A stretch of 64,000 bases of DNA from positions 3,884 through 67,883 of the forward strand of contig JACPAV010000025.1 in NCBI GenBank assembly GCA_016180645.1, in the 5' to 3' direction. The position numbers and the translations under genes were made by a program. Each line of letters opens with the position of its first letter. Within the stretch, counting starts at the first letter, position 1. The notes beneath the pieces were generated by a model. That model made no database searches, was not told the origin of the DNA, and saw only the letters and a program-made list of their open reading frames with translations. Shown here one piece after another: positions 1 through 64,000 of the stretch. Source of the stretch: Nitrospirota bacterium (lineage in GTDB: Bacteria; JACPQY01).

Positions 1-2
1 CC

Positions 3-659
3 TTCAGAGACCTCTGGAGGCTGAGAGACACGGGTGAAGAGGTTGCCCCCTTCGAACGCCGGAGCGCCGGTCTTCGAGGACTACTCATGATGGACGAAAT
101 CCTGGAGTGGGCGATGGCCCACCGGGACCGCCTGACTGAGATCCTTGATCGCCGCGCGCCGAGCTACGAGGAGGTTCACCTCAAGGTGACGAGTTGGCTG
201 CGCTCCCTGCAGCGGCACCGGTTTGCGCTACCTGGGGAGAGGATGACGGCAAACGACATCTTCTTCTTTGCGCTTCCGGCGCTGCTCAGAGAGTCCTGCG
301 ACCGGCTCCTGAGAACCATCTTCCGGCCCGATCTCAAGCCCGGCTCCGTGAAACTGAGCGAAACCGGCCAATCGCTGCTGCCGTGGATCGCCAATGCGGT
401 CCCCGGGGCGCGCGGCGCGGCGCTCAGGCTCTTCGGATCCATCCCCCAGCCCTCGAAAGAGGACGAGTGGGGAACCTTCTTCGGGATTGCCGATCCGCGG
501 AAATCCCCCGGTCTGGCGCGGATGTTGGGTATCCAAATCGGTACCGCATGGGCCGAGATGACGGGACAGCCCGTCGGGCTTGCCATCTGGAGATGCCGAA
601 ACGGATCCCCGCCGCGTGAAGACCAGGACACGGGAAGAGAGCGTCCACGGAGACAGTAG
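3..659 (+). CDS. hypothetical protein, 5'-truncated by window edge
   Basis: The first ATG is at 87 (190 residues from there), but the frame has no stop codon back to position 3, so the gene probably begins before the window. The product is mixed in charge, without an obvious signal peptide or membrane segment, and I recognise no family. Its last ~20 residues are very polar (PPREDQDTGRERPRRQ). No neighbour upstream is visible; downstream lies a 350-base non-coding stretch with an R1 repeat. The call as a gene rests on the long open frame only. Confidence 0.6.
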   Translation, partial: FRDLWRLRDTGEEVAPFERRSAGLRGLLMMDEILEWAMAHRDRLTEILDRRAPSYEEVHLKVTSWLRSLQRHRFALPGERMTANDIFFFALPALLRESCDRLLRTIFRPDLKPGSVKLSETGQSLLPWIANAVPGARGAALRLFGSIPQPSKEDEWGTFFGIADPRKSPGLARMLGIQIGTAWAEMTGQPVGLAIWRCRNGSPPREDQDTGRERPRRQ

Positions 660-1009
660 ATCCTGTCGCCCAACGCCTTCTTCCAAAACAGTAACCCGCC
701 ACGTCTCGTGAACGTGACGCTGGGCGGGTAACCACGTCTTCGTGATTCCCGCCCTCCCCTCTCAAAGCTATGAAGCAGTCGTACAAACGCTCAGCCCTCG
801 CACGCCCCGCGGAGAGGTCTGTGCTGAAGGAGCACCATGCGCGCCCCCTGCGCTCCGCTCCGGGGACGACGGAAGGAATCGTTATGGGGTCCCTGCGTCG
901 AGAGAAGACTCCCCCTTGGGGAAGGAGATAGTCCCGGGCGCGCGCGGGAGACGTGTTATGATTTGCGAACACAACTGGACATGAAAGAGAGCATGAAAGG
1001 AAGGCAAGG
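660..1009. other. intergenic stretch with R1 repeat and leader of next gene
   Basis: No convincing gene. The stretch holds a full R1 copy (842-900) and ends in a purine-rich leader with a good Shine-Dalgarno (AGGAAGGCAAGG) for the gene at 1010. Short open frames here are created by the repeat. Confidence 0.6.
842..900 (+). repeat. R1 interspersed repeat, intergenic copy
   Basis: It reads CCCCCTGCGCTCCGCTCC, then GGGGACGACGGAAGGAATCG, then TTATGGGGTCCCTGCGTCG. It matches the R1 pattern seen about 15 times up to 39.1 kb and is nearly identical to the copy at 19433. Confidence 0.85.
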
Positions 1010-1837
1010 ATGAACACAGAGGATCAGAATCGCGAGGAGGCTGCGAAGGAATACTACTCCGTGGTCCGGATCAAGATCCTCGAAGGGGAGGAGCGGGACG
1101 TCCGGACGGAAATCCTGAACGACTTGAAGCGGCCGCCGAGCGTCCGGGTCTTTACAGGGCTCCCGGACCCGGCGCTCATGACCGTGCTTCGTGAGCCGGA
1201 TCCGCGGATGGAGATCACGCACATGAACGGAGAAGCCGAACCGCTCGATCTCATCGACTACCACCACATCTACTGCGGCCGGTGTGGCCGGTGCGGGTCG
1301 TTCTACGGTCAGTGGGGAGCGTACGACGACTCCGCGTGGACCCGCGCCGGGGCGTTCAGCATCGTACAGATGCAGAATGTCCTCGAAGGCGGGAAGCGGG
1401 CCGTTGCGGATCTGCCGGGCGTCGGATGCCCGTGCTTCGACGGAGAGGCCGACAGGTGGGCGGAAGCATCTCCGGAGGGAATGGTGAGACGTGCGGGCAC
1501 GTACTACGGGGCGGTCTTGGAGGAGATGGGAGAGAAGGAGGGGGCGGCGGCCGTGCGGGACTTGGGTGGCGCCGGTGAAGGGAAGGGGATGGATATCGAG
1601 GCGTGGCGGCTGAGCGCGGGTCCGTATCGGGAGTGGTGGGTCGGTCGATCGGCCGCGGCCGTGCGGCACATTCCGTGGGGGTGGTGGATGCGTCTGATCA
1701 CCATGAAGCTGCCGGCGACGGCGAAAATGGCCTTGGCCATGAAGAGCAAGGCGGAGGCCGCAGGAGTGGATGCGGAGACCCTCCTGTCGCGGGCCACGGA
1801 AAACGCGAGAATCAGGCGGCGGAGAGTGACCCATTAA
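1010..1837 (+). CDS. hypothetical protein with Cys-rich motif
   Basis: A 275-residue cytoplasmic protein of unknown function. A compact cysteine cluster C-X2-C-X2-C at residues ~89-95 (YCGRCGRCGSFYG) and a second C-X-C at ~140-142 (GVGCPCF) suggest binding of a metal or Fe-S cluster; that is inference from spacing. The C-terminal third is rich in Trp and basic residues (WWMRLITMKLPATAKMA). A strong Shine-Dalgarno supports the start. It is followed by a DUF3150-like gene and a radical SAM gene on the same strand, but a 250-base structured gap separates it from the first. Confidence 0.8.
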   Translation: MNTEDQNREEAAKEYYSVVRIKILEGEERDVRTEILNDLKRPPSVRVFTGLPDPALMTVLREPDPRMEITHMNGEAEPLDLIDYHHIYCGRCGRCGSFYGQWGAYDDSAWTRAGAFSIVQMQNVLEGGKRAVADLPGVGCPCFDGEADRWAEASPEGMVRRAGTYYGAVLEEMGEKEGAAAVRDLGGAGEGKGMDIEAWRLSAGPYREWWVGRSAAAVRHIPWGWWMRLITMKLPATAKMALAMKSKAEAAGVDAETLLSRATENARIRRRRVTH

Positions 1838-1873
1838 GTGCAACCGACGAAGTATCCGCGCGCGGGGCAGTGA

Positions 1874-1938
1874 ACCCCGTTAGAGGCCCGCACGAGAAAA
1901 AGATACCCCGTGGCAAACCACGGGGCCTCTAACGGGGT
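1874..1938. repeat. nested palindrome, 16-bp arms
   Basis: ACCCCGTTAGAGGCCC at 1874-1889 is perfectly complementary to 1923-1938. Inside lies a second hairpin (CCCCGTGG, loop caaa, CCACGGGG at 1906-1925) that shares three bases with the outer right arm, so inner and outer folds partly exclude each other. It lies 150 bases upstream of the next gene and has no T-tract. Confidence 0.75.
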
Positions 1939-2090
1939 GAAGGGGGAGAAGGGGTCGGCCTTGAAGTTTGCGAAAAAGGGGGGGGCTTCGAAGATGCAGC
2001 TGGCTGGGGGAGGATCATGGAAGAAGCCGCCATCGAGGCGGACAAAGAACGAAGTCGCGTGGCGATCCAGGCGGAAAGGAGGCTTGAGAG

Positions 2091-3422
2091 ATGAGCAAAG
2101 ACGAATTGGGGCAGGCGGCTACAGCGGGAGCGACGGCCGGTGCGCCGGCGGAGCGGGACGGGCGACGCAAGGACCGTATCACCCCTCTGATCGTCGTCCC
2201 TGAAGCGGAGCGGAAGGGGAGCGGGGGGGCCAGGCGGCAGGAGCAGGTGTTTCAGGAAGGGTGGCTCGTGGCGGCGTCGATCGGCTACTACCGGGGGCAG
2301 GAGTCGGTCTCCCCGGAGGATCTGGGCCTCGAATGGAAAGGAGTTCCGGACTACATCCGGGATCTGGGACATGTCCGCGTGCTTCCCGAGGGGGCACTGA
2401 GGCCGCTGACGCGGGTGGAAGGGGATACGCGCCGGCAGGTGGGTGGCCTATCGCTACGGTTTCCGCTGACGCACGCGAGGTACGTTCCGGTGAGAGCCAT
2501 CCCGATGCTGGAAACGGCGGTAGAGGAGTGCGAGAAGCGGTTCTGGGCGGGGATCGAGGTCTTTGCATCGGGTCTTCCCGGCTACAGGGAGGAAATGATA
2601 CCGGTATTCCGAAAGGGTGCGGAAGTGATCCTTGTGGAGAGGGCGTCGTTGATTGCCGAGAAGGAAGGATTCGTGGAGCGGTACGTCGAGCGGATGGAGA
2701 AGCTGTTCCCGACGGCGGAGGTGATCGAGAAGCGGGCTTGGTTCAAGATCGACATGTTCCAGGTCCAGATCCCAAGCCGCATGGTGGTGGATCGACTGAT
2801 TGAGGAAGGGACGTTGACGGGACTCGGGGAACAGATCTCGCAGCGGCTTCAGGGGTCACTCATGAAACTGGACTTCTTCACGAAGAGCATGGAGATCCAG
2901 CTCGCCGCCCGGACGATGGGGATCGTGCGCCGGATTACGGGGGCGGCGAGACGGGGACAGGGAGTGGGGCGACGCGACACGATGAGGCTCCTCGAGAAGG
3001 CGGATCGGCTGGACGTGCTGAACGCGCCCGGCTTGGAGGCGGTCCGGAGGGTCATCGAGGTCGTGCGGGGGAGAGCGGACGGCACGAGGCTGGTGCGGAA
3101 CGTGGTTCGGGAGATGAGCGAGGCGCTCGTGGAGGAAGAAGCGTGGCTTGGGATGAAGCTGGGAGGTGTGGAGGATCTGCCGAGTTTTCTGCGGGATGAC
3201 GTGGTGAGCGAGGTGCGGAGCGTTCTTGGGGAGGTTGAGGAGGACGGCGAGGAAGGTGGGAAGACATCTGCGGCTGTGGGGGGAGCAGAGGAGGAAGGCG
3301 ACGACGAGGGATCGGCGGAGGGCGAGCATGTGGCGAATGAATCCGAGGGCACGCTGGAAGAGACGGGCGGGGGAGGATCCAATGGGGAGTGGGGAGCCGG
3401 GGATGGGGCGCGAGGAGAATGA
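2091..3422 (+). CDS. DUF3150-like protein
   Basis: 443 residues. The region around residues 60-190 (WLVAASIGYYRGQESVSPEDLGL, then a central ALRPL segment and YREEMIPVF) follows the layout I remember for DUF3150, a family of unknown function found in phages and mobile elements near AAA and VWA proteins; this is recall, not a search. Residues ~360-443 are an acidic, Gly/Glu-rich low-complexity tail. The start is well supported by AAAGGAGG seven bases upstream. No AAA or VWA partner is visible in the window. The tail could instead be a degenerate extension caused by downstream repeat insertion. Confidence 0.65.
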   Translation: MSKDELGQAATAGATAGAPAERDGRRKDRITPLIVVPEAERKGSGGARRQEQVFQEGWLVAASIGYYRGQESVSPEDLGLEWKGVPDYIRDLGHVRVLPEGALRPLTRVEGDTRRQVGGLSLRFPLTHARYVPVRAIPMLETAVEECEKRFWAGIEVFASGLPGYREEMIPVFRKGAEVILVERASLIAEKEGFVERYVERMEKLFPTAEVIEKRAWFKIDMFQVQIPSRMVVDRLIEEGTLTGLGEQISQRLQGSLMKLDFFTKSMEIQLAARTMGIVRRITGAARRGQGVGRRDTMRLLEKADRLDVLNAPGLEAVRRVIEVVRGRADGTRLVRNVVREMSEALVEEEAWLGMKLGGVEDLPSFLRDDVVSEVRSVLGEVEEDGEEGGKTSAAVGGAEEEGDDEGSAEGEHVANESEGTLEETGGGGSNGEWGAGDGARGE

Positions 3423-3443
3423 TTGGGGTGCGGGTGAGCAGGC

Positions 3444-3502
3444 GACGACGCCAAGACCCCATGGTTTTTCATCTCGTCGTCCGTGGAGCGGAGTGGAGGG
3501 GA
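3444..3502 (-). repeat. R1 interspersed repeat, reverse copy
   Basis: The minus strand reads the R1 pattern (CCCCTCCACTCCGCTCCACG, GACGACGAGATGAAAAACCA, TGGGGTCTTGGCGTCG). It lies directly after the DUF3150-like gene. Confidence 0.8.
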
Positions 3503-3563
3503 TGATCGAAAGGGGAATGGTTCACAAACCCGTTGTCTTGAGGGTGAGCGTTGCGTGAGGTGT

Positions 3564-3630
3564 TCATCCCACCACCTGAAACGGGCGCGCGAGCGCCCCG
3601 TTCCGGGTCGGTTTCAGGTGGTGGGATCAT
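3564..3630. repeat. R2 palindrome overlapping start of radical SAM gene
   Basis: The arms CATCCCACCACCTGAAAC and GTTTCAGGTGGTGGGAT are inverted copies around a GC-rich loop. The right arm contains GGTGGTGGG and runs straight into the ATG at 3629, so it holds the only SD-like sequence of the next gene. Confidence 0.8.
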
Positions 3631-4561
3631 GATCGTCAATCTCGTTCAGGTTGATGGGAAGCTTCCGAATCTGGCACTCATGAAGCTGTCGGCCTGGCAT
3701 AAGAGTCGGGGGGACGGGGTTCGACTGAACTCCATGGGGAGGGCCGACCGGACGTACGTGTCGTCGGTGTTCTCCTGGTCCGAGGCGAAGAGACGCAGGT
3801 GGACAGCGTTGTATCCGGATGCGATTACGGGGGGATCGGGATTCGATCCCGCCGTACGGCTGCCGGAGGAGATTCAATGGATGAAACCGGATTTCGACCT
3901 CTTTCCCGAGTACCCGGCCTGTGTGGTCTACTCGTATGAGCGGTGCCCAAGGAAGTGCGGATTTTGCGTGGTGCCGGGACAAAACATCCCGGAATACCAC
4001 TCGAGCGTTCGGCGGCTTTGGGACGGGAAGCGGAGGATCATGGAGTTCCTGGACAACAACCCCATGGCGGACCCGGAGTGGCCCAAGACGGTTCGAGAAC
4101 TTCAGGAGCTGGATCTGTCTTCGCGTTGGCACGGGCTGGATATTCGTTTGGTTTCTGAAACAAACGCTCTCCTTCTGGCGGGTCTAAGGATCGACGGATA
4201 CCTGCACTTTGCCTTTGATCATGTCGGGATGGCGAAGTTGGTCGGTCGGAATGTGGATCTGCTGTGTGGGGCGGGGATCGGCAAGCGGCGGCTGATGTTC
4301 TATGTGCTGACGAACTACGACTCGACGTTCGAGGAGGATGTGGAACGGGTGGAGATCCTGCGTTTGTTGGGCGTATTGCCGTACGTGATGGTCTACGAGA
4401 AGGGGCAGGCCCCTGCAAGGGCGCGGGCGTTTCAGCGGTGGGTCAACCGCAGGTATTACAATTTCATCCCGTGGGGGGAATATCGGCATGGCAGGTGGCC
4501 CGAAACAGAGCGCCGGGAGGGTGAGCAGTTGTCGATGTACGTTCAGGAGCCGGCGGTATGA
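3629..4561 (+). CDS. radical SAM protein, phage/mobile-element type
   Basis: 310 residues from the ATG at 3629. The C-X3-C-X2-C motif of radical SAM enzymes is at residues 106-113 (YERCPRKCGFCVV), so a 4Fe-4S cluster and S-adenosylmethionine chemistry are expected. The N-terminal ~90 residues (MIVNLVQVDGKLPNLALMKL) resemble the short receiver-like half seen in B12-independent relatives. Substrate unknown. A longer reading from 3551 would translate the upstream palindrome, so I prefer the internal start, whose ribosome-binding region lies in the right arm of R2. It follows the Cys-motif and DUF3150-like genes and may act with them. Confidence 0.8.
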   Translation: MIVNLVQVDGKLPNLALMKLSAWHKSRGDGVRLNSMGRADRTYVSSVFSWSEAKRRRWTALYPDAITGGSGFDPAVRLPEEIQWMKPDFDLFPEYPACVVYSYERCPRKCGFCVVPGQNIPEYHSSVRRLWDGKRRIMEFLDNNPMADPEWPKTVRELQELDLSSRWHGLDIRLVSETNALLLAGLRIDGYLHFAFDHVGMAKLVGRNVDLLCGAGIGKRRLMFYVLTNYDSTFEEDVERVEILRLLGVLPYVMVYEKGQAPARARAFQRWVNRRYYNFIPWGEYRHGRWPETERREGEQLSMYVQEPAV

Positions 4562-4985
4562 AGTTGGGGCGTCTTGAATGGGTATGTAGGGGGGGGTGCA
4601 ATGATTCCGAAAGCGGCAGCAAGGGGTGAACGCAAGTGACGGGTGGTAGAGCGGAAAGGTGTCTGATGGACGAGAGTTCATGCCTGAAGGCCGTTTACGC
4701 GGAGATGGTACGCCGGGGTGTCAGAGTTGGGCGAAGGAACTCACGGATATGGCAGTACTCAACACCAGCCATGGATGGTGCGGCGCCCCGCCCTCCGGGC
4801 CGACTACCATGGGAGGCCACTGAAGGCTGGGTGCCACCTTTGCGGAGCGCCCAAGGTGACGGGTATGCTGGAATACGTGAGGTCAGATCTGCCTTTCCGA
4901 CCCGGTCGTTTTGAGCGAGCGTCATTATTTACCATTGTGAACCTACCCTGAGTGGTGTAGGTTCCGGGATGGATACGTTTTCGTA
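4562..4985. other. intergenic stretch, no secure gene
   Basis: Two overlapping short open frames (from 4636 and 4718) are possible; the second ends with a CXXC pair (CHLCGAPK) but neither has a clear ribosome-binding site. A small hairpin (AACCTAC / GTAGGTT, about 4942-4965) precedes the restriction gene. Confidence 0.4.
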
Positions 4986-7973
4986 ATGGGCATGGCACGG
5001 CAGGTAGTCATCGACAACCCGATTCTGAATTCACCTTATGAGGAACCGTGCCGACATTTTCGATTCACCGACGAGGGGATCAGCAGTGAAATCGTAGAGT
5101 CCCGCCGGGTAAGCTCCTATTTCGTACCGATTCCCCGGCCAAAGAAACGGGGGAAACAGCTCTCCTTCGAGACGGAATGGACCCAAGATCGAATCGAGGA
5201 GAATAGGTTCATAAACCGTGTTCGCGAGCGGGTCCGGATCTGGCGCGGCGGGGGCCACATGGGGGTAACCAGAACCAGCACCGAACTTCTTCAATACTGG
5301 CGGCGTCAGGAAAGAATCCGTCGGTTGTTTTTCTGTCAAATCGAAGCCATTGAGACCGCTATCTACGTGATGGAGGTAGCGGGGAGATACGGAGATGCCT
5401 GGATAGAGAACGAACTCCAGGAACAGAATCGACTTTCGAATCCGCTTCTCCACCGGATGGCATTCAAGATGGCGACCGGCAGCGGCAAGACCGTCCTCAT
5501 GGCGATGCTGATTGCGTGGCACGTTCTGAACAAAGTTTCCAACCCGCAGGACAGTCGTTTTTCCGACACGTTCCTGGTCGTGACGCCCGGGATCACCATC
5601 CGCGACCGACTGCGCGTGCTCCTGCCCAGCGACCCCAGCAATTATTACCGTGAACACGATCTCGTGCCCATCGGACTCATGGACACCTTGGGCCGAGCGA
5701 AGATCATCATTACCAATTTTCATGCCCTCAAGCCCCGCGCATTGGTAGAGGCGGGAAAGCTCACAAGAAGTATTCTGCTGCGAAACAACGGCGATGCGTT
5801 CACGGAAACTCCTGATCAAATGGTTCGTCGAGTCTGTCGGGAACTGGGCAACAAGAAAAACATTGTTGTTCTGAACGACGAGGCCCATCACTGCTACAGA
5901 CGAAAGCCCGATGGTGAAGGTGAGCAACTCTCAGGCGAAGAGCGCCGCGAAGCCGAGAAAAGGGAGGAAGAAGCCCGGATCTGGATCTCGGGTCTTGAAG
6001 CCGTGAAAGCCAAGATCGGTTTGAAGGTCGTCTACGACCTCTCGGCCACCCCCTTCTTCCTTCGGGGATCTAGCTATCCGGAAGGCACGCTCTACCCGTG
6101 GGTGATATCCGACTTTTCGCTCATCGATGCCATCGAATCCGGTATCGTAAAAGTTCCACGGGTACCGGTGGCGGACGACTCCATGACGGGCGACCAGCCG
6201 ACTTATCGGGACCTGTGGTTCAGGATTCGGGATCAGTTGCCAAAGAAAGGCCGGGGACGGCAGGCGGTCGAAGGAGAACCCAACATCCCGACGGAACTCG
6301 AGGGTGCCTTGCAGAGTCTGTACGGGAACTATGAGAAGCGGTACAAACGATGGGAGGGAAGTGCGAATTCTCAGGGGGACGGACGGACGCCGCCCGTTTT
6401 CATTGTCGTCTGCAACAACACGAATGTGTCCAAGCTGATCTATGACTACATCGCCGGTTGGGAAAAGAAACTTCCCGATGGATCCACGGTGGCTGTGCCC
6501 GGAAAGCTCCCCATATTCAGCAACGAATTGAATGGCCGATGGTCCGATCGCCCAAAGACAATCTTGATCGACAGTGAGGAGTTGGAGTCCGGAGACGCGC
6601 TCAGTCCGGAATTCAAGAAAATTGCCGCTCGTGAAATTGAGGAGTTCAAGTCCGAATATAGGCGCAGGTTTCCGGGGCGGGATGTCGATGCCTTGACCGA
6701 GCAGGATCTCCTGCGGGAGGTGATGAATACGGTAGGGAAGGCCGGAAAACTGGGCGAGCAGATCAGATGCGTCGTCTCCGTCTCCATGCTCACGGAAGGT
6801 TGGGATGCGAACACCGTCACGCATATTCTGGGCGTCCGTGCTTTTGGGACCCAGCTTCTTTGCGAGCAGGTGGTCGGTCGCGGCCTGCGCCGCATGAATT
6901 ACACTCTGGACAACACAGGGAAATTCTCCCCGGAATACGCGGAAGTGTACGGTGTGCCTTTTTCATTCATTCCGTGCGCGGGGACAACCGAAGGCCCCAC
7001 GGACACCCCTCAACCTACACGAGTCAGGGCTCTTGAAGATCGGCTTGAACTTGAAATCACGTTCCCTCGACTTCTCGGTTACCGATATGACATTGAACGG
7101 GAGAGGATCTCCGCGCGCTTCACGGAAGAATCTCAGTTGGCGATATCTACAAAAGACATCCCTACGCGTACGGAGAACGCGCCAATCGTCGGAGAGACAA
7201 CGCTTCACACACTCTACGGGCTGAAAGAGAAGCGCGAGCAGGAAATTGACTTCAAGCTCGCACAACAGGTTCTGGAACGATACTTTCGTGATGAGGAGGG
7301 CCAACCGAAAATCTGGTGCTTTCCTGAACTGCTTCAGATTGCGCGCGAGTGGCGCCAAACCTGCCTGACCTGCAAGGACAATACGTTCCCCCAGATGCTG
7401 CTCCTGATCGAACCCGCCCACAACGCCTCAGAACGGATTTACCGTGCAATCGTGGCCACAGCCAATGGAAACAAGACATTGAAGCCCATTCTTCGGCCCT
7501 ACGACACCGTCGGCTCAACGCGCTATGTTGACTTCACGACCCTTCGGGACACCTACCTAACCAATCCCCGGAAGTCGCATGTCTCGCACGTGGTGCTGGA
7601 CAGCGATTGGGAGGCAAAACTCGCGCAGAGTTTGGAAGACATGCCGGAAGTCGTCTGCTACGTCAAGAACGACACCCACCAGCCCGGTTTCAGTATTCCC
7701 TACACCTTGAGCGGGGAGGAGCATCCGTACATTCCGGACTTCGTGATCCGGTTTAGCGATGGACAGGGCGAAGGTGACCTTCTGAACCTTATCCTGGAAG
7801 TCACCGGCGAGCGGAAGAAGGACAAGGAAGCGAAGGTGTCCACCGCGAAGAACCTGTGGATTCCCGCCGTCAATAACCACGGAGGATATGGGCGCTGGGC
7901 GTTTATCGAGATTTCGGATCCTTGGAACGCGCAGAATTTGATTCGGGCGGAAGTGAAATCGAGGCGCGGATGA
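4986..7973 (+). CDS. type III-like restriction enzyme, helicase-nuclease subunit
   Basis: 995 residues, a DEAH superfamily 2 helicase fused to a nuclease, like the BPTD_3080-type restriction endonucleases (recognised from motif layout). Walker A is MATGSGKTV near residue 165, the DEAH-like box NDEAHHCY near 297, motif III LSATPFF near 352, and motif VI QVVGRGLRR near 630. The C-terminal ~120 residues carry IPDFVIRF and LNLILEVTG, fitting a PD-(D/E)xK nuclease. It should cut unmodified DNA with the methyltransferase at 9569. Its TGA overlaps the ATG of the next gene by four bases, so translation is coupled. Base composition is lower in GC than the flanking surface operon and no R1 repeat enters this island, which suggests separate acquisition. 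Confidence 0.9.
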   Translation: MGMARQVVIDNPILNSPYEEPCRHFRFTDEGISSEIVESRRVSSYFVPIPRPKKRGKQLSFETEWTQDRIEENRFINRVRERVRIWRGGGHMGVTRTSTELLQYWRRQERIRRLFFCQIEAIETAIYVMEVAGRYGDAWIENELQEQNRLSNPLLHRMAFKMATGSGKTVLMAMLIAWHVLNKVSNPQDSRFSDTFLVVTPGITIRDRLRVLLPSDPSNYYREHDLVPIGLMDTLGRAKIIITNFHALKPRALVEAGKLTRSILLRNNGDAFTETPDQMVRRVCRELGNKKNIVVLNDEAHHCYRRKPDGEGEQLSGEERREAEKREEEARIWISGLEAVKAKIGLKVVYDLSATPFFLRGSSYPEGTLYPWVISDFSLIDAIESGIVKVPRVPVADDSMTGDQPTYRDLWFRIRDQLPKKGRGRQAVEGEPNIPTELEGALQSLYGNYEKRYKRWEGSANSQGDGRTPPVFIVVCNNTNVSKLIYDYIAGWEKKLPDGSTVAVPGKLPIFSNELNGRWSDRPKTILIDSEELESGDALSPEFKKIAAREIEEFKSEYRRRFPGRDVDALTEQDLLREVMNTVGKAGKLGEQIRCVVSVSMLTEGWDANTVTHILGVRAFGTQLLCEQVVGRGLRRMNYTLDNTGKFSPEYAEVYGVPFSFIPCAGTTEGPTDTPQPTRVRALEDRLELEITFPRLLGYRYDIERERISARFTEESQLAISTKDIPTRTENAPIVGETTLHTLYGLKEKREQEIDFKLAQQVLERYFRDEEGQPKIWCFPELLQIAREWRQTCLTCKDNTFPQMLLLIEPAHNASERIYRAIVATANGNKTLKPILRPYDTVGSTRYVDFTTLRDTYLTNPRKSHVSHVVLDSDWEAKLAQSLEDMPEVVCYVKNDTHQPGFSIPYTLSGEEHPYIPDFVIRFSDGQGEGDLLNLILEVTGERKKDKEAKVSTAKNLWIPAVNNHGGYGRWAFIEISDPWNAQNLIRAEVKSRRG

Positions 7974-8803
7974 GATCGTTTTCGTTCGACGAAATCGGGT
8001 ACTGGACTGAAATCAAGCTCGAAATCATTCGAAAGTATGCCGTAGAGTATTCCAAGATTCTGGCCGCTCAACGACCGATTCGGCGGCACGTCTACATAGA
8101 TGCCTTTGCGGGGGCGGGACACCACATGTCGAAACGATCCGGCCGGCTTGTTGCCGGTAGCCCGCTTAATGCACTCGACATTCAACCCCCTTTCAGCGAG
8201 TTACATTTCATTGACCTCCACGGCGGAAAGGCTGGTGCTCTCCGGAAACTGGCGGGTGATCGGAATGACGTTTTCGTGCACGAGGAGGACGCGAACACGG
8301 TTCTTTTGAGGGATTGTTTCAGGCGATGTCGGTTCGAGGACTACAGCCGGGGGCTGTGCATTCTCGACCCGTATAGCATTGCCGTAGATTGGAAGATCCT
8401 CGCGACGGCGGGCAAGATGAAATCGGTTGAAGTGTTCTACAGTTTCATGATCATGGATGCGAACATGAACGTCCTGTGGACAAATCCCGATAAGGTTGCC
8501 AAGAATCAGGCGATCCGGCTGGATGCGGTGTGGGGCGACCGATCTTGGCGTTCGGTCGCCTATCCCAAATCCCGTGGCCTATTCGGGGAGATGGAGGAGA
8601 AAGCGGGAAATGAAGAAATAGCTGAGGCATTCAGGAAACGCTTGATTGATGTAGCCGGTTTCAAATTCGCACCGAAACCCATGCCAATGCGAAACAGCAA
8701 GGGAGCCGTGGTTTACTACCTTTACTTTGCCTCCCCAAACAGGACAGGGGCCAAAATCGTGAAGAGCATCTTTGATAAGTACCGGTCGATGGGCATCCGC
8801 TGA
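7970..8803 (+). CDS. tcmP: three-Cys-motif partner protein TcmP
   Basis: 277 residues. The N-terminus (FDEIGYWTEIKLEIIRKYA) and the following YIDAFAGAG segment are typical of TcmP, a protein that travels with the three-Cys-motif family in mobile defence clusters and has a Rossmann-like, methyltransferase-type glycine segment. The biochemical role is not established. ATG at 7970 overlaps the restriction gene stop (ATGA) and its own TGA overlaps the next ATG (TGATG), so the three genes are one translational unit. Confidence 0.88.
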   Translation: MRSFSFDEIGYWTEIKLEIIRKYAVEYSKILAAQRPIRRHVYIDAFAGAGHHMSKRSGRLVAGSPLNALDIQPPFSELHFIDLHGGKAGALRKLAGDRNDVFVHEEDANTVLLRDCFRRCRFEDYSRGLCILDPYSIAVDWKILATAGKMKSVEVFYSFMIMDANMNVLWTNPDKVAKNQAIRLDAVWGDRSWRSVAYPKSRGLFGEMEEKAGNEEIAEAFRKRLIDVAGFKFAPKPMPMRNSKGAVVYYLYFASPNRTGAKIVKSIFDKYRSMGIR

Positions 8804-9555
8804 TGGCCACCAAATCCTCAATCGAATGGACGGAATCGACGTGGAACCCCCTCACGGGGTGCAGCAAGACGAGTCCAGGATGCGACAATTGCTACGCGGA
8901 GCGGATGGCGCGGCGACTTCACGCGATGGGGCAGCCGCATTACGCGAAGGGATTCGAACTTTCGCTCCACGAGGACGCCCTGGGATTGCCGCTCCGATGG
9001 AAAATGCCACAAACGATCTTCGTCAATTCGATGAGCGATCTCTTCCACCAGGACGTACCCGTCGCGTTCATCCAGAAAGTGTTTGACGCGATGCGACGGG
9101 CTTCTTGGCACCGGTTTCAAATCCTGACGAAACGGTCCCGCAGGCTCTTGGAGTTGAGTCCCGATCTACCTTGGTCGCCCAACATCTGGATGGGCGTGAG
9201 CGTCGAGAAATCCAGTTACGGCTTCAGAGTCGATCACCTGCGTCGGACTGGGGCACACACCAAATTCCTCTCGTTGGAACCGCTTCTTGGCCCGTTTCCA
9301 GCTCTTGATTTGGAGGCCATCGACTGGGTGATTGTGGGTGGAGAGTCGGGGCCGGGGGCACGGCCAATGGACCCGGCTTGGGTTATCGAAGTCCGCGATC
9401 AATGCCGTGCGTCCGGCGTGGCATTTTTCTTCAAGCAGTGGGGAGGTGTCTGGAAGAAGAAGACCGGTCGCCTGCTCGAAGGCAGAACATGGGACGAAAT
9501 GCCCAGGGTCCACATGCCTCCAATCGATACAGGGCGTGAATTCGCATGGGCGTGA
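8803..9555 (+). CDS. three-Cys-motif / phage Gp37-Gp68 family protein
   Basis: 250 residues. Cysteines 20, 27 and 30 (CSKTSPGCDNC) give the three-Cys motif of the Gp37/Gp68 (DUF5131) family, which resembles radical SAM proteins; a 4Fe-4S cluster is likely but unproved here. Other family signatures are IFVNSMSDLFH, FQILTKR, WMGVSVE and GGESGPGARPM. It is the usual partner of TcmP, which directly precedes it. Inside a restriction-modification island the pair may modify DNA or a nucleotide, which is inference. Confidence 0.9.
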   Translation: MATKSSIEWTESTWNPLTGCSKTSPGCDNCYAERMARRLHAMGQPHYAKGFELSLHEDALGLPLRWKMPQTIFVNSMSDLFHQDVPVAFIQKVFDAMRRASWHRFQILTKRSRRLLELSPDLPWSPNIWMGVSVEKSSYGFRVDHLRRTGAHTKFLSLEPLLGPFPALDLEAIDWVIVGGESGPGARPMDPAWVIEVRDQCRASGVAFFFKQWGGVWKKKTGRLLEGRTWDEMPRVHMPPIDTGREFAWA

Positions 9556-9568
9556 CGGAAGATTCTCT

Positions 9569-12184
9569 TTGAAACAGAAGAAACACAAACCTTCCACCTA
9601 CGTCGCATCCGTCCGCCACAAGGACAAGCGGGCGAATATCCCGACGAAAGAACTGCGGGACTTCGTCAAGGAGGACGAGGAAAAGCCAAAGAAGGTACTG
9701 TATCCCCGCGACCCGTCCCTCGATCCTCAGTTGGTTTGGAAGGGGAAGGACGAGCAGGATCAGCACCCGCTGGAGGTTCCGGCTGTTCCCATATACATCC
9801 AGGAGAAGATCCACCCGCAGGCCATCATCGAGCAGGTGCGCGCCGAGGCGCGGAAGGACGCGCCGGGCCAGGCGGAACTTTTCGCGGATTTCAACGGGAT
9901 CAAGTTCGAGGATTTGGTGGACTTCTACCGGCACAAGGACGGTGTCAACTGGGCCAACCGAATGATTCTTGGTGATTCTCTTCTGGTAATGACCTCCCTC
10001 GCCGAAAAGGAGGGACTGAAGGGCAAGGTGCAGTGTATCTACTTCGATCCTCCCTACGGGATCAATTTCGGCTCGAACTGGCAGGTCTCCACCCGCAAAC
10101 GCGACGTCAAAGACGGGAAAGCCGAGGACACCACCCGCCAGCCCGAACAAATCCGGGCCTTCCGCGACACATGGAAACTCGGCATCCATTCCTATCTCGC
10201 CTACCTCCGCGACCGGCTCACCGCCGCCCGCGAACTCCTCACCGAAAGCGGCAGCATCTTCGTCCAAATCGGTGATGAAAACGTCCACCTCGTGCGCTGC
10301 GTGATGGACGAAGTGTTTGGAAGCGAGAATGCAGTAGTATCCATCATCGTTAAGAAGAAAGGAGCGACGACTGAAACCGACCCAGTTAATGATTTCCTGC
10401 TCTGGTTTGCCAAAGATCGTGAGCATCTAAGGACGAGACGGCTCTTTCTGGACCGGCCAACGCCAGAGGACGACACCAAGTTCAACACGTTGATCTCACC
10501 AAAAGGAAAGCACGTTCGCGTAAAGGACTGCGAGGAAGGCGAGGTCGCGACACTCTTAGCAGAGGGTTACAAATGGGCGCGAGTAAATTGGCCGCTTGTT
10601 AGCCAAGATCCAAGTCCTCGCAGTCAAGACTTCGTCTGGAACGGTAAGCGGTTTCAATGCGGCAAAACCCGTCACTGGACATACGACCCAGAAACACAAA
10701 TGGAGCGTCTCGCAATTGCAGATCGTTTGTTTGACGGCGGAGGCGAATCGCTTGGCGGTGTTGTCTATTGGGATGACTGGCCATTTATTGCGTCTTCAAA
10801 CATTTGGGAAGATGTAAAAGGTGAGGAAGAAGCCATTTACGTTGTTCAAACATCTCGCAAGATTATTGAGCGTTGCCTTCTCGTTACGACCGACCCCGGC
10901 GACCTGGTGCTCGACCCGACGTGCGGCAGCGGCACGACGGCGTATGTGGCGGAGCAGTGGGGACGGCGCTGGATCACGATCGACACCAGCCGCGTCGCCA
11001 TCGCGCTGGCGCGCACCCGCCTGATGGCCGCCAAGTATCCGTATTTCCTCCTTTCCGATTCGCCCGAAGGTATCAGAAGAGAGGCGGAGTTGACCGGCAA
11101 AGTCCCACTGGAATACAAAACGGAGAACGACATCAAGAAGGGCTTTGTCTACAAGCGCGTCCCGCACGTCACGCTCAAGTCCATCGCCAACAATCCCGAC
11201 ATCAAAGAGGGGATGACTCGCGAGCAGATAGACGCCACCATCGCCCGCCACGCCGAGACCGAATACCTCTACGACCAGCCTTACGAAGACGGCAAACGCA
11301 TCCGCGTCACCGGCCCGTTCACGGTCGAAAGCCTGTCACCGCATCGCGTCCTCGCCACCGACACCGAACGCCCGACCTCCGAAGTCGCCGGGCGGAAAGA
11401 CAGCTCCGTCGGCCAGTTCGAACCGATGATCATCGAAAATCTGGGAAAGGCAGGCGTACAGAACCGCGTAAAAAATGAGCGGCTGACTTTCGACCGCCTT
11501 GAACCCTTCGCCGGAACATGGCTTCACGCGGTGGGCGAATACGCTGAGAATGGGAAGCGTCGCCGCGTAGCCGTCTCCATCGGACCGGAGCACGGTACGG
11601 TTGGGCCGGAGCAGGTGAAGGAAGCTGCCAAGGAGGCCGTTCAAGGCGTGGGGTATGATTTGCTGGTCGTATGCGGCTTTGCTTTCGACCCCCATGTTTC
11701 TGAAGAAGCAAAACGTTATGGCAAACTCACTGTCCTGACCGCACGCATGAATCCCGACCTCGCCATGGGTGACGAACTATTGAAGAAGACAGGTGCCGGC
11801 AACCTTTTCATGGTTTTCGGTGAACCGGATCTCGACGTCACCAAGAAGGACGACAAGGTCATCGTGACCATCAAGGGGCTGGATGTTTACGACCCGACCA
11901 CGGGTCAGATTCGAAGCAACTCTACGGCCGACATCGCCTGCTGGTTCATCGACACGAACTACAACGGCGAGAGCTTCTTCGTACGCCACGCCTATTTCAC
12001 CGGTGCGGGTGAACCCTACGACAAGTTGAAGCGGGCCTTGCGTGCCGACATCGACGAATCCGCTTGGACCGCCCTCTATCGCACCGTGAGTCTCCCGTTC
12101 GAGAAACCGAAAACCGGCAAGATCGCCATCAAAGTCATCAACCACTACGGCGACGAAGTCCTGAAGTTGTTTCCTCTGAAATGA
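9569..12184 (+). CDS. site-specific DNA adenine methyltransferase (type III Mod-like)
   Basis: About 871 residues from a TTG at 9569, chosen because LKQKKHKPSTYVASVRHKDK matches the usual N-terminus of this group; reading on from an upstream ATG would overlap the three-Cys gene by 220 bases. The catalytic motif DPPY (YFDPPYGINF, residue ~160) comes before the SAM-binding motif DPTCGSGTT (~449), the beta-class order used by N6-adenine and type III Mod enzymes. The long segment between them is the expected target-recognition region. The C-terminal 350 residues are family-specific. Together with the helicase-nuclease upstream it forms a complete R-M pair. Confidence 0.88.
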   Translation: MKQKKHKPSTYVASVRHKDKRANIPTKELRDFVKEDEEKPKKVLYPRDPSLDPQLVWKGKDEQDQHPLEVPAVPIYIQEKIHPQAIIEQVRAEARKDAPGQAELFADFNGIKFEDLVDFYRHKDGVNWANRMILGDSLLVMTSLAEKEGLKGKVQCIYFDPPYGINFGSNWQVSTRKRDVKDGKAEDTTRQPEQIRAFRDTWKLGIHSYLAYLRDRLTAARELLTESGSIFVQIGDENVHLVRCVMDEVFGSENAVVSIIVKKKGATTETDPVNDFLLWFAKDREHLRTRRLFLDRPTPEDDTKFNTLISPKGKHVRVKDCEEGEVATLLAEGYKWARVNWPLVSQDPSPRSQDFVWNGKRFQCGKTRHWTYDPETQMERLAIADRLFDGGGESLGGVVYWDDWPFIASSNIWEDVKGEEEAIYVVQTSRKIIERCLLVTTDPGDLVLDPTCGSGTTAYVAEQWGRRWITIDTSRVAIALARTRLMAAKYPYFLLSDSPEGIRREAELTGKVPLEYKTENDIKKGFVYKRVPHVTLKSIANNPDIKEGMTREQIDATIARHAETEYLYDQPYEDGKRIRVTGPFTVESLSPHRVLATDTERPTSEVAGRKDSSVGQFEPMIIENLGKAGVQNRVKNERLTFDRLEPFAGTWLHAVGEYAENGKRRRVAVSIGPEHGTVGPEQVKEAAKEAVQGVGYDLLVVCGFAFDPHVSEEAKRYGKLTVLTARMNPDLAMGDELLKKTGAGNLFMVFGEPDLDVTKKDDKVIVTIKGLDVYDPTTGQIRSNSTADIACWFIDTNYNGESFFVRHAYFTGAGEPYDKLKRALRADIDESAWTALYRTVSLPFEKPKTGKIAIKVINHYGDEVLKLFPLK

Positions 12185-12200
12185 ACCGAAGCCGTTTCTT

Positions 12201-12956
12201 ATGGCGAAATCATTGCTCGACATAGCCCCCGAGCCGAAAGCCATATTCGACGTGACGCCCGAAGAACTGGCGGGAGTCGTGCTGGAATATTTGAATTCCC
12301 TGTCTGATAACGAGCGTGGGCAACTCAACCGGAACAATTTCAGTTTGCATGTCCAAGACACCTACAGGCGAGTCTCTCGCAATCTCGAACCGAAGATTTC
12401 CGAGGCGTACATGGAAGCATGGGTGTGGCTGGAACGGGAAGGAATGATCGCTCCGACCCCAGGCCGACAGGGAGAATGGGTTTTCTTAACGCGGAAGGGC
12501 CGACAATATCAGAACCCGACAGACCTCTCAGCCTACCGGATCGCAGCCTCGCTCCCGAGGGAGATGCTCCATTCCCTTGTTGCAGAAAAAGCGTGGCCCC
12601 TGTTCATGAGGGCCGAATATGACACCGCCGTTTTCCAAGCGTTCAAGGAAGTGGAAGTAGCGGTGAGAAAGGCAGGTGGCTTTGCCCTAACCGATATTGG
12701 GGTGGACCTAATGCGAAAGGCATTCAACCCAACGGATGGGCCATTCGCCGATCACTCGCGACCTGCCCCCGAGCGGGAGGCTGTGGCGCATTTGTTTGCC
12801 GGATCCATCGGTTTGTTCAAGAACCCTCACAGCCATCGAAACGAACCGATCACAAATGTCCAGGAGGCATTTGAAATGCTGGTAATTGCCGGCCACCTCC
12901 TGCGGATTCTTGATTCTCGCTCAGAGTCACCAAAGGCAGGGCCTCGTGGCTCGTGA
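12201..12956 (+). CDS. TIGR02391 family protein (Ymh-like)
   Basis: 251 residues. The C-terminal motif GSIGLFKNPHSHR at about residues 202-214 is the hallmark of TIGR02391, a family of unknown activity often carried with restriction or abortive-infection genes. The N-terminal ~100 residues look like a winged-helix reader (YMEAWVWLEREGMIAPTPG). It follows the methyltransferase by 16 bases and ends the island. Confidence 0.82.
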   Translation: MAKSLLDIAPEPKAIFDVTPEELAGVVLEYLNSLSDNERGQLNRNNFSLHVQDTYRRVSRNLEPKISEAYMEAWVWLEREGMIAPTPGRQGEWVFLTRKGRQYQNPTDLSAYRIAASLPREMLHSLVAEKAWPLFMRAEYDTAVFQAFKEVEVAVRKAGGFALTDIGVDLMRKAFNPTDGPFADHSRPAPEREAVAHLFAGSIGLFKNPHSHRNEPITNVQEAFEMLVIAGHLLRILDSRSESPKAGPRGS

Positions 12957-13062
12957 CAGAAACCACACGTAGCAATCCGTTTCAGGCGCATCCACCATGC
13001 TGATACGGTTGCTGACGCAAATCGCTCTACTCGCGAGTCCAATGCAGTTGTGGGGCTGGGGC

Positions 13063-13578
13063 TCAGGACAGGAGCTTGGAAACGGCGACGAGGAGTACAA
13101 GCTGAACGACCCACCCGACGGCGCAGACGGCCACGGCCCGAAGGGTGCTCGTGTAGTCGAGCGCCTGACGGACGGCGATGACCATGCTCGCCAGCATCCA
13201 GATGCCGGCGACGAAAAACACGATGGACTGGACTCCGGGGATGACACCCAGCACCCGGATTGCTCCGGGTGCGCTTGAGAAGCCGATCGTTCGCAGGAGT
13301 TCACCGACGTCCGACTGGGTCTGAGGGCTTGGCAGGATCTTGGTGCCTATGACGTAGGTGAGGAGGGCCCAGACAAACCAGCTACCCACGGCGACGATCG
13401 AGCCGATGAGAATCCCGGTGGTCCCCACAGCCGAGATGGACCCGATGGCTGCGGCGATGGCTGAAAGCGCGACGACGACGAGCGCCTGGCCTGTGGCGCT
13501 CTTGTCGGCTTCGACTTCTTCGTAGAGAGCGGCTTCGAGTTTGGCGGCTCGAAGCATGCGCGGGAACAGATTCGACAT
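13063..13578 (-). CDS. YIP1 family integral membrane protein
   Basis: 171 residues with four to five hydrophobic segments (GQALVVVALSAIAAAIGSIS; ILIGSIVAVGSWFVWALLTY; SIVFFVAGIWMLASMVIAV; VAVCAVGWVVQLVLLVAV) after an amphipathic N-terminus, the usual YIP1-domain plan. Function in bacteria is unknown. It is convergent with the restriction island and divergent from the surface operon; the ATG at 13578 has no clear Shine-Dalgarno. Confidence 0.75.
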   Translation of the reverse strand: MSNLFPRMLRAAKLEAALYEEVEADKSATGQALVVVALSAIAAAIGSISAVGTTGILIGSIVAVGSWFVWALLTYVIGTKILPSPQTQSDVGELLRTIGFSSAPGAIRVLGVIPGVQSIVFFVAGIWMLASMVIAVRQALDYTSTLRAVAVCAVGWVVQLVLLVAVSKLLS

Positions 13579-13753
13579 GTCGCGTCACGCTATCAGATCG
13601 GTGGAGGATACTCAATTTGAAGTCTACCGGGAGCCTTTTTCACGGTTTAGAATGACAGACCTTCCCACAGGGCTTTCCCTGCCCCCGCCGCCCGGTTCCT
13701 TAGGGTGGTAGGCAGGGCGCGGTACGGGGACGGTTCCGCAGTCACGGATTGTC

Positions 13754-13856
13754 GTCCCCTCCGCTCCGCTGCACGGACGACTCCCTTCGGGGGCGGCGGG
13801 CGGAAGGGCATGGGGATCAGCGCCGCGAGATGAAGAATCATGGGGGCCTTGCGTCG
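13754..13856 (+). repeat. R1 repeat interrupted by ~45 bp
   Basis: The left half (CCCCTCCGCTCCGCTGCACG, 13756 on) and the right half (GAGATGAAGAATCATGGGGG, CCTTGCGTCG) of R1 are separated by extra GC-rich sequence, so this copy carries an internal insertion. Confidence 0.75.
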
Positions 13857-13857
13857 C

Positions 13858-13912
13858 CGGTTTGTTTCACCTGAAACAAACGCGGAGGAATCGCGGGTGG
13901 GTGTGCGTGAAT
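13858..13912 (+). repeat. R4 repeat with parS-like palindrome
   Basis: GTTTGTTTCACCTGAAACAA followed by ACGCGGAGGAATCG. The core TGTTTCACCTGAAACA at 13863-13878 differs by one base from the ParB-binding parS consensus TGTTTCACGTGAAACA. A second copy is at 33611. Confidence 0.65.
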
Positions 13913-13973
13913 GTGTGCATGATTTCGCCTCTATAACGGGGTGCCGTGGCATGGACTTGCGAGAAGAGGGGGC

Positions 13974-16900
13974 ATGGCAACCAAGAGATGCCCGAAGACA
14001 GAGGGGGGCAAAGGGCTTGGAAAGTTCTCCATAACGGGAATCCCATGCCTTCAGCCCATCCTTGGTATTGTAAGTTTGATGGTCGCGGGTTGCGGAGGCG
14101 GCCTTCCGGACGTGGTCGTGCCGCTCAGGCCCGAGCGGGCGGGGATGCTGAGTCGCGTGGAATGGAACGTCGTGGATTCGGAAGGGGAGAGGGCGGAGGT
14201 CGATATCGTTCGCCTGGAGGATCCCAAGTCAGAAAACCGCGCCCCCTCCGCTTCGCTCCAGGGACGACGAGATGAAGAATCATGGGATCCTCGCGTCGAG
14301 GAGCGGAGCGGGCTGGTTCTCGGTGATGCTCTCAACCGAAAAGGTACTTATCTTGTGATGCAAGCGGCCGGCGTGCCGGTGGCCATTGTTGCCGGTCATC
14401 CGCCGGTCATCGAGTGGCTCGACCCGGACCATGACCGGGTGGACAGTCTCACGGAGCTCCTGCTGCAGACGGATCCGACGCAGGTGGATGTCACGGCGGG
14501 GTCGGACGCGGTGAGGAGGGTCGAAAGGGAATCCTACGCTTTTGCGTCGGACCTCCCGGTGAAGGAGCGGGGGAAAAAGGAAAAGTGGGTGTACGGCCGC
14601 GAGGGGCGTATTTTGTTCGAGAGCGGTGAAAGCGCCCGGGCGGATCTCGCTCGCTGGTGGAAGGGGCCGGGGAAAGACAATACGTGCGCGGAGGCAGCAC
14701 CCGGAGACGCTTGGGAAATGCACGAGGTGGGCTGCGACGTTGGCTCGTTGAACATGAGCGACGGTTGGCACACGGTCTGGGCGGAAGACGTTCTGACGTT
14801 TCGGATCGGGCGGCCGGTGCCGGCCACGGTGGTCAAGACTCGCGAAGACGGCATGGATTTTCTGTGCCAGGGGGATGAAAAACTATTCGGCCCAAGCCTG
14901 TGCTACGAGCAGTGCTCGGTCGGGGCCATCGGATTTCGGTCGTGCGGGAGCGTCGACTACGTCTCGACGGGTCCGGGGATCGCCGCGGTGCGCGTGCGAT
15001 CGGTGGAGGCGGGCGGAGCCATCGACCTGACGGGAGCCACGGTGCCGTACCGGAGCGTGGCGCGGGCGGTGGGACGCCAAGGCCGCGAAGAAATTCGGTT
15101 GTCGCCCGGGCGGGGCGATCTCCTCAAATACTGTGCGGATGGAAAAGGGGGTTGCGAGCCGACGAAGCCGCACACGGAGATCTTGCGGCTCTCCTGCAAG
15201 GCATCCGGGTGCAAGTATTTCGTCAACACGGTTCAGGAGCGACGGGAGAGACTGTCGGCGCCACGGCAGCAGAGCCTCGTGGTCATCGACGGCGATGCGC
15301 CGACGGCGCAGTACACCCCCGAGACGGGATGGTTGGGCTCCTCCGGGACGTATGAAGTCAAGGGCCATGATGCCAGTTCCCCCCTGATCGGTTTGTACTA
15401 CTGTGCGGCCGGAGCGGGGGCGCCGCCTTGTGAAGGCGACCCAGCCGACTACGACCGGCTGATTGCAGCGGAGGGTACGGGGGGCCAAACCGTGCAGGAT
15501 GGGTACGGCTTTACGTTTACGTTTACGGGGGCGCTACTCCAGGAGTTGGCGACGCAGTCTTGCGCGGGGCTTGGAGCGTGCACGATGCGGCTGGCCGGCG
15601 TGGTCATGGACAGCGCGGGGAACCCCAGCGTGAAGATCGAGGCGGTGGTGAAGCGGGACGTGAGCGTGCCGATCGTAACGGCCTACGCGCCGGAGTACAC
15701 GACGGAGGCCGCGGCCACGGTGAAGTTCAGCATGACCGATACGGGCTCGGGACCGGCGAAGGTACGGCACTGCATGGCCGCGCAGGGGAGTGATACGTGC
15801 GAGCCGGCGACGGAGACCAACGTGGACGAAACCGGCTCGGCCGAGGTCACGGTGGACTCGCGAAGCAGCGTGGACGTCGTCACGGTGGTGTACGAGGGCC
15901 TGGACCAACTGGGCAATGTTTCGACGCGGGGGAGCGTCGTCCTGAAATTTGACGGCTCTGGACCGATGGTACAGATGCCGAGCCCGGGCGTGTACGGCCC
16001 GGGGCCGAAGGCGGTGTCCGCGACGGATGCATCGGGCGCGGGACTGGATCGGGTGGTGGTGTGCGTGGTGACCGTGGACATGAATGCATGCCCTGAAAAA
16101 GGGTATGCGGTCCAGCCGTCAAGCGGGGTGGATCCGCTGGAATTTACGGTGGACGTGACATGCCAGGAGGGGGATCTGTGCGCACGGTGGATCCTGGCGA
16201 AGGCGTTCGACCGGGCGGGGAACGCGGGGGCCTGGGCGAAAACGAAACTGAGCATCGATCAGAGGGCGCCCGCGATCACGATTGAAGGGCCGGCGGGTCA
16301 GCTCCTGGCCTCGAAAGCGGAATTCAAAATCACATCGGCGGACGGAACCGGAGAGAGCGGCGTGGCGAAGGTCACGTTCTGCACGGGGGCGAATGGGGCG
16401 TGCGACGCGGCATCCGGCCAGAACGTGCCGGCGGGTGGCCGCGTCACGCTGGAGGGAGACAAAGACGTCTTCAGCTGGCGATGGCTCTGCGTGCGGAGTT
16501 CCGACCGGATCGGGAACGCGGCGAGCCGCTGCGTTCGGGCGGGATTCGACCATGTGACGGGGGCGTGCGCGATCGAGAATGGAGGAGGACGGTGGATGCG
16601 GTGGACGAGCGACGTGCCGCTGTCGAGCTGCGTCGAGCCGGGCCAGGATGAGTTTCTGGGGGACTCGGGGAAGGATCTTGTGCGCGAACCCTTCGGGGCG
16701 CGCGTGGCCTACTGCATTACGAATGAAGGTGGGACGTGCGTGCCAAATGGGTCAAAGACCGTTGCGGTTGACGCGGCATCGCGGAGGGCGGCGATGCCAA
16801 TCGGGGAATTCGGCTGCGGAGCGGGGGAGGGGTGTGCGAAGGCGGTGTTTTTCCGCATGGAGGACAAATTCGGCAACGTGGGGAAGGTCGAGTCCGGTGC

Positions 16901-19310
16901 GGTTCGGATCGACCTCCAGGCGCCTGAACTGATGGCGCTCCTCAGCGGCACGACGCTGACCGTGAATGTGAGTGACGGACATTCGGGAGCGGCGCTCGTG
17001 CGGTATCACGCCTGGGTGTCCGGAGGCTTCAGACCGGAGGCGAACACGGAATGGGATTTCTACGTACCCTCGGAGGGGGGCGGAGGGGCTGGGGCGGCGC
17101 AGATGTACGAGGCGGGGAACTGGCTGAACCTGTCCGGAGTGGGAACGGTGACGGTCAATAGTCACGCGATCCTCTGTGGAAGGGTTGACCGGAGCGCGGG
17201 GAGCACCGACTGCACGGTAACCATCGAATACAAGGTGCGGGACGCGGCCGGGAACGAGTCGACGGGGGGTACTGGAAGCACGGGAAGCAAGGTCAAGGTG
17301 GGTCAGATCAGCGACGGGGGAGTGAAGGACGAAGGCGCGCCCGTGATTGTGGGAGGCAAGGTCTACGAGGGATTGTACGAGTCGTCCCCTCCGCTTCGCT
17401 CCACGGACGACGGGATGAAGAATCATTCGGTCCTTGCGTCGGCTGAGCACGACATCGAGGTATGGGCGGGCGGCGGGTTGCCGGTAAGCGTGAGATTCAA
17501 AGACGGGCTGGTGAACGCGAAGAATGAACCCACCGGGACGTCAGCCGTGGACTATGTGCGGTTCGATCTCTTCTGGGGTTTCGACGGAAGTCAGGCCTGC
17601 TCGGAGAGCTACCGCGTAAAGTGGGAGTGCAGTGGTAATTGGACGTGCGTGATGCCGAAGGATCCGAAGCCGGCGACGGAGCTCCTGGGAATTGCGTACA
17701 TGAGACCGCTGTCCGGGGGCGAGCGGGCATGGACGGGAAGTCTGAACATCGACCTGGCGAAGATCATGGGTACGGACCAATACCGGGGGGACCAGGTGGA
17801 TCCGGCGGTAAATTCGGCGGCCCAGGCGAAGCAAGCTCCGGGGCGCGTTCCGCGGCGTTGGTTTGTTCGGGCGAAGGCGGTGGACGTGTACGGCAATGTG
17901 TCGGCCTGCGCGGCCTCAAATGGGTTCTACCCCTACGAAGTCCGCGGCGAAGGGGGTGACGCGCATCTCAAATTCCTTCAGATGAGCGCAAACCTGGGCT
18001 CGGCTGAGAACGTGCTCTTTGGACGATTCAAATCATTCGGCGACGCCTACCGTTCGAAATCGGAAAGCGTGATTGCGCTCAAAGACTGGACGCCCCCCGC
18101 GGAACTGGGATGGAACAGCGGTTCGATAGCCACGACGCGGAGGACGGTGCGCGCGCTGGCGGCGAACGAGGACAAGGACGCCCGGTACTGGGTGAGCTCG
18201 GTGACGTACAACCAAGATACTACAAACGGCCTGTACTTAACGCTGCAGCACTCGCTTTGGCTGGACAAAATTCGCAAAAGTGATGGAGGCCGGAGGACGT
18301 GCTTCGTGGGGAAGGCCCCATGGATGATCGTACCCAAGAATGCAGCGGTTCCGGATCCGCACGGCTGGAGTGCGGTACTTCCGAGTGGGAAGGTCTTGGT
18401 GTCTGGGGTTTTCTACAATGCCGATTCAACGTATTCAGATGGCTACCACGCCGCGGCGGTCCGGGGCGTGTTGGATCCGGCGATGATGGAAAAGCAGCCG
18501 GCGCCGACGGAGGAGGATCCGCAGAGGATGGTGGATTCGCCGCGTTGCGGCTCCTCGATCGATGAGGTTCTCCGGCGGGCGGAGAAGGCGAGAAACCCGA
18601 GCTGCACGGGTGCGTGCGAGCCGAGCTTCTATACGTTCATTTACTTCGTGCAATCGTCGGACAGGGGGCCTCTGTGGCCGTCCTATAGCGAGGGAGCATC
18701 CAGCTACGAAGGTCCCCAGGGAGATGGCTACGAGCGTACGGTGCTGACCGCTCCGAGCCCCTACGGCGATGGACACGTATTCTACGGGGCGCTGATCTAC
18801 TCCGACTACTTGGAGAGCTCCGGGTATGTCCCGCGGATCGTGCTCGACTGGGAGGGCCGGGCGGAGAAGGCATACGGCGAGGGACAGTTTTCGGATGGGA
18901 ACGTGCTCGAACTGGCCGGTATGAAGTGCCGAGACGCCGCCTTGGCGGCCGATCCTGATTTCGGTCTGATTGTGCGGAGTCCTTACGGGCTCACGAACTA
19001 CCCGTGGTTTCGGCCGGTGTCGGCGAGAGTGTTTTCCTCCGCATCCTGCGGCATCCACCTCTTCTGCGCCAAACCGGAGGGCGGGGGCCAGCACATCTGG
19101 ACGATGGATCCGCTCGTGAAGGAACAGCCGGGCACGCCCTACAAGGCGGTAGCCGCAAACAAGGGCGCGGTGTGGAAACGTGAGGACTACGCGTTCAGGG
19201 ACGTGACGATGGACCAGATGTGCAATCTTCACGTCCTGGACGATGGATCGGGATCCGCGTATCAGCCGTCGAACCTCCGATACCGGGTGGACCCAGCTAG
19301 GTGGTGGTAG
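13974..19310 (+). CDS. giant Ig-like repeat lipoprotein
   Basis: About 1,778 residues from the ATG at 13974. A signal peptide ends in the lipobox LMVAGC, so it is a surface or outer-membrane lipoprotein. A short calcium-binding-type repeat (DPDHDRVDSLTELLLQTDP) follows, then at least five ~100-residue Ig-like modules that end in DRAGN-type or APAITI-type linkers, each with paired cysteines. The last 500 residues are aromatic-rich and unlike the repeats. Two R1 copies are translated in frame (14241 and 17384). It resembles the lipoprotein at 37677 in plan. An adhesive or binding role is inferred. The next gene overlaps its stop by 10 bases. Confidence 0.8.
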   Translation: MATKRCPKTEGGKGLGKFSITGIPCLQPILGIVSLMVAGCGGGLPDVVVPLRPERAGMLSRVEWNVVDSEGERAEVDIVRLEDPKSENRAPSASLQGRRDEESWDPRVEERSGLVLGDALNRKGTYLVMQAAGVPVAIVAGHPPVIEWLDPDHDRVDSLTELLLQTDPTQVDVTAGSDAVRRVERESYAFASDLPVKERGKKEKWVYGREGRILFESGESARADLARWWKGPGKDNTCAEAAPGDAWEMHEVGCDVGSLNMSDGWHTVWAEDVLTFRIGRPVPATVVKTREDGMDFLCQGDEKLFGPSLCYEQCSVGAIGFRSCGSVDYVSTGPGIAAVRVRSVEAGGAIDLTGATVPYRSVARAVGRQGREEIRLSPGRGDLLKYCADGKGGCEPTKPHTEILRLSCKASGCKYFVNTVQERRERLSAPRQQSLVVIDGDAPTAQYTPETGWLGSSGTYEVKGHDASSPLIGLYYCAAGAGAPPCEGDPADYDRLIAAEGTGGQTVQDGYGFTFTFTGALLQELATQSCAGLGACTMRLAGVVMDSAGNPSVKIEAVVKRDVSVPIVTAYAPEYTTEAAATVKFSMTDTGSGPAKVRHCMAAQGSDTCEPATETNVDETGSAEVTVDSRSSVDVVTVVYEGLDQLGNVSTRGSVVLKFDGSGPMVQMPSPGVYGPGPKAVSATDASGAGLDRVVVCVVTVDMNACPEKGYAVQPSSGVDPLEFTVDVTCQEGDLCARWILAKAFDRAGNAGAWAKTKLSIDQRAPAITIEGPAGQLLASKAEFKITSADGTGESGVAKVTFCTGANGACDAASGQNVPAGGRVTLEGDKDVFSWRWLCVRSSDRIGNAASRCVRAGFDHVTGACAIENGGGRWMRWTSDVPLSSCVEPGQDEFLGDSGKDLVREPFGARVAYCITNEGGTCVPNGSKTVAVDAASRRAAMPIGEFGCGAGEGCAKAVFFRMEDKFGNVGKVESGAVRIDLQAPELMALLSGTTLTVNVSDGHSGAALVRYHAWVSGGFRPEANTEWDFYVPSEGGGGAGAAQMYEAGNWLNLSGVGTVTVNSHAILCGRVDRSAGSTDCTVTIEYKVRDAAGNESTGGTGSTGSKVKVGQISDGGVKDEGAPVIVGGKVYEGLYESSPPLRSTDDGMKNHSVLASAEHDIEVWAGGGLPVSVRFKDGLVNAKNEPTGTSAVDYVRFDLFWGFDGSQACSESYRVKWECSGNWTCVMPKDPKPATELLGIAYMRPLSGGERAWTGSLNIDLAKIMGTDQYRGDQVDPAVNSAAQAKQAPGRVPRRWFVRAKAVDVYGNVSACAASNGFYPYEVRGEGGDAHLKFLQMSANLGSAENVLFGRFKSFGDAYRSKSESVIALKDWTPPAELGWNSGSIATTRRTVRALAANEDKDARYWVSSVTYNQDTTNGLYLTLQHSLWLDKIRKSDGGRRTCFVGKAPWMIVPKNAAVPDPHGWSAVLPSGKVLVSGVFYNADSTYSDGYHAAAVRGVLDPAMMEKQPAPTEEDPQRMVDSPRCGSSIDEVLRRAEKARNPSCTGACEPSFYTFIYFVQSSDRGPLWPSYSEGASSYEGPQGDGYERTVLTAPSPYGDGHVFYGALIYSDYLESSGYVPRIVLDWEGRAEKAYGEGQFSDGNVLELAGMKCRDAALAADPDFGLIVRSPYGLTNYPWFRPVSARVFSSASCGIHLFCAKPEGGGQHIWTMDPLVKEQPGTPYKAVAANKGAVWKREDYAFRDVTMDQMCNLHVLDDGSGSAYQPSNLRYRVDPARWW
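14241..14298 (+). repeat. R1 repeat, in frame in lipoprotein
   Basis: This copy is read as APSASLQGRRDEESWDPRVE, a different frame from most in-gene copies. The open frame continues on both sides. Confidence 0.85.
17384..17441 (+). repeat. R1 repeat, in frame in lipoprotein
   Basis: This copy is read as SPPLRSTDDGMKNHSVLAS within the same gene as the copy at 14241, here in the commonest reading frame. Confidence 0.87.
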
Positions 19311-22300
19311 CGGTGAGAAACCTTCCCGCGCGCAGGACGCGCAAGCGGTGCCGGCAGCGGCCAGGATGGCCGACCCGGCCCGGCATACACGATGGCGCGG
19401 ACGCCCTCCTTTCATGGTCCCATACCGTCCTGGCCCCCTGCGCTCCGCTCCGGGGACGACGGAAGGAATCGTTATGGGGTCGCCGCGTCGGCATGGGACT
19501 GACGCTACTTCTTGCTTTAGCGGGAACGCCGGCGTGCAGCGGCGAAGGGCACGGAGGACAGCTTCCGAGTCTGGTTCTACTCACGCCGCGGGTGCGGAAC
19601 GGTCAGGAGATCAAGGTGCAGGTTCGGTCGTTCGTAGAAGGCGCCGAGGTGACGATCGATGCGTCGGCGCTCGATTCGGAGTTCGGGCCGACCCGAAAGA
19701 CCGAGGTGCGGACGCGGGAGGACGGTGTTTACGAAGCTGCGTACGTCGTGGCGGCCGAAAATCGAAACGTGGACGGAGCGTATGCGGTTCGCGTCCGCGT
19801 GAGGATGCCGGAGGGGGATTTTGCGGCATCGGAGGAGTTCACGGTGAAGCTGGAAAACGGAGCGACGCACGGATGGGTCGTCTCGTTCGAGGCGACCGCG
19901 GGAGAGGCGGCGGGGCCGGACGGGTATCGGTCGGTCGGTCGCCTGGTGGTGGCGGCGCGGGAGGACGGTGTTCTGAGGGCGCTTGCGATCCGGTCCCGTC
20001 CGGTCGCCGGACCTCAGGCGGGCGGAGGCGCGGTAAAGAGCGAAAGGATGCGGGGGGAATGGCGGCTGGCGAGCGGAGTGGCCGGGAGCGAAGTCTTGGA
20101 TTTTACACCGGGGGCAACGGCGGACGGACAGCCGAAATGGGACGTCGCTCTGGGCGGAGAGGGTCTTCCCGTCGAAAAAGGGATGCATCGATGGAGTCTC
20201 CTCCTGCGGAGAGCCTGCGGCGAGGCTGGAGAGGCGCCGGCGCTTGAGATGAGCGCCGAGGACGTGATGGTCGTAAACGGCGTGGGCCAGGTGATTGAAG
20301 TTCAGGGTGTCCCGGTGACGATTAGGATCGAGGAGGCCGTCTCGCTGGTGGAGCGGTGGTCGCTCAGCCTGGCGGCATTCGAAGCGTTTCCAAGAGTCCT
20401 GGGTGCAGCCGATTTGGAGAGCAGCGAGTGGGGGGATGAACTCCTGGTGTTCGGTGGGCATGGCGGCCGGCGGATTTCGAGGATCGAGCTGGATGCATCG
20501 GCGGGGGCCCGGGAGGCGGGGAGGTGGGAATCGATCAAGGGCCGGAGACTCGTGTCGGCAGCGACGGCAAACCTGGACGGCGACGAGAAGGTTGACGTGA
20601 TTGCGACGGATGAGACGGGGGGTATTCAGGTGTTTTTCAATGCGGATGCGGAAGGGAGGATGCCAATCCTCTGGACGGGTGAGCCAGGGCTTGAGGTCGT
20701 GGGAGGGACTTTCGACGCCGACGGGAATGGTCTTGGCGACTATGCGTTTTTCAACAAATCGACGGGCTCGCTCTGGATTGGGCCGAGCCGGCCTGACGGG
20801 GTGAGCAAGGCAGTGGGTTCGGTGGAAGCGCCCCCTCCGCTTCGCTCCGGGGACGACGATCAGAACGGTCATGCGGTCCTTGCGTCGCCGACCTTCGTAA
20901 AGGGGTCGCTGGGGCAGGGGCCGTTCGCCGGGGTGTGGGCGGTCGACGTGGACGGCGACGGCGTGAGCGAGCTGATGGCGGCGGCTTCGTCGGGACGTCG
21001 GAGCTGGATGACGCTTTACCGGCGATCCGGTGAGACAGGGCGATACGAAGGAGGCCGGTCGGCCGGATTCGGGAAAGGCGCTCTGCAGTTCTCAGGGCCG
21101 TGCGAGGGGTGCGACCGGGAGGATGGGGCGTGGGCGGCCGTCGTTCTGGACGGAGGCGAAGTGAAACTCCTGCATGTCACGGCGCAGGGCGAGTGGGCCG
21201 TGGCGTGGTCGAGGGATGTGGGGCGCGGAGCGAGGAAGATTGCCGTGCTGCCGGACGGAGATGTGGCGGTATCGATTTCGAGCGGGGTGGTGGTCCTCGA
21301 TTCCGGGGGTGAGCGCCCCGTAACGGGGGTTGATCGGGAGCCGGATTGGATGGGGGCGGCAAGGGCACGGGGATGCGCGGGTTGCGGGGGGGATTTCGCG
21401 GTCGGGTATGAGGAAGGCTTGGACGTCGTCTCAGGGGCGGGCGGGGTCTGGTCGGTGTCAAGGTCCTCGGGGTCAGGATTTTATCCCACGCGCGTGGCCA
21501 CCGAAAACGGGGCAGGACTTTGGTTTGCTGGGAACGGAACCAGCGCACAGCACCTATCGGTGGAGTATGGCCGGCCGGGCGGACTGACGGCCGTGAGCAC
21601 GAAAGGGCGGATCCTCGGGGCAGCGGCCTTGAGTGGGGGCGTGGCGCTGCTTCAGGAGAATGTAGTTGAGATTGTGGGACGGCGCTGCCCGCCCGCAGGA
21701 CGCGGAAGCGGTGCCGGAAGCGGCCAGGATGGCCGACCCGGCTTGGCCGTGGAGTGTCCGGAACAAGGGCGAGAGGTGGCGCTCCCAAAGGGAGAATGGA
21801 GCGCGATCGCGAGCGGCGATCTGGACGGCGACGGCGAAAACGAATTGGTTGTGGCCCCGAAGGTTGGGGGAAGGTGGCTTTTCATGAAGGACGAGGGGGG
21901 GCCGCTGGCCAGTTCCGATTTGGGCGTCCGTGCGGAGCGGATATTCGTAGAGGACCTCGATGGGGATGGCCTGGCGGAGATCGTTGCGCTTATGGAAAAG
22001 GAAGGCGCCATGGCGGTTATCGGCTTCGATGTGGCCGGGCGAACGCTCAGGGTGAGAGGGACCGCCCAGAGGGGTAGCGGGATGCGCGTGTTGGGTTGGG
22101 CGGGGAACGGACGGCTTGTGGCGGCGGGCTCGGGTTCTGTCGAGTTGGTCAAAATCGAGATGTCGGATGGACAAATCGCCGTCAAGAGATCGGGGGCAAG
22201 GGCGGTCACGGGCCTGCCGCTGGGCGCCGCTGAGGTGGGCATGGGTTCCGGATCGGGCGGACCGGAGCCATCCATGGGGGTCTTGATTGATCGGGCCGAT

Positions 22301-22480
22301 GAGGGCAGGGCCCTGGGTCTCCTGTCCGGGGAGGCCGCGGAGAGCGGATGTCTGGGAGCGGTCGTGCGGGTTGATGCGGACGGCCTGGCAGCGGTGGATC
22401 TTAACGGAGATGGACGAAAGGAGCTGATCGCATGGAGTTCAACGAGTGGAGTGGTGAAGGGGTACGAGGTGCGGCCATGA
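19301..22480 (+). CDS. FG-GAP/VCBS repeat lipoprotein
   Basis: Up to 1,059 residues from a GTG at 19301, or 995 from the ATG at 19493. At least six beta-propeller metal loops are visible (DVDGDGVSEL, DADGNGLGDY, DLDGDGENEL, DLDGDGLAEI, DLNGDGRKEL, NLDGDEKVDV), typical of FG-GAP/VCBS proteins that bind calcium on the cell surface. The hydrophobic stretch MGLTLLLALAGTPACSG looks like a lipoprotein signal, but it is preceded by an R3 and an R1 repeat, so the natural start is unclear and may have been displaced. R1 (20830) and R3 (21700) also lie in frame inside the protein. The stop TGA falls in the left arm of the R2 palindrome at 22477. Confidence 0.75.
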   Translation: MVVAVRNLPARRTRKRCRQRPGWPTRPGIHDGADALLSWSHTVLAPCAPLRGRRKESLWGRRVGMGLTLLLALAGTPACSGEGHGGQLPSLVLLTPRVRNGQEIKVQVRSFVEGAEVTIDASALDSEFGPTRKTEVRTREDGVYEAAYVVAAENRNVDGAYAVRVRVRMPEGDFAASEEFTVKLENGATHGWVVSFEATAGEAAGPDGYRSVGRLVVAAREDGVLRALAIRSRPVAGPQAGGGAVKSERMRGEWRLASGVAGSEVLDFTPGATADGQPKWDVALGGEGLPVEKGMHRWSLLLRRACGEAGEAPALEMSAEDVMVVNGVGQVIEVQGVPVTIRIEEAVSLVERWSLSLAAFEAFPRVLGAADLESSEWGDELLVFGGHGGRRISRIELDASAGAREAGRWESIKGRRLVSAATANLDGDEKVDVIATDETGGIQVFFNADAEGRMPILWTGEPGLEVVGGTFDADGNGLGDYAFFNKSTGSLWIGPSRPDGVSKAVGSVEAPPPLRSGDDDQNGHAVLASPTFVKGSLGQGPFAGVWAVDVDGDGVSELMAAASSGRRSWMTLYRRSGETGRYEGGRSAGFGKGALQFSGPCEGCDREDGAWAAVVLDGGEVKLLHVTAQGEWAVAWSRDVGRGARKIAVLPDGDVAVSISSGVVVLDSGGERPVTGVDREPDWMGAARARGCAGCGGDFAVGYEEGLDVVSGAGGVWSVSRSSGSGFYPTRVATENGAGLWFAGNGTSAQHLSVEYGRPGGLTAVSTKGRILGAAALSGGVALLQENVVEIVGRRCPPAGRGSGAGSGQDGRPGLAVECPEQGREVALPKGEWSAIASGDLDGDGENELVVAPKVGGRWLFMKDEGGPLASSDLGVRAERIFVEDLDGDGLAEIVALMEKEGAMAVIGFDVAGRTLRVRGTAQRGSGMRVLGWAGNGRLVAAGSGSVELVKIEMSDGQIAVKRSGARAVTGLPLGAAEVGMGSGSGGPEPSMGVLIDRADEGRALGLLSGEAAESGCLGAVVRVDADGLAAVDLNGDGRKELIAWSSTSGVVKGYEVRP
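19330..19383 (+). repeat. R3 GC-rich repeat
   Basis: CGCAGGACGCGCAAGCGGTG then CCGGCAGCGGCCAGGATGGC then CGACCCGGC. It is nearly identical to 21700-21748 but read in another frame. Confidence 0.7.
19433..19490 (+). repeat. R1 repeat at N-terminus of FG-GAP gene
   Basis: Same subtype as the copy at 842 (GGAAGGAATCGTTATGGGGT). It lies immediately upstream of the hydrophobic signal segment of the FG-GAP protein. Confidence 0.85.
20830..20887 (+). repeat. R1 repeat, in frame in FG-GAP protein
   Basis: This copy is read as APPPLRSGDDDQNGHAVLAS, between two metal-loop repeats of the propeller. Confidence 0.87.
21700..21748 (+). repeat. R3 repeat, in frame in FG-GAP protein
   Basis: CGCAGGACGCGGAAGCGGTG and following sequence match 19330-19383. 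It is translated as AGRGSGAGSGQDGRPG without breaking the frame. Confidence 0.7.
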
Positions 22481-22548
22481 TCCCACCACCTGCCACCAGG
22501 TCGAAGACCTGCCTTCCGGTCCGCCTGAGGCGGACAGGTGGTGGGATG
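22477..22548. repeat. R2 palindrome linking two genes
   Basis: The left arm ATGATCCCACCACCTG contains the TGA stop (22478-22480) of the FG-GAP gene; the right arm AGGTGGTGGGATG contains the ATG (22546) of the barrel protein. The loop holds GTCGAAGACCTG. Confidence 0.82.
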
Positions 22549-23331
22549 AAATCCCCCGGCTCCCGGATGAGACGCGAATGGGCTGCGATCGTTCTTGTGG
22601 TCGGATTGATTGTGATCATGGAGAGGACGTCTTGGGGCTTCGCCACGAGCACGATGCGCGAGCGGGAGGTGAGTCTGGGGGCGCGAACAAGCCTGGAACG
22701 GGAGAACGTGCGGATGGCCGGCGTCGTGGGCGGCGCCGCAGTTCGGGCGGACCTCCCGGTTCACTACCTTGGAATCTTGGGAGAGGCAACCTACGGACTG
22801 ACGAAGAGCCTCGACATGGGCCTCAGCCTCGGAGCGGCGAAGATGAAAGGCCCCTGGGAGGAGGCGAAGGCGGACCAGGCCACGCTGATGACGGGCGGAC
22901 TCCGCGTGAGGGGCACGGCCTGGTCGAATCATTCGGTTGAAGTGGGGTTTCTCGGAGACGTGCGATACCTGCCTTCGGTCGCGTTCAATGAAGACCTCCT
23001 CGTGGGGAATCTCCGGATGCCGGGTCAGGTCGCGTTGAAGAACGTGTTTGCGACGGAACTCGGAACCGGCGTGACCTTCTGGCTGCGCACGGCCGGAAAG
23101 ACCTGGGTGGCGCCGTACGTGAGGGGATCCCTCCTGCCGATCGTGGCGCTTTCAGGGACGGTTCAGCAGGGGGAATTCGAAGCCAAGTCCGTTTCCAGAC
23201 TCACGGCCGGACCGGAGAGGTTGTGGGGCGTGGCGACGGGGCTGGGAATCAATGTGAATCGGTTTTTCATAACGCCGGAGGTGCGGTTTTGGCCGATCGC
23301 CGGCGGCATCAAGTTGGAGATCCTGCTCTAG
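22546..23331 (+). CDS. outer-membrane beta-barrel protein
   Basis: 261 residues. An N-terminal hydrophobic segment (AAIVLVVGLIVIMERTSWGFA) is a signal peptide. The rest alternates short amphipathic strands with Gly/aromatic girdle residues (YLGILGEATYGLTKSLDMGL, TPEVRFWPIAGGIKLEILL) and ends in a hydrophobic C-terminal strand, as in outer-membrane barrels. Start at 22546 is preferred because the upstream frame is only the R2 palindrome; MRREW at 22567 is an alternative. It sits between two lipoprotein genes of the operon and may anchor them. Confidence 0.7.
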   Translation: MKSPGSRMRREWAAIVLVVGLIVIMERTSWGFATSTMREREVSLGARTSLERENVRMAGVVGGAAVRADLPVHYLGILGEATYGLTKSLDMGLSLGAAKMKGPWEEAKADQATLMTGGLRVRGTAWSNHSVEVGFLGDVRYLPSVAFNEDLLVGNLRMPGQVALKNVFATELGTGVTFWLRTAGKTWVAPYVRGSLLPIVALSGTVQQGEFEAKSVSRLTAGPERLWGVATGLGINVNRFFITPEVRFWPIAGGIKLEILL

Positions 23332-23363
23332 GGGCGCACGGGTCGCTCAAAAGGAGGCTTGCG

Positions 23364-23900
23364 ATGAGAAGCACGAGGAAATGGCCGGTACGAATGGGAA
23401 CGGCGGCGCTCTTGGGATTGATCCTGGGCGGCTGCGCAACGACGAAGGGCGCGGGTCGGAAGGCGGACGACACGACGCTCTCCTGCCGGCAGGTGGGGGA
23501 AACCCTCCGCTGCTCGGGGCTTGAGGGGGGCTATGTGGAGTTTGCACCGGAACCTTTGGCCGTGGATCTGTCGGGCATGAAAAAGAAACGCGAGGCCTAC
23601 GACGCCGGGTACCAGGCGGGCATGGAGAGCATGCACAAGATCCGGCAGGGCTACGAGGAGGGAGTGCGGTACGTGTTCAAGCGGCCGGTCTGGCAGAAGG
23701 TGAAGCTGCCGGCGGAGGTGAAGGACGGGGTGTTTCATCCGGAGCGGGAGGTCTACGTGCTCGTTGAACCGGGCCGCTACGAGCTCAAGGGGGGAGCGGT
23801 GTCCCCTCCGCTTCGCTCCACGGACGACGAGATGAAGAATCAGAGGGTCCTTGCGCCGGATGCGCCCTCTCCTGCGAGCGGAGCGGAAGGGCACGAATAG
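23364..23900 (+). CDS. lipoprotein, possibly TraV-like
   Basis: 178 residues with a clear lipobox (LILGGCATT) and a very good Shine-Dalgarno (AAAAGGAGG) before the ATG at 23364. The central part (YDAGYQAGMESMHKIRQGYE) is helical. The segment RPVWQKVKLPAEVKDGVFHP followed by EREVYVLVEPGRY resembles the C-terminal part of TraV-type conjugation lipoproteins, which I infer weakly. An R1 repeat is translated near the C-terminus, so the original end may have been different. It closes the surface operon. Confidence 0.7.
   Translation: MRSTRKWPVRMGTAALLGLILGGCATTKGAGRKADDTTLSCRQVGETLRCSGLEGGYVEFAPEPLAVDLSGMKKKREAYDAGYQAGMESMHKIRQGYEEGVRYVFKRPVWQKVKLPAEVKDGVFHPEREVYVLVEPGRYELKGGAVSPPLRSTDDEMKNQRVLAPDAPSPASGAEGHE
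23800..23858 (+). repeat. R1 repeat, in frame near C-terminus
   Basis: This copy is read as SPPLRSTDDEMKNQRVLAP, 14 residues before the stop of the lipoprotein. Confidence 0.87.
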
Positions 23901-24032
23901 AGAAAGGGGAGACACGGTGAAATTGCCGACAATGAGATGAGTGAAAGAGGGGTCAGGAAAAAAGAGAAGTGAATTCAGATGTGCATGCATCACCGAGGAA
24001 CGGACGGAATCCTCGCGTCAGCGTGAAGGTCA

Positions 24033-24090
24033 TTTCCCCGCTCGATGGTCTCTTGCGGCCGACAAGGGAACGATCGAGCGGGGAAAGGAG
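24033..24090 (+). promoter_or_regulatory. hairpin covering the ribosome-binding site of first SLOG gene
   Basis: TTTCCCCGCTCGAT (24033-24046) is perfectly complementary to ATCGAGCGGGGAAA (24073-24086). The right arm overlaps the Shine-Dalgarno AAAGGAG (24084-24090), so folding would partly hide it. Confidence 0.7.
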
Positions 24091-24100
24091 CTAGGCAACT

Positions 24101-24880
24101 ATGACACAGAATGGACCGACGAATCAGAAACCCCCTGAGGGGGGATTGGATCAGTCGTTCTATGTTGATAGTGTGAGCACACCCTCCATCCTACCAAGCG
24201 AGGCGGCGAAGATAACCCGCCTTGCGTTCCGGGAGCGGCTGTCTCTGGATTCGAGCGCAAAAGTGCTTGGGTTCTTGGGGCTGGCCAATGCGGAGGACAT
24301 GGAGCTGGTGGGAGACCTCGACGCAATGGTCGGAGCGGTGAAACACCGCATGAGGACGCACCTACGGCGAAGGAGGCCGGATCTCGTGGTCACATGTTTG
24401 GCCGCTGGAGTCGACTTCTTGATGCTTGAGGTGTGTGAGGAAGAGGCTATCCCGTTTGTCGTGGTAGCGTTTCTTGACCGGGTGGACGTGGACCGGGACG
24501 GCAGCCGCGAAAGACTGGCGCGGCGACATGGTCTCATGTCCAAGGCAAGGCAGGTGGTATTCGTGGCGGACCCGCTGGATGCGGAAGGCGATGAGAAGGC
24601 GACCCGCTGGGTCGCGACTCACGCGGACCGCGTCTACGCGATTTCCGGCGAAGTGACGGAGGAGTCGATGGCGCGGCTGGAAACAGCTCTCCGCGCCGGT
24701 TCTCCTGTCCGTGTCGAGCCGATTGAGTTCTGCGAGACTGTCTACGCCAAATGGGTGGACGACAGGTTTTGCGATCTCATGTTGGCGATCCAGCCCGGGG
24801 CCGCGGATGCGCACCAAACCACGACGGAACAGACAAGCTGCAGTGCGACCGGTGGCGAGCCCCCGGCCGTAACGCAGTAG
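24101..24880 (+). CDS. SLOG-like nucleotide-sensing domain protein
   Basis: 259 residues, cytoplasmic. Alternating beta strands and helices with VLGFLGLAN (~50), then LVVTCLAAGVDFLMLEV and IPFVVVAFLDRVDVDRDGSR, fit a Rossmann-like SLOG (LSDAT/YpsA-type) domain: a strand ending before a Gly, an A-G-x-D motif, and a lone strand followed by an Arg-rich helix. SLOG proteins are thought to bind or cleave nucleotide ligands in conflict systems. It starts an apparent operon with a second SLOG protein and a NADAR protein. The Ser/Thr-rich last 30 residues look disordered. Family call by fold pattern only. Confidence 0.65.
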   Translation: MTQNGPTNQKPPEGGLDQSFYVDSVSTPSILPSEAAKITRLAFRERLSLDSSAKVLGFLGLANAEDMELVGDLDAMVGAVKHRMRTHLRRRRPDLVVTCLAAGVDFLMLEVCEEEAIPFVVVAFLDRVDVDRDGSRERLARRHGLMSKARQVVFVADPLDAEGDEKATRWVATHADRVYAISGEVTEESMARLETALRAGSPVRVEPIEFCETVYAKWVDDRFCDLMLAIQPGAADAHQTTTEQTSCSATGGEPPAVTQ

Positions 24881-25052
24881 CAGTCATGGGACGGCGATAT
24901 CCCGCTCCGTCCGTCCCTCTGGGATGCATGCGGAAAACAATGAATAGGATGGAACGAACAAGAGCTCGCGGGGAGGCGCGAGAAGAGAAGGGTTCAACGG
25001 AAAGTCTATTTCGCATCTCTGTGGAACGGACCCGGAGAATAAGGGGGCGATC

Positions 25053-25110
25053 CTTTCCCGCCCGACCGGTCCCTGCCGAAGGGCGGGGGTCGATGGGGCG
25101 GGGAAAGGAG
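25053..25110 (+). promoter_or_regulatory. hairpin covering the ribosome-binding site of second SLOG gene
   Basis: CTTTCCCGCCC (25053-25063) pairs with GGGCGGGGAAAG (25096-25107) with one bulged G. The right arm runs into AAAGGAG before the ATG at 25117, repeating the arrangement and almost the sequence of the hairpin at 24033. Confidence 0.68.
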
Positions 25111-25116
25111 AGAACC

Positions 25117-25794
25117 ATGAAGCAACCTGATGTCGCAGACGCAAAAGGCAGTCAGGGCAGTAGTCATGGACAGATCGTCATGGCGTCGTTTGAGTCGGCC
25201 GCGGTGACGAAGCGGGATATCCTCCAATGGGCCGGAAAGGGCTCGGAGGGGATCATCCTTGCGGTTACCGGTCACCGGCCGGACAAGATCGGTGGCTACG
25301 ACGAAACGCACCCCACAAGAAGGGCCGTAAGGACGGGGATCCGGAAGGTGCTCGAAGGCATTTCGCCGACGGTTGCGCTGAGCGGAATGGCGCTCGGCGT
25401 CGACCAGGATTTTGCCGAAGAGTGCATTTCCTTGGGGATCCCGTTCGTGGCGGTCGTTCCGTTTCGCGGTCAGGAAAACGTCTGGCGCGGCTACGCGCGC
25501 GAGCGGTGGCGGAACCTGCTGAGGCAGGCCGTCGCCGTCGTGAACGTGAGCCCGCCGCCCTACGCCGGCTGGAAGCTCCAGCGGCGGAACGAATGGATGG
25601 TGGACCGATGCGATGCGCTCCTTGCCGTGTACGACGGGTCTCCCGGCGGCACGCGCAACTGCGTTGAATACGCCGAAAAGAGGCGGTTCAGTGCGGAAAG
25701 GCTGCACATCCTCCGACCGGGGGACTGTGTGGAATCGCAGAGTGTTCCGGCGGTCATGCCGGCGGAATACCAAACGGCTTGCGCACCATGCTGA
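25117..25794 (+). CDS. YpsA-type SLOG domain protein
   Basis: 225 residues. VTGHRPDKIGGYDE near residue 49, SGMALGVDQDFAEE near 89, and YDGSPGGTRNCVEYA near 172 are the three classic segments of YpsA/DUF1273-type SLOG proteins (nucleotide-binding Rossmann fold). ATG at 25117 is chosen over longer readings because of its Shine-Dalgarno AAAGGAG. The stop overlaps the start of the NADAR gene, which suggests coupled translation. Likely role: sensing or processing an ADP-ribose or other nucleotide ligand; inferred from the family and neighbour. Confidence 0.85.
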   Translation: MKQPDVADAKGSQGSSHGQIVMASFESAAVTKRDILQWAGKGSEGIILAVTGHRPDKIGGYDETHPTRRAVRTGIRKVLEGISPTVALSGMALGVDQDFAEECISLGIPFVAVVPFRGQENVWRGYARERWRNLLRQAVAVVNVSPPPYAGWKLQRRNEWMVDRCDALLAVYDGSPGGTRNCVEYAEKRRFSAERLHILRPGDCVESQSVPAVMPAEYQTACAPC

Positions 25795-26579
25795 AGGTCT
25801 ACACCAGTCGTGTAGGGTACACGGGCCCCTTGCCGCTCGACGTCACGATCAAGTCGGCGGGAGAGATGGGGCGCGCGTTTGCACCGACGAGTTGGGACAT
25901 GGTCCTGGGTGCAAAGAGCGGCCGCATTCCTCACGATCAGTACCGAACTTGGTACGAGGACGTCCTCGACAAGAGCCGGAAGGCGCAGCCGTGGCACTGG
26001 GAGAATCTCCTCGGGCTGCCCCGGGTGGTGCTCATGTGTTACTGCACCTCCCCCTTGAATTGCCACCGACGATATCTGAGCGAATACCTCATGAAAACGT
26101 TCGGGGCATCGTATCAAGGTGAGGTGCCGGTAAACGGCAGCGATCTTCCGGAAAGGTTTCCATTCAGCAACTTCCAGCCTGTGCCGGTGAGCCACGAGGG
26201 GATTTTGTATCCCAGCGTGGAGCACTACTACCAGGCGATGAAGACGCTGGACCTGGCGGAGCGGAGACGCATCGCCCAGCTGCCCACGCCGGGAATGGCG
26301 AAGACGGCGGGGAAGAAGCTCTTCCACCGTCGGGATTGGGAACGGGTCAAGATCGAGGTCATGCGCGATGGCCTCAAGAAGAAGTTCTCGCCGGGGTCGG
26401 CCTATCTGGCGGCGCTCCTGAGAACAGGCAGTGATGAGGTGGTCGAATCGAACCGGTGGCACGATGTGTTCTGGGGACGGTGCATCTGTCTCCAGCACAA
26501 CGGTGCCGGGGAGAACCAGCTTGGTCAGCTGCTCATGGAGCTCCGCACGGAGGCGCGATCGGCGGGGATGAACGCGTGA
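25788..26579 (+). CDS. DUF488-like domain fused to NADAR N-glycosidase domain
   Basis: 263 residues. Residues 1-115 (VYTSRVGYTGPL, LDVTIKSA, LMCYCTSPLNCHRRYLSEYL) resemble the DUF488-like domain with its C-x-C...C-H-R motif. Residues ~125-258 are a NADAR (YbiA/DUF1768) domain: FPFSNFQPVPV, YPSVEHYYQAMK, VMRDGLKKKF, NRWHDVFWG and the terminal GENQLGQLLMELR. NADAR proteins act on ADP-ribose-derived N-glycosidic bonds. The ATG at 25788 overlaps the preceding stop; a TTG at 25779 is also possible. Fusion with DUF488-like and linkage to two SLOG genes point to a nucleotide-based defence or repair module. Confidence 0.85.
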   Translation: MLKVYTSRVGYTGPLPLDVTIKSAGEMGRAFAPTSWDMVLGAKSGRIPHDQYRTWYEDVLDKSRKAQPWHWENLLGLPRVVLMCYCTSPLNCHRRYLSEYLMKTFGASYQGEVPVNGSDLPERFPFSNFQPVPVSHEGILYPSVEHYYQAMKTLDLAERRRIAQLPTPGMAKTAGKKLFHRRDWERVKIEVMRDGLKKKFSPGSAYLAALLRTGSDEVVESNRWHDVFWGRCICLQHNGAGENQLGQLLMELRTEARSAGMNA

Positions 26580-26657
26580 AATGGAAACGGCCCAAAGCCC
26601 GCCCGGGCCGTTCCATAGGGATGCGAAGCGAGAGGTGGACATGGGGAGAACGGGGCG

Positions 26658-26674
26658 ATGATCCCACCACCTGA
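26658..26674. repeat. R2 palindrome, left arm only
   Basis: ATGATCCCACCACCTGAAA matches the R2 left arm; no right arm follows within 200 bases. Confidence 0.65.
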
Positions 26675-26808
26675 AATGTGAGACGTACACCCGACCGCTG
26701 GCATCTGGCGTGACAAGTATCAACTCTTCTCAATTCGGAGGTGATTCTCTCCTGGCGACGAGCGCATCACTCCCAGTGTGCCAGTGCCGTTCGCGTTGAC
26801 GTTCTTCG

Positions 26809-26947
26809 GAACCCCTTAACCATCGGTTCCTCGTCAGAGATGAGTACGCTGTGAGGTGATAAAAAGGAGTTCACTCATGCAAGCCGCGTCCGGCGTGAAC
26901 TTTGCGAACTGCGAACTGCGTCAAGATTCGAACCCGAGCGTCGGCGG
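26809..26947 (+). repeat. R6 intergenic repeat, copy a
   Basis: It starts with a hairpin (GGAACC...CGGTTCC) and ends with TCAAGATTCGAACCCGAGCG. The same order of blocks occurs at 32651-32788, and both copies are preceded by an R2 element. Confidence 0.6.
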
Positions 26948-27140
26948 GTGGGCTGCCACGATACATTGTGGGTGATATTGCGGATGAGGACGTCGTTGAA
27001 GTGGTAGACGTAGCTCCCGGTGCAGCCAAGGGGATCGGTTGAAGAGACGAGGCGGTTCATCGTTTCTTCGCAGAGTCACCAGTCAAGCTGTGACCCTCAA
27101 TCTTCAGGTCCGTCTTTCTATGACCGTTCGCGCAATTCGT

Positions 27141-28868
27141 TCAGAAAGGTGCGGCTGCGCACCCGAAGCCGACCGATTCTGTCTTCTCGCGTGAGGTGGG
27201 GTCCTCCATCTGGGCCGGGGAGGACAGCGCTTGCCTCGGCGGAGCCAGCGGAAACTTCACCGGGTCGTACTCGACAATCTGGTCGCTCACGTCGTACCCT
27301 AGTACCCCCAAGTACCCCCCGAAGCAGTAGATCTTCCCGTTGGCCGGCCCCACACAGGACAAATCGCTCCGCGCCGACGGCAGCTTGGCCGATTTCGTTG
27401 CAACGGTATCACCGGCCGGGTCGTACTCGACAATCTGGTCGAAGCGGCTGCCGCCGATCCCCCCCAAGCAGTAGATCTTCCCGTTGGCCGGCCCCGCACA
27501 GGACAAATCGCTCCGCGCCGATGGCAGCTTGGCCGATTTCGTTGCAACGGTATCACTGGCCGGGTTGTACTCAACAATCTGGTCGCTCACGTCCTGCCGT
27601 AGCACCCCCAAGGACCCCCCGAAGCAGTAGATCTTCCCGTTGGCCGGCCCCACACAGGACAAATCGCTCCGCGCCGACGGCAGCTTGGCCGATTTCGTTA
27701 CAACGGTATCACCGGCCGGATCGTATTCGACGATCTCTTCATTGCCTACCCCCCCGAAGCAGTAGATCTTCCCGTTGGCCGGCCCCGCACAGGACAAATT
27801 GCTCCGCGCCGACGGCAGCCTGGCCGATTTCGTTACAACGGTATCGCTGGCCGGGTTGTACTCGACGATCTCGTAGACGCCCATGTGCGAAGTGCCCTTC
27901 AGCTCGGTCCCCCCGAAGCAGTAGATCTTCCCGTTGGCCGGCCCCGCACAGGACAAATCACCCCGCGCCGACGGCAGCTTGGCCGATTTGGTTGCCACGG
28001 TACGCCTGGCCGGGTCGTACTCGACGATCTGGTCTTCATATTCGAAGTAGCCAGCACCGCCGATCCCCCGCCCCCCGAAGCAATAGATCTTCCCATTGGC
28101 CGAGCCCGCACAGGACAAGTCCTCCCACCCGGCCGGTAGCTTGGCAACAACGGGCAGCGCGCAAGCGTCGTCGATCTCTCCGTCGCAATCGTTGTCCTTG
28201 CCGTCACAACTCTCGGCTGAAGGAGTGCCCGGCGTGGCATTGCATTCTGTGTCGGTCCCATCAGTCTTACACTTAAGAGTTCCGGCTTTCGCGCATTCCC
28301 CTACACCCACTGTACAGGAGGGGCCAATGTCGAACCCTTCGTCGACCTTTCCGTCGCAGTCGTTATCCACGTCGTCACATACCTCAGGATTACCGGGAAA
28401 TGCCTTTCCTTTCGAATCGTCACAGTCTCCCTGCTTGAAGCTGGAGTTTTGTCCACCACAGATATCCGTACTTCGTGGATTGCCACTCCCAAACCCATCT
28501 CCATCGCTGTCAACAAAACCAACGCAGATCTCGATACGTTCAGACCGCTTTGGCCCATTGAAAGCGTGCAAGCGATACCTGCCCCCTTCACCACTTCCGT
28601 CCCGCCAACGGGTTGTATCTCTTGGAAGACTTGCTATAGGGGAGAAGTTATTGCCTTGCCTCTCGGTCGATTTCTCGACAACAAAACCATCTTCAAAGTT
28701 TGAATCATCCTTCCATGTCAAAATGACGCTTCCTTGTTCAAAAGATGCGCCAAGGTCACTGGGTGGATCGGGCGTTGGATCGGCACCGAACATTTCAGCC
28801 AGCCCGCATGAGGGGAGTGCAAGTACAATGAGGTACAGAAAGGTTGTCCTGATCCCGCCTCTCAACAC
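27141..28868 (-). CDS. MopE-like/Kelch repeat lipoprotein
   Basis: 575 residues from a GTG at 28868. A signal segment (TTFLYLIVLALPSC) is followed by a fibronectin-like stretch, then MopE-type metal-binding repeats (DCDDSKGKAFPGNPEVCDDV, DNDCDGKVDEG, DGKDNDCDGEIDDAC), then six Kelch-type repeats with the core LPSARSDLSCAGPANGKIYC and FGG. The six units are almost identical at DNA level. The C-terminus leaves the repeat pattern abruptly, which may mean truncation in the last unit. It is paralogous to the lipoprotein at 30136 and lies 34 bases after the gene at 28903. Likely a surface protein. Confidence 0.78.
   Translation of the reverse strand: MLRGGIRTTFLYLIVLALPSCGLAEMFGADPTPDPPSDLGASFEQGSVILTWKDDSNFEDGFVVEKSTERQGNNFSPIASLPRDTTRWRDGSGEGGRYRLHAFNGPKRSERIEICVGFVDSDGDGFGSGNPRSTDICGGQNSSFKQGDCDDSKGKAFPGNPEVCDDVDNDCDGKVDEGFDIGPSCTVGVGECAKAGTLKCKTDGTDTECNATPGTPSAESCDGKDNDCDGEIDDACALPVVAKLPAGWEDLSCAGSANGKIYCFGGRGIGGAGYFEYEDQIVEYDPARRTVATKSAKLPSARGDLSCAGPANGKIYCFGGTELKGTSHMGVYEIVEYNPASDTVVTKSARLPSARSNLSCAGPANGKIYCFGGVGNEEIVEYDPAGDTVVTKSAKLPSARSDLSCVGPANGKIYCFGGSLGVLRQDVSDQIVEYNPASDTVATKSAKLPSARSDLSCAGPANGKIYCLGGIGGSRFDQIVEYDPAGDTVATKSAKLPSARSDLSCVGPANGKIYCFGGYLGVLGYDVSDQIVEYDPVKFPLAPPRQALSSPAQMEDPTSREKTESVGFGCAAAPF
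27290..28140 (-). repeat. tandem Kelch-unit DNA repeats
   Basis: About six units of roughly 130-165 bp each share near-identical blocks (for example TTGGCCGGCCCCNCACAGGA and GCAGTAGATCTTCCCGTTGG in plus-strand reading). Confidence 0.8.
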
Positions 28869-28902
28869 TCGCCTGCGGGAAGCATCGCGGATTCCAGGCG
28901 CA

Positions 28903-29661
28903 CTATTCCGGAACTGCCGCTCTGCCCCCAATGACCGTGCGTTCAATGTAGTTGTCCACTCCCATCGTCTTGCGAAGCTGGTAGTTGTACAGATCAGCAT
29001 TCTCCTGCGCAAAGAACGCTGGCGTCACCCTTTTCTTTCGGAGCTTGTATCCCATGGGAAACAAGATCCCGCTCGTACCCCCAAACGCCGCAGCTATTGG
29101 GAAAGCAAATATCACTCCAGCCACCTGGGCATCTTCTGACTTGCCTTTCTTCATCAGGTAGTCGCCCAGTAGTTGTGATCCCGTTCCGAGAACAGCCATC
29201 CACCATCCCGCTGTGATAAGTTTCTCCGCTAGTTCCTCTCTTCCCTTTGCGATCGCCACAAGTTCCATCTGCTGGCTCTTTTCCCAGAACTGGGATTCCT
29301 TCAAGGGAACAATCCCCTCAAAAGGCGCCCATGTCTTGATTTGTGAGATGTTTGTGCTTTCAAACGAGCCAAACTTTCCGAGATTCGTTGAACTCTGCTT
29401 CACTTCGAGCTCCGTTGCACTTTCAATAGAGATCTTCCGTTCAATGTATGAGCGGTACTGCGTGACAACCTCATCGTCTTCCAACACGGGTGGGGACGCG
29501 GATTGTTCAACCGATTTCAGAGTCTCTTTTTTCAGGTGCTTTTGAATAATGTCGTCTTGTCCCCAAGCAGGGAAACCTGTAAAGGCCAAGACAACGAACA
29601 GCGCAACTGATGCTGCCCTCGTCGTCAGCCCCACCCTACGCGACCTACGTGTTTGTCTCAT
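28903..29661 (-). CDS. exported protein of unknown function
   Basis: 252 residues. An N-terminal signal peptide (AASVALFVVLAFTGFPAWG, cleavage near AWG-QD) precedes a charged helical region and two hydrophobic helices (LITAGWWMAVLGTGSQLLGD; AGVIFAFPIAAAFGGTSGIL), so it may be a membrane-anchored periplasmic protein. GGGAGGTG before the ATG supports the start. It lies between the two MopE-type lipoprotein genes in the same direction. No family recognised. Confidence 0.7.
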   Translation of the reverse strand: MRQTRRSRRVGLTTRAASVALFVVLAFTGFPAWGQDDIIQKHLKKETLKSVEQSASPPVLEDDEVVTQYRSYIERKISIESATELEVKQSSTNLGKFGSFESTNISQIKTWAPFEGIVPLKESQFWEKSQQMELVAIAKGREELAEKLITAGWWMAVLGTGSQLLGDYLMKKGKSEDAQVAGVIFAFPIAAAFGGTSGILFPMGYKLRKKRVTPAFFAQENADLYNYQLRKTMGVDNYIERTVIGGRAAVPE

Positions 29662-29944
29662 GGCACCTCCCGATACTTTACATTTCCACCATCAACGTGG
29701 CTCCTGTGATCTACGTGGTTGGCCAACCGCAATCTGTTATGAAAGCGGCTTGCAATTGCACTGAAAAGGAAGGGATGACCCGATATTTCCATATTGATAT
29801 ACTTGGCGCGGTCAACATTTGAGCTTCTTGGGGGCCATCCCGTAGCTCCCGATTTTACATCGGGCGATAGATCGTCCTAGACCGCACCCGATTTCTTTGG
29901 ACATTGGATTAGCGATGGTAGGATGGGTTTGACAGGAGGTGGCT

Positions 29945-30190
29945 ATGTCCAAGAAATCGAACGGTGATGCAACCCCGGAGGCTCGCGAAGCGCTCACCGG
30001 CCGGCTTGATCTCCCCCGTCGAGATGTCCTTTACTTTTCCATTACCCATATCTCCTCCCTCCAATTACCTCCCCTCCTGACGCGGCAAAGCCGCGTTGAG
30101 AATCGACCATCGCTTTTCACTGATCCCACCCCCTGCTATTGCCCACCTGTGGTCGTCTTGAGGATCGTGCCGCCTAACCCTACCGCGTAG
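29945..30190 (+). CDS. possible small protein
   Basis: 81 residues beginning MSKKSNGDATPEAREALTGR. CAGGAGG lies eight bases upstream, and TTGGAC...TAGGAT with a 16-base spacer is a possible promoter. Its 3' end overlaps the end of the convergent lipoprotein gene, so it may be shorter or non-functional. Confidence 0.35.
   Translation: MSKKSNGDATPEAREALTGRLDLPRRDVLYFSITHISSLQLPPLLTRQSRVENRPSLFTDPTPCYCPPVVVLRIVPPNPTA
30087..30107. terminator. hairpin between convergent genes
   Basis: ACGCGGC, loop AAA, GCCGCGT: a seven-base stem shortly downstream of the lipoprotein gene stop. There is no clear T-tract, so termination is only suggested. Confidence 0.4.
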
Positions 30191-31806
30191 CCCGTGGTCG
30201 CGTCCACCGGGAAGTGGACGGCATAGAGATGGTTGCTCGTTCCCGATGTCTGGGCGGTCCAAGTGGCGCCGCCGTCGGTCGTCTTGAGGATCTTGCCCGA
30301 ATCCCCCACGGCGTAGCCCGTCGTCGCGTCCACAGGGAAGTGGACGGTGTAGAGCCAGTTCGTCGTCCCCGAGGTCTGGGCTACCCAATTGGCGCCGCCA
30401 TTCGTCGTCTTGAGGATCGTGCCATTCCCCCCCACCGCGTAGCCTGTGGTCACGTCCACAGGGAAGTGGACGGCACTGAGGTTGGAGCTCGTTCCCGATG
30501 TCTGGGCGGTCCAGGTGGCGCCGCCATTGGTCGTCTTGAGGATCGTGCCACCCACCCCCACGGCGTAGCCTGTGGTCGTGTCCACCGGGAAGTGGATGCC
30601 ATAGAGGTAAAAGCCCGTTCCCGATGTCTGGGTCCAGGTGGTGCCGCCATCGGTCGTTTTGAGGATCGCGTTGCTTGGCCCCACGGCGTAGCCGGTCGTC
30701 GCATCCACAGGGAAGTTGACGGATTCGATCCCTTCGCTCGTCCCCGAGGTCTGGGCGGTCCAGGGCAGGGGGAGGGTCATCGCGCTCTTTTCCGTGGTGT
30801 TCGGATCCTCGTTGCCCTTTTCGTCCACGGCGCGGGCGACGAAGTAGTAGGTGGCGCCAGCGGTGTAACCCGTTGCGCGGTGGGAGGTGGCGCCGGCGGC
30901 GGTCGTGTACGTGGCGGTGAACGAACGCCCGCACGTTCCTGACGTGTTGGATTGGCAGATGCGGTAGATGATGTTAGCTGGCGCGCTCACATTGTCCGTC
31001 GCAGCCGCCCAAGCGAGGTCGATTTGGCTCCTAGAGACCCCCGTAGCCGAGGATAGGCCGGCAAAAGTTGGGGGTGTCGTGTCGCAGGCGTTGTCCGTTT
31101 GCCCGTCGCAGTCGTTGTCTTTGCCGTCGCAGATTTCGGCCACCGGGATCACCTCGCCGCTGCACGTTCCCCACTGGCCGCCCGAGCAGGTCTGGGAGCC
31201 AGCCTTGCAGACACCCGTGCCTTTCGTTTCGGAGGCACCACTGTAACAGCTTTGGATCAACCCGTCGGTGCAGGCACATCCCTCGTCCACACTCGCGTCG
31301 CAGTCGTTGTCTTTGCCGTCGCACTTTTCAGGATTCCCAGGGAAAACGTCACTATCGGAGTCTTTGCAGTCTCCGCCCACCAATAGAAGTGAGTCCGGCC
31401 CTGGGCAGGCCTCATATGTCCCCGGCCACACGCCATACCCATCTCCGTCCCGGTCCTGGAAAAATAGACACCGCTCGGCCGCCGAAGATTTCTTGTTGCC
31501 CCTGACAGCATACACTCGGTAGCGGGCACCCTGAATTGTCTCTTCGGAAAATTCGGTACTGTTCTCAGGCAAACGGGCAAGAACTGAAAACCCTTCGCCT
31601 TGCGCTTCCGTGGATTTTTCTACGACATACCCTTTCTCGAAGTCCGAGTTGTCATTCCAATGCAGTCTTACCACGCCATCCTTATAGTCGACCCTGAAAC
31701 CATCTGGCCCATCCGGTGTCGGATCCGCTCCAACCAGTTCCCCCACAGCCCCGCAGGATTGCACGCCGAGTGCGATCCCACAAAGAGCGAACAGCTTATA
31801 TATCAT
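30136..31806 (-). CDS. MopE-like, fibronectin III and YCF48-like repeat lipoprotein
   Basis: 556 residues from the ATG at 31806, with a lipobox at LGVQSC. Order of parts: fibronectin-like stretch sharing GADPTPD and GYVVEKSTE with the lipoprotein at 27141; MopE-type metal-binding segments (DRDGDGYG, DGKDNDCDASVDEGC, DGKDNDCDGQTDNAC); a fibronectin III domain (TDNVSAPANIIYRI...); and five YCF48/BNR-like repeats (WTAQTSGT, TTGYAVG, GTILKTTNGGATW). Such repeats form beta propellers. The start lies next to a small palindrome (CCCCCGC / GCGGGGG type). Probably exported to the surface. Confidence 0.8.
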   Translation of the reverse strand: MIYKLFALCGIALGVQSCGAVGELVGADPTPDGPDGFRVDYKDGVVRLHWNDNSDFEKGYVVEKSTEAQGEGFSVLARLPENSTEFSEETIQGARYRVYAVRGNKKSSAAERCLFFQDRDGDGYGVWPGTYEACPGPDSLLLVGGDCKDSDSDVFPGNPEKCDGKDNDCDASVDEGCACTDGLIQSCYSGASETKGTGVCKAGSQTCSGGQWGTCSGEVIPVAEICDGKDNDCDGQTDNACDTTPPTFAGLSSATGVSRSQIDLAWAAATDNVSAPANIIYRICQSNTSGTCGRSFTATYTTAAGATSHRATGYTAGATYYFVARAVDEKGNEDPNTTEKSAMTLPLPWTAQTSGTSEGIESVNFPVDATTGYAVGPSNAILKTTDGGTTWTQTSGTGFYLYGIHFPVDTTTGYAVGVGGTILKTTNGGATWTAQTSGTSSNLSAVHFPVDVTTGYAVGGNGTILKTTNGGANWVAQTSGTTNWLYTVHFPVDATTGYAVGDSGKILKTTDGGATWTAQTSGTSNHLYAVHFPVDATTGYAVGLGGTILKTTTGGQ

Positions 31807-31924
31807 TCCCCCGCAGCTTGGCAGGCGGGGGAGGCGGTGATTCTGCTCGCCACGCCGACGCTGGAAATCCCTCAAACATGTCCGCGGATACCCAAAATAA
31901 ATTTGACGGCAATGGTGCCAAGAC

Positions 31925-32347
31925 TCATTGGCATTTGACACCACCCACTTGCTCGGGAACGGTACAGCCCCCGCCAGCAGTTCCCCCCGCGGCTTTACAT
32001 GCACCAACGCAATACGTTTTTGCGCATCTGCACTTCTCTGTGTAACCTTCTTGCTGGCAAGCGGCAGCCCCCGCCACATCACTTATCTTGCTGCACGTTG
32101 CAAGTTTCTCCTGTGCTTTCAACGTACAATCGTTGAATTGAGCGCAGGGATTATTGGATGCAGCCGAAGCAGCAGATGTAGCCGCTGAACTTGCGTCTCC
32201 TTCATCTCCCCCACAACTGAAGCTATTCAAGACCGCAATAGCGAGAAAAAAGACGGCAAGAACTCCAGTAACGGGAGGTTCTGTTAAGAGGTGTGCAAGC
32301 CGATATCTCCGATTTGACTCCCGTTTTACCCCTGTGACGGTTTCCAT
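31925..32347 (-). CDS. small Cys-rich lipoprotein
   Basis: 140 residues. A hydrophobic segment (TGVLAVFFLAIAVLNSFSCGG) ends in a probable lipoprotein cysteine; an Ala/Ser linker and a domain with about ten cysteines follow (CAQFNDCTLKAQEKLATC, CRCAKTYCVGAC). No family recognised. It is upstream of the YCF48-like lipoprotein in the same direction, so the four minus-strand genes may form one surface locus. Confidence 0.65.
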   Translation of the reverse strand: METVTGVKRESNRRYRLAHLLTEPPVTGVLAVFFLAIAVLNSFSCGGDEGDASSAATSAASAASNNPCAQFNDCTLKAQEKLATCSKISDVAGAAACQQEGYTEKCRCAKTYCVGACKAAGGTAGGGCTVPEQVGGVKCQ

Positions 32348-32569
32348 GACGGATGTGGCGATTGTAGCCTGGGCTGATACCTTGTCAAATGCCTCTTAAC
32401 AGCCAGCCCGAGCATTTCAGGGTGAATCTGGCCATTTGGGTTGGGGGGCGTAATCCGCATAGAGTCGGAATTCGAGGGCCTCCCGGCCTGTAGGACCCGT
32501 TGACGGCCTTTCCGCGCTCCACCGCTCCTCGACCCATCACCCAGCGTGTGCCTCGGCTCTCCGAGCGTG

Positions 32570-32649
32570 CATGATCCCACCACCTGCAATCCGCCTGCGG
32601 CGGACTCGGAAAAGAGGCGCTTCTGCGCCTGTTGCAGGTGGTGGGATGA
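32570..32649. repeat. R2 palindrome
   Basis: Arms CATGATCCCACCACCTGCAA and TTGCAGGTGGTGGGATGATG. The loop contains two further small palindromes (CCGCCTGCGGCGG and AGGCGCTTCTGCGCCT). Confidence 0.82.
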
Positions 32650-32650
32650 T

Positions 32651-32788
32651 GAGGAACCCCTACCATCGGTTCCTCGTCGAAGGGGATGACCTCGCGGTGA
32701 GGTGAGCGGAAGGAATTCAGCAAGGCATCTTGTCTGCCATGAGCCTCGGGGACTCTTTCAAGATTCGCACCCGAGCGTCGCGCGGGCG
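32651..32788 (+). repeat. R6 intergenic repeat, copy b
   Basis: It shares GGAACCCCTACCATCGGTTC, GGTGAGGTGA and TCAAGATTCGCACCCGAGCG in the same order as copy a at 26809, and runs into the glycogen phosphorylase remnant. Confidence 0.6.
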
Positions 32789-32810
32789 AGGCGCAATCAC
32801 GATTGGTTCC

Positions 32811-32965
32811 AATCTCTTCACCTCTCCGGCAAAGGAGGCGTACGGCACGGGGAACATGAAATCCGTCATGAACGGCGCCCTGACGATCGGGACGATCGAG
32901 GCTGCGGCGGACCCCTTCCTCTTCGGCCTCACGGCCGTCGAGTGGGCGATCCTGCACGCCCGGAC
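32811..32965 (+). pseudogene. glycogen/maltodextrin phosphorylase fragment
   Basis: In one plus frame the DNA reads SPAKEAYGTGNMKSVMNGAL, TIGTIEAAADPFLFGLTAVE. This matches the pyridoxal-phosphate site region of glycogen phosphorylases (KEASGTGNMKF, NGALTIGTLDGAN ... FIFGLTAEEV as I recall it), with the stretch between the two blocks shortened. Only about 50 residues of an ~800-residue enzyme are present, so it is a remnant. It abuts R6 and overlaps the end of the convergent membrane protein gene. Confidence 0.6.
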
Positions 32966-33501
32966 CCTGCGGCGAACGCGAAGAGGCGCCGCAGGCTCAG
33001 GCCGAGTCCGCCCCACAACGGAGCGAGCCACAACGGAAGCGGGGTGAAGGCGGCGTACGTGTATCGAAACAACGAGAGATGGACGAGACCCAGTTCGATC
33101 GCCGCGTCCCCGACCATGAATCCGGCCGCGACCATGAGGTCGCCGAGTCGCCGACAGAAGACGAGCCGCGCGGCGAGGTACGCAGCGACAACAACCGCCA
33201 ACGCGACCTCCCGCGCGTGAAGGATCGCAGGCGCCGCGAATAGCGTGAGCAGGATCGTCGTCTCGAGGCCGACCTCGCGGCCCGTCGGAAGCATGGGCTG
33301 AGAAATGCGTCGTTCGAGCGCGCCGAAGCCGGCATTCGCGCCGAGGATCCCCGCGAAGTACACGGCCGCGATCCACACAGGAAGCGGGGCTCCTTCCGGA
33401 AGCGTCCATACGCGCGCCCGCAGGTGGACGGACTCCGCAACGAAACCGATCGCGCCCCCGATGGCGGCGAGGCCGATCGATCGCGCTACTTTGGCCGTCA
33501 C
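32929..33501 (-). CDS. multi-pass membrane protein
   Basis: 190 residues from a GTG at 33501, with five or six hydrophobic segments (SIGLAAIGGAIGFVAE; PVWIAAVYFAGILGANAGFG; ETTILLTLFAAPAILHA; VALAVVVAAYLAARLV; LPLWLAPLWGGLGLSL). The ending (HLSLFRYTYAAFTPLPLWLA) with a Trp/Pro motif before the last helix recalls DUF2878-type proteins, but I cannot confirm this. It shares its 3' end with the phosphorylase remnant on the other strand. Confidence 0.65.
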   Translation of the reverse strand: MTAKVARSIGLAAIGGAIGFVAESVHLRARVWTLPEGAPLPVWIAAVYFAGILGANAGFGALERRISQPMLPTGREVGLETTILLTLFAAPAILHAREVALAVVVAAYLAARLVFCRRLGDLMVAAGFMVGDAAIELGLVHLSLFRYTYAAFTPLPLWLAPLWGGLGLSLRRLFAFAAGSGRAGSPTRRP

Positions 33502-33574
33502 GCGGCTATTCTACGCCTTTCAAGGGCGTATTTCGCCGCTCCGAGAGCGACCATCGGGGATACGAAGAAGCCGC

Positions 33575-33608
33575 TGGAAATGAATTGTTATGGGGTTCCT
33601 GCGTCGTG
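33575..33608 (+). repeat. R1 repeat, right half only
   Basis: GAAATGAATTGTTATGGGGT then TCCTGCGTCG matches the right half of the R1 subtype at 842; the left half is degraded. It joins R4 copy b directly, as in the 13.8-kb copy. Confidence 0.65.
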
Positions 33609-33660
33609 GCTTGTTTCACCTGAAACAAACGCGGAGGAATCGGGGCGGGGTGTGTGTGAA
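33609..33660 (+). repeat. R4 repeat with parS-like palindrome, second copy
   Basis: CTTGTTTCACCTGAAACAAA then CGCGGAGGAATCGGGG repeats the 13858 copy, including TGTTTCACCTGAAACA and a GTGTGNGTGAAT tail. Confidence 0.65.
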
Positions 33661-33772
33661 TAGACTCATCGTTAGAGAGGGTTCGGACGGTTGGTTGGCA
33701 CCGGATTGCAATAGGGAAGGCGTGACGAATGAAGAACAAACGATTGCGGTCAGAAAGAGAGGTCAGACAGTC

Positions 33773-34075
33773 ATGAACAAGAACAGCAAGGACGACAAAA
33801 CAAAGAGGGCCCGGATGCCTTTTCCATTCCCGATGCTGGGCGGAAGCCAGTCGGGCGTATCGGATCTCGAGGAGCTTTACGTCGACGCCCTCGCGGAGGG
33901 CGGCATGTGCGAAGCACCGGAGCAGGATCGAACGGTGGAAATGCTGTCGATCGGCGGAACGACGGTGGTCCGGCGGGTGGGTCGGCGGTCGAGAGTCATC
34001 GTCCCCTCCGCTCCGCTCCACGGACGACGAGATGAAGAATCATGGGAACCTTACATCGAGGTCGATCTGGCGTGA
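33773..34075 (+). CDS. small hypothetical protein at head of T4SS operon
   Basis: 100 residues beginning MNKNSKDDKTKRARMPFPFP. It has no signal peptide or membrane segment, so it is not TraL although it occupies the TraL position before TraE. The last ~25 residues (APLHGRRDEESWEPYIEVDL) are R1-encoded. Start at 33773 is the most sensible ATG, but no strong Shine-Dalgarno is visible. Confidence 0.5.
   Translation: MNKNSKDDKTKRARMPFPFPMLGGSQSGVSDLEELYVDALAEGGMCEAPEQDRTVEMLSIGGTTVVRRVGRRSRVIVPSAPLHGRRDEESWEPYIEVDLA
34001..34058 (+). repeat. R1 repeat at C-terminus of small T4SS gene
   Basis: CCCCTCCGCTCCGCTCCACG then GACGACGAGATGAAGAATCA and TGGGAACCTTACATCG, read as SAPLHGRRDEESWEPYIE, the same frame as the copy at 14241. 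Confidence 0.85.
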
Positions 34076-34093
34076 GGACGAACTTGGGATCCC

Positions 34094-34158
34094 TGCTCGT
34101 TGCGCTCCGTGGTGGAAAGGCCGCGGGCGAGATGAAGCCCCATGGGGTCTCTGCGCCG
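34094..34158 (+). repeat. degenerate R1 repeat at start of TraE-like gene
   Basis: GCTCGTTGCGCTCCGTGG, then GAGATGAAGCCCCATGGGGT and CTCTGCGCCG keep the R1 order with many changes. The ATG used for the TraE-like gene (34132) lies inside it, where R1 has GAGATGAAGAA. Confidence 0.6.
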
Positions 34159-34749
34159 AAACCGGCCCGGAAAAGCGCGGGGCGCTTCTTCGAGGTCTGG
34201 GGCGAGGCGGAGACGCGGTACGAGCACATGCGAGGACTCACCATTCTTTCCCTTCTGGTCGCGCTTGCGGCCGTGGGCCTGGCAGCCGTGCGGAAAGACC
34301 GGGTCTATGTGGTCCCGGGAGCTGCGGGGGTGACCAGACTCGGCGACGAATCGGCGGGACCGGCCTATGCGGTCGACGTGGCGAGGAGTTTTCTCACACA
34401 GTATGCGTCCTATCGGCCCGAGACGATCGAGGGGAACGTCCGATCGGCGCGGACGTACTTGGAGGAGCATCTCCTGGAACCTTTCGACAAGGCGACGATC
34501 CGCCAGGTGGAGCGGGCGAAGAGTCTGTCGCTGTCGCAGCATTTCTGGATCCGGCAGGAAACGGTGGAGCCGACGGGAAAAGATTACAAAGTGGTTCTGG
34601 TGGTGTGGCAGGAACTATGGAGTCCGCGGGGCAAGGAGTGGGCCGGGACGTACCGGTACGAGATCAGTTTGAAGAAGGTGCCGGTCGCCGGACGGGATTT
34701 CCGGGGACTGGCGATCGTCAACATCGCCCAGCGACAGGAGGCGGCATGA
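34132..34749 (+). CDS. traE: TraE-like (VirB8-type) conjugation protein
   Basis: 205 residues. A short cytoplasmic N-terminus and one membrane helix (LTILSLLVALAAVGLAAV) are followed by RVYVVPG and a periplasmic domain (VARSFLTQYASYRPETIEGN, YRYEISLKKVPVAGRD), the plan of F/SXT TraE in the inner-membrane part of a type IV secretion system. Identification rests on this plan and on the following TraK- and TraB-like genes. The start ATG lies inside a degenerate R1 repeat; MRGLTI at about 34228 is an alternative. Its TGA overlaps the next ATG. Confidence 0.75.
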   Translation: MKPHGVSAPKPARKSAGRFFEVWGEAETRYEHMRGLTILSLLVALAAVGLAAVRKDRVYVVPGAAGVTRLGDESAGPAYAVDVARSFLTQYASYRPETIEGNVRSARTYLEEHLLEPFDKATIRQVERAKSLSLSQHFWIRQETVEPTGKDYKVVLVVWQELWSPRGKEWAGTYRYEISLKKVPVAGRDFRGLAIVNIAQRQEAA

Positions 34750-35657
34750 ACGGGATGAGTGTCTGGCGGCGGATCCGGTGGGACGTGATCTTAGCCGTGG
34801 GCCTGGCGGCAGGGCTGACGCGGGGAGCGGCGTTCGCAGTGGATCTCTCGGTACAGCCGTGGAGCCCGGGCAGGACGATCTACGTTCCTCTTCAGGTGGG
34901 CAATCCGATGAGCGTGAAATTTCCCGAAACCCCGAAGCAGTGCGCCGTCCACGACGAACAGCAGCTCACGGTGGAGTATTTCGGGAGGGAGGCCATCTTC
35001 AAGGCGCTCAGTTCTTTCAGCGCGAGCATCTTCTGCATGGACGTGAAGCAGAACACCTACGCGCTCAAAATGGAAACGACCCCCTACGCGGGACCCACGA
35101 TGATCCAGATCGTCCCGGAGGAGGGTGCGCCGGTCGGCGCAAAAAGCGATGGGGGCCACGCGTTCTACGGACCCCTCAAGAGACTGCTCCTCGCCATGTA
35201 CCATCAGCAGCCGCTTGCGGGCTACGAGATCGAGGTGACGAGCCGGGTGATCGTGGGATCGGAACCGGGATCGCTCCATGTTCGGCAGGTCATGCGGTAC
35301 GTCTCCGACGTGAGCAACCTGATCGGATACGTATTGGAAATTGAGAACCGTCTGCAGGGCCAGGCGCAGGCCGTGGCACCGAGGATGCTCAAGGTTCCGG
35401 GGAAGGTCGCGGCGGGCGTACGGGACATGTATCTCGCGCCGGCGGGGCCGGCGCCGACGCCCCCTCCGCTGCGCTCCGGGGACGATGAGTGGAAGAATCA
35501 CGGGGTCTTTGCATCGCCGGAGGCGTACCTGGGTTATCCGACGAAGACGGTGGCGTGGATGGTGGTGGACCGCCGGGCGCTGCCGGAGGGACTCGACAAG
35601 GGGACGGACACGCTGCCGTTAACGGTGAATCCCGAGACGCGCAAGGACGGAGACTAG
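34746..35657 (+). CDS. traK: TraK-like (VirB9/secretin-type) conjugation protein
   Basis: 303 residues with a signal peptide (VILAVGLAAGLTRGAAFA). The mature protein starts VDLSVQPWSPGRTIYVPLQV and has the beta-rich TraK layout; TraK forms the outer-membrane ring of F-type T4SS with TraB and TraV. The ATG overlaps the TraE stop (ATGA). An R1 repeat is translated near residue 240 (TPPPLRSGDDEWKNHGVFAS) and the frame resumes with AYLGYPTKTVAWMVVDRRAL, so the insertion is tolerated or the region is a loop. Confidence 0.72.
   Translation: MNGMSVWRRIRWDVILAVGLAAGLTRGAAFAVDLSVQPWSPGRTIYVPLQVGNPMSVKFPETPKQCAVHDEQQLTVEYFGREAIFKALSSFSASIFCMDVKQNTYALKMETTPYAGPTMIQIVPEEGAPVGAKSDGGHAFYGPLKRLLLAMYHQQPLAGYEIEVTSRVIVGSEPGSLHVRQVMRYVSDVSNLIGYVLEIENRLQGQAQAVAPRMLKVPGKVAAGVRDMYLAPAGPAPTPPPLRSGDDEWKNHGVFASPEAYLGYPTKTVAWMVVDRRALPEGLDKGTDTLPLTVNPETRKDGD
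35459..35517 (+). repeat. R1 repeat, in frame in TraK-like gene
   Basis: CCCCCTCCGCTGCGCTCCGG then GGACGATGAGTGGAAGAATC and ACGGGGTCTTTGCATCG, in the commonest reading frame. Confidence 0.87.
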
Positions 35658-35684
35658 CAAGAAGAGAAAGGTAGGAAGGAAACC

Positions 35685-37220
35685 GTGGAAGAAGGAGAAA
35701 GGGGCAAGACGGGTGGCGACGCGGGATCGATGCCGGGATCCTATGATTCTTCTCCTCATCGTCTCCGGAGAGAAGCGGAGGGGGCGCCGGTCGGTTCGGG
35801 AGCGGAGGATGGAACCGAGATTAGCGGGTCGTGCGCTGTCGGAGAGAGCAACCCGGGACCTGCGTCGGTGGCGGCGCAGGATCCCCATAACTATTCCCAT
35901 CGCCGTCCCCGGAGCAACGCAGAGTGGACGGAAAGAATGGACCTCACACTGAAAACCCACGGGCTTTCACGCCGGCAGGCGGTCGTGGGCGCAGGTCTTG
36001 TGCTGGCGGCCCTTATGGCGATCATCACGGCCGGGCGGGCAACCGGAGAGGCGCCGCCACTGGACGTTCTGAAGGAGGGCGTCGTAGGCGGTGCCGAGGC
36101 GCAGCCTACGGGGAAGGCTGTCCAAGCCGCGGTGAATTTGCCGCCCGTGCTGGGCGGCGCGGAGGGAATTGAGGGAGAGACGCCGGCGAAGCCGGAGGAG
36201 GATCCGGTAGCACGGTGGCGAGCGATGGGCGCCGAGGCTGAAGCGGCGGGAGGCGAGCAGAGGGCGGTAGTAAGAGCCGGAAGTGGGTTCGACTCCGCTC
36301 AGAATGCGGATGCGCTGATCAACCGGGAGAAAATGAAGGATATGGAGCGACGCCTTGAGGAGTCGGAGGAGTCGAGGCACCAGCTGGAACTCTCCCTCAT
36401 GAAGGAGATCGCCGAGCTGAAGAACAAGGCGGAGGGTGGGCGATCCATCACAACCATTTCAGGGAGCGGCGGGGCGTCCGGTTCGGAAGGCCACGCAGGC
36501 CACGAGGGCATGGCGGAGGCGCGACCGGTCGGGAGAGGGAAAATTATTGTGAACCCGAGCGCGGGCGCGGCTTCGGACGAGAGCGGCGTGTACTTTCCGA
36601 GCGGAAGTTTCGCGGCAGGCGTGCTGCTGACGGGTGCGCTCGCCCCGGATACGGATCAGCAGCTGCCGTACCCGCTGCTCGTGCGTCTGCAGGGTTCGTT
36701 CGTGGGACCGAACCGATTCAAGATTCCGGCGCACGGGTGTTTCGCGCTGGGGCGGGCGAGCGGCCGGGCGGTGGCGAGGCGCGCGGAGATCCAGGTGTTT
36801 CAGATGAGCTGCGTCTATGAGGACGGGACGTCGATGGACCGCAAGATCAACGGCTGGGTGTCGGGCGAAGACGGCATCCTGGGGGTGCCGGGTATTGTGG
36901 AGAACCATGACGGCCTGTACATCGCGGGGACGATTGCCGCCCGGACCGCGCAGGCGTTTTCGCAGGCGATTGCGGCGTCGCAGCTGACGACGCAGCTCAC
37001 GCCGCTGGGCGGCGCTCAGCAGAAGGTGGACGGAAGTCTCGTGTCTTACGGGTTTTCGAGCGCGGGCGCGGGTTTCTTCGACTCGCTCGCAAAGATTATG
37101 GAAGAAAGGATCCGTCGCAACGTTCCGGTCATCAGAGTGGAACCGGGAAAGGAGATTCATGTCGTACTGGCTCAAGGTTTCGAGGGGATGCCCCCCGATC
37201 TGGCTCTTCCTGTGCACTAG
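35685..37220 (+). CDS. traB: TraB-like (VirB10-type) conjugation protein
   Basis: 511 residues from a GTG with a good Shine-Dalgarno (AGGAAGGAAA). A membrane helix (VVGAGLVLAALMAIITAG) is followed by a coiled coil (EKMKDMERRLEESEESRHQL) and the TraB/VirB10 beta domain: YFPSGSFAAGVLLTGALAP, FKIPAHGCFALGRASG, INGWVSGEDGILGVPGIV. TraB spans both membranes in the T4SS channel. Before the helix two reverse R1 copies are translated in frame, so the cytoplasmic tail is repeat-derived; the ATG at 35937 is an alternative start that avoids them. The next gene starts 62 bases before its stop. Confidence 0.85.
   Translation: MEEGERGKTGGDAGSMPGSYDSSPHRLRREAEGAPVGSGAEDGTEISGSCAVGESNPGPASVAAQDPHNYSHRRPRSNAEWTERMDLTLKTHGLSRRQAVVGAGLVLAALMAIITAGRATGEAPPLDVLKEGVVGGAEAQPTGKAVQAAVNLPPVLGGAEGIEGETPAKPEEDPVARWRAMGAEAEAAGGEQRAVVRAGSGFDSAQNADALINREKMKDMERRLEESEESRHQLELSLMKEIAELKNKAEGGRSITTISGSGGASGSEGHAGHEGMAEARPVGRGKIIVNPSAGAASDESGVYFPSGSFAAGVLLTGALAPDTDQQLPYPLLVRLQGSFVGPNRFKIPAHGCFALGRASGRAVARRAEIQVFQMSCVYEDGTSMDRKINGWVSGEDGILGVPGIVENHDGLYIAGTIAARTAQAFSQAIAASQLTTQLTPLGGAQQKVDGSLVSYGFSSAGAGFFDSLAKIMEERIRRNVPVIRVEPGKEIHVVLAQGFEGMPPDLALPVH
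35736..35788 (-). repeat. R1 repeat, reverse, in TraB-like N-terminus
   Basis: The minus strand reads GCCCCCTCCGCTTCTCTCCG then GAGACGATGAGGAGAAGAAT and CATAGGATCC. The plus-strand gene translates it as SYDSSPHRLRREAEGAP. Confidence 0.75.
35871..35926 (-). repeat. R1 repeat, reverse, second copy in TraB-like N-terminus
   Basis: The minus strand reads CCACTCTGCGTTGCTCCGGG then GACGGCGATGGGAATAGTTA and TGGGGATCCTGCG, matching the 842 subtype. It is translated in the gene as PHNYSHRRPRSNAEW. Confidence 0.75.
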
Positions 37221-37608
37221 CCTGGCGCTCTCGGCGTCCGTCGGCTGTTCCGCGCGGGCGCGAATGAGGACGCTGGGCGAGACGTACCGGGAGGCCCTTT
37301 CGGAAGGGACGCGCAAAGAGGGGCGGGCTTACCTGGACCAACTCCAGGTGGAGCGCCCGGCCGGGTTTGCCGAGCCGTTTACGCCCGTGAGAAGGAGCGA
37401 GGAGAGCCAAGCGTACTGGGTCGAGCCGTATTTTGCCGGGGAGGACGAGGCGCACGACGGCCACTGGATGGTGATCATCGTGAAAGGGAGTACATGGAAT
37501 TCCGACCTGGTGCTGCAGAAGGGTCTGCTGGCGCTGCCGGGACCCACGATGCCGAAGCCTCCGAGAGCGATGGCGGACGAAGGGACGATGAACGGGGGCA
37601 TCAAGTAA
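37159..37608 (+). CDS. lipoprotein at TraV position of T4SS operon
   Basis: 149 residues. AAAGGAG six bases before the ATG fixes the start inside the TraB-like gene. The signal peptide ends in ALSASVGC, a usable lipobox. The segment SQAYWVEPYFAGEDEAHDGH followed by WMVIIVKGSTW resembles the C-terminal half of TraV-type lipoproteins, which form the outer-membrane ring with TraK and TraB. Order E-K-B-V matches F and SXT systems. The cysteines typical of TraV are absent, so the assignment is partly by position. Confidence 0.65.
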   Translation: MSYWLKVSRGCPPIWLFLCTSLALSASVGCSARARMRTLGETYREALSEGTRKEGRAYLDQLQVERPAGFAEPFTPVRRSEESQAYWVEPYFAGEDEAHDGHWMVIIVKGSTWNSDLVLQKGLLALPGPTMPKPPRAMADEGTMNGGIK

Positions 37609-37676
37609 GAGGTGAAGGCAAAGGTGAGAAGGCAAAAGTGGGCGAGGGAGAAAGCGAGAATATCAACGTGCAGGAC

Positions 37677-40600
37677 ATGAAGAATCTGAAGAAACGGAAG
37701 GGCGCTTGGGCAGGCTCACGACCTCATAAGGCGCTGAGTCAATCGAAGGGAGCGCAACCGAGCGGCGCCAGGACGGCACAGCCGTCCGGCCCTGCCTGCC
37801 GCGACGCCTCCGCGTCCTGCGGCGCAGGCAGGGACTCGCTGGACGCGACGAAGCGGGGCGTTCCCGTCTTGAGTTTCCTCCTGGCCGCGGCGGCGCTCTG
37901 CGGGACGGCGGCGTGCGCCCCGCCGGAGCCGGCGACGTACATCATCTATATCGAGGCGGAGAAGTCGCTCACGTCGGCGGTGGAGAGATTTGCGCCGGTG
38001 GCACGGATCGACCGGGGGGAGAGCGTGCTGGACGACGGCGTACCGGTGGGCTTCCAGATCGGCGAGGACGGCGCGTCGTATGTGTCGCTGGGATTCGAAG
38101 GTCGGCTTGGGAATGCGGAGGACCCGGTCACTCTGACGCTCCATGACCGGAGAGTGGATCTCATCGGCGTGAAGCTCATGCGGGCCAGGAACAGTGAGGG
38201 GGTCCTGACGCGGGACGGCGAGGCGACGGCGTTTCCCGATTCGGACGAGGACGGCGTGGAAAATCTCATCGAGGCGTATCTGGGGACGGATCCCTTCTCG
38301 AAAGGGCAAAGGCCGCCCGAGGACCAGGCGCAAAAGATTGCGGAGGATGTCTTTCCGGAACTGGCTTCTCAGCGAAAGGCGCGTAGCACCGGGAATACGG
38401 GAGGGGCTGGGGCCGGCGACCCCGGTGCGGGGGTCGATACGAAAATCACGACAAAACCTTCGAAGCCCGTGTCATCGGATGCCGTAACAATTCGGTTCAT
38501 CGCGGTGGGGAAGGCGGAGGGGGCGAGGTTGGAATGTTCGGTGGACGACGGTGCGTTTGGGGAGTGTGTCTCGCCGCTGACGCTTACGGGCCTCGCGGAA
38601 GGGCCGCACCGGTTGCGGGTCAGGGCGGTCGCCGGCGACGGCGAGGTGGATGCGACGCCGGCGGAGGCCGTCGTCGTCGTGGACCGCACGCCACCCGCGA
38701 CGAAAATCACGGGGACCCCATCGGGCGTGAAGAACGAGGGGAAAGTGTCTCTCCAGTTTGAGTCGACGGAGGCGGGGAGCGCATTCCTGTGTTCCGTGGA
38801 TCAGAGCCCGGTGCAGGCGTGTTCGCCCGGTCAGGGAGTTTCAGTCGGATCGGACGGCCGCCACACCATTCGGGTCTTCGCCATGGATGCCGCGGGAAAC
38901 CGGGATCCTGTAGGAGCGGAGGCGGTTGTGGATGTGGATCTGACGCCGCCGACGGTAAAGTGGCTTGCCGCGCCGGCCGCCGTGACGAACCGCACGGAGG
39001 TAACGGTGACGGCTGCCGCGGAGGACCGCGCGGGAGTCGCTGTGATCGAGTGCGCGGTGCGCGGTGCTGCCGAGAAGGATCAGTCGCCCCCTCCGCTGCG
39101 CTCCACGGACGACGAGATGAAGAATCATGGGGTCTTTACGTCGCCCCGGTGGGAGGCCTGCGGGTCGGGCATGATGGTCCGGGGACTGGCGGAGGGCGCC
39201 TTCGTGGCCATGACCCGGGCGAAGGATCGGGCGGGAAACGTGAGTGCCGTTCTCGAAACAGCTTTCATCGTGGACCTCACGGCGCCGGCCGTTCGCATCA
39301 AGGAGGGGCCGGCCGAGGTCAGCGCGATGAAGCAGGTGTCGTTCGTCCTGGAAGGCTCGGAGGATGTAGAGACCTTCCGCTGCGGAATGGACGAAGAGTG
39401 GTCGGCCTGCGGGGGTACCTGGAGCGTGCCGAGCGTGCCGGAGGGGCGCCACTTGGCGCAGGCCGAGGGCGTCGACAAGGCGGGTAACGTGGGCCGAAGC
39501 GAGGCGTACGCCTTTACGATCGATCGATCGCCGCCGGAGATCCGGGTCGTGTCCGGGCCGGTGGATGGGACCAACCAGTCGTCGGTTGTCTTTCGGATGG
39601 GGATTACAGATGCGCTTTCGGGTGGGGCAAGGCTCGAGTGTTCCGCGGACGGCGGGGCGTTCAGCGATTGCCTGGAAAAGGGCGTGACGTTTTCAAGCCT
39701 GACGACCGGAGCGCACGTGCTCGCCGTGAGGGCGGCGGATGGAGCGGGGAATGCGGCGGCAAGCAAATTTACGTTTGTTGTGGACCGGACGGCGCCGACG
39801 GTGACGGCCTCCGTGGCGGCCGGCTGGCTCAAGTCGCCGGGGGCGGTGATGTTCTCGGCGGCCGACGACAGCGGCGTCGCCCCGGCGGTCGACTACTGTT
39901 TCGCTCTGGGGGCAGGGTCCTGTGTGCCGTCGGTTCGCGCGGTCGATGGAGTGGGAGAGATAAGCTGCGAGGCCGGGGCGATCTGCGAGGGAAACGTGCA
40001 TTTCACGGCGGTGGACCGGGCGGGGAACCGCTCGGAGGTTGTGCGCGTAAGCGTCAAGGTGGATGCGCAGGGGCCTATGATCGGGGGGGATGTCGCGTTC
40101 ACGATGATGGGGACGCGAGGCGCGAGTCTGAGCGCGCGATTCGATGACGCGGGTGTAGGCGAAGTGAAAGACTGTCTTCTTGAGTTTGCGGACTCCGCGG
40201 GCGTGACGAGTCAAACGAAAGCGGCGGTGGGTGGAGTGTGTTCGGTCTCGCGCGCATGCGAAAGAAAAGGACCACTCGTCTTGGGTGTCGTGGCGCTCGA
40301 TGCGGTAGGGAACGGATCGGCCCTGGTGGAAAGGACGATGACCTGCGATTCGGCGCCGCCCGCGACAAGTATTACGTTTGGGCCGGACGTGAAGGAGTCC
40401 CCCGGGAGGTTCATCGACGGCGGGCCCGGGTTCACGACGAGACGCTACCCGTTCGCGGTGACGGACGGGGACGGTGTGGGGCCACGGGAGGTGCGCTACT
40501 GGGTGACGGGCATGAGCGGGGAGGCGAGCTGCTTGTGGACGAGCCCGGGAGGCTGCGGTTTCGAGGTTGCGTGTTTGGGTTCGGTTTGCCTCGGAACGGT

Positions 40601-42029
40601 CCGGTTCTACTCGGTCGACCAGTTCGGGAATGAAGAGGCGCTGAAGGCGGTGGCTTATACCATCGATCGAAAGGGCCCGGTGTTCGCTTTCGTGGCCGAC
40701 GGAGAACTGTACGGACGAGACGCGGCCGTTCTGTCTTCGAAAGGGGTGACGCTGCGCGCGTGCGGGAACTTCTATGCCAGCGACACGACGACCACGGTCG
40801 CGCGGTACGAGGCGGGTCTGTCACAGGGGGTGAGCGGCTGCGGGAGGTCCGACGTGTCGTTCGCGGGGATCTCGCCGTCCGACGCGCTTCGCCCGGCGGG
40901 ATGCGTTTCAATGGCCGGTCGTCCGGCGAACAACCGGTACTGTTTCACGGTCAAGGCATACGACGAGTTTGGAAACGTCGGGTGTGCGTCGTCGTGCGAC
41001 AGGGAGGCCGGGGTGTACTTTTTCGACAATGGAGGACTGGGCCTGTTTTCGCCGGCGGAGGTCGTCGTGCAGAACCGGAGCGACGGGGCGAGTGTGATCA
41101 GTATCGGCGGACCCGACAAAGTTGTCCGGTATAGCCCGCTCGCCGGCGGTTTCGAAAAGGTGACCGACCTGGCGCCGGTTGCGGCCGGTCCGGAGGCCGT
41201 TCGGATGGGCATCTTGGACGACGGCTGCGTACAGACGTTCTACGAGACTCCGCTTCCCACGGAGGTGAGGGTTGTAGGCTGCCCGTCAATGGAAGAGGGA
41301 GTGCTCTCGGGGGCTGAGGCGCTCCTCGGAACGTCGAAGGGATCGTTTTGGGTCACAACGGGGGCCAATGCGCTCATAGGATTCGGCACATGGGATCCGG
41401 CGAAGGCCGTCGCCGTAAGCATGACGGATGTCCTGCCGCTACCGAAGGAGGGACTCACGCGCGCCCTGGCCTCGACGTCGTCGAGTTCGACGGCGCATGT
41501 AAAGTGGGTGGCCACGGGGGCGAGAAGCTCATCGCCAGGATCGGCTTTCTCCATTCGAAGAATCGTCCATCCGTCCCATGAGATTTCAATTCTTGATGCG
41601 TCGGCTCTCTCGGACGGCCAGAATACGTATGCGCTCGAGGGCATCGCGCTGGTCGTTGTCGAGGAGGCGGGCGAATCCCTCGTGATCGCGCAGGGTGTTC
41701 GGCAGACGAATTCGGGCTTCGTCCGGAAATTGTTCTACGGTTTTACGACTCCGGCTGGAACGGTTGCGATGAGGATACTGGGGGACGGGGCATCGGGTTT
41801 TCCGGTTGCGGCTGTCTTGCCAGGCGTGTGCAGCGACGCGAAGAGGATCGTCGTGGGAGTCGGCTCTGGGCTGATCCGCGGAAAACTGGACCTCGGGACG
41901 CGAGCGATTACGGGCATCGAGACCAGCCAGTATCCGGGATGGGTGTTCCAGTCGCTTGGGGCCGACATGGAATGCCAAGTGTACGGCACCGTAATTGCGG
42001 ATGGGGCACGATATGTCGTGACACCGTAA
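37677..42029 (+). CDS. second giant Ig-like repeat lipoprotein
   Basis: 1,450 residues from the ATG at 37677. A basic leader is interrupted by an R3-like insert before the signal VLSFLLAAAALCGTAAC. Residues ~185-200 hold a calcium-type motif (SDEDGVENLIEAYLGTDP). Then come six or more Ig-like modules of ~90 residues with the pattern LECSVDDGAFGEC...LAEGPHRLRVRA, ending in DRTPPAT-like linkers. The final ~450 residues differ. An R1 copy splits the third module. It is paralogous in plan to the lipoprotein at 13974. Coupled to the T4SS operon, it may act as a surface adhesin for mating, which is inference. Confidence 0.8.
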   Translation: MKNLKKRKGAWAGSRPHKALSQSKGAQPSGARTAQPSGPACRDASASCGAGRDSLDATKRGVPVLSFLLAAAALCGTAACAPPEPATYIIYIEAEKSLTSAVERFAPVARIDRGESVLDDGVPVGFQIGEDGASYVSLGFEGRLGNAEDPVTLTLHDRRVDLIGVKLMRARNSEGVLTRDGEATAFPDSDEDGVENLIEAYLGTDPFSKGQRPPEDQAQKIAEDVFPELASQRKARSTGNTGGAGAGDPGAGVDTKITTKPSKPVSSDAVTIRFIAVGKAEGARLECSVDDGAFGECVSPLTLTGLAEGPHRLRVRAVAGDGEVDATPAEAVVVVDRTPPATKITGTPSGVKNEGKVSLQFESTEAGSAFLCSVDQSPVQACSPGQGVSVGSDGRHTIRVFAMDAAGNRDPVGAEAVVDVDLTPPTVKWLAAPAAVTNRTEVTVTAAAEDRAGVAVIECAVRGAAEKDQSPPPLRSTDDEMKNHGVFTSPRWEACGSGMMVRGLAEGAFVAMTRAKDRAGNVSAVLETAFIVDLTAPAVRIKEGPAEVSAMKQVSFVLEGSEDVETFRCGMDEEWSACGGTWSVPSVPEGRHLAQAEGVDKAGNVGRSEAYAFTIDRSPPEIRVVSGPVDGTNQSSVVFRMGITDALSGGARLECSADGGAFSDCLEKGVTFSSLTTGAHVLAVRAADGAGNAAASKFTFVVDRTAPTVTASVAAGWLKSPGAVMFSAADDSGVAPAVDYCFALGAGSCVPSVRAVDGVGEISCEAGAICEGNVHFTAVDRAGNRSEVVRVSVKVDAQGPMIGGDVAFTMMGTRGASLSARFDDAGVGEVKDCLLEFADSAGVTSQTKAAVGGVCSVSRACERKGPLVLGVVALDAVGNGSALVERTMTCDSAPPATSITFGPDVKESPGRFIDGGPGFTTRRYPFAVTDGDGVGPREVRYWVTGMSGEASCLWTSPGGCGFEVACLGSVCLGTVRFYSVDQFGNEEALKAVAYTIDRKGPVFAFVADGELYGRDAAVLSSKGVTLRACGNFYASDTTTTVARYEAGLSQGVSGCGRSDVSFAGISPSDALRPAGCVSMAGRPANNRYCFTVKAYDEFGNVGCASSCDREAGVYFFDNGGLGLFSPAEVVVQNRSDGASVISIGGPDKVVRYSPLAGGFEKVTDLAPVAAGPEAVRMGILDDGCVQTFYETPLPTEVRVVGCPSMEEGVLSGAEALLGTSKGSFWVTTGANALIGFGTWDPAKAVAVSMTDVLPLPKEGLTRALASTSSSSTAHVKWVATGARSSSPGSAFSIRRIVHPSHEISILDASALSDGQNTYALEGIALVVVEEAGESLVIAQGVRQTNSGFVRKLFYGFTTPAGTVAMRILGDGASGFPVAAVLPGVCSDAKRIVVGVGSGLIRGKLDLGTRAITGIETSQYPGWVFQSLGADMECQVYGTVIADGARYVVTP
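37767..37826 (-). repeat. R3-related repeat, reverse, in lipoprotein leader
   Basis: The minus strand contains CGCAGGACGCGGAGGCGTCG and GGGCCGGACGGC, similar to R3 at 19330 and 21700. It is translated as ARTAQPSGPACRDASASCGA and lies between the start codon and the signal peptide. Confidence 0.5.
39085..39143 (+). repeat. R1 repeat splitting an Ig-like module
   Basis: CCCCCTCCGCTGCGCTCCAC then GGACGACGAGATGAAGAATC and ATGGGGTCTTTACGTCG, read as SPPPLRSTDDEMKNHGVFTS. The Ig module reads IECAVRGA before it and WEACGSGMMVRGLAEGAF after it; sister modules have these parts joined. Confidence 0.9.
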
Positions 42030-42120
42030 GGGGAGGCTGGGAATCAGCTTTGCCGGCTAGGGCCGCATGAGAATGGTGCGGTGATCTGGGCCGTCTCGCG
42101 GGAGATCACCCCATCCCTCG

Positions 42121-42348
42121 CTATCGAATCAGTCGATACGCGGCCACTTGGAGGGCGCGGGCCAGCTTCGCCAGCGTTCGAAGCGTGATGTTTGCCGACC
42201 GGGAACGGGTGGATTCCAGGCGCTGGTAGTACTTGTAGGGGATCCCGAACCGCTCCATGTCCTCCTGGGTGAGGCCCCGCTGCTCTCGGAATCGCCGGAG
42301 GTTCCGGGCGAGCCGCGCGCGGACGGCTGCGTAACGGTCGGTCGCCAT
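42121..42348 (-). CDS. XRE-family helix-turn-helix regulator
   Basis: 75 residues. NLRRFREQRGLTQEDMERFG and IPYKYYQRLESTRSRSANIT form a Cro/C1-type helix-turn-helix; LRTLAKLARALQVAAYRLI completes the fold. The ATG at 42348 gives a normal-sized domain; longer readings run through the operator region. It is divergent from the response regulator, with a near-palindrome between them that it may bind. Confidence 0.85.
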   Translation of the reverse strand: MATDRYAAVRARLARNLRRFREQRGLTQEDMERFGIPYKYYQRLESTRSRSANITLRTLAKLARALQVAAYRLIR

Positions 42349-42371
42349 GGCGCGAATGGTAGCCAGACGGC

Positions 42372-42402
42372 TTGACCGTAAACACCCCAATATATTAGGG
42401 TG
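42372..42402. promoter_or_regulatory. operator-like palindrome between XRE gene and response regulator
   Basis: CACCCCAATATATTAGGGTG (42383-42402) is a 20-base palindrome with a single mismatched pair. A TTGACC element lies at 42372-42377. Its place in the 70-base divergent gap suggests autoregulation by the XRE protein. Confidence 0.55.
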
Positions 42403-42418
42403 TACGGATGGGCTACGA

Positions 42419-42841
42419 ATGGATAAACTTCCGGAACTAGGCATGGACGCCACCCACGCGCAAGGATTACGCCGCTCGCCCTTCGGACCCGTGGTTCTCA
42501 TCGTGGACGATGATGATCAGATCCGAAGCCTGCTCCGCCGGCTCCTTTCAGGGCGCTGCCGGTGCATCGAGGCGGCGGATGGAACGGAGGGATACGCGCT
42601 CGCGCTCCGCGAAACCCCGGACATCATCCTCACGGACCATGAGATGCCGGGTCTCAAGGGGGCCGACCTTTGCCGTACGATTCGCGGTTCTCCCGCCCTG
42701 GCCGGAACGAAGATCATCCTCATGAGCGGGACGTTTTCGGGCGAGGGGGCCTCTCCCGAGAAGGCGAGTGGGTGCGATGCCTTCCTCAAGAAGCCGTTCG
42801 ACCCGCAGGAACTCTACGAAACCCTGGGGCTTGGGGCCTGA
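42419..42841 (+). CDS. single-domain response regulator
   Basis: 140 residues, essentially one receiver domain: acidic pair in VVLIVDDDDQIRSLLRRLL, phospho-acceptor aspartate ~73 in IILTDHEMPGLKG, the conserved Ser/Thr region in KIILMSGTFSG, and the lysine in AFLKKPFDP. There is no output domain, so it probably relays phosphate or binds a partner, most likely the hybrid kinase downstream. Confidence 0.88.
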   Translation: MDKLPELGMDATHAQGLRRSPFGPVVLIVDDDDQIRSLLRRLLSGRCRCIEAADGTEGYALALRETPDIILTDHEMPGLKGADLCRTIRGSPALAGTKIILMSGTFSGEGASPEKASGCDAFLKKPFDPQELYETLGLGA

Positions 42842-43115
42842 AGACGGTTGTGTGACCGCGGGGTGACCTCCCTCCACGCCATGCCCCGGCGCGAGCGGAC
42901 CGTGGATCGGAGCAATTCCGTCATCGACTCTGGACAGTGCGACGCGAGGGCATGACGGGCGGTTCAATTCAACCTGCACCGAGGCCATTTCACATGCAGC
43001 CCTTCCTGGGCCACTTTTGCGTGGGCCCTCGCCGTCATTATCCCTCACAAAGCGGTTACCGGCTTGTGGGCTGAGCCGGTCATCCTTGGTGAGCCGGAAA
43101 AGGAGGCGCACCTTG

Positions 43116-43247
43116 ATGGCCGTCATAGGCAATCGGAATCCGGTGAGCGCATACTTTGTGCCAAGGAGGAAGCTGGTATGCGCAGTCCGCGCGGGTCTTG
43201 GATCAGCCGGCGAGGTAACCCTGTCAGGGGAGGAGACTCCGGCATGA
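43116..43247 (+). CDS. 43-residue leader ORF coupled to hybrid kinase
   Basis: MAVIGNRNPVSAYFVPRRKL is the start of a 43-residue frame. AAAAGGAGG lies 9 bases upstream, and its TGA (43245-43247) overlaps the kinase ATG (43244) as ATGA. This layout indicates a translated small gene that sets kinase translation. No family recognised. Confidence 0.5.
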   Translation: MAVIGNRNPVSAYFVPRRKLVCAVRAGLGSAGEVTLSGEETPA

Positions 43248-45193
43248 CGAACGCCGCACAACCCACTCCCCCAGGACCAATTCCGAACGAAGTGCTGGGT
43301 GAACTTCTGCAACACCAGTCGCTGGTCGGCCTCTACATGCTTCAAGGCGCAAGATTCCGGTATGCCAACGAGAGGATGGCGGAGATGCTCGGGTATTCCC
43401 TCCAGGAGCTCCTCGACATTCCCTCGTTCATGGAACTGGTTGTCGAAGAGGACCGTTCCCTCGTTGCGGAGAAAATGCGTCGGAGACTCGCGGGCGAATC
43501 GGCCGCCGAGGAGTATGTCATCCGAGTTCGGACCAAGAGCGGGGCGATCCGACACATCGAGGTCCACGGCGCCGCCACGCCATTGGACGGTGCGCGGGCC
43601 ATCTTCGGTGTCGCCATCGACGTAACGCCTCAGTGGGCTCTGGACGACTTGCTGAGTATTCCCGAAGTCGCCCTACGACATATCCTCGACCTCTCGAACG
43701 ATTCGATCGCTCTCCACGACATCGACAGCTTCGCCGTGGTCGAAGCCAACAACAAGTTCTACGAGTTGCACGGGTACGCCCCCGAGGAAGCCGGCAGGAT
43801 AAGGATCGACGATCTCGGTACCAACCAGGCGCCCTATTCCAAGGATGAACTCCTGCCCATCATCGAGCGGGTTAGGGGGGGGGAGCCCCGGACCTTCGAG
43901 TGGCTCACCAGGCACAAGTCCGGCCGCATCTTCCCTGTGGAAGTAAGCCTGTGGCGCACCACGGTCAAGGGACGGGACAGAATCCTGGCCGTTGTCCGCG
44001 ACCTGACGAAACAGAAGGCCCTTGAAGACCGGCTCGTGCGATCGCAAAAGCTGGAGGTGGTCGGAAGGCTGGCCGCCGGGATCGCGCACGATTTCAACAA
44101 CAACCTGACAACCATCCTGGGGTACGCCGATCTTCTATCACGAGAACTGGAAGCGGGATCCGAACCGGGCCGCTACGCCGCCGAGATCAGAGATTCCGCC
44201 AAGCGGGCTTCAGCGGTCTCTCAGAGGCTGCTGACCTTCAGCCGGAGGGAACTCGTCAAGCCCGTGGAGCTTGAGTTGAATGCGGCGATTTCCGACCTCG
44301 AAAAGACATTCAGGCGTCTCATCGGCGAGAACATCGAGTTGCGGGTTACGCCCTGCATCGAGCGCTGCTGGATCAAGGCCGACCCGGGACAACTTGAGCA
44401 GGTGCTTCTCAACCTGGTCATCAATGCAAGGGACGCCATGCCTGACGGCGGGACACTGGCCATCGAAACCAAGAGGGGCATGTCCGCCGGCGCCGGCCCG
44501 GCGGCCGATCGCACCGCGCGGGAACCGTTTATCCAGGTGTCCGTAACGGACACGGGAACCGGCATGACGCAAGAGACCCAGGCCCGCCTCTTCGAACCGT
44601 TTTTCACCACCAAGGAAGAAGACAAGGGAACGGGGTTGGGGCTGTCTACAAGCCGTGAGATTGTGAGGCAGATGGGAGGCGAGATAAAGGTGTGGAGCGA
44701 ACCCGGCCGGGGATCAAGATTCGAAGTCCATTTGCCTCAAGCACTCCATGCGACCCTCTCCACTCATCCGAAAGTGCATCCCGCCCCGCGGGGGGGGAGG
44801 GAAACAGTCCTTCTCGTCGAGGACGACGATCAGATCCGGGATCTCGCCGTTCGGTTCCTGCGGATGTCGGGCTACAAGGTCATCGAGGCGTGCGATGGAG
44901 TGGAGGCTCTGGAGTTGTCGGAACGCCATTCGGAAGCCATCGACCTTCTTGTCACGGATGTTGTGATGCCTCGCAAGGGAGGCTGGGAGCTGGCCGCCGA
45001 ACTGCACGCATCACGACCGGAAACGAAAACCCTTTACATGACCGGATATGTGGACAACGCCTTCATGAGCCAAAGGCTCGGCGAGTTGGGGAGGTCGCTG
45101 GTTCGGAAGCCGTTTACGTTGGACGATCTCGGTCGCTCTGTCCGCGAGGCTTTGGGCGCCGACTCTCGGGATCGATCCTCGGAGTCTGCCTGA
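43244..45193 (+). CDS. hybrid sensor histidine kinase (PAS-PAS-HisKA-HATPase-REC)
   Basis: 649 residues. Two PAS domains (~25-135, EMLGYSLQELLDIPSF; ~145-265, ELHGYAPEEAGRIRID), a HisKA dimerisation domain with phospho-accepting His ~281 in AAGIAHDFNNNLTTILGYAD, an HATPase with N box LLNLVINARDAMPDGG, and G boxes TDTGTGMT and KGTGLGLS. A C-terminal receiver has EDDDQIRDLAV, the aspartate in LLVTDVVMP and lysine in RKPF. There is no membrane segment, so it senses a cytoplasmic signal. Shine-Dalgarno GGGGAGGAG precedes the ATG at 43244. Confidence 0.92.
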   Translation: MTNAAQPTPPGPIPNEVLGELLQHQSLVGLYMLQGARFRYANERMAEMLGYSLQELLDIPSFMELVVEEDRSLVAEKMRRRLAGESAAEEYVIRVRTKSGAIRHIEVHGAATPLDGARAIFGVAIDVTPQWALDDLLSIPEVALRHILDLSNDSIALHDIDSFAVVEANNKFYELHGYAPEEAGRIRIDDLGTNQAPYSKDELLPIIERVRGGEPRTFEWLTRHKSGRIFPVEVSLWRTTVKGRDRILAVVRDLTKQKALEDRLVRSQKLEVVGRLAAGIAHDFNNNLTTILGYADLLSRELEAGSEPGRYAAEIRDSAKRASAVSQRLLTFSRRELVKPVELELNAAISDLEKTFRRLIGENIELRVTPCIERCWIKADPGQLEQVLLNLVINARDAMPDGGTLAIETKRGMSAGAGPAADRTAREPFIQVSVTDTGTGMTQETQARLFEPFFTTKEEDKGTGLGLSTSREIVRQMGGEIKVWSEPGRGSRFEVHLPQALHATLSTHPKVHPAPRGGRETVLLVEDDDQIRDLAVRFLRMSGYKVIEACDGVEALELSERHSEAIDLLVTDVVMPRKGGWELAAELHASRPETKTLYMTGYVDNAFMSQRLGELGRSLVRKPFTLDDLGRSVREALGADSRDRSSESA

Positions 45194-45533
45194 GGGCCTG
45201 ACGCCCCCAGATCGGCTGCAATCGAAAACCAAATCAATGGTAAGCGCGGCCCATGCGATCTTTCCGCGGCGGCCGATTCCTTGTTGGTTTCCGGTGGAAT
45301 GTTGGTCCAAAACAAGAGGCGCGGGCCCCCTGCGAGGATACGGGGGAGCGAAGAGGCCCGCGCCGTAAAGACTTCTTGGGGGGATGATGCGTCTCCCCCA
45401 CTACGGGCTCGATTCTAGTCCCGGCAGGTAAATTGTCAACTGGGGTGATGTCCTTACTCGCAGTGGTGTTGTGAGAACCGGAACCTCCTTATCGACATGG
45501 GACGATGGCCCGTCCCCTTCTGACCTTGGCGCC
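45194..45533. other. intergenic stretch with hairpin repeats
   Basis: No gene. R5 (45318-45364) and a second hairpin (TTGGGGGGATGATGCGTCTC and CCCCA, ~45375-45400) lie between the kinase and a minus-strand gene. Confidence 0.55.
45318..45364. terminator. R5 GC-rich hairpin, terminator-like
   Basis: GGCGCGGGCC pairs with GGCCCGCGCC, with a further CCCC/GGGG pair inside. On the minus strand CTCTTGTTTT follows the stem. The hairpin at 50768 is a nearly identical inverted copy, so this is a small dispersed element. Confidence 0.6.
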
Positions 45534-45773
45534 TCATCTTCCCGCAGGAAGCACTTTGTCTCTCTTTCCCGTCTCACGCGCGATTTCTTGGGAGAGGATC
45601 TTTGGAAGTTGTTTGATGAGCGCCCAACGGGCCCGCGCCAGGAATTCTTTCAGCCCCATTGCATGAAGGTGGCGCTCTTGCCATCCAGGTAGAACGGCGT
45701 CCGGTCGGGGATCGGTCAGGTCCGGCGATCGGAGTCGGAGGCGATTGGACGCGAGGTGGGAGACGAAGGCCAT
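45534..45773 (-). CDS. hypothetical protein
   Basis: 79 residues from an ATG at 45773 with AGGA five bases upstream. The sequence MAFVSHLASNRLRLRSPDLT ... HLHAMGLKEFLARARWALIK is basic and helical. It is divergent from the AbiEi gene. No family recognised; a 73-residue frame on the opposite strand has weaker support. Confidence 0.45.
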   Translation of the reverse strand: MAFVSHLASNRLRLRSPDLTDPRPDAVLPGWQERHLHAMGLKEFLARARWALIKQLPKILSQEIARETGKRDKVLPAGR

Positions 45774-45830
45774 GTTTCCTGTGGGGTGACTGCGCGCGTT
45801 TCGCGGAACCAACGCGGCAAACCGGCGGGA

Positions 45831-45876
45831 TTGACGATGAGTTCAATATATGCTACACATTTACCCTATGGTAAAT
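45831..45876 (+). promoter_or_regulatory. promoter and operator-like palindrome of AbiE operon
   Basis: TTGACG (45831-45836), a 17-base spacer and TACACA (45854-45859) make a plausible promoter. The perfect inverted repeat ATTTACC / GGTAAAT (45859-45876) spans the expected transcription start and the first ATG (45868). AbiEi antitoxins are known to autoregulate through inverted repeats. Confidence 0.55.
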
Positions 45877-47517
45877 ATTATGCATACAGGCCGGCGCACT
45901 GGAAGGATTCCGGTCGCAGATCTTGAACAAGAGGCGGTAGGGGGGATCCTCCAGCTCATCTCGCATATCGGAGTCAAGGTCAGGCAGGACAGGAGGCCGA
46001 GGCGGGAGCGGGGGGGTGGGGGCATCGGGTGGGACCGCGTGCTGAGGGCCCGGCACGGGGGGGAGGAGGCCCGGATCGGGATTCGGATCGTACGAAGAGG
46101 CGAGCCGAGTGCTGTCCTCGAGGCGATCGGCGTGATTTCGCTCATCAGAAAGAGGCCGGGCGAGCATGCGACGCGGCCCATCATCTTCGCCCCGTCTCTG
46201 ACGGAGCGGGCCATGGAGCTCTGCGACGAAGCGGATGTGGGCTACCTGGATCGCCTCGGAAACGTCGCGGTGCGATTTCTGAACGTGGTTGTGCAGAAGG
46301 AAAAGGAAAAAAGCATGCCCTGGCCCAGACGCGAGCTTCGGCATCTCTTCGCGCCCAAGACATCGAGGGCCATTCGGGTCCTGCTTACAGCCCCGGCCCG
46401 AGCGTGGACCCAGAAGGGGCTGGCGGACGAAGCGGACGTCAACATTGCCCTTGTCAACCGCTTGGTGAGACGGCTCAAGGTCGAGGGACTCGTCGCCCTA
46501 TATCACAAGCGATGGATCGTGACGGACCCGAAGACGCTCCTGGGAAGGTGGCTTCAGGCGTACGCCTTCGGGGACGCACATCTGAGCCTGCCCTGTTTCG
46601 ATGTGCAAGGGGCGCAGGGACTCTACCGAGGTCTGCGGGATCTCGCCGAGAAGCGCGGGCTGCGGTGGGCCGTGACGCTCTACTCGGGCGCGAACATGCG
46701 GTCCCCCTTTACGACGGCGCAGGTCACGCATGTCTACATCGGGGGGGCGGACGTGCATGAAACGGCGGAGGCGCTCGAGTTGAGGCCGGTCGGGAAGGGT
46801 GCAAACGTGGTCCTCATCGAGCCGGGGGATGAGGGTGTGTTCCACGGCGCACGGGAGATTGAGGGCGTTCCCGTTGTGTCTGATCTTCAACTCTACCTGG
46901 ACCTGAAGACATCCGGAGGGCGGGCTGCGGAGCAGGCCGAGCACTTGGTGGAGAAGGGACTCGTGGCGGCCGCGAAAGAGTGCGCCGCCCCCCCCTTGGG
47001 GATCGTCCTGGGAGGCATCCCTTCGGATGTGGGTGGAGAGGATGACGGCGCGCCCGGCGATCGGGCGGCGCAGGCGGTTTTGCTTGTCGAAAGGGAGATC
47101 GAGAAAACCATGACTCGGGGCAAGTCGCGGGGGAGTAGGAGAGCCGAATGGCTGCGCGCGACCTTGTGGCTCCTCCGCCTCCAAGCGGCGATGGAGGAGG
47201 ACCGGAAGCATTTCCTCGAGTCGGCGGAGCGGATCGTGTCAACCGATACGGCGACCGACGCCTTGGAGGCGCGGGGACTCTTGGATGGAGCGCTGGTGTC
47301 GTATGGGCGGGCGCTGCGCAACGGCCTGAAGGCGAGGTGGGAGACGGATCCTCATGATCGTAAGCACTATCGGGCGGACTTTCAGCGGCAGCTGCGCCTT
47401 CTGTTGAACGTGGAGAGTCAGCCGACGTGGCTGAGGCCGTGGATCGAGCGTCTCAAGACATGGTCCGAAGACGAATCCCGCGGAGTGGGGGAGAAGGGCG
47501 ATGGCGGAGCCGCGTAG
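45868..47517 (+). CDS. AbiEi-family type IV antitoxin / regulator
   Basis: About 549 residues, larger than typical AbiEi. Visible parts: PIIFAPSLTERAMELCDEAD and VGYLDRLGNVAVRF, a winged helix (FAPKTSRAIRVLL, QKGLADEADVNIALVNRLVR), and an antitoxin core ending in VPVVSDLQLYLDLKTSGGRA and AEQAEHLVEKGL, all common to the AbiEi DUF4095-like group. The last ~170 residues are an extra helical domain not usual in the family. Start is uncertain: ATGs at 45850, 45868 and 45880, none with a Shine-Dalgarno; if the promoter above is right, 45868 would be nearly leaderless. It overlaps the toxin gene by 17 bases. Confidence 0.72.
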   Translation: MVNIMHTGRRTGRIPVADLEQEAVGGILQLISHIGVKVRQDRRPRRERGGGGIGWDRVLRARHGGEEARIGIRIVRRGEPSAVLEAIGVISLIRKRPGEHATRPIIFAPSLTERAMELCDEADVGYLDRLGNVAVRFLNVVVQKEKEKSMPWPRRELRHLFAPKTSRAIRVLLTAPARAWTQKGLADEADVNIALVNRLVRRLKVEGLVALYHKRWIVTDPKTLLGRWLQAYAFGDAHLSLPCFDVQGAQGLYRGLRDLAEKRGLRWAVTLYSGANMRSPFTTAQVTHVYIGGADVHETAEALELRPVGKGANVVLIEPGDEGVFHGAREIEGVPVVSDLQLYLDLKTSGGRAAEQAEHLVEKGLVAAAKECAAPPLGIVLGGIPSDVGGEDDGAPGDRAAQAVLLVEREIEKTMTRGKSRGSRRAEWLRATLWLLRLQAAMEEDRKHFLESAERIVSTDTATDALEARGLLDGALVSYGRALRNGLKARWETDPHDRKHYRADFQRQLRLLLNVESQPTWLRPWIERLKTWSEDESRGVGEKGDGGAA

Positions 47518-48358
47518 CCCGGAAATAACGCGGGCCTTGGAGGAGGTTCTCGTCGAGATCCTGACGCACCTGGGCCGGTACGCCGAGCACATGGTGGTGG
47601 TTGGGGGGATGGGTACTTACCTGCTCATCCGGGACCACGTGGGGCCGGAGGGATACATCGGGACGCGGGACATCGATCTCTTGGTGAATCCCTCGGAGAT
47701 CCCGGGGACGGTGTATGCGCGGATCAGCGAGATCCTGTCGGACCACGGTTTCCAGCAGAAGAAGGACCTGCTGGGAAAGCCAATCCCAAGCATTTTCGTG
47801 CGGACCAAACTCCTTCCCGGAGAGGGCGTTTGGGACGAGGAAATCGATTTCCTGGCTCCCGAGTACGGGGGGTCGGGCCGGAAACGGCGGCATCAGCGCG
47901 TGCAGGATCTTCTGGCCCGCAAGGTTCGGGGTGGAGACTTGGCGTTGGAGGGGGCGATGACGGTCCCTGTGCGGGGCGTGCTTCCCTCGGGTGCGCCGCA
48001 GACAAGATCCATCCGTGTCGCTTCGCCTGCATCGCTTCTCGTCATGAAGGCGGTCACGTTCGGCGATCGGAAGGAGGACAAGGACGCGTATGACATTGTC
48101 ATGCTTCTGCGCCATGCTCCGGGAGGGCTGGATTCGGCGGTGGAGTACTTCACGGTTCATGGCTCACACGGTTTGGTGAGGGAGGCCGTGCGAGTACTGG
48201 AGGAGGCGTTTGGAGGATCGGATTCGATCGGCCCGGCGGGGGCGGCATCCAGCATGGGGGCCACCGGCCCCGAGGTCAGAGCCCAGGATAGGCAGTTGGC
48301 GTTCGAGGTGGTGCAGAGGTTTCTCAAGCGTATTTGGAGGGGCGGAGGAGCGCCATGA
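47501..48358 (+). CDS. AbiEii-type nucleotidyltransferase toxin
   Basis: 285 residues. The nucleotidyltransferase signature is HMVVVGGMGTYLLI followed by IGTRDIDLLVN (GG then T-x-D-I-D-L), with a third acidic residue in EEIDFLAP and the KDAYDIVMLL motif common in AbiEii/AbiGii proteins. Such toxins transfer nucleotides to cellular targets and are silenced by their AbiEi partner without protein-protein inhibition in the classic case. Start overlaps the antitoxin gene; the region PAGAASSMGATGPEV near the end is low complexity. Confidence 0.82.
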   Translation: MAEPRSPEITRALEEVLVEILTHLGRYAEHMVVVGGMGTYLLIRDHVGPEGYIGTRDIDLLVNPSEIPGTVYARISEILSDHGFQQKKDLLGKPIPSIFVRTKLLPGEGVWDEEIDFLAPEYGGSGRKRRHQRVQDLLARKVRGGDLALEGAMTVPVRGVLPSGAPQTRSIRVASPASLLVMKAVTFGDRKEDKDAYDIVMLLRHAPGGLDSAVEYFTVHGSHGLVREAVRVLEEAFGGSDSIGPAGAASSMGATGPEVRAQDRQLAFEVVQRFLKRIWRGGGAP

Positions 48359-48406
48359 CTTGGATGGAGTGATGGGGGCCTTGCCGTTTTTGCGCGGCAT
48401 GTTGGG

Positions 48407-48516
48407 CGCCGACTTCCCAGAGGGAACGCCCTCTCCCCATCCCAATCCCATCCAAAACCAAGAAGGAAAAAGAATCCATTGAAAGAGATTGCGAAGAAGA
48501 GGCCTGTTCCTCTGGG
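48407..48516. repeat. 10-bp inverted repeat in gap after AbiE operon
   Basis: TTCCCAGAGG and CCTCTGGGAA are separated by about 85 bases within the 300-base gap between the AbiEii gene and the small gene at 48657. Downstream, CCCGTcaaACGGG and CCCCatgcaaCGGGG (48577-48623) are two further small hairpins. No gene is seen in the gap. Confidence 0.45.
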
Positions 48517-48656
48517 AAGCGTACACCCCGCAACATTTCCCCTGCCCTGTGGTAGGATCAGCCGGAGTGGAGAGAAAGAACGTGTCCCGTCAAACGGGAG
48601 GACGTGTCACCCCATGCAACGGGGCAAGCTGTCCCGCGTGATCGGAGGTCAACACA

Positions 48657-48860
48657 ATGATGACGGTGCCCAAGAAGGAATTCGTTGAAGGCTACTCCGT
48701 CTGGGTCGGCGACGACACGCCGATCGATCTCAAGGTGAGAATTCTCGCCGCGATTGCGAGCTACCAGATGGGAATCAAAAGCATGGACAGAACGCTCAAG
48801 CTCTACGGAGAAAACTGGACCGCCCAGTTCGAGAGGGAAGGGGTGGTGAGATTGCAATAA
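48657..48860 (+). CDS. small hypothetical protein
   Basis: 67 residues beginning MMTVPKKEFVEGYSVWVGDD. CGGAGG lies eight bases before the ATG. It is a mixed alpha/beta-looking small protein without cysteines or membrane segments. No family recognised; preceded by structured leader DNA. Confidence 0.55.
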   Translation: MMTVPKKEFVEGYSVWVGDDTPIDLKVRILAAIASYQMGIKSMDRTLKLYGENWTAQFEREGVVRLQ

Positions 48861-49012
48861 CCATGGAACAGGGGCAACTGTTCAAACCCTCCGCCGACAC
48901 GGTCCTTCCCACCGACGCGGAAAGCGAAGTGGAGCGCCCACTGCGGGATTTCGCGAAGATCCCCGCGGAATGATGCAGCCGGACTTCCATCCGGCCGCAT
49001 ACCATCGCGATC

Positions 49013-49345
49013 CTACGCTGTGAGGGATCCAAGGCCCTCCGGACCGGTCATGGTCTGGAGAGAGTGGAGAATGTCCTTGGGGACAGGCAGGAGCTTCCCT
49101 CCCGCGAAGGCAAGCGTGATGCGCTCGTAGTCGGGGTAGAGTACGGCCGTGTGGAAGGATCGCCGCCTGTATGCAAAGAACTCGTCCATCGCCACCTGGA
49201 GGACTTCCTTGGGATCGGGGGCGTGGATGGTGAACGCGACGCTGAACGGTCCGAGGTCGCGCCCGTGATGCCTGGCGGTGTAGGGAATCCTCACGAGGGA
49301 GCGAGCGGGCGCCTTCGCTTCGAGCTTCGCCATGGCGAGATCCAT
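49013..49345 (-). CDS. hypothetical protein
   Basis: 110 residues beginning MDLAMAKLEAKAPARSLVRI. The pattern of beta strands (SLVRIPYTARHH, GPFSVAFTIHA) and helices (VLQVAMDEFFAYRRRS) looks like a compact folded domain. No known family; convergent with the gene at 48657 and divergent from that at 49504. Confidence 0.55.
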   Translation of the reverse strand: MDLAMAKLEAKAPARSLVRIPYTARHHGRDLGPFSVAFTIHAPDPKEVLQVAMDEFFAYRRRSFHTAVLYPDYERITLAFAGGKLLPVPKDILHSLQTMTGPEGLGSLTA

Positions 49346-49503
49346 TGTAACCTGCCGACAGGGTCGGTGGAAGTGGAAAAGGGGTATTGCAACGGTTTCC
49401 GAAGTGGGTTACAAGTGCGGGGCTTTGCGACCTGCCTCCAAGAGTAGTTATAACCAATGGGGAGAGGCTGGAGCGAGAGCAATGGAATGAAGGAGGATGA
49501 TTC

Positions 49504-49929
49504 GTGGCAAAACCAAAGAGAAAGAAAGCCAGGGGCAAGGTCATCCTGGCAGGTGAGTACGCGCGCAAGTCACTAGCCGCGCTCAGACCGTCGTCGATCA
49601 ACGATCTGGTCAAGAAAGTGAAGGCCGTCACTGGGCGCAGACTCGCGTTTGCAACGGCGAAGGCCCTGTATCAGGAGTTCCGATCCAAGGTGGGCGCTTC
49701 GGCCCCGGCAGACGAAAGGCCGGCACCCCGGCGGATCCCTCGACCAACCCGTCGGGCGGTGTCACCACAGAACGGCGAGCAGTACTTGGTGGTGACGAGG
49801 GACCGGGGCTTCAGGCTTGAAGTCCTGCGCTACATGGACAAGGGGCAGGCGGAGAGAAAGGCAACCGAGATGATCGGAGCGGGGCGAAAAACGCGCGTCC
49901 TGGTCGCGAACCTGAGAGAGGAGGAGTGA
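49504..49929 (+). CDS. small basic hypothetical protein
   Basis: 141 residues from a GTG with GGAGGATG upstream. A lysine/arginine-rich N-terminus (AKPKRKKARGK) and a helical segment (SINDLVKKVKAVTGRRLAFA) suggest nucleic-acid binding; the C-terminal part (EQYLVVTRDRGFRLEVLRYM) is a small beta domain. It is followed one base later by the SWIB-like gene, and both are probably co-translated. Confidence 0.6.
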   Translation: MAKPKRKKARGKVILAGEYARKSLAALRPSSINDLVKKVKAVTGRRLAFATAKALYQEFRSKVGASAPADERPAPRRIPRPTRRAVSPQNGEQYLVVTRDRGFRLEVLRYMDKGQAERKATEMIGAGRKTRVLVANLREEE

Positions 49930-49930
49930 G

Positions 49931-50086
49931 ATGGCACAGAAAAAGCCTTTTGGCGGCATGACAATCGACTTTGGAGGCCGCAAAGAAAGTATTGAGAGCG
50001 TCTTCGGAACGGGGGCTCTCAAGCCCAGCGACATGACGAAGAAGCTCTGGTCCTTCATCAAGTCCAAGAAGCTCATCAGGAAGTAG
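49931..50086 (+). CDS. SWIB-like mini-protein
   Basis: 51 residues: a short basic start (MAQKKPFGGMTIDFGG) and LKPSDMTKKLWSFIKSKKLI, which resembles the second half of SWIB/BAF60b domains (as I recall, LSRTEVVKKLWEYIKENNLQ). SWIB domains bind DNA or chromatin proteins. Only half a domain is present, so it could dimerise or work with the basic proteins on either side. The ATG follows the preceding TGA by one base. Confidence 0.55.
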   Translation: MAQKKPFGGMTIDFGGRKESIESVFGTGALKPSDMTKKLWSFIKSKKLIRK

Positions 50087-50137
50087 TCGCCTTTTCGGTC
50101 CGAGAGGACCGCCGGGGTACTGAACCGATTCTCTGGG

Positions 50138-50455
50138 TTGAAGAGCACAAGTAAGAGCCGGCGGCGGCCTGTCCCCACCGCGCCGCTGGGGGCGGCTGGG
50201 CCGGCAACGAGGGAAACCGTCGAAGCGCGGCTCAAGGCGGCGGCCGACCGTATGGTATGGGCTCTGGAGTCGGCGCTCAAGGTTGCGGCGGCGCCTCGTG
50301 ACAAGCGGAAAGCGCGGAAGATTCTCCGGATAGCCCGCCACCTCAAGAAGAGCGCCTACAAGGCGCTGGGTGAAGTCGCGCCCGAGGTCGATCGTCCCAC
50401 GCGAGTCGAAGGCTTCAAGAAGCCGCTCAAGGCGCTATCGCGCAAACTTCAGTAG
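50138..50455 (+). CDS. small basic, Lys/Ala-rich protein
   Basis: 105 residues from a TTG at 50138. The composition (AAADRMVWALESALKVAAAP, RKARKILRIARHLKKSAYKA) is that of a histone-like, helical DNA-binding protein; I recognise no family. No good ribosome-binding site is visible, so the start is uncertain. It completes a run of three small basic proteins. Confidence 0.5.
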   Translation: MKSTSKSRRRPVPTAPLGAAGPATRETVEARLKAAADRMVWALESALKVAAAPRDKRKARKILRIARHLKKSAYKALGEVAPEVDRPTRVEGFKKPLKALSRKLQ

Positions 50456-50508
50456 GATCCGACGTCTTGGCGCGATCGGAAGGGATCGGGGCATTCCGCC
50501 GCTCAAGC

Positions 50509-50574
50509 CATGATCCCACCACCTGTCACCAAGTCGAAGACTTGCCTTTCGGCAGTGACAGGTGGTGGGATGAT
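50509..50574. repeat. R2 palindrome
   Basis: Arms CATGATCCCACCACCTGTCA and TGACAGGTGGTGGGATGATT. The loop reads AAGTCGAAGACTTGCC, close to the loop of the copy at 22477. Confidence 0.82.
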
Positions 50575-50627
50575 TGACAAACCACCTTTCGTTGGTACGA
50601 TGCAGTGACGGCATTGGGGGTGGAGTG

Positions 50628-50759
50628 ATGACGATGAACACGCCGACAGAAGAGTCTGGGCGATGCGGATCCCGGATGACGGGACGCGCGTCCGAAGTGA
50701 GCCAAATCGGCCATGGGCGGAGTCGTTGGCGGAGGTTGGAGTGTCCAACTTCCGAGTAG
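50628..50759 (+). CDS. possible 43-residue protein
   Basis: MTMNTPTEESGRCGSRMTGR starts a short frame with a weak SD (GGGGTGGAG). It lies between an R2 palindrome and the R5 terminator-like hairpin, eight bases before the latter, which is the main support. Confidence 0.3.
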   Translation: MTMNTPTEESGRCGSRMTGRASEVSQIGHGRSRWRRLECPTSE

Positions 50760-50767
50760 AGATGCAT

Positions 50768-50813
50768 GGCGCGGGCCCCGTTCGCTCCCCGTTCCTCGCA
50801 GGGGGCCCGCGCC
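50768..50813. terminator. R5 GC-rich hairpin, terminator-like
   Basis: GGCGCGGGCCCC pairs perfectly with GGGGCCCGCGCC and is followed by TCTTCCTTCC. In reverse it is nearly identical to the hairpin at 45318. Confidence 0.65.
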
Positions 50814-50859
50814 TCTTCCTTCCTGACCCCGTCGCCCTCGCCCACGTGACGGCCTTCCC

Positions 50860-51066
50860 ATGAGAGCACACATCCTTTCCGGACCAAACTCCGCGACTTG
50901 GCGAACATGCGCGCGTTGCCATGTGACCCTGCTGGGCGGCGGTTTTCGCTGCCGACACTGCCGGATGCTCTTGCCAAGCCTGAACAGGCGGAGCGGCATG
51001 CTCACGTTCGTTCTCCTCGCACTTTCAACGCTCGCTGTAGCTCTGGCCTTACGCAGCCAGGGCTGA
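50860..51066 (+). CDS. small zinc-ribbon membrane protein
   Basis: 68 residues. CARCHVTLLGGGFRCRHCRM has two C-X2-C pairs, a zinc-ribbon pattern, and the C-terminus (MLTFVLLALSTLAVALAL) is a membrane anchor. The TGA stop is formed by the left arm of an R2 half-site. A frameshifted relative lies at 56226. Function unknown; a regulatory or anchoring role is possible. Confidence 0.6.
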   Translation: MRAHILSGPNSATWRTCARCHVTLLGGGFRCRHCRMLLPSLNRRSGMLTFVLLALSTLAVALALRSQG

Positions 51067-51080
51067 TCCCCCACCACCTC
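51064..51080. repeat. R2 palindrome, left arm only
   Basis: TGATCCCCCACCACCTCAGG: its TGA is the stop codon of the zinc-ribbon gene, and it lies at the end of the convergent hydrolase gene. Confidence 0.6.
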
Positions 51081-52128
51081 AGGGGCGCGACAAAAGATCC
51101 ATGAACAGCTGCTTGAACCTCTCTGTGTCCAGATCCTCCCAAACCGTGACGGGAGAACGCCCATCCGATTCCTGCAGGACGACGGTTCTGCCCCAGTCCT
51201 CCGACCCTGGGTCCGTGACGATGCGGATGAACCGGGTGGAGCTTTTTGTGAGAAGAGAAGGATCGAGTTCGCACAGGATGCCGATCGAACCGTAGGGATA
51301 GAATCCTCCCGCCACGGCCTCCATGATCGAGAGCCACGAAGAGGCGCGCTCGGTGAGGAATTCGGCAAGAAGCGTTCCACTGGATTCGAGCCTCTCGAAA
51401 TCGGCCCGCGTGACGACGGTATCCATCGTGATGTCCAGGGGGACGAGGACCGCTCGTTGCGCGTTCCGGAGGACGTACTCCGCGGCCTGCGGGTCGAACC
51501 CCACGTTTGCCTCCGCCCGGAACCGGAGCGGCACGTTGCCCGCGACGTCCACGGCCCCGCTCACGATGATGAGTCTCCCAAGATTCCCCGCGAAATCCGG
51601 ATCCGCCATCATGGCCGTTGCAATATTGGTGAGGGATCCCTGGGCGAAGAGCGTAATGGCCCCCGGATGCTCTTTCACAACCGCGACGAGAAACCGCGAG
51701 GCCTCCGTCTCCTCCCCCAGCCGGCTCGCCCGATCGGCGCCCGCGTAGACGGGGACCTTCGCGTGGCCGGCCACCGAGAGGACCTCTTTGGCCACACGGA
51801 CTTCATCGTTCAGCGTCCCGTTCCCGAAGACGATCGTGAGTCCGAGGAGCCTCACGTCCTCCCTTCTCGTGAGGACGGCAATGTCGAACCCGTCATCCAC
51901 CTCCGAGATCGGGGTGAGGTCGATCGTGGGATCGGAGTCCATCACGACGAGCCGCCGGTCGTCCGGAGCGTTCTCCTGGCAGCAGGTGAGAGCGAGAATT
52001 CCGATTGCGGCGCAAAGAAAGGAAGCTGTGAGCCGGTCACGCCAACGGCGTGCCTGCCCGGATGATCCCTGCATCGGAACGGCGCGGGACGGGGCTTCAG
52101 AACGCGCGTCCGCCGGCCGGCGGATCAT
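51079..52128 (-). CDS. nucleoside hydrolase-like lipoprotein
   Basis: 349 residues from the ATG at 52128. The signal peptide ends LCAAIGILALTCC, so it is probably lipid-anchored. It resembles the inosine-uridine nucleoside hydrolase family: MDSDPTIDLTPISEVDDGFD replaces the usual DTDPGIDDA and carries a small insertion, followed by LLGLTIVFGN, GAITLFAQGSLTNIATAM and the late motif ANVGFDPQAAEYVL. The calcium-binding aspartates look partly kept, so activity is plausible but not certain. The start ATG lies in the arm of an R2 palindrome. Confidence 0.72.
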   Translation of the reverse strand: MIRRPADARSEAPSRAVPMQGSSGQARRWRDRLTASFLCAAIGILALTCCQENAPDDRRLVVMDSDPTIDLTPISEVDDGFDIAVLTRREDVRLLGLTIVFGNGTLNDEVRVAKEVLSVAGHAKVPVYAGADRASRLGEETEASRFLVAVVKEHPGAITLFAQGSLTNIATAMMADPDFAGNLGRLIIVSGAVDVAGNVPLRFRAEANVGFDPQAAEYVLRNAQRAVLVPLDITMDTVVTRADFERLESSGTLLAEFLTERASSWLSIMEAVAGGFYPYGSIGILCELDPSLLTKSSTRFIRIVTDPGSEDWGRTVVLQESDGRSPVTVWEDLDTERFKQLFMDLLSRP

Positions 52129-52209
52129 CCCACCACCTCCCACAGGCCGCAGAGCGGCCTCGGATCTAGCGGCTCGCTTGGCGAGCCGGTGGGAGGTGGT
52201 GGGATCATA
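52123..52209. repeat. R2 palindrome linking SEC-C and hydrolase genes
   Basis: On the minus strand the left arm CTATGATCCCACCACCTCCC contains the TGA stop of the SEC-C gene and the right arm GGGAGGTGGTGGGATGATCC contains the ATG (52128) of the hydrolase gene. The loop holds CGGCTCGCCAAGCGAGCCG and GGCCGCTCTGCGGCC hairpins. Confidence 0.85.
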
Positions 52210-53752
52210 GGCCGGCGCGGCTCAGAAGCCTGCGCACGGCGTCCACCCCGACTTCCAAATCCGACTTGGACAGAATCCGGTCGATCGTGTGGGGCCTAAT
52301 CTCTGTCTCCACCTTGGCGCGAGCCCGATCGGTAAGCTCTTGCGAAACGGCGAGGTCCTTCGCGGCCGTTCCGATCTTGTCCGCCTGTTCCTCCGTGAGC
52401 GGCACGGCCCCCCAGCGCCTGAGCTGCTCCCTGTAGAGGCCAAGGTAGTAGAACCTTTCTTCAAGAACGTTTTCCATCCTTGAGACCAGAGCGTCATCCA
52501 GCGAACCCGGCTTGCGGCTCCCTTCGAGAATGATGCTGAAGAACTCCCGGCTGTCGGAGGCGAGGCGCTTCAAGTTGGATGCGACGGGGTCGAGCATTTC
52601 GAGCGGCTGGAACTGGGGATCTCCTTCGGGCGGCTTCCAGCGGCCGGAACCGGCGCGTGATGGCGTGGGGCCCGCGGCCTTGTTGCGGATCTCCTGTCCG
52701 CCTTGGCGGAACGCGGGTAGGCTCGCCGATTTGGTGGCGGTCCGGCAGCAGAACTTGTATTTCTTGCCGCTCCCGCAAGGGCAGGGGGCGTAGACATCGC
52801 CTGGAGGCATGCCGACCCCAGGCGTCACGTCCCGCCCTTTCAGGAGGTCTTCGGGAGCGAAACCGAGATTGTCCAGGTCGAGGTTCCCGTCGGCAAAATC
52901 ACCCGCAAGGACGGAACTGAGCGACCCCAGCATGGACTCGCTCTCCTTGCGCATCTGGTCCAGACGGTCTGTACCCACCCGGTGGAGGAGATCGTTGAGC
53001 GGCCCCCGGTTGCCGTTTTCCGCCTCGCGGCACGCCGCGTTGAACTCGTTCGAGATCTCGCCCCACTTTTCGCGCCACGCGGCCATGAGACCATCGCGAT
53101 CCCGCACGCGCTCCTCGTGTGAGGAGGGACTCGCGACGGTTTCGGCAGGAGGCGTGAACGAGAGATCGAACCGCGCCCGTTCTTTCGCGTCGCCCAGGAG
53201 CGACGTCAGGAACCGGCTGCGGGCCGATCGGCCGACCTCCCGGAAGCCCTCGAAGGCCTTGGGAGAAAGATCCCGAACGTGTGCGAAGACGCGCGAGACC
53301 TTAAGGATGCCCTCCTGGACCGACGCGAGAACGCGGGCCATGTCGTCCCACGATTCTCGAATGAGGTCTTCATTGATTTCGGGCATCGTGGCCTCGGCGA
53401 AACCGAGCCGCCTGCGGATCGCGGGTGGGGCCAGGATCGGGTAGACCCCCATGCGCTTCATGACGAGTTTCAGGCGGAAAGAGAGCATTTCCGTCAGGCC
53501 GAAGGCGAGGTCAACCCACTCGGTGAACTTTCCGACTGATTTTTCGCGCTCCAACCGGAACCACTCGGAAGCATGCGGATACTCGTCGCGCGTGACGACC
53601 TTCTCCCCGGCAGGATCGGAACGCTTGCCGACCTCGGTGATGGCGAGACCGCGTGTCCGCGCGTCATCGAGGAGTTTGTCCAGGTGGGCGAAGACGAGAG
53701 GGAGATCCTCCTCGGTCACGACCAAGTTGCGCGCGGGACACTTTTCAGCCAC
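52205..53752 (-). CDS. SEC-C motif protein
   Basis: 515 residues from a GTG at 53752, chosen for its Shine-Dalgarno (GGAGG) six bases upstream. The SEC-C zinc motif CPCGSGKKYKFCC is near residue 321-333. The N-terminal region (VDLAFGLTEMLSFRLKLVMK ... SWDDMARVLASV) is shared with the protein at 56890. SEC-C proteins bind zinc and often act with SecA or in quality control; this one is otherwise uncharacterised. It is divergent from the GH5 gene across ~100 bases. Confidence 0.75.
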   Translation of the reverse strand: MAEKCPARNLVVTEEDLPLVFAHLDKLLDDARTRGLAITEVGKRSDPAGEKVVTRDEYPHASEWFRLEREKSVGKFTEWVDLAFGLTEMLSFRLKLVMKRMGVYPILAPPAIRRRLGFAEATMPEINEDLIRESWDDMARVLASVQEGILKVSRVFAHVRDLSPKAFEGFREVGRSARSRFLTSLLGDAKERARFDLSFTPPAETVASPSSHEERVRDRDGLMAAWREKWGEISNEFNAACREAENGNRGPLNDLLHRVGTDRLDQMRKESESMLGSLSSVLAGDFADGNLDLDNLGFAPEDLLKGRDVTPGVGMPPGDVYAPCPCGSGKKYKFCCRTATKSASLPAFRQGGQEIRNKAAGPTPSRAGSGRWKPPEGDPQFQPLEMLDPVASNLKRLASDSREFFSIILEGSRKPGSLDDALVSRMENVLEERFYYLGLYREQLRRWGAVPLTEEQADKIGTAAKDLAVSQELTDRARAKVETEIRPHTIDRILSKSDLEVGVDAVRRLLSRAGL

Positions 53753-53858
53753 CGGGATCCTCCATTGCGTGCCGTACCACGGCACATGCCGGGCCGTCAA
53801 GGTGAAGCACCGAAATCCGAGCGTTGAGTGCCTGGCCCCGGAAGGACATAATCCGGGC

Positions 53859-55223
53859 GTGGATTGGAGAATCATGCTGACGGTCTTTCTGCTGCTTGCA
53901 CCCGCCGGTGTCGGTTGCGCGGGTGACGGTGAGACATGCGGTTCGTCGGCGTCCTCCGTGACGCCGTTCCGCGCGGGAAAAGACTTCATCTACGACGCCT
54001 CGGAGAGGGTCACAATTCCGAGAGGTGTGAACGTCCCCGGCAACTACGACTATCCGTTCAAGTACACATCGGCGGATCTGGACCTGATCGCCTCTTTCGG
54101 CTTCAACTTCATCCGGCTCGGGATTTCCTGGAAGCACATGGAGCCGAAGGAAGGGACCTATGACATGGCGCACGTCGATCAATACCGAAACTTCATCCGT
54201 GAGGCGGGTGAGCGCGGCATCTATGCCATGATCGAGGTCCACCAAGTCAACTGGTGCATGAAAGGGGGCGACGTCCCCGAATGGATGTGCGAGGAAATAC
54301 CCCCATTGTGGGACGACCTCGGGACGATCCTTAAAGAGGCTGACCGCTTCTGGAAAAGCGAGGAACTTCGGGCCAAACTCATTCGCTTCTGGATATTTCT
54401 GGCTCGGAACTTCAACGATCTTGACTCCCTTTTCGGCTATGACATCCTCAACGAGCCCACATCGAGTTACGGCATCCTTTTCGGGGAATTCGAGAAGTGT
54501 TGCCTCTTCCCCTTCTACCGGAACGTCATTTCAGCCATAAGAGAGGTCGACTCGCGCAGACCCATTGCTCTGGAGCCGAACGTCCTTTCCACCGCGCTTC
54601 GCGACTACACCGAGCCCTTCCCCTACGACAACCTGCTGTTCTCGCCGCATCCCTACTTTCCCCACACCTACGGGGGGCAAGGGCTCATCATCTTGGCGAA
54701 AGAAACGCCTGTAGACATCAGGGAAAAGTATGGGAGGTACGTCCAAGAGGCGAAAGTCATGGGCGTTCCTGTCCTTGTGGGCGAATACGGGGGTCCGGAA
54801 GAAGACAAGCATGACTTTGTGCCCGCGTGGTTGGAAGAAAGCCATCGAATGCAGGACCAGTATCTGTTGGGAGCCGCCTACTGGGTGTATAACCCCGACG
54901 ACACGATGTGGTCCATCGTAGACAGGAACAGAACCCCGAAGCCCTACTATCTTGAGCGGCTCCGGCGACCCTACCCGAGATTCACCGCCGGCATCCCGCT
55001 CTCGCTTTCCTTCGACCGTTCGGAGGGGCACTTTTCCTACTCGTACGCGCCGTCCGGCGGCTCGTGCGGCACGACGGAGATATTCCTGCCGCAGGCCATG
55101 ATGGAAACGGGCCACCTGCGCGTGGCGGGGGCGCGAAAATGGTCGTACGATCCGAGCCGGGAGGTGCTCGCTGTCGGGAGCGCGAGGGCGAAAGAAGTCC
55201 ATGTCGAAATCGCGTCCGAGTAG
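53859..55223 (+). CDS. GH5-family glycosidase lipoprotein (endoglycoceramidase-like)
   Basis: 454 residues. The signal peptide MDWRIMLTVFLLLAPAGVGC ends in a lipoprotein-type cysteine; a GTG at 53859 supplies the Arg, ATG at 53874 is the alternative. The GH5 TIM barrel shows GFNFIRLGISWKHMEP, the catalytic acid E~199 in DILNEPTSS, and the nucleophile E~309 in LVGEYGG. The C-terminal domain (LSLSFDRSEGHFSYSYAPSG, LAVGSARAKEV) resembles the beta domain of endoglycoceramidase-like GH5 enzymes. It probably acts on sugars of glycolipids at the cell surface. The next lipoprotein overlaps its end by 23 bases. Confidence 0.82.
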   Translation: MDWRIMLTVFLLLAPAGVGCAGDGETCGSSASSVTPFRAGKDFIYDASERVTIPRGVNVPGNYDYPFKYTSADLDLIASFGFNFIRLGISWKHMEPKEGTYDMAHVDQYRNFIREAGERGIYAMIEVHQVNWCMKGGDVPEWMCEEIPPLWDDLGTILKEADRFWKSEELRAKLIRFWIFLARNFNDLDSLFGYDILNEPTSSYGILFGEFEKCCLFPFYRNVISAIREVDSRRPIALEPNVLSTALRDYTEPFPYDNLLFSPHPYFPHTYGGQGLIILAKETPVDIREKYGRYVQEAKVMGVPVLVGEYGGPEEDKHDFVPAWLEESHRMQDQYLLGAAYWVYNPDDTMWSIVDRNRTPKPYYLERLRRPYPRFTAGIPLSLSFDRSEGHFSYSYAPSGGSCGTTEIFLPQAMMETGHLRVAGARKWSYDPSREVLAVGSARAKEVHVEIASE

Positions 55224-56085
55224 GAGACTTGCGCGCCGCCTGCTGGTTCTCGCGTCGGTCGGGGTGCTCGTTTCCTGTGGCGGGGAAAGTGGTCCTGCCG
55301 CCGTGGACACGGGCCGGACAGAGATGGAGGGCCTTGTGGCCTGGACGAAAAATCCATCGCTTCAGAAAGGACTGGGGCTGTGGGAAGCGCGGACGTTCTG
55401 TTGGACGATCGGCGGGGACTGTCGAGACAACATTCGGTCAAGCCGGGCGGAGTGGACGGGGGACGGGAACGTGTATCTGCGGGCCGAGGATGAGAACATG
55501 GGAGACCTCGGAACTCACGTGGCCGCCCTCACCCAGGGGACGGATTTCGACGGTCACCCTCGGGGGACGTCGCTGCTGCAGATCAGGAACGGCGATGTTG
55601 AAGCGGCGTACATTCTGTTCGACCGCTCCGACGCGGGCGCCACGGGCTGCTCCGGCGTTGCCGGTTCGGGCAACATCATCAATTTCTGGCTCCGCCATCC
55701 TGAAACGGGCGCCCGCTGGGTGACGGACTTCTACTTCGAGACGGTCGGCCTAAACGCCGGCTTCGGGGAGCGGGCCGCGCCGCACAACGAGTTCGTCCAG
55801 GAAAGGACCCTGCTCGGCATCGACTGGTACGCCTACCAGTTCGAAATCACCAAGTTCCCCGACTACTGGAGCAAGACCGTCGACGCCGAAGGTGTGGAAC
55901 ACTGGGTCATCAACTTGAAGGCGTTGCTCGACCGGGGCGCGGCGTTCTCCGGACGGGACCTGAAGAACTATGTTTGGCACTACGTCGAAGTGGTCTCGGA
56001 GAACGTCTGCGCCGGAGGGAAAGTCGGCGAAAGCGCCTCTTGGCAGCGCGTCCACTATTTCGAAATCCGGATGAAGCTTCGCTGA
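55201..56085 (+). CDS. lipoprotein of unknown function
   Basis: 294 residues with a clear lipobox (GVLVSCGG). Mature protein begins GESGPAAVDTGRTEM. The region NMGDLGTHVAALTQGTDFDG ... VEAAYILFDRSDAGATGCSG has a damaged copy at 61308. The C-terminal part (WHYVEVVSENVCAGG, VHYFEIRMKL) looks like a beta-sandwich carbohydrate-binding domain, which is inference supported by the GH5 gene just upstream. The start overlaps that gene. Confidence 0.7.
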   Translation: MSKSRPSRRLARRLLVLASVGVLVSCGGESGPAAVDTGRTEMEGLVAWTKNPSLQKGLGLWEARTFCWTIGGDCRDNIRSSRAEWTGDGNVYLRAEDENMGDLGTHVAALTQGTDFDGHPRGTSLLQIRNGDVEAAYILFDRSDAGATGCSGVAGSGNIINFWLRHPETGARWVTDFYFETVGLNAGFGERAAPHNEFVQERTLLGIDWYAYQFEITKFPDYWSKTVDAEGVEHWVINLKALLDRGAAFSGRDLKNYVWHYVEVVSENVCAGGKVGESASWQRVHYFEIRMKLR

Positions 56086-56225
56086 TGCGACGCCGTCCGA
56101 TCCTCGACCGGGGAGACGTCTCTTACCTGTATAGGTCAGGCCACTTCGCTCGGTGCGAGGGGATAGCCAGGATAGCGTGTCGCACGTTACCCCCACCGGG
56201 GGCCTGGGATACAGGCCAGAGCGGT

Positions 56226-56427
56226 ATGCATGAAAGGGCTTGCGCGGGTCATCGGGAACAGTTGGCGATATGCGTTCGTTGCCACGTAACCCTCTGCGGT
56301 CGCGAGGTCCGATGCCGCCATTGTAGGATGCTTTTCCCGACCGTGAATCCGCCGGCTGGCGGAGAGCGGCGCGCTCATGGCAGTTCTCCTGGCCCTTTCC
56401 GCTTTCGCCGTGGGCTTGGCGCTTTGA
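56226..56427 (+). pseudogene. frameshifted zinc-ribbon membrane protein copy
   Basis: From the ATG at 56226 one frame reads CVRCHVTLCGREVRCRHCRM, matching the intact protein at 50860. The membrane part (MAVLLALSAFAVGLAL, ending at TGA 56427) is in a different frame. So the same gene order is present but a frameshift separates zinc ribbon and anchor. Confidence 0.65.
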
Positions 56428-56827
56428 ATCCAGGGCTGATGGCGTCGCTTGCGGTCTTGCTCTGAGCCGGAAACCTCAGCCGATCCACCGCCGCGGCCAA
56501 TTCCTCTGTCTTTCGCTCCCTCGCGTACTCGGCAAGCTGCCCAACGGTCTCGTCGGGGAGCGGCAGCGCGGCACCGAGCATCCGGACCAGACACCGCTTG
56601 CAGACCCTTGTGGAAGGGATCCGCATCCCTTCCTTTTCGTTCTGGTAGTAGGTTTCGCCCTCCCGGATCTTGGCGCGGCAGTCGCAACGGTGCTCTTTGC
56701 GCGCCTGGACGGGACGGAATTCCCAGAAAGCGCGGCCGATGCGGTTGAACAGCGTAAGGGCATTCTGAAAACTCCCCTCCGAACTGAAGAAGGAATGCCA
56801 TGACCGGTCGAGTCTGGCGCGCGTCAC
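56375..56827 (-). CDS. Cys-containing hypothetical protein
   Basis: About 150 residues, start uncertain (a GTG at 56827 is used). The clear part is FWEFRPVQARKEHRCDCRAK followed by IREGETYYQNEKEGMRIPST and RVCKRCLVRM, with C-x-C and C-x2-C pairs suggesting a zinc site. It lies downstream of the SEC-C-like paralog at 56890. A frameshift near the start cannot be excluded: another frame offers an ATG (MAFLLQFGG). Confidence 0.5.
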   Translation of the reverse strand: MTRARLDRSWHSFFSSEGSFQNALTLFNRIGRAFWEFRPVQARKEHRCDCRAKIREGETYYQNEKEGMRIPSTRVCKRCLVRMLGAALPLPDETVGQLAEYARERKTEELAAAVDRLRFPAQSKTASDAISPGFKAPSPRRKRKGPGELP

Positions 56828-56889
56828 CTGCTGCGCACTGCGGGCAGTGGTCTGGCCATTCGACGAGGGCAGCCGGCGTGGTTTTCGGC

Positions 56890-58344
56890 TCAGGCGTGCC
56901 GCTCTTCCACCTTCTCCACGAAGGCGAGAACTCTCGCGGCGAGTTCCCGGCCCCTGTGGACAGCGGCCTCGAACGCCCGGAGTTCCTCTCCACGCCCCTC
57001 GACGGCCGGATCCCCTCTCCACGCGTCCAGAAGGCGGCAGTACGCCAGGAGGGACTGGTTGTTCTGGGACCACCCCGAACGAATCCGACCGCAGACAACC
57101 GGATGGAGCGACCCTCTCAGGCGCGCGGCCTCCTCGATGATCCCGGCGAAGAAAACGGCGTTATCGAGCCAAGTCCCGACTTTTTCGCGAAGCTTCGGGA
57201 ACTCATCGGAGGAGGGAACAAGCGGATTGCCGTACCGGTCGGTCGGAGGCAGATCGAGCAGCTCGGGCCCGCTCCCGTCCAAACCGGGCTCGCCGAAAAC
57301 CTGCCTGCGAATCCGGTTCACCGCGCCGATGATTTCCTTCAGGAAAGGCGACGGCGCAAAATCGGTCTCCTTGAGGTCTCCCGTCTGGAGGGCTTCGGCG
57401 ACAAGAGACATAATCTGAAGCTGGAGCGCTTCGTGCTCCCGGAGCATCTCCTCGCGTTCATGTTCGGGTAAGGTATGAGCCACGCGGCGCGCCGCGGACT
57501 CGCCTCCCGAGACCTGAGCCGCCTGAACTTGCTTGAAGACCGATCCCCATCTCTCCTCGAAGACCTGGCGCCGCGCCATGAAGCTCACCCACCGAGGGTC
57601 ACCCCAGTCAACCTGTCCGCGTCGCTCCGGACGGGGGCCGACGTAGTTGCCTTCCTTGTCGCGCCAGAGGGGCCAGTGAGGAACGAGTCGACGGTCCCGG
57701 AACTCTTTGTCCCTGATATAGCGCATGTAGAAAACGCTGCCGATCGCGCGACCAAGCTCCCGATACCCCTTGAACAGATGGGGGAACTCCACCGGCAGGC
57801 GTTCGAACGCCTTCGAGGCCGGCAGCCGATAGGTGAGAACGGAGGCGGCGATCCGACACATCTCGTCCCAATGCTCCTCGAAGTGCTTCTTCTTCACTAC
57901 GCCTCCGAAACATTTCTGCGCCTTGGGCGGCAGCTTCTGGCCGGGCATGGAGTAGAGCTTGAAGGTGCTCCCCGGGGAGAGGAAGAGATGGAGCTCGAAG
58001 CCCATCAGGTGCATGAAACCGAACGCGCAGTCGATCACTTCGCTCCTCGGTATCCCGGGCGGCCATCCCCGGACGGCGTCGCCCCCGCCCAGTTCGTAGT
58101 CCACGGGCATGGCCGCGACGATTTCCTCTTCCTCGTTCCGAGGGAGCTTCGCGAGCGTCGTCCCCTGGCTTTCCGCGCGGTTCTTGAACCCGTCAATCAA
58201 TCTGAAGGCGATAGGGATCTCGGACTCGTGCGCGACGAAGATTTTCGGGATGGAAGTGAGCTTCTCCTCCAACGATCCTCCGACTCCGCTTTCGTAGCAC
58301 TTGACCCGCCGCGCGTCAACGGCATCCACCCACGGGTGTTGCAC
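56890..58344 (-). CDS. paralog of the SEC-C protein, motif absent
   Basis: 484 residues. IDCAFGFMHLMGFELHLFLS and FEEHWDEMCRIAASVL align with VDLAFGLTEMLSFRLKLVMK and ESWDDMARVLASV of the protein at 52205, so the two are paralogs. The zinc SEC-C motif seen there is missing here; this copy has CFGGVVKKKHF instead. It precedes the tRNA array. Function unknown. Confidence 0.65.
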   Translation of the reverse strand: MQHPWVDAVDARRVKCYESGVGGSLEEKLTSIPKIFVAHESEIPIAFRLIDGFKNRAESQGTTLAKLPRNEEEEIVAAMPVDYELGGGDAVRGWPPGIPRSEVIDCAFGFMHLMGFELHLFLSPGSTFKLYSMPGQKLPPKAQKCFGGVVKKKHFEEHWDEMCRIAASVLTYRLPASKAFERLPVEFPHLFKGYRELGRAIGSVFYMRYIRDKEFRDRRLVPHWPLWRDKEGNYVGPRPERRGQVDWGDPRWVSFMARRQVFEERWGSVFKQVQAAQVSGGESAARRVAHTLPEHEREEMLREHEALQLQIMSLVAEALQTGDLKETDFAPSPFLKEIIGAVNRIRRQVFGEPGLDGSGPELLDLPPTDRYGNPLVPSSDEFPKLREKVGTWLDNAVFFAGIIEEAARLRGSLHPVVCGRIRSGWSQNNQSLLAYCRLLDAWRGDPAVEGRGEELRAFEAAVHRGRELAARVLAFVEKVEERHA

Positions 58345-58462
58345 GCCTGCGTACCCCTGTTCAACCGGTGCGTCAAAAGCCGGTCCCGCATGCCGGAGGA
58401 ATATCGAGCCGAAGGCGCAACGTTCGGCCTCGTCTCCCCGACAGAACCGTCACTTGAACTTC

Positions 58463-58536
58463 CGGTCCCGGCCGGACTTGAACCGGCTTTCTCCGCCTTG
58501 ACGGGGCGGCGTCTCGACTGCTTCGACTTCGGGACC
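58463..58536 (-). tRNA. tRNA-Asp(GTC)
   Basis: Minus-strand cloverleaf with acceptor GGTCCCG/CGGGACC, anticodon loop CCGTCAA, T-loop TTCAAGT (canonical) and G73, as expected for Asp. Confidence 0.9.
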
Positions 58537-58539
58537 CTC

Positions 58540-58578
58540 GCTCCTGCCCGGATTGGAACCGAGGTCTACGGCAGGAGC
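58540..58578 (-). ncRNA. 39-nt minimal tRNA-like element (acceptor plus T-arm only)
   Basis: Acceptor GCTCCTG/CAGGAGC is joined through CCGTAGAC to a T-arm (CTCGG, TTCCAAT, CCGGG). D and anticodon arms are absent. It is either a deletion remnant or a functional minihelix. Confidence 0.5.
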
Positions 58579-58588
58579 CTGGAAACTG

Positions 58589-58660
58589 TGGCCCGTGCGA
58601 GAGTCGCACTCGCTTCACCGGATTGAAAGTCCAGTATCCTAACTCGTAGACGAACGGGCC
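58589..58660 (-). tRNA. tRNA-Glu(TTC)
   Basis: Acceptor GGCCCGT/ACGGGCC, anticodon loop CTTTCAA. The T-loop is TGCGACT, with G at position 55. Confidence 0.9.
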
Positions 58661-58661
58661 G

Positions 58662-58734
58662 TGGCTCGAAAAGGATTCGCACCTTTGCCTGCGCCTTATG
58701 AGAGCGCCGTGCCTGCTGATTACACCATCGAGCC
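58662..58734 (-). tRNA. tRNA-Met or tRNA-Ile2 (CAT), elongator type
   Basis: Acceptor GGCTCGA/TCGAGCC is fully paired, anticodon loop CTCATAA, T-loop TGCGAAT. Methionine elongator is more likely because a separate Ile(TAT) gene exists in the array. Confidence 0.85.
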
Positions 58735-58736
58735 TC

Positions 58737-58811
58737 TGGTAGCGGGTCCAGGATTTGCACCTGGGATCTCGTGGTTATGAGCCACGCGAGATACTACTTC
58801 TCCAACCCGCG
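58737..58811 (-). tRNA. tRNA-fMet-like (CAT), CCA encoded
   Basis: CGCGGGT...ACCCGCT leaves position 1 and 72 unpaired (C-U), an initiator hallmark. Anticodon loop CTCATAA; stem CGTGG/CCACG lacks the full GGG run; T-loop TGCAAAT. Confidence 0.8.
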
Positions 58812-58849
58812 ATCAGGAGCTCGACTATTGAAAGTAGTGTGGTAGGTTA

Positions 58850-58874
58850 TCGCTCGCGCATTCGCGGGCGATCT
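58850..58874. other. hairpin between tRNA genes
   Basis: ATCGCTCGCG, CATT, CGCGGGCGAT: a ten-base stem with one G-T pair, between the fMet-like and Cys tRNA genes; possible processing or termination signal. Confidence 0.4.
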
Positions 58875-58901
58875 TCGTAGAAGGATTCCGCGCCCATCCG
58901 G

Positions 58902-58972
58902 ACACGGCTGCGGGAGTTGCACCCGCCTGATGTGGGTTGCAGCCACACGCCTACCTGCTCGGCCAAGCCGTG
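58902..58972 (-). tRNA. tRNA-Cys(GCA)
   Basis: Acceptor CACGGCT/AGCCGTG with T73 (Cys identity base), anticodon loop CTGCAAC, T-loop TGCAACT. Confidence 0.88.
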
Positions 58973-59036
58973 CGCGGATAAACGCGGACTACAGTCCGTC
59001 TCGAAAGAAATCGTTACAGCCATCGTGTGATCTCCG

Positions 59037-59109
59037 CTGGGGAGGTGGGTCTCGATCCCACAACTTCCTGATTAACAGTCAGGCCCGTTGCCGATTGCGG
59101 TACTCCCCA
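59037..59109 (-). tRNA. tRNA-Asn(GTT)
   Basis: Acceptor TGGGGAG/CTCCCCA with G73, anticodon loop CTGTTAA, T-loop ATCGAGA (A54). Confidence 0.88.
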
Positions 59110-59201
59110 GCGCAGACCACGCGCCAGAGAGTTCCTATTGCCCGGACCCAGTTTCTTCATGCCCATCATGGTACTCCTTTCGTCATTCTCTCGTCAAACT
59201 T

Positions 59202-59273
59202 CAGGGAAGCAGGGACTCGAACCCTGGTCTGCGCTTTTGGAGAGCGCATGATTGGCCGCCATCTTCCTCCCCT
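59202..59273 (-). tRNA. tRNA-Trp(CCA)
   Basis: Acceptor AGGGGAG/CTTCCCT with G73, anticodon loop CTCCAAA, canonical T-loop TTCGAGT. Confidence 0.88.
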
Positions 59274-59275
59274 GT

Positions 59276-59347
59276 TCGGCGCGGGAAGGTACGATCTTCC
59301 GTCTGTCGGTTATAAGCCGACTGCTCTCCCTATTGAGCTACACGCCG
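59276..59347 (-). tRNA. tRNA-Ile(TAT)
   Basis: Acceptor CGGCGTG/CGCGCCG, anticodon loop CTTATAA giving TAT, rare in bacteria. T-loop ATCGTAC lacks both T54 and A58. Confidence 0.82.
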
Positions 59348-59354
59348 TAACCTT

Positions 59355-59440
59355 CGGAAGGTGAGGGAATTGAACCCCCGCCGGACGTGCCGGGATCGGT
59401 TAGCAACCGATTGCGACAAACCGACATTCGCCTACCTTCC
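59355..59440 (-). tRNA. tRNA-Ser(GCT)
   Basis: Type II tRNA with long variable arm, acceptor GGAAGGT/ACCTTCC, G73, anticodon loop TTGCTAA, canonical T-loop TTCAATT. Confidence 0.9.
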
Positions 59441-59444
59441 AAGC

Positions 59445-59519
59445 TGGAGCCTCCGGCCAGTATTGATCTGGCTTCTCCGCGTTACGAGTGCGGTGCATCA
59501 CCTTTTATGCTTCAGAGGC
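59445..59519 (-). tRNA. tRNA-Thr(CGT), CCA encoded
   Basis: Acceptor GCCTCTG/CGGAGGC, T73 then CCA in DNA, anticodon loop CTCGTAA, T-loop ATCAATA. Confidence 0.85.
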
Positions 59520-59522
59520 ACG

Positions 59523-59594
59523 AGCCGCCGGAGGGCGTCGATCCCTCTTTTCCTGGGTACAGGCCAGGCGTCTTTCCATCTCGACCTCAGCGGC
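59523..59594 (-). tRNA. tRNA-Thr(TGT)
   Basis: Acceptor GCCGCTG/CGGCGGC, T73, anticodon loop CCTGTAC, T-loop ATCGACG. Confidence 0.85.
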
Positions 59595-59601
59595 AGAACT
59601 T

Positions 59602-59672
59602 TGCGGGAGCGGGGACTTGATCCCCGGCTTCAGGCTTGGAAGGCCCGCTTGCTTCCACTACAACACTCCCGC
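59602..59672 (-). tRNA. tRNA-Gly(TCC)
   Basis: Acceptor GCGGGAG/CTCCCGC, anticodon loop CTTCCAA, T-loop ATCAAGT. Confidence 0.88.
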
Positions 59673-59679
59673 TCATGTT

Positions 59680-59748
59680 TGCGCGGGGCCGGCCTCGATC
59701 CGGCATGGACCTGTGTGTAGGACAGGCGGCTCTCCATTCACCCCGCAC
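59680..59748 (-). tRNA. tRNA-Val(TAC)
   Basis: Acceptor GTGCGGG/CCCGCGC, A73, anticodon loop CCTACAC, T-loop ATCGAGG. Its 5' acceptor strand is part of a 15-bp inverted repeat with 59837-59851. Confidence 0.85.
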
Positions 59749-59851
59749 CAATCCCGAAACAAGCGTGTTGATGTTGAAAACACGAAAGGCGAAGCCGCCT
59801 TCGGCTACAAATCAACACCTGTGCAGACGCAAACACAGGATTGGTGCGGGG
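59740..59851. other. structured inter-tRNA element with nested inverted repeats
   Basis: ACCCCGCACCAATCC (59740-59754) is repeated in inverse at the right end (GGATTGGTGCGGGGT). Inside are GTGTTGAT/ATCAACAC and AAGGCG/CGCCTT hairpins. It overlaps the start of tRNA-Val(TAC). Confidence 0.6.
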
Positions 59852-59873
59852 TTCGCCTACCCGCGCTTCAAAT

Positions 59874-59945
59874 TTGCGGAGTGCGGGCTTCGATCCCCAC
59901 CCTTCCGCATACCAAACGGACGCACATCCAACCGTGCTCTAGCGG
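59874..59945 (-). tRNA. tRNA-Thr(GGT)-like, probably defective
   Basis: The anticodon arm TCCGT/GCGGA with loop TTGGTAT gives GGT and the D-arm is good (GCAC/GTGC), but the acceptor strands (GCCGCTA and ACTCCGC) pair at only about three positions and the T-loop has an extra base. Limits are approximate. Confidence 0.5.
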
Positions 59946-59953
59946 CGAAACTT

Positions 59954-60040
59954 CGGAGAGGGTGGGATTCGGACCCACGTCCGCCGGTCGGCGGATTCGG
60001 TTTTCAGGACCGATGCCTTCAACCACTCGGCCACCTCTCC
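59954..60040 (-). tRNA. tRNA-Ser(TGA)
   Basis: Type II, acceptor GGAGAGG/CCTCTCC, G73, anticodon loop CCTGAAA, T-loop TCCGAAT (C55). Confidence 0.9.
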
Positions 60041-60048
60041 CAACTTGG

Positions 60049-60137
60049 CGGTAGCGGGAGGGGTCGAACCTCCAGTCCACGTCTTCACGGGACGCCGCCT
60101 TTCCACGACGGCGGTTTCACCATTCACCCACGCTACC
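60049..60137 (-). tRNA. tRNA-Ser(GGA)
   Basis: Type II, acceptor GGTAGCG/CGCTACC, G73, anticodon loop GTGGAAA, canonical T-loop TTCGACC. Confidence 0.88.
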
Positions 60138-60144
60138 AAACGGA

Positions 60145-60229
60145 CGGAGGGTGCTGGATTCGGACCAGCGGACCCTTTCGGGCCTCCCGCTTTCGAGGCG
60201 GGTGGATTCAACCGCTCTCCCAACCCTCC
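60145..60229 (-). tRNA. tRNA-Ser(CGA)
   Basis: Type II, acceptor GGAGGGT/ACCCTCC, G73, anticodon loop CTCGAAA, T-loop TCCGAAT. Confidence 0.9.
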
Positions 60230-60234
60230 AAATT

Positions 60235-60318
60235 TGCGGCTGGCTGGAGTTGCACCAGCATGGGTGTTACCCCACAAGCCTCTCAAGCCTGCTCGTCTGC
60301 TTGTTCCGACACAGCCGC
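60235..60318 (-). tRNA. tRNA-Leu(GAG)
   Basis: Type II, acceptor GCGGCTG/CAGCCGC, A73, anticodon loop TTGAGAG, T-loop TGCAACT. Confidence 0.9.
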
Positions 60319-60324
60319 GTATTC

Positions 60325-60408
60325 TGGCCCCGCCAGGATTCGCACCTGGACGGCCTTCTCGGCCGGCGGGTCTTAAATCCGCCGCGTCTGCTGTTTCGCC
60401 ACGGGGCC
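60325..60408 (-). tRNA. tRNA-Leu(TAA)
   Basis: Type II, acceptor GGCCCCG/CGGGGCC, A73, anticodon loop TTTAAGA, T-loop TGCGAAT. Confidence 0.9.
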
Positions 60409-60438
60409 TCCGTCTCATTGTCAAAGAACAACCACATT

Positions 60439-60522
60439 TGCGCCGGGAAGGACTTGCACCTTCACGCCCTTTCGGACCACGGCTTCTGAGACCGTGACGG
60501 CTGCTGTTTACGTCACCGGCGC
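60439..60522 (-). tRNA. tRNA-Leu(CAG)
   Basis: Type II, acceptor GCGCCGG/CCGGCGC, A73, anticodon loop CTCAGAA, T-loop TGCAAGT. Confidence 0.9.
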
Positions 60523-60528
60523 GTCATT

Positions 60529-60609
60529 TACCGGAGGTGGGACTTGGACCCACACGCCTTTCGGCACGAGCTTCTAAGGCTCGCGCGTCTGCCGTTCCGC
60601 CACTCCGGT
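60529..60609 (-). tRNA. tRNA-Leu(TAG)
   Basis: Type II, acceptor ACCGGAG/CTCCGGT, A73, anticodon loop CTTAGAA, T-loop TCCAAGT. Confidence 0.9.
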
Positions 60610-60617
60610 ATCAAACT

Positions 60618-60699
60618 TGCCCCTGGAAGGATTTGCACCTTCACGCCTTTCGACAGCGGATCTTGAGGCCGCCTCGTCTGCTGATTCCGACACAGGGGC
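60618..60699 (-). tRNA. tRNA-Leu(CAA)
   Basis: Type II, acceptor GCCCCTG/CAGGGGC, A73, anticodon loop CTCAAGA, T-loop TGCAAAT. Confidence 0.9.
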
Positions 60700-61147
60700 G
60701 CTTCGATAGTCCCTGAAATCATTGGCGTCCGCTTCCCGGAATTTCCGGAGCAGCGAATCGTACCGCCTCACCATGTCCATGATCTCGTCGTTCACAGCGT
60801 CTTTCCCTTCACTTTCAATTTCAAATTCCTCTTCATGAGCCGGTGAATCGTTCCCCCGGCTACTCCCGCCCGTGGAGAGGCGACCCACCCACCATGCTTT
60901 GCCGCCCGCTCCAGGGCGGCTTCTCTATTCCGTATCCACATGTTTCCCGGCTTTCCCGTCATCTCAACCTCGTCAAAACAAAAAGACAGACCAAGATGGC
61001 AATTGTCAGGGCCACGGCTGCTTTCCTTTCGGGTTTCTTTGGATCAGCTCGTCGTAACCCTTAGAGGGTTGACGTACCGAGCGATCCTGTGGACAGCGTG
61101 GCGCCTAATATCAAGCACCACACCAATAGACTGAACAAGAACCGCAC
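60700..61147. other. gap in tRNA array, no secure gene
   Basis: A minus-strand frame starting at a GTG (60795, MNDEIMDMVRRYDSLLRKFR) looks protein-like but runs through tRNA-Leu(CAA) and into tRNA-Leu(TAG), so it is either a truncated gene or chance. A hairpin (CGCCC/GGGCG) lies near 60900. Confidence 0.35.
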
Positions 61148-61220
61148 TGGCCACCCCTGGGATCGAACCAAGCTCTCCCGCTTTTCAGGCGGGCGCAGCG
61201 ACCACGTTTGCTTGGTGGCC
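61148..61220 (-). tRNA. tRNA-Phe(GAA)
   Basis: Acceptor GGCCACC/GGTGGCC, A73, anticodon loop CTGAAAA, canonical T-loop TTCGATC. Confidence 0.9.
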
Positions 61221-61307
61221 AGTTCGATTCCCGTAAAGAAGGGCTCAGTGTTCTTGTTCATGCTGATCTTTTCTTTGTACTCGCCTCCTGCGTTTTTGTC
61301 AAGATCG

Positions 61308-61511
61308 CATGGCGAACACACCGGAGACTTGGGGACCGACGTGGCCGCGCTGAGCCAGGGCCTCGATTTCAACGGAAACAAACGCGGCATAGCCCTTGAG
61401 GTCGTTCGGATGAGCGACGTCGAGGCGGCCTACATCCTGTTCAGTCGGTCCGACGCGAGGACAACGGGTTGCTCAGGGCTGGTCGGTTCGGGCAACATCA
61501 TCGACCTTTGA
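61308..61511 (+). pseudogene. fragment of lipoprotein gene inside tRNA array
   Basis: The frame reads HTGDLGTDVAALSQGLDFNG, then VEAAYILFSRSDARTTGCSG, LVGSGNIIDL and stops. It matches residues ~97-165 of the lipoprotein at 55201 (NMGDLGTHVAALTQGTDFDG ... GVAGSGNIINF). Both ends are missing, so it is a degraded partial copy 5.8 kb away. Confidence 0.75.
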
Positions 61512-61649
61512 CCCCGAAACCCCGACACGGTGGCCACCACTCACATACATGCAAACTTACAACATCTATCTTCCCACTGCCCCTATTATCGAATTTTTCA
61601 CGAAAACGCGGAAAAGGCCAATACATAGCTTGGGAGCGTGAAAGATCAA

Positions 61650-62450
61650 TCAGGCGTGAGCGGTGGCCTCGGTCCAGCCGAGAAGGTAGGTGATCCGCGG
61701 CCGGCCGATCCCTGGGGAGAGCCGCCCGATCTCGAACCGGTAACCGTTGCCGTCGGTCAGCCCCTCGGTCAGACGCTCCAGTTGCCTAGGGGTAAAGACT
61801 CTCATGCACGATACAACCCCGTCCCACATGGTAAAGAACGGCAGCACCGGAACCAGATAGGTCAAGAGCAGGCGCTGCAATTTAGGCGGCCGGATCAGCG
61901 GGGCGGACAGAAGGACGCCTATCGGGACAAACCCAATCGCCGGCAGCGCCATGCGCTGTTCAACGACCTCGAAAATGCCGATCGGAGCGCCGGACTCGAC
62001 CGCATCGCGCAGGATCGCCCGCGCCACCGGCGACGGCATGTGGTGAAATGCATTGAAGATCGTTCGCACTCCCTTAAGGTCGTGCGGGACCGCCGCCGCG
62101 TCGACCGGGGTTGAAATGAATTCGATTCTTCCCCCCGACTCCTGCGCCGCCCGGTGGAAAGCCCCGGTGTTGGGGTACTTGTCGGTCAACGTGATCCTGA
62201 CCGGATATCCCGCTTTGCGAAAAAGACTTTCCATTCTTACTTGCGGCCCGCTTCCGCCCGACCCCATGTCGATGATCCGTTCCGTGTCGTGCGCGCGCAA
62301 CCACTCGACCATCTTCGGTACGATCGGATCGAACGCGTGCGACACCTCGTTTAGGTAGCGCAAGCAGTCGGTCATGTAGTCGCGCCACTGCACCGGAAAC
62401 CACTGGAAATCCTCAAACTCGAACAGATAGTCGCGCAACATGGGCGGCAT
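61650..62450 (-). CDS. class I SAM-dependent methyltransferase-like protein
   Basis: 266 residues. ERIIDMGSGGSGPQVRMESL is a SAM-binding motif I, followed by an acidic residue at the end of strand 2 (ITLTDKYPNTG) and IFNAFHHMPSPVARAILRDA. The hydrophobic region PAIGFVPIGVLLSAPLIRPP and LLLTYLVPVLPFF may touch the membrane, so a lipid or small-molecule substrate is possible. It interrupts the tRNA array in the same orientation. No closer family recognised. Confidence 0.72.
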   Translation of the reverse strand: MPPMLRDYLFEFEDFQWFPVQWRDYMTDCLRYLNEVSHAFDPIVPKMVEWLRAHDTERIIDMGSGGSGPQVRMESLFRKAGYPVRITLTDKYPNTGAFHRAAQESGGRIEFISTPVDAAAVPHDLKGVRTIFNAFHHMPSPVARAILRDAVESGAPIGIFEVVEQRMALPAIGFVPIGVLLSAPLIRPPKLQRLLLTYLVPVLPFFTMWDGVVSCMRVFTPRQLERLTEGLTDGNGYRFEIGRLSPGIGRPRITYLLGWTEATAHA

Positions 62451-62616
62451 TCGTTAGCCCACCCCTTTCCGCTCTGCTGCCGCAACAACCCTCCCCGCCC
62501 CAGCCAACAGGCCCAGCAGCCCGAAGGTGGTCCATGAGTTTGGGAGGGAGTCGAGTCTCATCGGCCCATCCTATCACTTCCCTGCGCCCCCCTTCCCACA
62601 GGGCCTCCCCTTTCTC

Positions 62617-62814
62617 TCACCGTTCTTCTCTTTTTCCTCCCCCCCCGCCCCGCGCGCGCGGGGAAAAAGAGGGAGCGGTGGGGGGAACCAGACCCTTGTG
62701 GGAATGCTGGGCCGACAGCACGCTCAGGAAAAGGCCCTCGATCCGTTGGTGCGCCTGGCGCCGGGCCTCGCGGACGAGATCCTCCAGGACCGTCTCGCCC
62801 GGCTCGACGTTCAT
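62617..62814 (-). CDS. possible small hypothetical protein
   Basis: 65 residues beginning MNVEPGETVLEDLVREARRQ. The helical first half looks coding; the tail (PRARGGGGGKREER) reads low-complexity DNA. No clear Shine-Dalgarno. Confidence 0.35.
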   Translation of the reverse strand: MNVEPGETVLEDLVREARRQAHQRIEGLFLSVLSAQHSHKGLVPPTAPSFSPRARGGGGGKREER

Positions 62815-62848
62815 CTTACAATCGAAGGAGACCGATCCGTGTGACGAC

Positions 62849-62867
62849 CCTCCCGCCCATGGCGGGA
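62849..62867. terminator. hairpin upstream of tRNA block
   Basis: CTCCCGCC, CAT, GGCGGGAG: eight perfect base pairs just after the second tRNA block on the minus strand. No T-tract. Confidence 0.45.
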
Positions 62868-62921
62868 GACTGTCACGGGGATAGAGGCGTGTCAACGCAC
62901 GAGAGGGTGCGTGGCGAATCG

Positions 62922-62996
62922 TGCCCTTGGAGGGATTTGAACCCTCTGCCTTCCGGTTCGGAACCGGAGATGCAAATCCAGTTACACCTCAAGGGC
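62922..62996 (-). tRNA. tRNA-Arg(CCG)
   Basis: Acceptor GCCCTTG/CAAGGGC, A73, anticodon loop TTCCGAA, canonical T-loop TTCAAAT. Confidence 0.9.
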
Positions 62997-63002
62997 CAAA
63001 CT

Positions 63003-63073
63003 TGGGACCGGAGCGAGTCGGACGCTCGTATCCGCGATGTCACCACGGCGCTCTGCCGTTGAGCTACGGTCCC
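63003..63073 (-). tRNA. tRNA-Val(GAC)
   Basis: Acceptor GGGACCG/CGGTCCC, A73, anticodon loop GTGACAT, T-loop TCCGACT. Confidence 0.88.
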
Positions 63074-63074
63074 G

Positions 63075-63145
63075 TGGAGCCGCAGGGAATCGCACCCTGA
63101 TTTCATCCATGCCGAGGATGTGTCCTCCTATTGAACGACGGTCCC
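63075..63145 (-). tRNA. tRNA-Ala(GGC)
   Basis: Acceptor GGGACCG/CGGCTCC carries the G3-U70 alanine identity pair and one A-C mismatch. Anticodon loop TCGGCAT, T-loop TGCGATT. Confidence 0.88.
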
Positions 63146-63151
63146 AAACTT

Positions 63152-63226
63152 TGCCCCAGGTAGGACTCGAACCTACACGTTGCCCCGCTCGTAACGGGGT
63201 GGCCTCTCCAATTGACCGACTGGGGC
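63152..63226 (-). tRNA. tRNA-Arg(ACG)
   Basis: Acceptor GCCCCAG/CTGGGGC, A73, anticodon loop TTACGAG (ACG, presumably edited to inosine), canonical T-loop TTCGAGT. Confidence 0.9.
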
Positions 63227-63236
63227 TCGAACTGGG

Positions 63237-63310
63237 GGTGACTGACCGGACTTGAACCGGCTACTGTGAGGGCCACAACCTCACGCCTATCCTCTTCGGC
63301 TTCAGCCACC
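63237..63310 (-). tRNA. tRNA-His(GTG)
   Basis: Acceptor GTGGCTG/CAGTCAC with extra G-1 opposite C73, the histidine signature. Anticodon loop TTGTGGC, canonical T-loop TTCAAGT. Confidence 0.9.
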
Positions 63311-63317
63311 ATAGATT

Positions 63318-63389
63318 TCTGGGCGCTGCGAAGTCGAACCCAGTCCACGGCGTTCCCGACACCGGATGCAGCCTCTACACCACGCCCAG
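63318..63389 (-). tRNA. tRNA-Pro(GGG)
   Basis: Acceptor CTGGGCG/CGCCCAG, A73, anticodon loop TCGGGAA. The T-arm (CTGGG TTCGACTT CGCAG) has one extra loop base and a mismatch, so function is less sure. Confidence 0.75.
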
Positions 63390-63396
63390 TCCAACT

Positions 63397-63467
63397 TCTG
63401 GGAGCTTGGGATTGAACCAAGTCCACATCGTTCCGAACGATGGAGGCGACCTCTACCCCACTCCCAG
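63397..63467 (-). tRNA. tRNA-Pro(CGG)
   Basis: Acceptor CTGGGAG/CTCCCAG, A73, anticodon loop TTCGGAA, canonical T-loop TTCAATC. Confidence 0.9.
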
Positions 63468-63473
63468 TCGAAT

Positions 63474-63544
63474 TCAGGGTGCCTGGAATTGAACCAGGTC
63501 CACATCGTTCCAGGCGATGGATGCGACCACTACACCACACCCTG
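63474..63544 (-). tRNA. tRNA-Pro(TGG)
   Basis: Acceptor CAGGGTG/CACCCTG, A73, anticodon loop CCTGGAA, canonical T-loop TTCAATT. Confidence 0.9.
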
Positions 63545-63546
63545 GG

Positions 63547-63619
63547 TGCGCCCGGTAGGACTTGCACCTACACTCTCAGCCTTATCAAGACTGCGCTTCA
63601 CTGTTTAAGCTACAGGCGC
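63547..63619 (-). tRNA. tRNA-Ile(GAT)
   Basis: Acceptor GCGCCTG/CGGGCGC, A73, anticodon loop TTGATAA, T-loop TGCAAGT. Confidence 0.9.
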
Positions 63620-63625
63620 GAAATG

Positions 63626-63698
63626 TGGGGCCGGTGGGCTTCGATCCCACGTCTTCCGCTTAAAAGGCGGATCGTGCTCCCGACTCACCTACGGCCCC
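63626..63698 (-). tRNA. tRNA-Lys(TTT)
   Basis: Acceptor GGGGCCG/CGGCCCC, A73, anticodon loop CTTTTAA, T-loop ATCGAAG. Confidence 0.9.
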
Positions 63699-63747
63699 GT
63701 TCTTTTGTCGTCCTCTCCTTTCATCGGACGCTCCTTTCAAACATGGG

Positions 63748-63818
63748 TGGAGCCACGGAGATTTGAACTCCGATCTCAGCGGTGCGGACGCCGCATCCTC
63801 CCATTGGACGATGGCCCC
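63748..63818 (-). tRNA. tRNA-Ala(CGC)
   Basis: Acceptor GGGGCCA/TGGCTCC with the G3-U70 pair, A73, anticodon loop TCCGCAC, canonical T-loop TTCAAAT. Confidence 0.88.
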
Positions 63819-63827
63819 AATACATTT

Positions 63828-63900
63828 TGGGTCCGGTGGGACTTGCACCCACAGCTTCCGGTTTAAGAGACCGGCACTCTGTCTGTTGAGTTACGGACCC
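63828..63900 (-). tRNA. tRNA-Lys(CTT)
   Basis: Acceptor GGGTCCG/CGGACCC, A73, anticodon loop CTCTTAA, T-loop TGCAAGT. The array may continue beyond the window edge. Confidence 0.9.
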
Positions 63901-64000
63901 GTGATGACAAAACACCTGCGCAAGCATCTTTCTGGTAAGGGTTGGAGTTCTGGAAAGACCCTTGCGCTTACCGTGCCGCTGGACGCGGGACGGCGATGCG

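Follow-up and report, generated by a model that had tools for sequence, protein, structure and literature searches.

Mobile elements lying in frame within proteins are known above all from Rickettsia, where genome reduction and weak selection offer an easy explanation. The Rickettsia palindromic elements (RPEs) are dispersed, structured and non-autonomous. Many unrelated protein genes, dnaE and tRNA-modification genes among them, carry RPEs in frame and apparently still encode functional proteins (PMC10969869, PMC3767692). Intragenic REPs have been reported in Opitutus, Rickettsia and Thioalkalivibrio, and in some species REP copies are found within repair genes, for example dnaE2 and uvrA (PMC3733652). 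In mitochondria of fungi and sponges, double-hairpin or repetitive hairpin elements consist of adjacent hairpins, are dispersed and presumed mobile without genes of their own, and occasionally occur in frame in protein genes (PMC2800124). Here, a repeat named R1 was analyzed, starting from a 64-kb stretch of DNA (hereafter the window) in which a reading of the letters had pointed to about 15 copies in both orientations, many of them inside genes.

Copies of R1 in the window

The three words quoted for R1 in the original prediction, beginning with CCCC, ACGG and TCAT, were found 16, 6 and 11 times, respectively, when up to three mismatches were allowed, versus 0.98, 0.01 and 0.03 expected from shuffles. 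A covariance model retrieved 15 copies at E<0.01, matching the predicted number, with matches on both strands as had been described. The restriction-modification (RM) island, said to be free of R1, indeed contained no copy between 3505 and 13752, and the predicted absence after 39.2 kb was also borne out, no match being found after 39143.

At least eight copies had been claimed to be translated in frame, and for seven the in-frame placement has clear support. Two of them are in one gene, ORF 13941–19310, at 14242–14298 (+, frame +2) and 17385–17441 (+, frame +0). Others are at 20831–20887 (+, frame +0) in an FG-GAP protein (19301–22480), at 35460–35516 (+, frame +0) in ORF 34032–35657, which had been called TraK-like and has no Pfam match, and at 39087–39143 (+, frame +0) in ORF 37494–42029, with bacterial Ig-like domains. 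Two reversed copies, 35728–35784 and 35872–35928 (both −, frame −2), lie in the TrbI-like ORF 35685–37220. The remainder of the claim is ambiguous, the copies in question being near gene ends: 23802–23858 (+) is close to the C-terminal end of ORF 23223–23900, and 34002–34058 (+) is at the boundary of ORFs 33590–34075 and 34032–35657.

Five further copies are intergenic or near gene starts. The intergenic copy at 844–900 (+) matches one from contig C20 at 57/57 positions; that at 2163–2219 (−) is at the very start of a DUF3150 ORF (2091–3422), or a little upstream of where that ORF truly begins; that at 3446–3502 (−) is apparently intergenic; and that at 19434–19490 (+) is near the start of ORF 19301–22480. 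The fifth, at 13755–13856 (+), is split at GGACGA^CGA; the insert (13781–13825) is a short double hairpin of 45 bp that resembles R1. In addition, a right half only, at 33576–33606 (+), adjoins the palindrome TTGTTTCACCTGAAACAA, and a degenerate, weak copy (23 bits) is found at 34096–34158 (+).

The mobile unit and its fold

Columns 3–59 of the covariance model delimit a precise mobile unit of 57 bp (3×19), which corrects the approximate 58 bp given initially. This GC-rich sequence is a double hairpin in which hairpin A is YCCCC..GGGG and hairpin B is CGRYG..CRYCG, with stems of 4 and 5 bp and loops of 13 and 24 nt. Compensatory base changes back both hairpins: 75 cells with two-sided changes were counted, versus a mean of 31 in shuffles (0/500 reached 75) and 6–22 when the structure was slid along the alignment. 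By thermodynamic folding, single copies did not outperform their shuffles (mean z of about 0), which gives no support to a strong thermodynamic palindrome; the argument for a hairpin intermediate is one of covariation. The ends of R1, when compared, were not inverted repeats of each other. No Rfam family was matched, and searches of plasmid and viral collections yielded nothing beyond a single chance match of 16 bits.

Boundaries, empty sites and nesting, like copy number, covariation, frames and density, can be read directly from the sequences. The comparison of orthologues proposed with the original prediction was carried out: tgt and mfd of a same-family relative each show a clean empty site, shorter by precisely these 57 nt. 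Two copies with 57/57 identical bases have unrelated flanks. The insertion target is CG^C, a weak preference. R1 copies also nest inside other R1 copies at preferred sites, with the same boundaries at one position, GGACGA^YGA, and nested lengths that are also multiples of three. Target-site duplications were looked for at empty and nested sites and none was found.

Search for a mobilizing enzyme

Seven Y1 transposase genes are present in the genome. None of these loci is flanked by R1; one (L031) has two copies, both on the same side and well beyond the gene, and the inverted repeats found at Y1 loci are unrelated to R1. An R1-flanked transposase was sought by searching about 440 kb, together with the seven Y1 loci, for R1 halves around genes, and was rejected, since only nested pieces and scattered half copies were recovered. 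The likeness of TGGGGTC in R1 to the Y1 transposon end TGGGGTCAAG was at chance level (P=0.13). No match to the reverse transcriptase family PF00078 (RVT_1) was found in the assembly, which is 97% complete, and this speaks against mobilization by a group II or other reverse transcriptase. Identity with integron attC sites or CRISPR was rejected because R1 does not match them in its orientation, its spacing or its location within genes.

These data bear on whether R1 could belong to the REP superfamily as a divergent CGTC- or GTAG-tagged element that RAYT-like Y1 tyrosine transposases mobilize, which is possible, though on balance doubtful. R1 is small, structured and devoid of target duplications and has intragenic copies, as REPs do (PMC3733652), and by column counts CGTC directly precedes hairpin A on its bottom strand; the Y1 genes would provide candidate enzymes. 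However, the letters of this CGTC are partly paired within hairpin B, R1 has no CCA tail, and its short stems and long loops differ from the 8–9-bp stems and 4–5-nt loops of CGTC REPs. The lack of R1 around the Y1 genes, and a best similarity to their terminal inverted repeats no greater than chance, also argue against it.

Genome-wide distribution

The host, an uncultured groundwater-type bacterium, has among its relatives a MAG that bears the label Nitrospirae. Its 4.7-Mb genome holds at least 145 copies at E≤0.01 by covariance-model search, the same-family relative holds 6, and among 58 other genomes searched no convincing copy was found. Contigs C20 and C25 together carry 44 copies in 187 kb, versus 101 in 4.53 Mb, a density about 10 times higher. 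Genes of a conjugative type IV secretion system (T4SS) are present on both contigs and, among the copies compared, every R1 with more than 50/57 identity to another sits on one of the two.

Such a distribution could also arise if R1 spread with a conjugative replicon on which it was selected for a function, for instance as a recombination, DNA-uptake or expression signal, chromosomal copies being spill-over. The density, the near-identical copies and the T4SS genes favor this explanation, which is nevertheless quite unlikely: R1 occurs in both orientations, at irregular spacing and often within genes, stretches of the same contigs are free of it (39–64 kb of the window; 1–20 kb of C20), and housekeeping genes carry chromosomal copies.

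R1 inside genes

About 9% of the genome, in stretches picked for containing R1 copies, was read base by base, with gene calls derived from codon statistics. Both flanks were best in one coding phase for 42 of 83 analyzed copies (chance about 1/6; random genomic positions 65–71%), and about half of the sampled copies lie outside clear gene contexts. Genes carrying R1, among them genes for enzymes of DNA repair and tRNA modification, include tgt, mfd (twice), a NifA/NtrC-type regulator, an imuB-like gene, dnaE2, dnaJ and sufB/D. In-gene copies occur on both strands and use five or more of the six frames, exceeding the three or more claimed. The suggested check for stop avoidance was run on the 33 clearest in-gene copies, all of which were open in the used frame, versus 22.7 expected. 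Frame −0, the only one encoding a hydrophobic stretch, was used by 0/33 (P=0.0004, or P=0.007 once corrected for the phase of the target site). As judged from these predicted genes, an in-gene R1 would add about 19 amino acids and leave the protein unbroken.

The tgt product illustrates this. The R1 segment is missing from 31 aligned TGT homologues, 30 of which, from many phyla, are beyond the same-family relative, and solved TGT chains are shorter at this position. In the AlphaFold2 model, which matches the TGT of Z. mobilis with a TMt of 0.95, residues 212–228, mostly insert, have pLDDT<50, and the rest of the fold is mostly >90.

Some yeast mitochondria contain hopping elements, and R1, a hairpin-bearing insert across many unrelated genes, might likewise be skipped by translational bypass or removed ahead of protein synthesis. 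This is very improbable: a skipped element needs neither a length of 3n nor an open frame, yet all 33 copies were open and the hydrophobic frame was shunned, and neither a PF00078 gene nor an Rfam family was found. The similar GDDEWKNHGVFAS peptide encoded by many frame +0 copies could suggest a conserved motif or linker domain of proteins in place of a DNA element. The use of at least five frames on both strands by in-gene copies refutes this, and excludes the conserved domain named as the alternative with the original prediction; copies outside clear gene contexts and orthologues precisely lacking R1 argue against it as well.

Discussion

Combined, these results are best explained, with a probability of roughly 80%, by R1 being a non-autonomous mobile double hairpin moved in trans, whose in-gene copies are passengers filtered by selection. 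Folded single-stranded R1 DNA would probably be moved by a host- or transposon-encoded enzyme and would join precisely, without target duplication, at weakly preferred CG^C sites, the GGACGA^YGA position of R1 itself acting as a strong hotspot. Because the unit is 3×19 nt and mostly stop-free, insertion into a gene would usually add only about 19 mainly hydrophilic residues. Selection would purge copies that introduce a stop or a hydrophobic stretch or strike a vital core, and the survivors would persist as passengers in surface loops and linkers. The element is probably active now or was so recently, chiefly on the part of the genome that is conjugative and resembles a plasmid or ICE.

A further proposal, that the body of R1 is shaped for translation and serves in this lineage as a general source of new protein segments, beyond tolerated junk, is unlikely, if conceivable. 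Features that inspire it are the length of 3×19 nt in intergenic and nested forms, the short form of 45 nt, the few stops, the mostly hydrophilic peptides and self-nesting growth in multiples of three.

R1 displays the behavior known from Rickettsia in an uncultured bacterium with a 4.7-Mb genome, and does so with a differently built element, high density, exact empty sites and self-nesting. It is thus another system for studying how short mobile DNA turns into protein sequence, and it raises the questions of which enzyme moves small hairpin elements devoid of a transposase and whether the encoded peptide is selected. For annotators, the lesson is that a stretch of about 19 extra residues in a conserved enzyme of this lineage is not a domain.

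Bacterial MITEs (RUP, NEMIS, ERIC, Nezha) are, like R1, small, non-autonomous and moved in trans, but are bounded by terminal inverted repeats and, as a rule, make target duplications; R1 has neither. The mitochondrial hairpin elements resemble R1 in its two adjacent conserved hairpins and its dispersal; they differ in being organellar, mostly intergenic or in rRNA, and in base composition and host. With the REP/REPIN/RAYT systems R1 shares short repeats with hairpins and copies in repair genes. However, REPs have stems of 5–13 bp (GTAG) or 8–9 bp (CGTC) and CCA-type tails and are mostly intergenic, whereas about half of the sampled R1 copies are in genes; GTAG REPs are tied to RAYT genes, and R1 has neither the GTAG tag nor an R1-flanked Y1 gene. 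The likeness to RPEs put forward in the original prediction holds for behavior, R1 being likewise in frame within unrelated protein-coding genes, and does not extend to size and architecture: compared by description, RPEs are palindromes of about 100–150 bp and R1 has 57 bp and two short hairpins. R1 is moreover GC-rich, belongs to no Rfam family, resides in a different host lineage and nests at a fixed internal site. Because size and architecture differ, the relation to RPEs is one of analogy, not membership. R1 works like RPEs and intragenic REPs but lacks the structures that define them.

Copy number and definition of the R1 unit

A covariance model of the double-hairpin repeat R1 (hairpins A and B), built from 33 copies, was run over the whole genome (4.72 Mb in 65 contigs; the window is C25:3884-67883). 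Among the 151 matches listed at least 145 had E≤0.01, a lower bound since scoring covered only some 150 first-look candidates. In the window 15 copies matched at E<0.01, in keeping with the "about 15" of the original prediction, none of them in the restriction-modification (RM) stretch or beyond 39.15 kb, and the three words quoted there for R1 had counts far above chance. Extending the profile search to relatives, as had been proposed, returned 6 copies in a same-family genome, at least one in frame within a gene (locus L042), and almost none in 58 others, 57 lacking R1 and one having a single weak match.

One pair of copies shared 57 identical bases between unrelated flanks, and nested copies set the borders at model columns 3-59, since some of them allow no other register. 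R1 is thus a unit of 57 nt (3 × 19) without target duplication; the predicted repeat unit held, its size of ~58 bp did not. The flanks showed a weak preference for CG^C. Paired changes keep the base pairs of both hairpins: double-change cells numbered 75, a value reached in none of 500 shuffles (mean 31), and slid registers gave 6–22. At one of the pairs, 49 copies have A-U and 35 have G-C. Single copies folded no better than shuffled versions, so that R1 is not a strong palindrome.

In several copies another R1, or a short form of 45 nt, was inserted precisely at GGACGA^YGA; in a further group the insert lay at CTTCGG^GGACGA. Inserts measured 45, 57 or 102 nt, every one a multiple of three, inside and outside genes. 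Head-to-tail tandems were present on contigs C2, C3 and C13.

Other palindromes were seen nearby. The apex of hairpin A held small ones, among them a TGGGCCTTGC...GCAAGGCCCA hairpin at least about 30 nt long (C20:29589, C20:35826 and C40:15915), and a GTTTGTTTCACCTGAAACAAAC-type palindrome stood directly 3' of R1 copies, as though it had been inserted at that point (window 13859-13912 and 33608-33661; locus L020 from about 460). A separate inverted-repeat family, core ATCATCCCACCACCTG / CAGGTGGTGGGATGAT, occupied window positions 3564-3632, 22474-22564, 26644-26673, 32611-32652, 50507-50583 and 52116-52216.

R1 within genes

About 440 kb surrounding R1 copies were read, and both 240-nt flanks of 83 copies were scored with a codon-phase model trained on long ORFs. 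The best phase was the same on both flanks for 42 of the 83, the baselines being about one in six for unrelated flanks and 65–71% for random genomic positions; by the latter comparison R1 is only about 1.5-fold depleted in genes. Genic copies lay in both orientations and in at least five of the six frames, where "at least three" had been predicted; another two copies, placed in frame -0 right where their ORF begins, are doubtful. The suggested avoidance of stop codons was borne out, all 33 of the clearest copies being open in the used frame against 22.7 expected from the other copies. Frame -0, open in 94% of copies and the sole frame encoding a strongly hydrophobic stretch, was used by none of these 33 (P=0.0004, or P=0.007 once target-site phase is taken into account, both approximate because copies are not fully independent). 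Its non-use is the best evidence pointing to translation of R1 inserts.

Pfam identified as hosts TGT, Mfd, an SDR dehydrogenase, MmgE/PrpD, GH31, a NifA/NtrC-type activator, an RND pump, an ImuB-like Y-family protein, a DnaE2-like polymerase, a SufB/D protein, DnaJ, RadC and a TrbI-like protein, plus others. In alignments with solved homologues of the TGT, NifA-type and Y-family proteins the segment showed as an insertion; the RND and DnaE2 alignments break at or near it. An orthologue without the insert, of the sort proposed for comparison, was found for TGT, whose codons align exactly with those of the relative (...ARRCK|19 residues|AA..); the insert was absent from all 31 homologues aligned, the relative included. 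In the AlphaFold2 prediction TGT keeps its fold, and confidence is low at the insert. The public MAG 'Nitrospirae bacterium NC_groundwater_665_Ag_B-0.1um_64_68' has a TGT gene of exactly the relative's sequence. Comparison with the relative also revealed two inserts in Mfd, one clean (19 residues) and one of 34 residues (57+45 nt), with R1 nested in a second element.

An apparent single imuB-dnaE2 mutasome operon (L060:5753-9999) carried R1 or nested R1 in both genes. The N-terminal extension of TGT (L049:15852-17114, tgt, residues 15-42) is a member of another dispersed family, for which the genome gave >25 further protein-level matches and the relative about a dozen.

Distribution among contigs and mobilization

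Contigs C20 and C25, with TraC/TraG, TraG/TraD-like and TrbI-like genes, held 44 of the 145 copies within 187 kb, a density roughly tenfold that of the other contigs. Among the 57-nt copies compared, every one sharing >50/57 positions with another copy was also on C20 or C25. Blocks without R1, the RM island for one, appear to have arrived recently. The window also contained about 27 tRNA genes packed into a dense array (58463-63900, minus strand), on a contig with conjugation genes, and tandem protein repeats of kelch type (units of about 135-162 nt) and BNR/YCF48 type (126 nt) at 27260-28145 and 30143-30764, in proteins that also bear MopE-like metal-binding motifs.

R1 may be moved by an enzyme that works on folded single-stranded DNA, which would fit its precise junctions, lack of target duplication and hairpin covariation. 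Y1 tyrosine transposases are thought to act on folded single strands of REPs and of IS200/IS605 ends. R1 flanked a Y1 gene at none of the seven Y1 loci in the genome, and the inverted repeats found around these genes were unrelated to it. Y1 genes at loci L031 and L033 had terminal inverted repeats starting TGGGGTCAAG. A search for reverse transcriptase genes of family PF00078 found none in the genome.

Comparison with known systems

The closest known behaviour is that of Rickettsia palindromic elements and intragenic REPs, the latter reported also from DnaE2 and other repair genes (PMC3733652). The proposed likeness to Rickettsia palindromic elements held for behaviour and failed for size and structure: R1 differs from both in size, stem, tail and enzyme association. 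R1 is counted as a member of neither the Rickettsia palindromic element nor the REP families.

Follow-up and report, generated by a model that had tools for sequence, protein, structure and literature searches.

The tRNA array and its genomic setting

At the right end of the window, by which we mean the whole stretch of 64,000 nucleotides analysed, lies a tRNA array of about 35 genes (58463-63900), all of them on the minus strand (Table 1). The range of 58589-63900 proposed in an earlier note on this DNA marked a real array but started too late, the tRNA-Asp gene having been omitted. Under a strict parse with a T-loop-agnostic scanner, 32 genes were called within 5.4 kb (threshold 17.5), forming one cluster in which most isotypes are covered; at the same threshold no calls were obtained in 30 kb of tRNA-free window DNA, and shuffled DNA yielded 4 false hits per 1.18 Mb at a threshold of 18.5. 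Covariance scoring, suggested earlier as a check, placed 30 tRNAs above the Rfam gathering score (Infernal; 58-64 kb of the window), and ARAGORN found 26 in this region. The array tRNAs displayed the paired acceptor, D, anticodon and T stems of the cloverleaf together with C56, G53-C61 and R37. Three genes outside the strict parse (Val-TAC, the third Thr and the third Pro) were visible by eye and have weak or degenerate stems. Genes for Tyr and Gln were not found in the window array.

The combination of U54-U55 with G18, near-universal in tRNA, was absent as a set from two thirds of the array. The T-loops of the 32 strictly parsed tRNAs began with T54T55C56 (11), T54G55C56 (11), A54T55C56 (6) or T54C55C56 (4), so that 21 were non-canonical (A54, C55 or G55), a figure that rises to 23 of 35 with the weak genes included. 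When these are counted, the split reported from the first reading (11 G55, 4 C55, 8 A54 and 12 canonical) is reproduced.

The contig of the window (C25) encodes Tn3-type transposases, restriction-modification and AbiE functions, and it is plasmid- or ICE-like because it also encodes a TrbI-type conjugation protein, although neither a relaxase nor a full set of transfer genes was identified. A second, diverged array with 30 parsed tRNA genes was found on another contig of the same genome (C59), which carries integrases, AbiE, HEPN-MNT and, 3 kb from this sister array, a T4 Rnl1-type RNA ligase. The host genome is a draft of 65 contigs whose chromosomal tRNA set looks full, with 44 parsed tRNAs and a broad anticodon range. 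The window array is therefore an accessory tRNA set, additional to that of the chromosome, on a plasmid- or ICE-like element. All 44 chromosomal tRNAs presented T54, T55, C56, G18 and G19, indicating that the T-loop variants of the array are not due to chance. A check for homologs of TruB and TrmA, also proposed earlier, showed that TruB and TrmFO are both encoded by the host, and missing host modification enzymes were thus ruled out as the cause. Since these two enzymes require a uridine at their target site, the variant tRNAs would be expected to lack Psi55 or T54, and the earlier statement that loss of U55 and T54 blocks pseudouridine-55 and ribothymidine follows in this way from the sequence.

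Table 1. Genes of the window array and flanking features, with window positions, strand and the residues found in the T-loop and at position 18.
Feature	Position	Strand	Remarks
TrbI-type conjugation protein	35685-37220	+	PF03743
Tn3-type transposase fragment (DDE)	56890-58344	-	PF01526; adjoins array
tRNA-Asp(GTC)	58463-58536	-	TTC T-loop, A18; exception, A18-U55
tRNA-Glu(TTC)	58588-58660	-	G55, A18
tRNA(CAT), elongator Met or Ile2	58661-58734	-	G55, A18
tRNA(CAT), initiator-like	58737-58811	-	G55, A18; 1-72 unpaired
tRNA-Cys(GCA)	58900-58972	-	G55, A18
tRNA-Asn(GTT)	59036-59109	-	A54, G18
tRNA-Trp(CCA)	59201-59274	-	canonical TTC
tRNA-Ile(TAT)	59276-59347	-	A54, G18
tRNA-Ser(GCT)	59354-59441	-	canonical TTC
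tRNA-Thr(CGT)	59448-59519	-	A54, G18
tRNA-Thr(TGT)	59523-59594	-	A54, G18
tRNA-Gly(TCC)	59602-59672	-	A54, G18
tRNA-Val(TAC)-like	59679-59750	-	A54 T-loop; unusual D-arm, no clean parse; read by eye
Thr(GGT)-like tRNA, degenerate	59870-59947	-	A54 T-loop; weak stems, no parse; read by eye
tRNA-Ser(TGA)	59954-60040	-	C55, G18
tRNA-Ser(GGA)	60046-60137	-	canonical TTC
tRNA-Ser(CGA)	60142-60230	-	C55, G18
tRNA-Leu(GAG)	60235-60318	-	G55, A18
tRNA-Leu(TAA)	60325-60408	-	G55, A18
tRNA-Leu(CAG)	60439-60522	-	G55, A18
tRNA-Leu(TAG)	60528-60610	-	C55, G18
tRNA-Leu(CAA)	60618-60699	-	G55, A18
tRNA-Phe(GAA)	61147-61221	-	canonical TTC
tRNA-Arg(CCG)	62922-62996	-	canonical TTC
tRNA-Val(GAC)	63003-63073	-	C55, G18
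tRNA-Ala(GGC)	63075-63145	-	G55, A18
tRNA-Arg(ACG)	63152-63226	-	canonical TTC
tRNA-His(GTG)	63233-63310	-	canonical TTC
Pro-like tRNA, degenerate	63319-63391	-	TTC T-loop; broken T-stem, no parse; read by eye
tRNA-Pro(CGG)	63397-63467	-	canonical TTC
tRNA-Pro(TGG)	63474-63544	-	canonical TTC
tRNA-Ile(GAT)	63545-63619	-	G55, A18; sister-array counterpart G18, U55
tRNA-Lys(TTT)	63625-63698	-	A54, G18
tRNA-Ala(CGC)	63744-63819	-	canonical TTC
tRNA-Lys(CTT)	63828-63900	-	G55, A18
Assembly fork behind both arrays	63902-64000		99 bp identical to end of contig C59

Covariation between the D-loop and the T-loop

T54, Psi55, C56 and their D-loop partners are near-constant in tRNA, which leaves almost no covariation by which to test the tertiary pairs that they form. 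A natural experiment of this kind is provided by mobile arrays, in which the pairs 18-55, 54-58 and 19-56 all covary. In the window and sister arrays taken together, A18 and G55 occurred jointly in 17 tRNAs, each without the other in one, and neither in 43 (17/18 each way; p = 4e-13), although the D-loop rule of the scanner is biased toward G18 and so against finding A18. In the orthologous Ile-GAT and Ala-GGC pairs of the two arrays, positions 18 and 55 differed together. Positions 54 and 55 were never both changed in these arrays (0/13/25/24; p = 0.0008); this mutual exclusion is local to the genome, as other arrays change both and contain AGC, CGC and GGC loops.

For most isotypes the same T-loop variant was present in both arrays, as in Thr-CGT despite 25 differences and in Ser-TGA despite 16, and C56, G53-C61, R57 and G19 were kept at 97-100%. 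Conservation was lower than on the chromosome for U8 (75-80%) and U33 (67-81%). A D-loop change that matches the T-loop change indicated that the elbow was rebuilt rather than decayed, and simple decay was ruled out by the covariation and by the level at which the framework positions are retained. Rewiring of the elbow is thus well supported, in agreement with the earlier suggestion of an altered elbow and not simple decay; the compensating A18 and the wide occurrence of the trait are additions to that reading.

Occurrence in viruses, MAGs and other genomes

A scan of IMG/VR returned at least 120 stretches with the class-I A18-G55 pattern, which was found in none of 386 diverse genomes, whereas a canonical control pattern gave 423 matches in 41 genomes (about 10 per genome). 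The A18-G55 elbow filled the tRNA arrays of many viral contigs and of some MAG contigs, accounting for up to 94% of their tRNAs, and conversion was nearly complete at several loci (17/18 in L228, 25/27 in L102, 37/40 in L098 and 21/23 in L078). In viral tRNAs, leaving out those used to find the loci, the residues at 18/55 were G/U in 724 cases, A/G in 124, A/U in 5 and G/G in 5. The 54-58 pair was U-A in 1508 tRNAs, A-U in 39, G-G in 24, C-A in 24 and A-A in 21; at 19-56, U56 was accompanied by A19 (10/11), A56 by U19 (6/7) and G56 by C19 or U19 (6/6).

Three CPR chromosomes contained one A18-G55 tRNA-Leu(CAG) each, beside RNase J, which would count toward a functional elbow. With these few chromosomal Leu tRNAs as exceptions, A18-G55 was confined to mobile DNA in the scans made. 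It was not found in isolated phages picked by similarity, where A54 and U56 variants were present, and a DNA search of 40 other genomes for homologous arrays gave ordinary tRNA matches only. Some mobile arrays are canonical, and U8, U33 and D-loop uridines drift in several arrays. Two apparent regularities were discarded: that the initiator stays canonical in highly converted arrays (5/5), given 17 A18-G55 initiators at other loci, and that Ro60-like genes mark converted arrays, as such a gene is also present in phage Karp, whose tRNAs are canonical.

Candidate causes of the altered elbow

In our proposal, the contact between D-loop and T-loop has been re-encoded in two thirds of the array tRNAs by two routes: in one, A18-G55 or G18-C55 takes the place of G18-Psi55 at the 18-55 contact; in the other, U54 is replaced by A. 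All of these substitutions do away with the T54-Psi55 dinucleotide. The remaining framework positions (C56, G53-C61, R57, A58 and G19) are kept, and the RNA should therefore still fold into the L shape and decode. The likeliest driver would be evasion of some factor, of the host or of a rival, by which tRNA is read or cut at this point, for example a tRNase, in which case the tRNAs of the element would survive while the canonical tRNAs of the host are destroyed. That the array is a mobile accessory set rewired to do without T54-Psi55, most likely for such an escape, has in our judgment about an even chance of being correct. We infer that its tRNAs are expressed and charged, that the variants lack Psi55 or T54 in vivo and that the change was driven by a T-loop nuclease.

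Evasion of tRNA-cutting defences, raised in the earlier note, is consistent with the Rnl1-type ligase near the sister array and with a known cut site, although this evidence is circumstantial. For one tRNase, the CdiA-CT of strain E479, the reported cut falls at the T-Psi junction of the T-loop (PMC9086364), the very step lost by the array tRNAs, but this enzyme is an attacker and not a component of the array system. Phage tRNAs have been proposed to escape anticodon nucleases through changes in the anticodon loop (van den Berg et al. 2023, PMC10264068, with no mention of the T-arm or elbow); they are likewise mobile tRNAs altered where host defences cut, whereas in the array the elbow is altered and compensated in the D-loop. 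Mobile tRNA array units have been described in Mycobacterium (PMC5966550), on M. avium linear plasmids (PMC12803027) and as the trn operon of Anabaena, which is induced by translation stress and whose repressor also controls RtcB (PMC10272220). Like the window array they are dense clusters for most amino acids, on plasmids or phages and beside a full chromosomal set, and an anti-defence or translation-stress role has been proposed for them; T-loops are not mentioned in these three papers, and the actinobacterial plasmid arrays that we scanned differed in being mostly canonical. Suppressor tRNAs selected in vivo by the Steinberg group reportedly have altered D- and T-loops in which the 54-58 pair can be non-standard, for instance G54-G58, as in mobile arrays, but these are products of laboratory selection, and no natural equivalent extending over complete tRNA sets was found in the literature searched.

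Protection by escape at the elbow would be partial, because a third of the array is canonical, and the drift of U8, U33 and D-loop uridines goes beyond what a reader of T54-Psi55 explains. It is possible, though doubtful, that mobile elements of many bacterial hosts evolved a second self-consistent elbow, in which A18-G55 is combined with other pairs at 54-58 and 19-56, to serve as a general counter-defence; if so, enzymes of hosts or rivals that recognise the T54-Psi55 step would form a widespread class, most of it uncatalogued. The proposal gives a testable answer to the old question of what mobile elements gain from complete tRNA sets: such sets may differ from the tRNAs of the host at just those places that host or rival enzymes grip. 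Should A18-G55 tRNAs prove active, there is a natural alternative to the "universal" elbow, which could be put to use in designing orthogonal tRNAs.

A rather unlikely alternative is that mobile elements require tRNAs able to fold without the uridine-modifying enzymes of the host (TruB, TrmFO, ThiI and Dus), for instance during bulk tRNA production or after entry into another host, with A18-G55 replacing a Psi55-dependent pair. The depleted uridines are mostly established sites of tRNA modification (U8, the D-loop uridines, U47, U54 and U55); the compensated 18-55 pairing points the same way. However, A54 tRNAs retain U55 and C55 tRNAs retain G18, and neither form is obviously more stable as a result; U54-A58 folds even unmodified, the host possesses TruB and TrmFO, and U33, not a usual modification site, drifts too. 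Relaxed selection, by which accessory tRNAs would drift while the chromosome does all decoding and second-site changes would partly restore folding, appears improbable. The reduced conservation of U8 and U33, the few degenerate array genes and the full-looking chromosomal set would suit it, but drift should not bring nearly all isotypes to A18-G55, as in L098 and L102, nor preserve a variant in orthologues that differ at 16-25 other positions, with C56, G53-C61 and R57 almost invariant.

A further reading is a role outside translation, with EF-Tu avoided and another pathway fed, as for the non-proteinogenic cell-wall tRNA-Gly of staphylococci, which may have a TGC T-loop. In S. aureus, positions 18-19 are UU or CU in three tRNA-Gly isoacceptors, for which weak binding to EF-Tu is presumed (PMC4052509). 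These too are bacterial tRNAs whose elbow has been altered in nature, but they have lost G18-G19 entirely and are a single, chromosomal isotype with a cell-wall role, whereas the arrays span at least 18 amino acids, keep the G19-C56 contact and share their elbow with a CPR chromosomal Leu tRNA, which makes such a role very improbable. Integration commonly takes place at the T-arm, and the arrays lie on elements with integrases; a T-arm change shielding the DNA from integration, with A18 as repair at the RNA level, is nevertheless extremely improbable, because most integrases would not be stopped by a change of only one or two bases at each site and the mixture of A54, C55 and G55 within one array fits an RNA-level target better. 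An artefact of assembly, sequencing or alignment has next to no probability despite the draft state of the genome, given the rarity of scanner hits in shuffled DNA and the direction of the D-loop bias, and was refuted by the recurrence of the pattern in IMG/VR and GTDB records of independent origin.

The array and its genomic background

The window covers positions 3884-67883, the terminal part, of a 67,883-bp contig (C25) of a 4.7-Mb genome (65 contigs, 97% complete), and a minus-strand tRNA array fills its final 5.4 kb. Thirty array tRNAs scored above the Rfam gathering score; ARAGORN detected 26 and a scanner blind to T-loop sequence parsed 32. T-loop classes (positions 54-55-56) among the latter were TTC (11), TGC (11), ATC (6) and TCC (4). 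Three more genes named in the earlier note were discernible, weak or degenerate, and once they are included its split of 35 tRNAs (11 with G55, four with C55, eight with A54, and 12 canonical) is correct. Since framework positions (C56, G53-C61, R57, R37, and G19) were 97-100% conserved in this array and a sister array on contig C59, the array tRNAs look made for folding and decoding. Across this array and those of L068, L077, L099, and L102, C33 stood in place of U33 in 19-41% of the tRNAs; some arrays also had U8 changed, mostly to A8, in about one fifth.

The other 44 parsed tRNAs of the genome, covering a broad anticodon set, all carried T54, T55, C56, G18, and G19. TruB and TrmFO are both encoded in the host genome. 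The host thus has canonical tRNAs and the enzymes for Psi55 and T54, with the array as the exception within one genome.

The sister array lies on a 25.8-kb contig, with similar gene order and around 79% identity to the window array across the best kilobase; an identical 99 bp at the ends of both contigs represents an assembly fork. T-loop class was unchanged in 18 of 23 orthologue comparisons, some of these pairs being nearly identical and thus carrying little information, and switched in five. Thr-CGT kept A54 in both arrays despite 25 differences, and Ser-TGA kept C55 despite 16. A T4 Rnl1-type RNA ligase (PF09511, 2.8e-15; PDB match T4 RNA ligase 1), a family with a known tRNA repair role, is encoded 3 kb from the C59 array, and a Fic/Doc gene ends about 130 bp from it.

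Compensation at positions 18 and 55

In the two arrays G55 co-occurred with A18 (17/18 each way, Fisher p=4e-13), and no tRNA was altered at both 54 and 55 (0/13/25/24, p=0.0008); both values assume independent tRNAs and are approximate because the arrays are related. The D-loop rule favoured G18 wherever possible, a bias against the A18-G55 result. G18 was retained in C55 tRNAs and in almost all A54 and TTC tRNAs, the exceptions being Asp, where U55 stands with A18 or C18, and, for G55, C59 Leu-TAA (G18 with G55). Between the arrays, two of the five switched pairs, Ile-GAT and Ala-GGC, changed jointly at both positions (A18-G55 vs. G18-U55).

Coordinates of features in the window, on C59 and in other loci (L-numbers)
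Feature	Location
tRNA array, minus strand	window 58463-63900
Arrays with C33 and A8	window 58463-63900; L068, L077, L099, L102
HEPN-MNT pair, AbiE pair, T4 Rnl1-type RNA ligase, integrase, Fic/Doc	C59 10884-13519 and 17262-21467
Anticodon TTA tRNA in sister array	C59 23835-23910 (L012:3835-3910)
CPR tRNA-Leu(CAG), A18-G55, beside RNase J	L085:6534-6615; L088:6091-6172; L100:2368-2449
Leucine-bodied A18-G55 tRNAs with non-Leu anticodons	L083:2-86; L092:2939-3024; L097:2771-2861; L079:1911-2001
U56 tRNAs with A19 (Stenotrophomonas phage DLP_6, Pseudarthrobacter plasmid)	L383:807-877; L383:3176-3246; L107:9897
Very large ORFs (1789, 1059, 1511 aa)	window 13941-22480 and 37494-42029
Kelch/MopE proteins	window 27-32 kb
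ResIII helicase, N6/N4 DNA methylase, Hypoth_Ymh, consecutive	window 4986-12956

Distribution in viral and other genomes

The leucine A18 plus G55 pattern matched 17 IMG/VR and 20 GTDB contigs, many matches sitting in arrays with A18-G55 in most isotypes (L228 17/18, L102 25/27, L098 37/40, L078 21/23, L068 20/22, L192 16/18, and L067 15/17). Leaving out leucine-pattern tRNAs, 18/55 combinations were A/G 198, G/U 142, G/C 9, A/U 2, and G/G 2. Viral status of most loci follows IMG/VR's own labels; one converted locus (L273) encodes a phage portal protein. Some A18-G55 tRNAs with a leucine body and a long variable arm bore anticodons that do not match Leu (GTC, AGG, and TGG).

In viral DNA the class-I pattern matched 14 stretches with G18+G55, 72 with A18+U55, and at least 120 with A18+G55; other, unselected tRNAs of these loci were G/U 724, A/G 124, A/U 5, G/G 5, and G/C 12. 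None of 386 diverse genomes matched the class-I A18-G55 pattern (canonical pattern: 423 matches in 41 of them), this A18-G55 count being a lower bound because the pattern misses even the two arrays described here. Canonical tRNAs predominated in plasmid arrays from Arthrobacter, Pseudarthrobacter, and Curtobacterium and in several named phages, where a few cases of A54, G54-G58 or U56 and a single A18-G55 Phe also occurred. In three CPR genomes, one of Nealsonbacteria and two of Staskawiczbacteria, a chromosomal A18-G55 tRNA-Leu(CAG) adjoins RNase J, which suggests that this elbow is able to work in a housekeeping tRNA.

The loci were selected on 18-55, not on 54-58 or 19-56. Among 1,654 unique tRNAs, 54-58 was U-A in 1508, A-U in 39, G-G in 24, C-A in 24, and A-A in 21. 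Position 19 tracked C56 replacement: A19 with U56 in 10/11 (the A-U form of the 19-56 pair), U19 with A56 in 6/7, and C19 or U19 with G56 in 6/6.

Proposed role and neighbouring genes

All variants would have lost the T54-Psi55 step. This is precisely where tRNA is reportedly cleaved by CdiA-CT of strain E479 (PMC9086364). Phage tRNA loop changes have been proposed as a means to evade anticodon nucleases (PMC10264068), and translation stress induces an Anabaena array that shares its repressor with the repair ligase RtcB (PMC10272220). On these grounds, together with the C59 ligase, we favour, at roughly even chances, the reading that the elbow changes are an escape from a factor reading or cutting T54-Psi55. 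Its main rival is modification independence of the array tRNAs, which fits the drift of U8, U47, and D-loop uridines, likewise modification sites, in several arrays.

The TTA tRNA of the sister array would decode the stop codon UAA. Within the window, two of the very large ORFs contain FG-GAP or Ig-like repeats, and the ResIII/methylase/Hypoth_Ymh row is possibly a restriction system.
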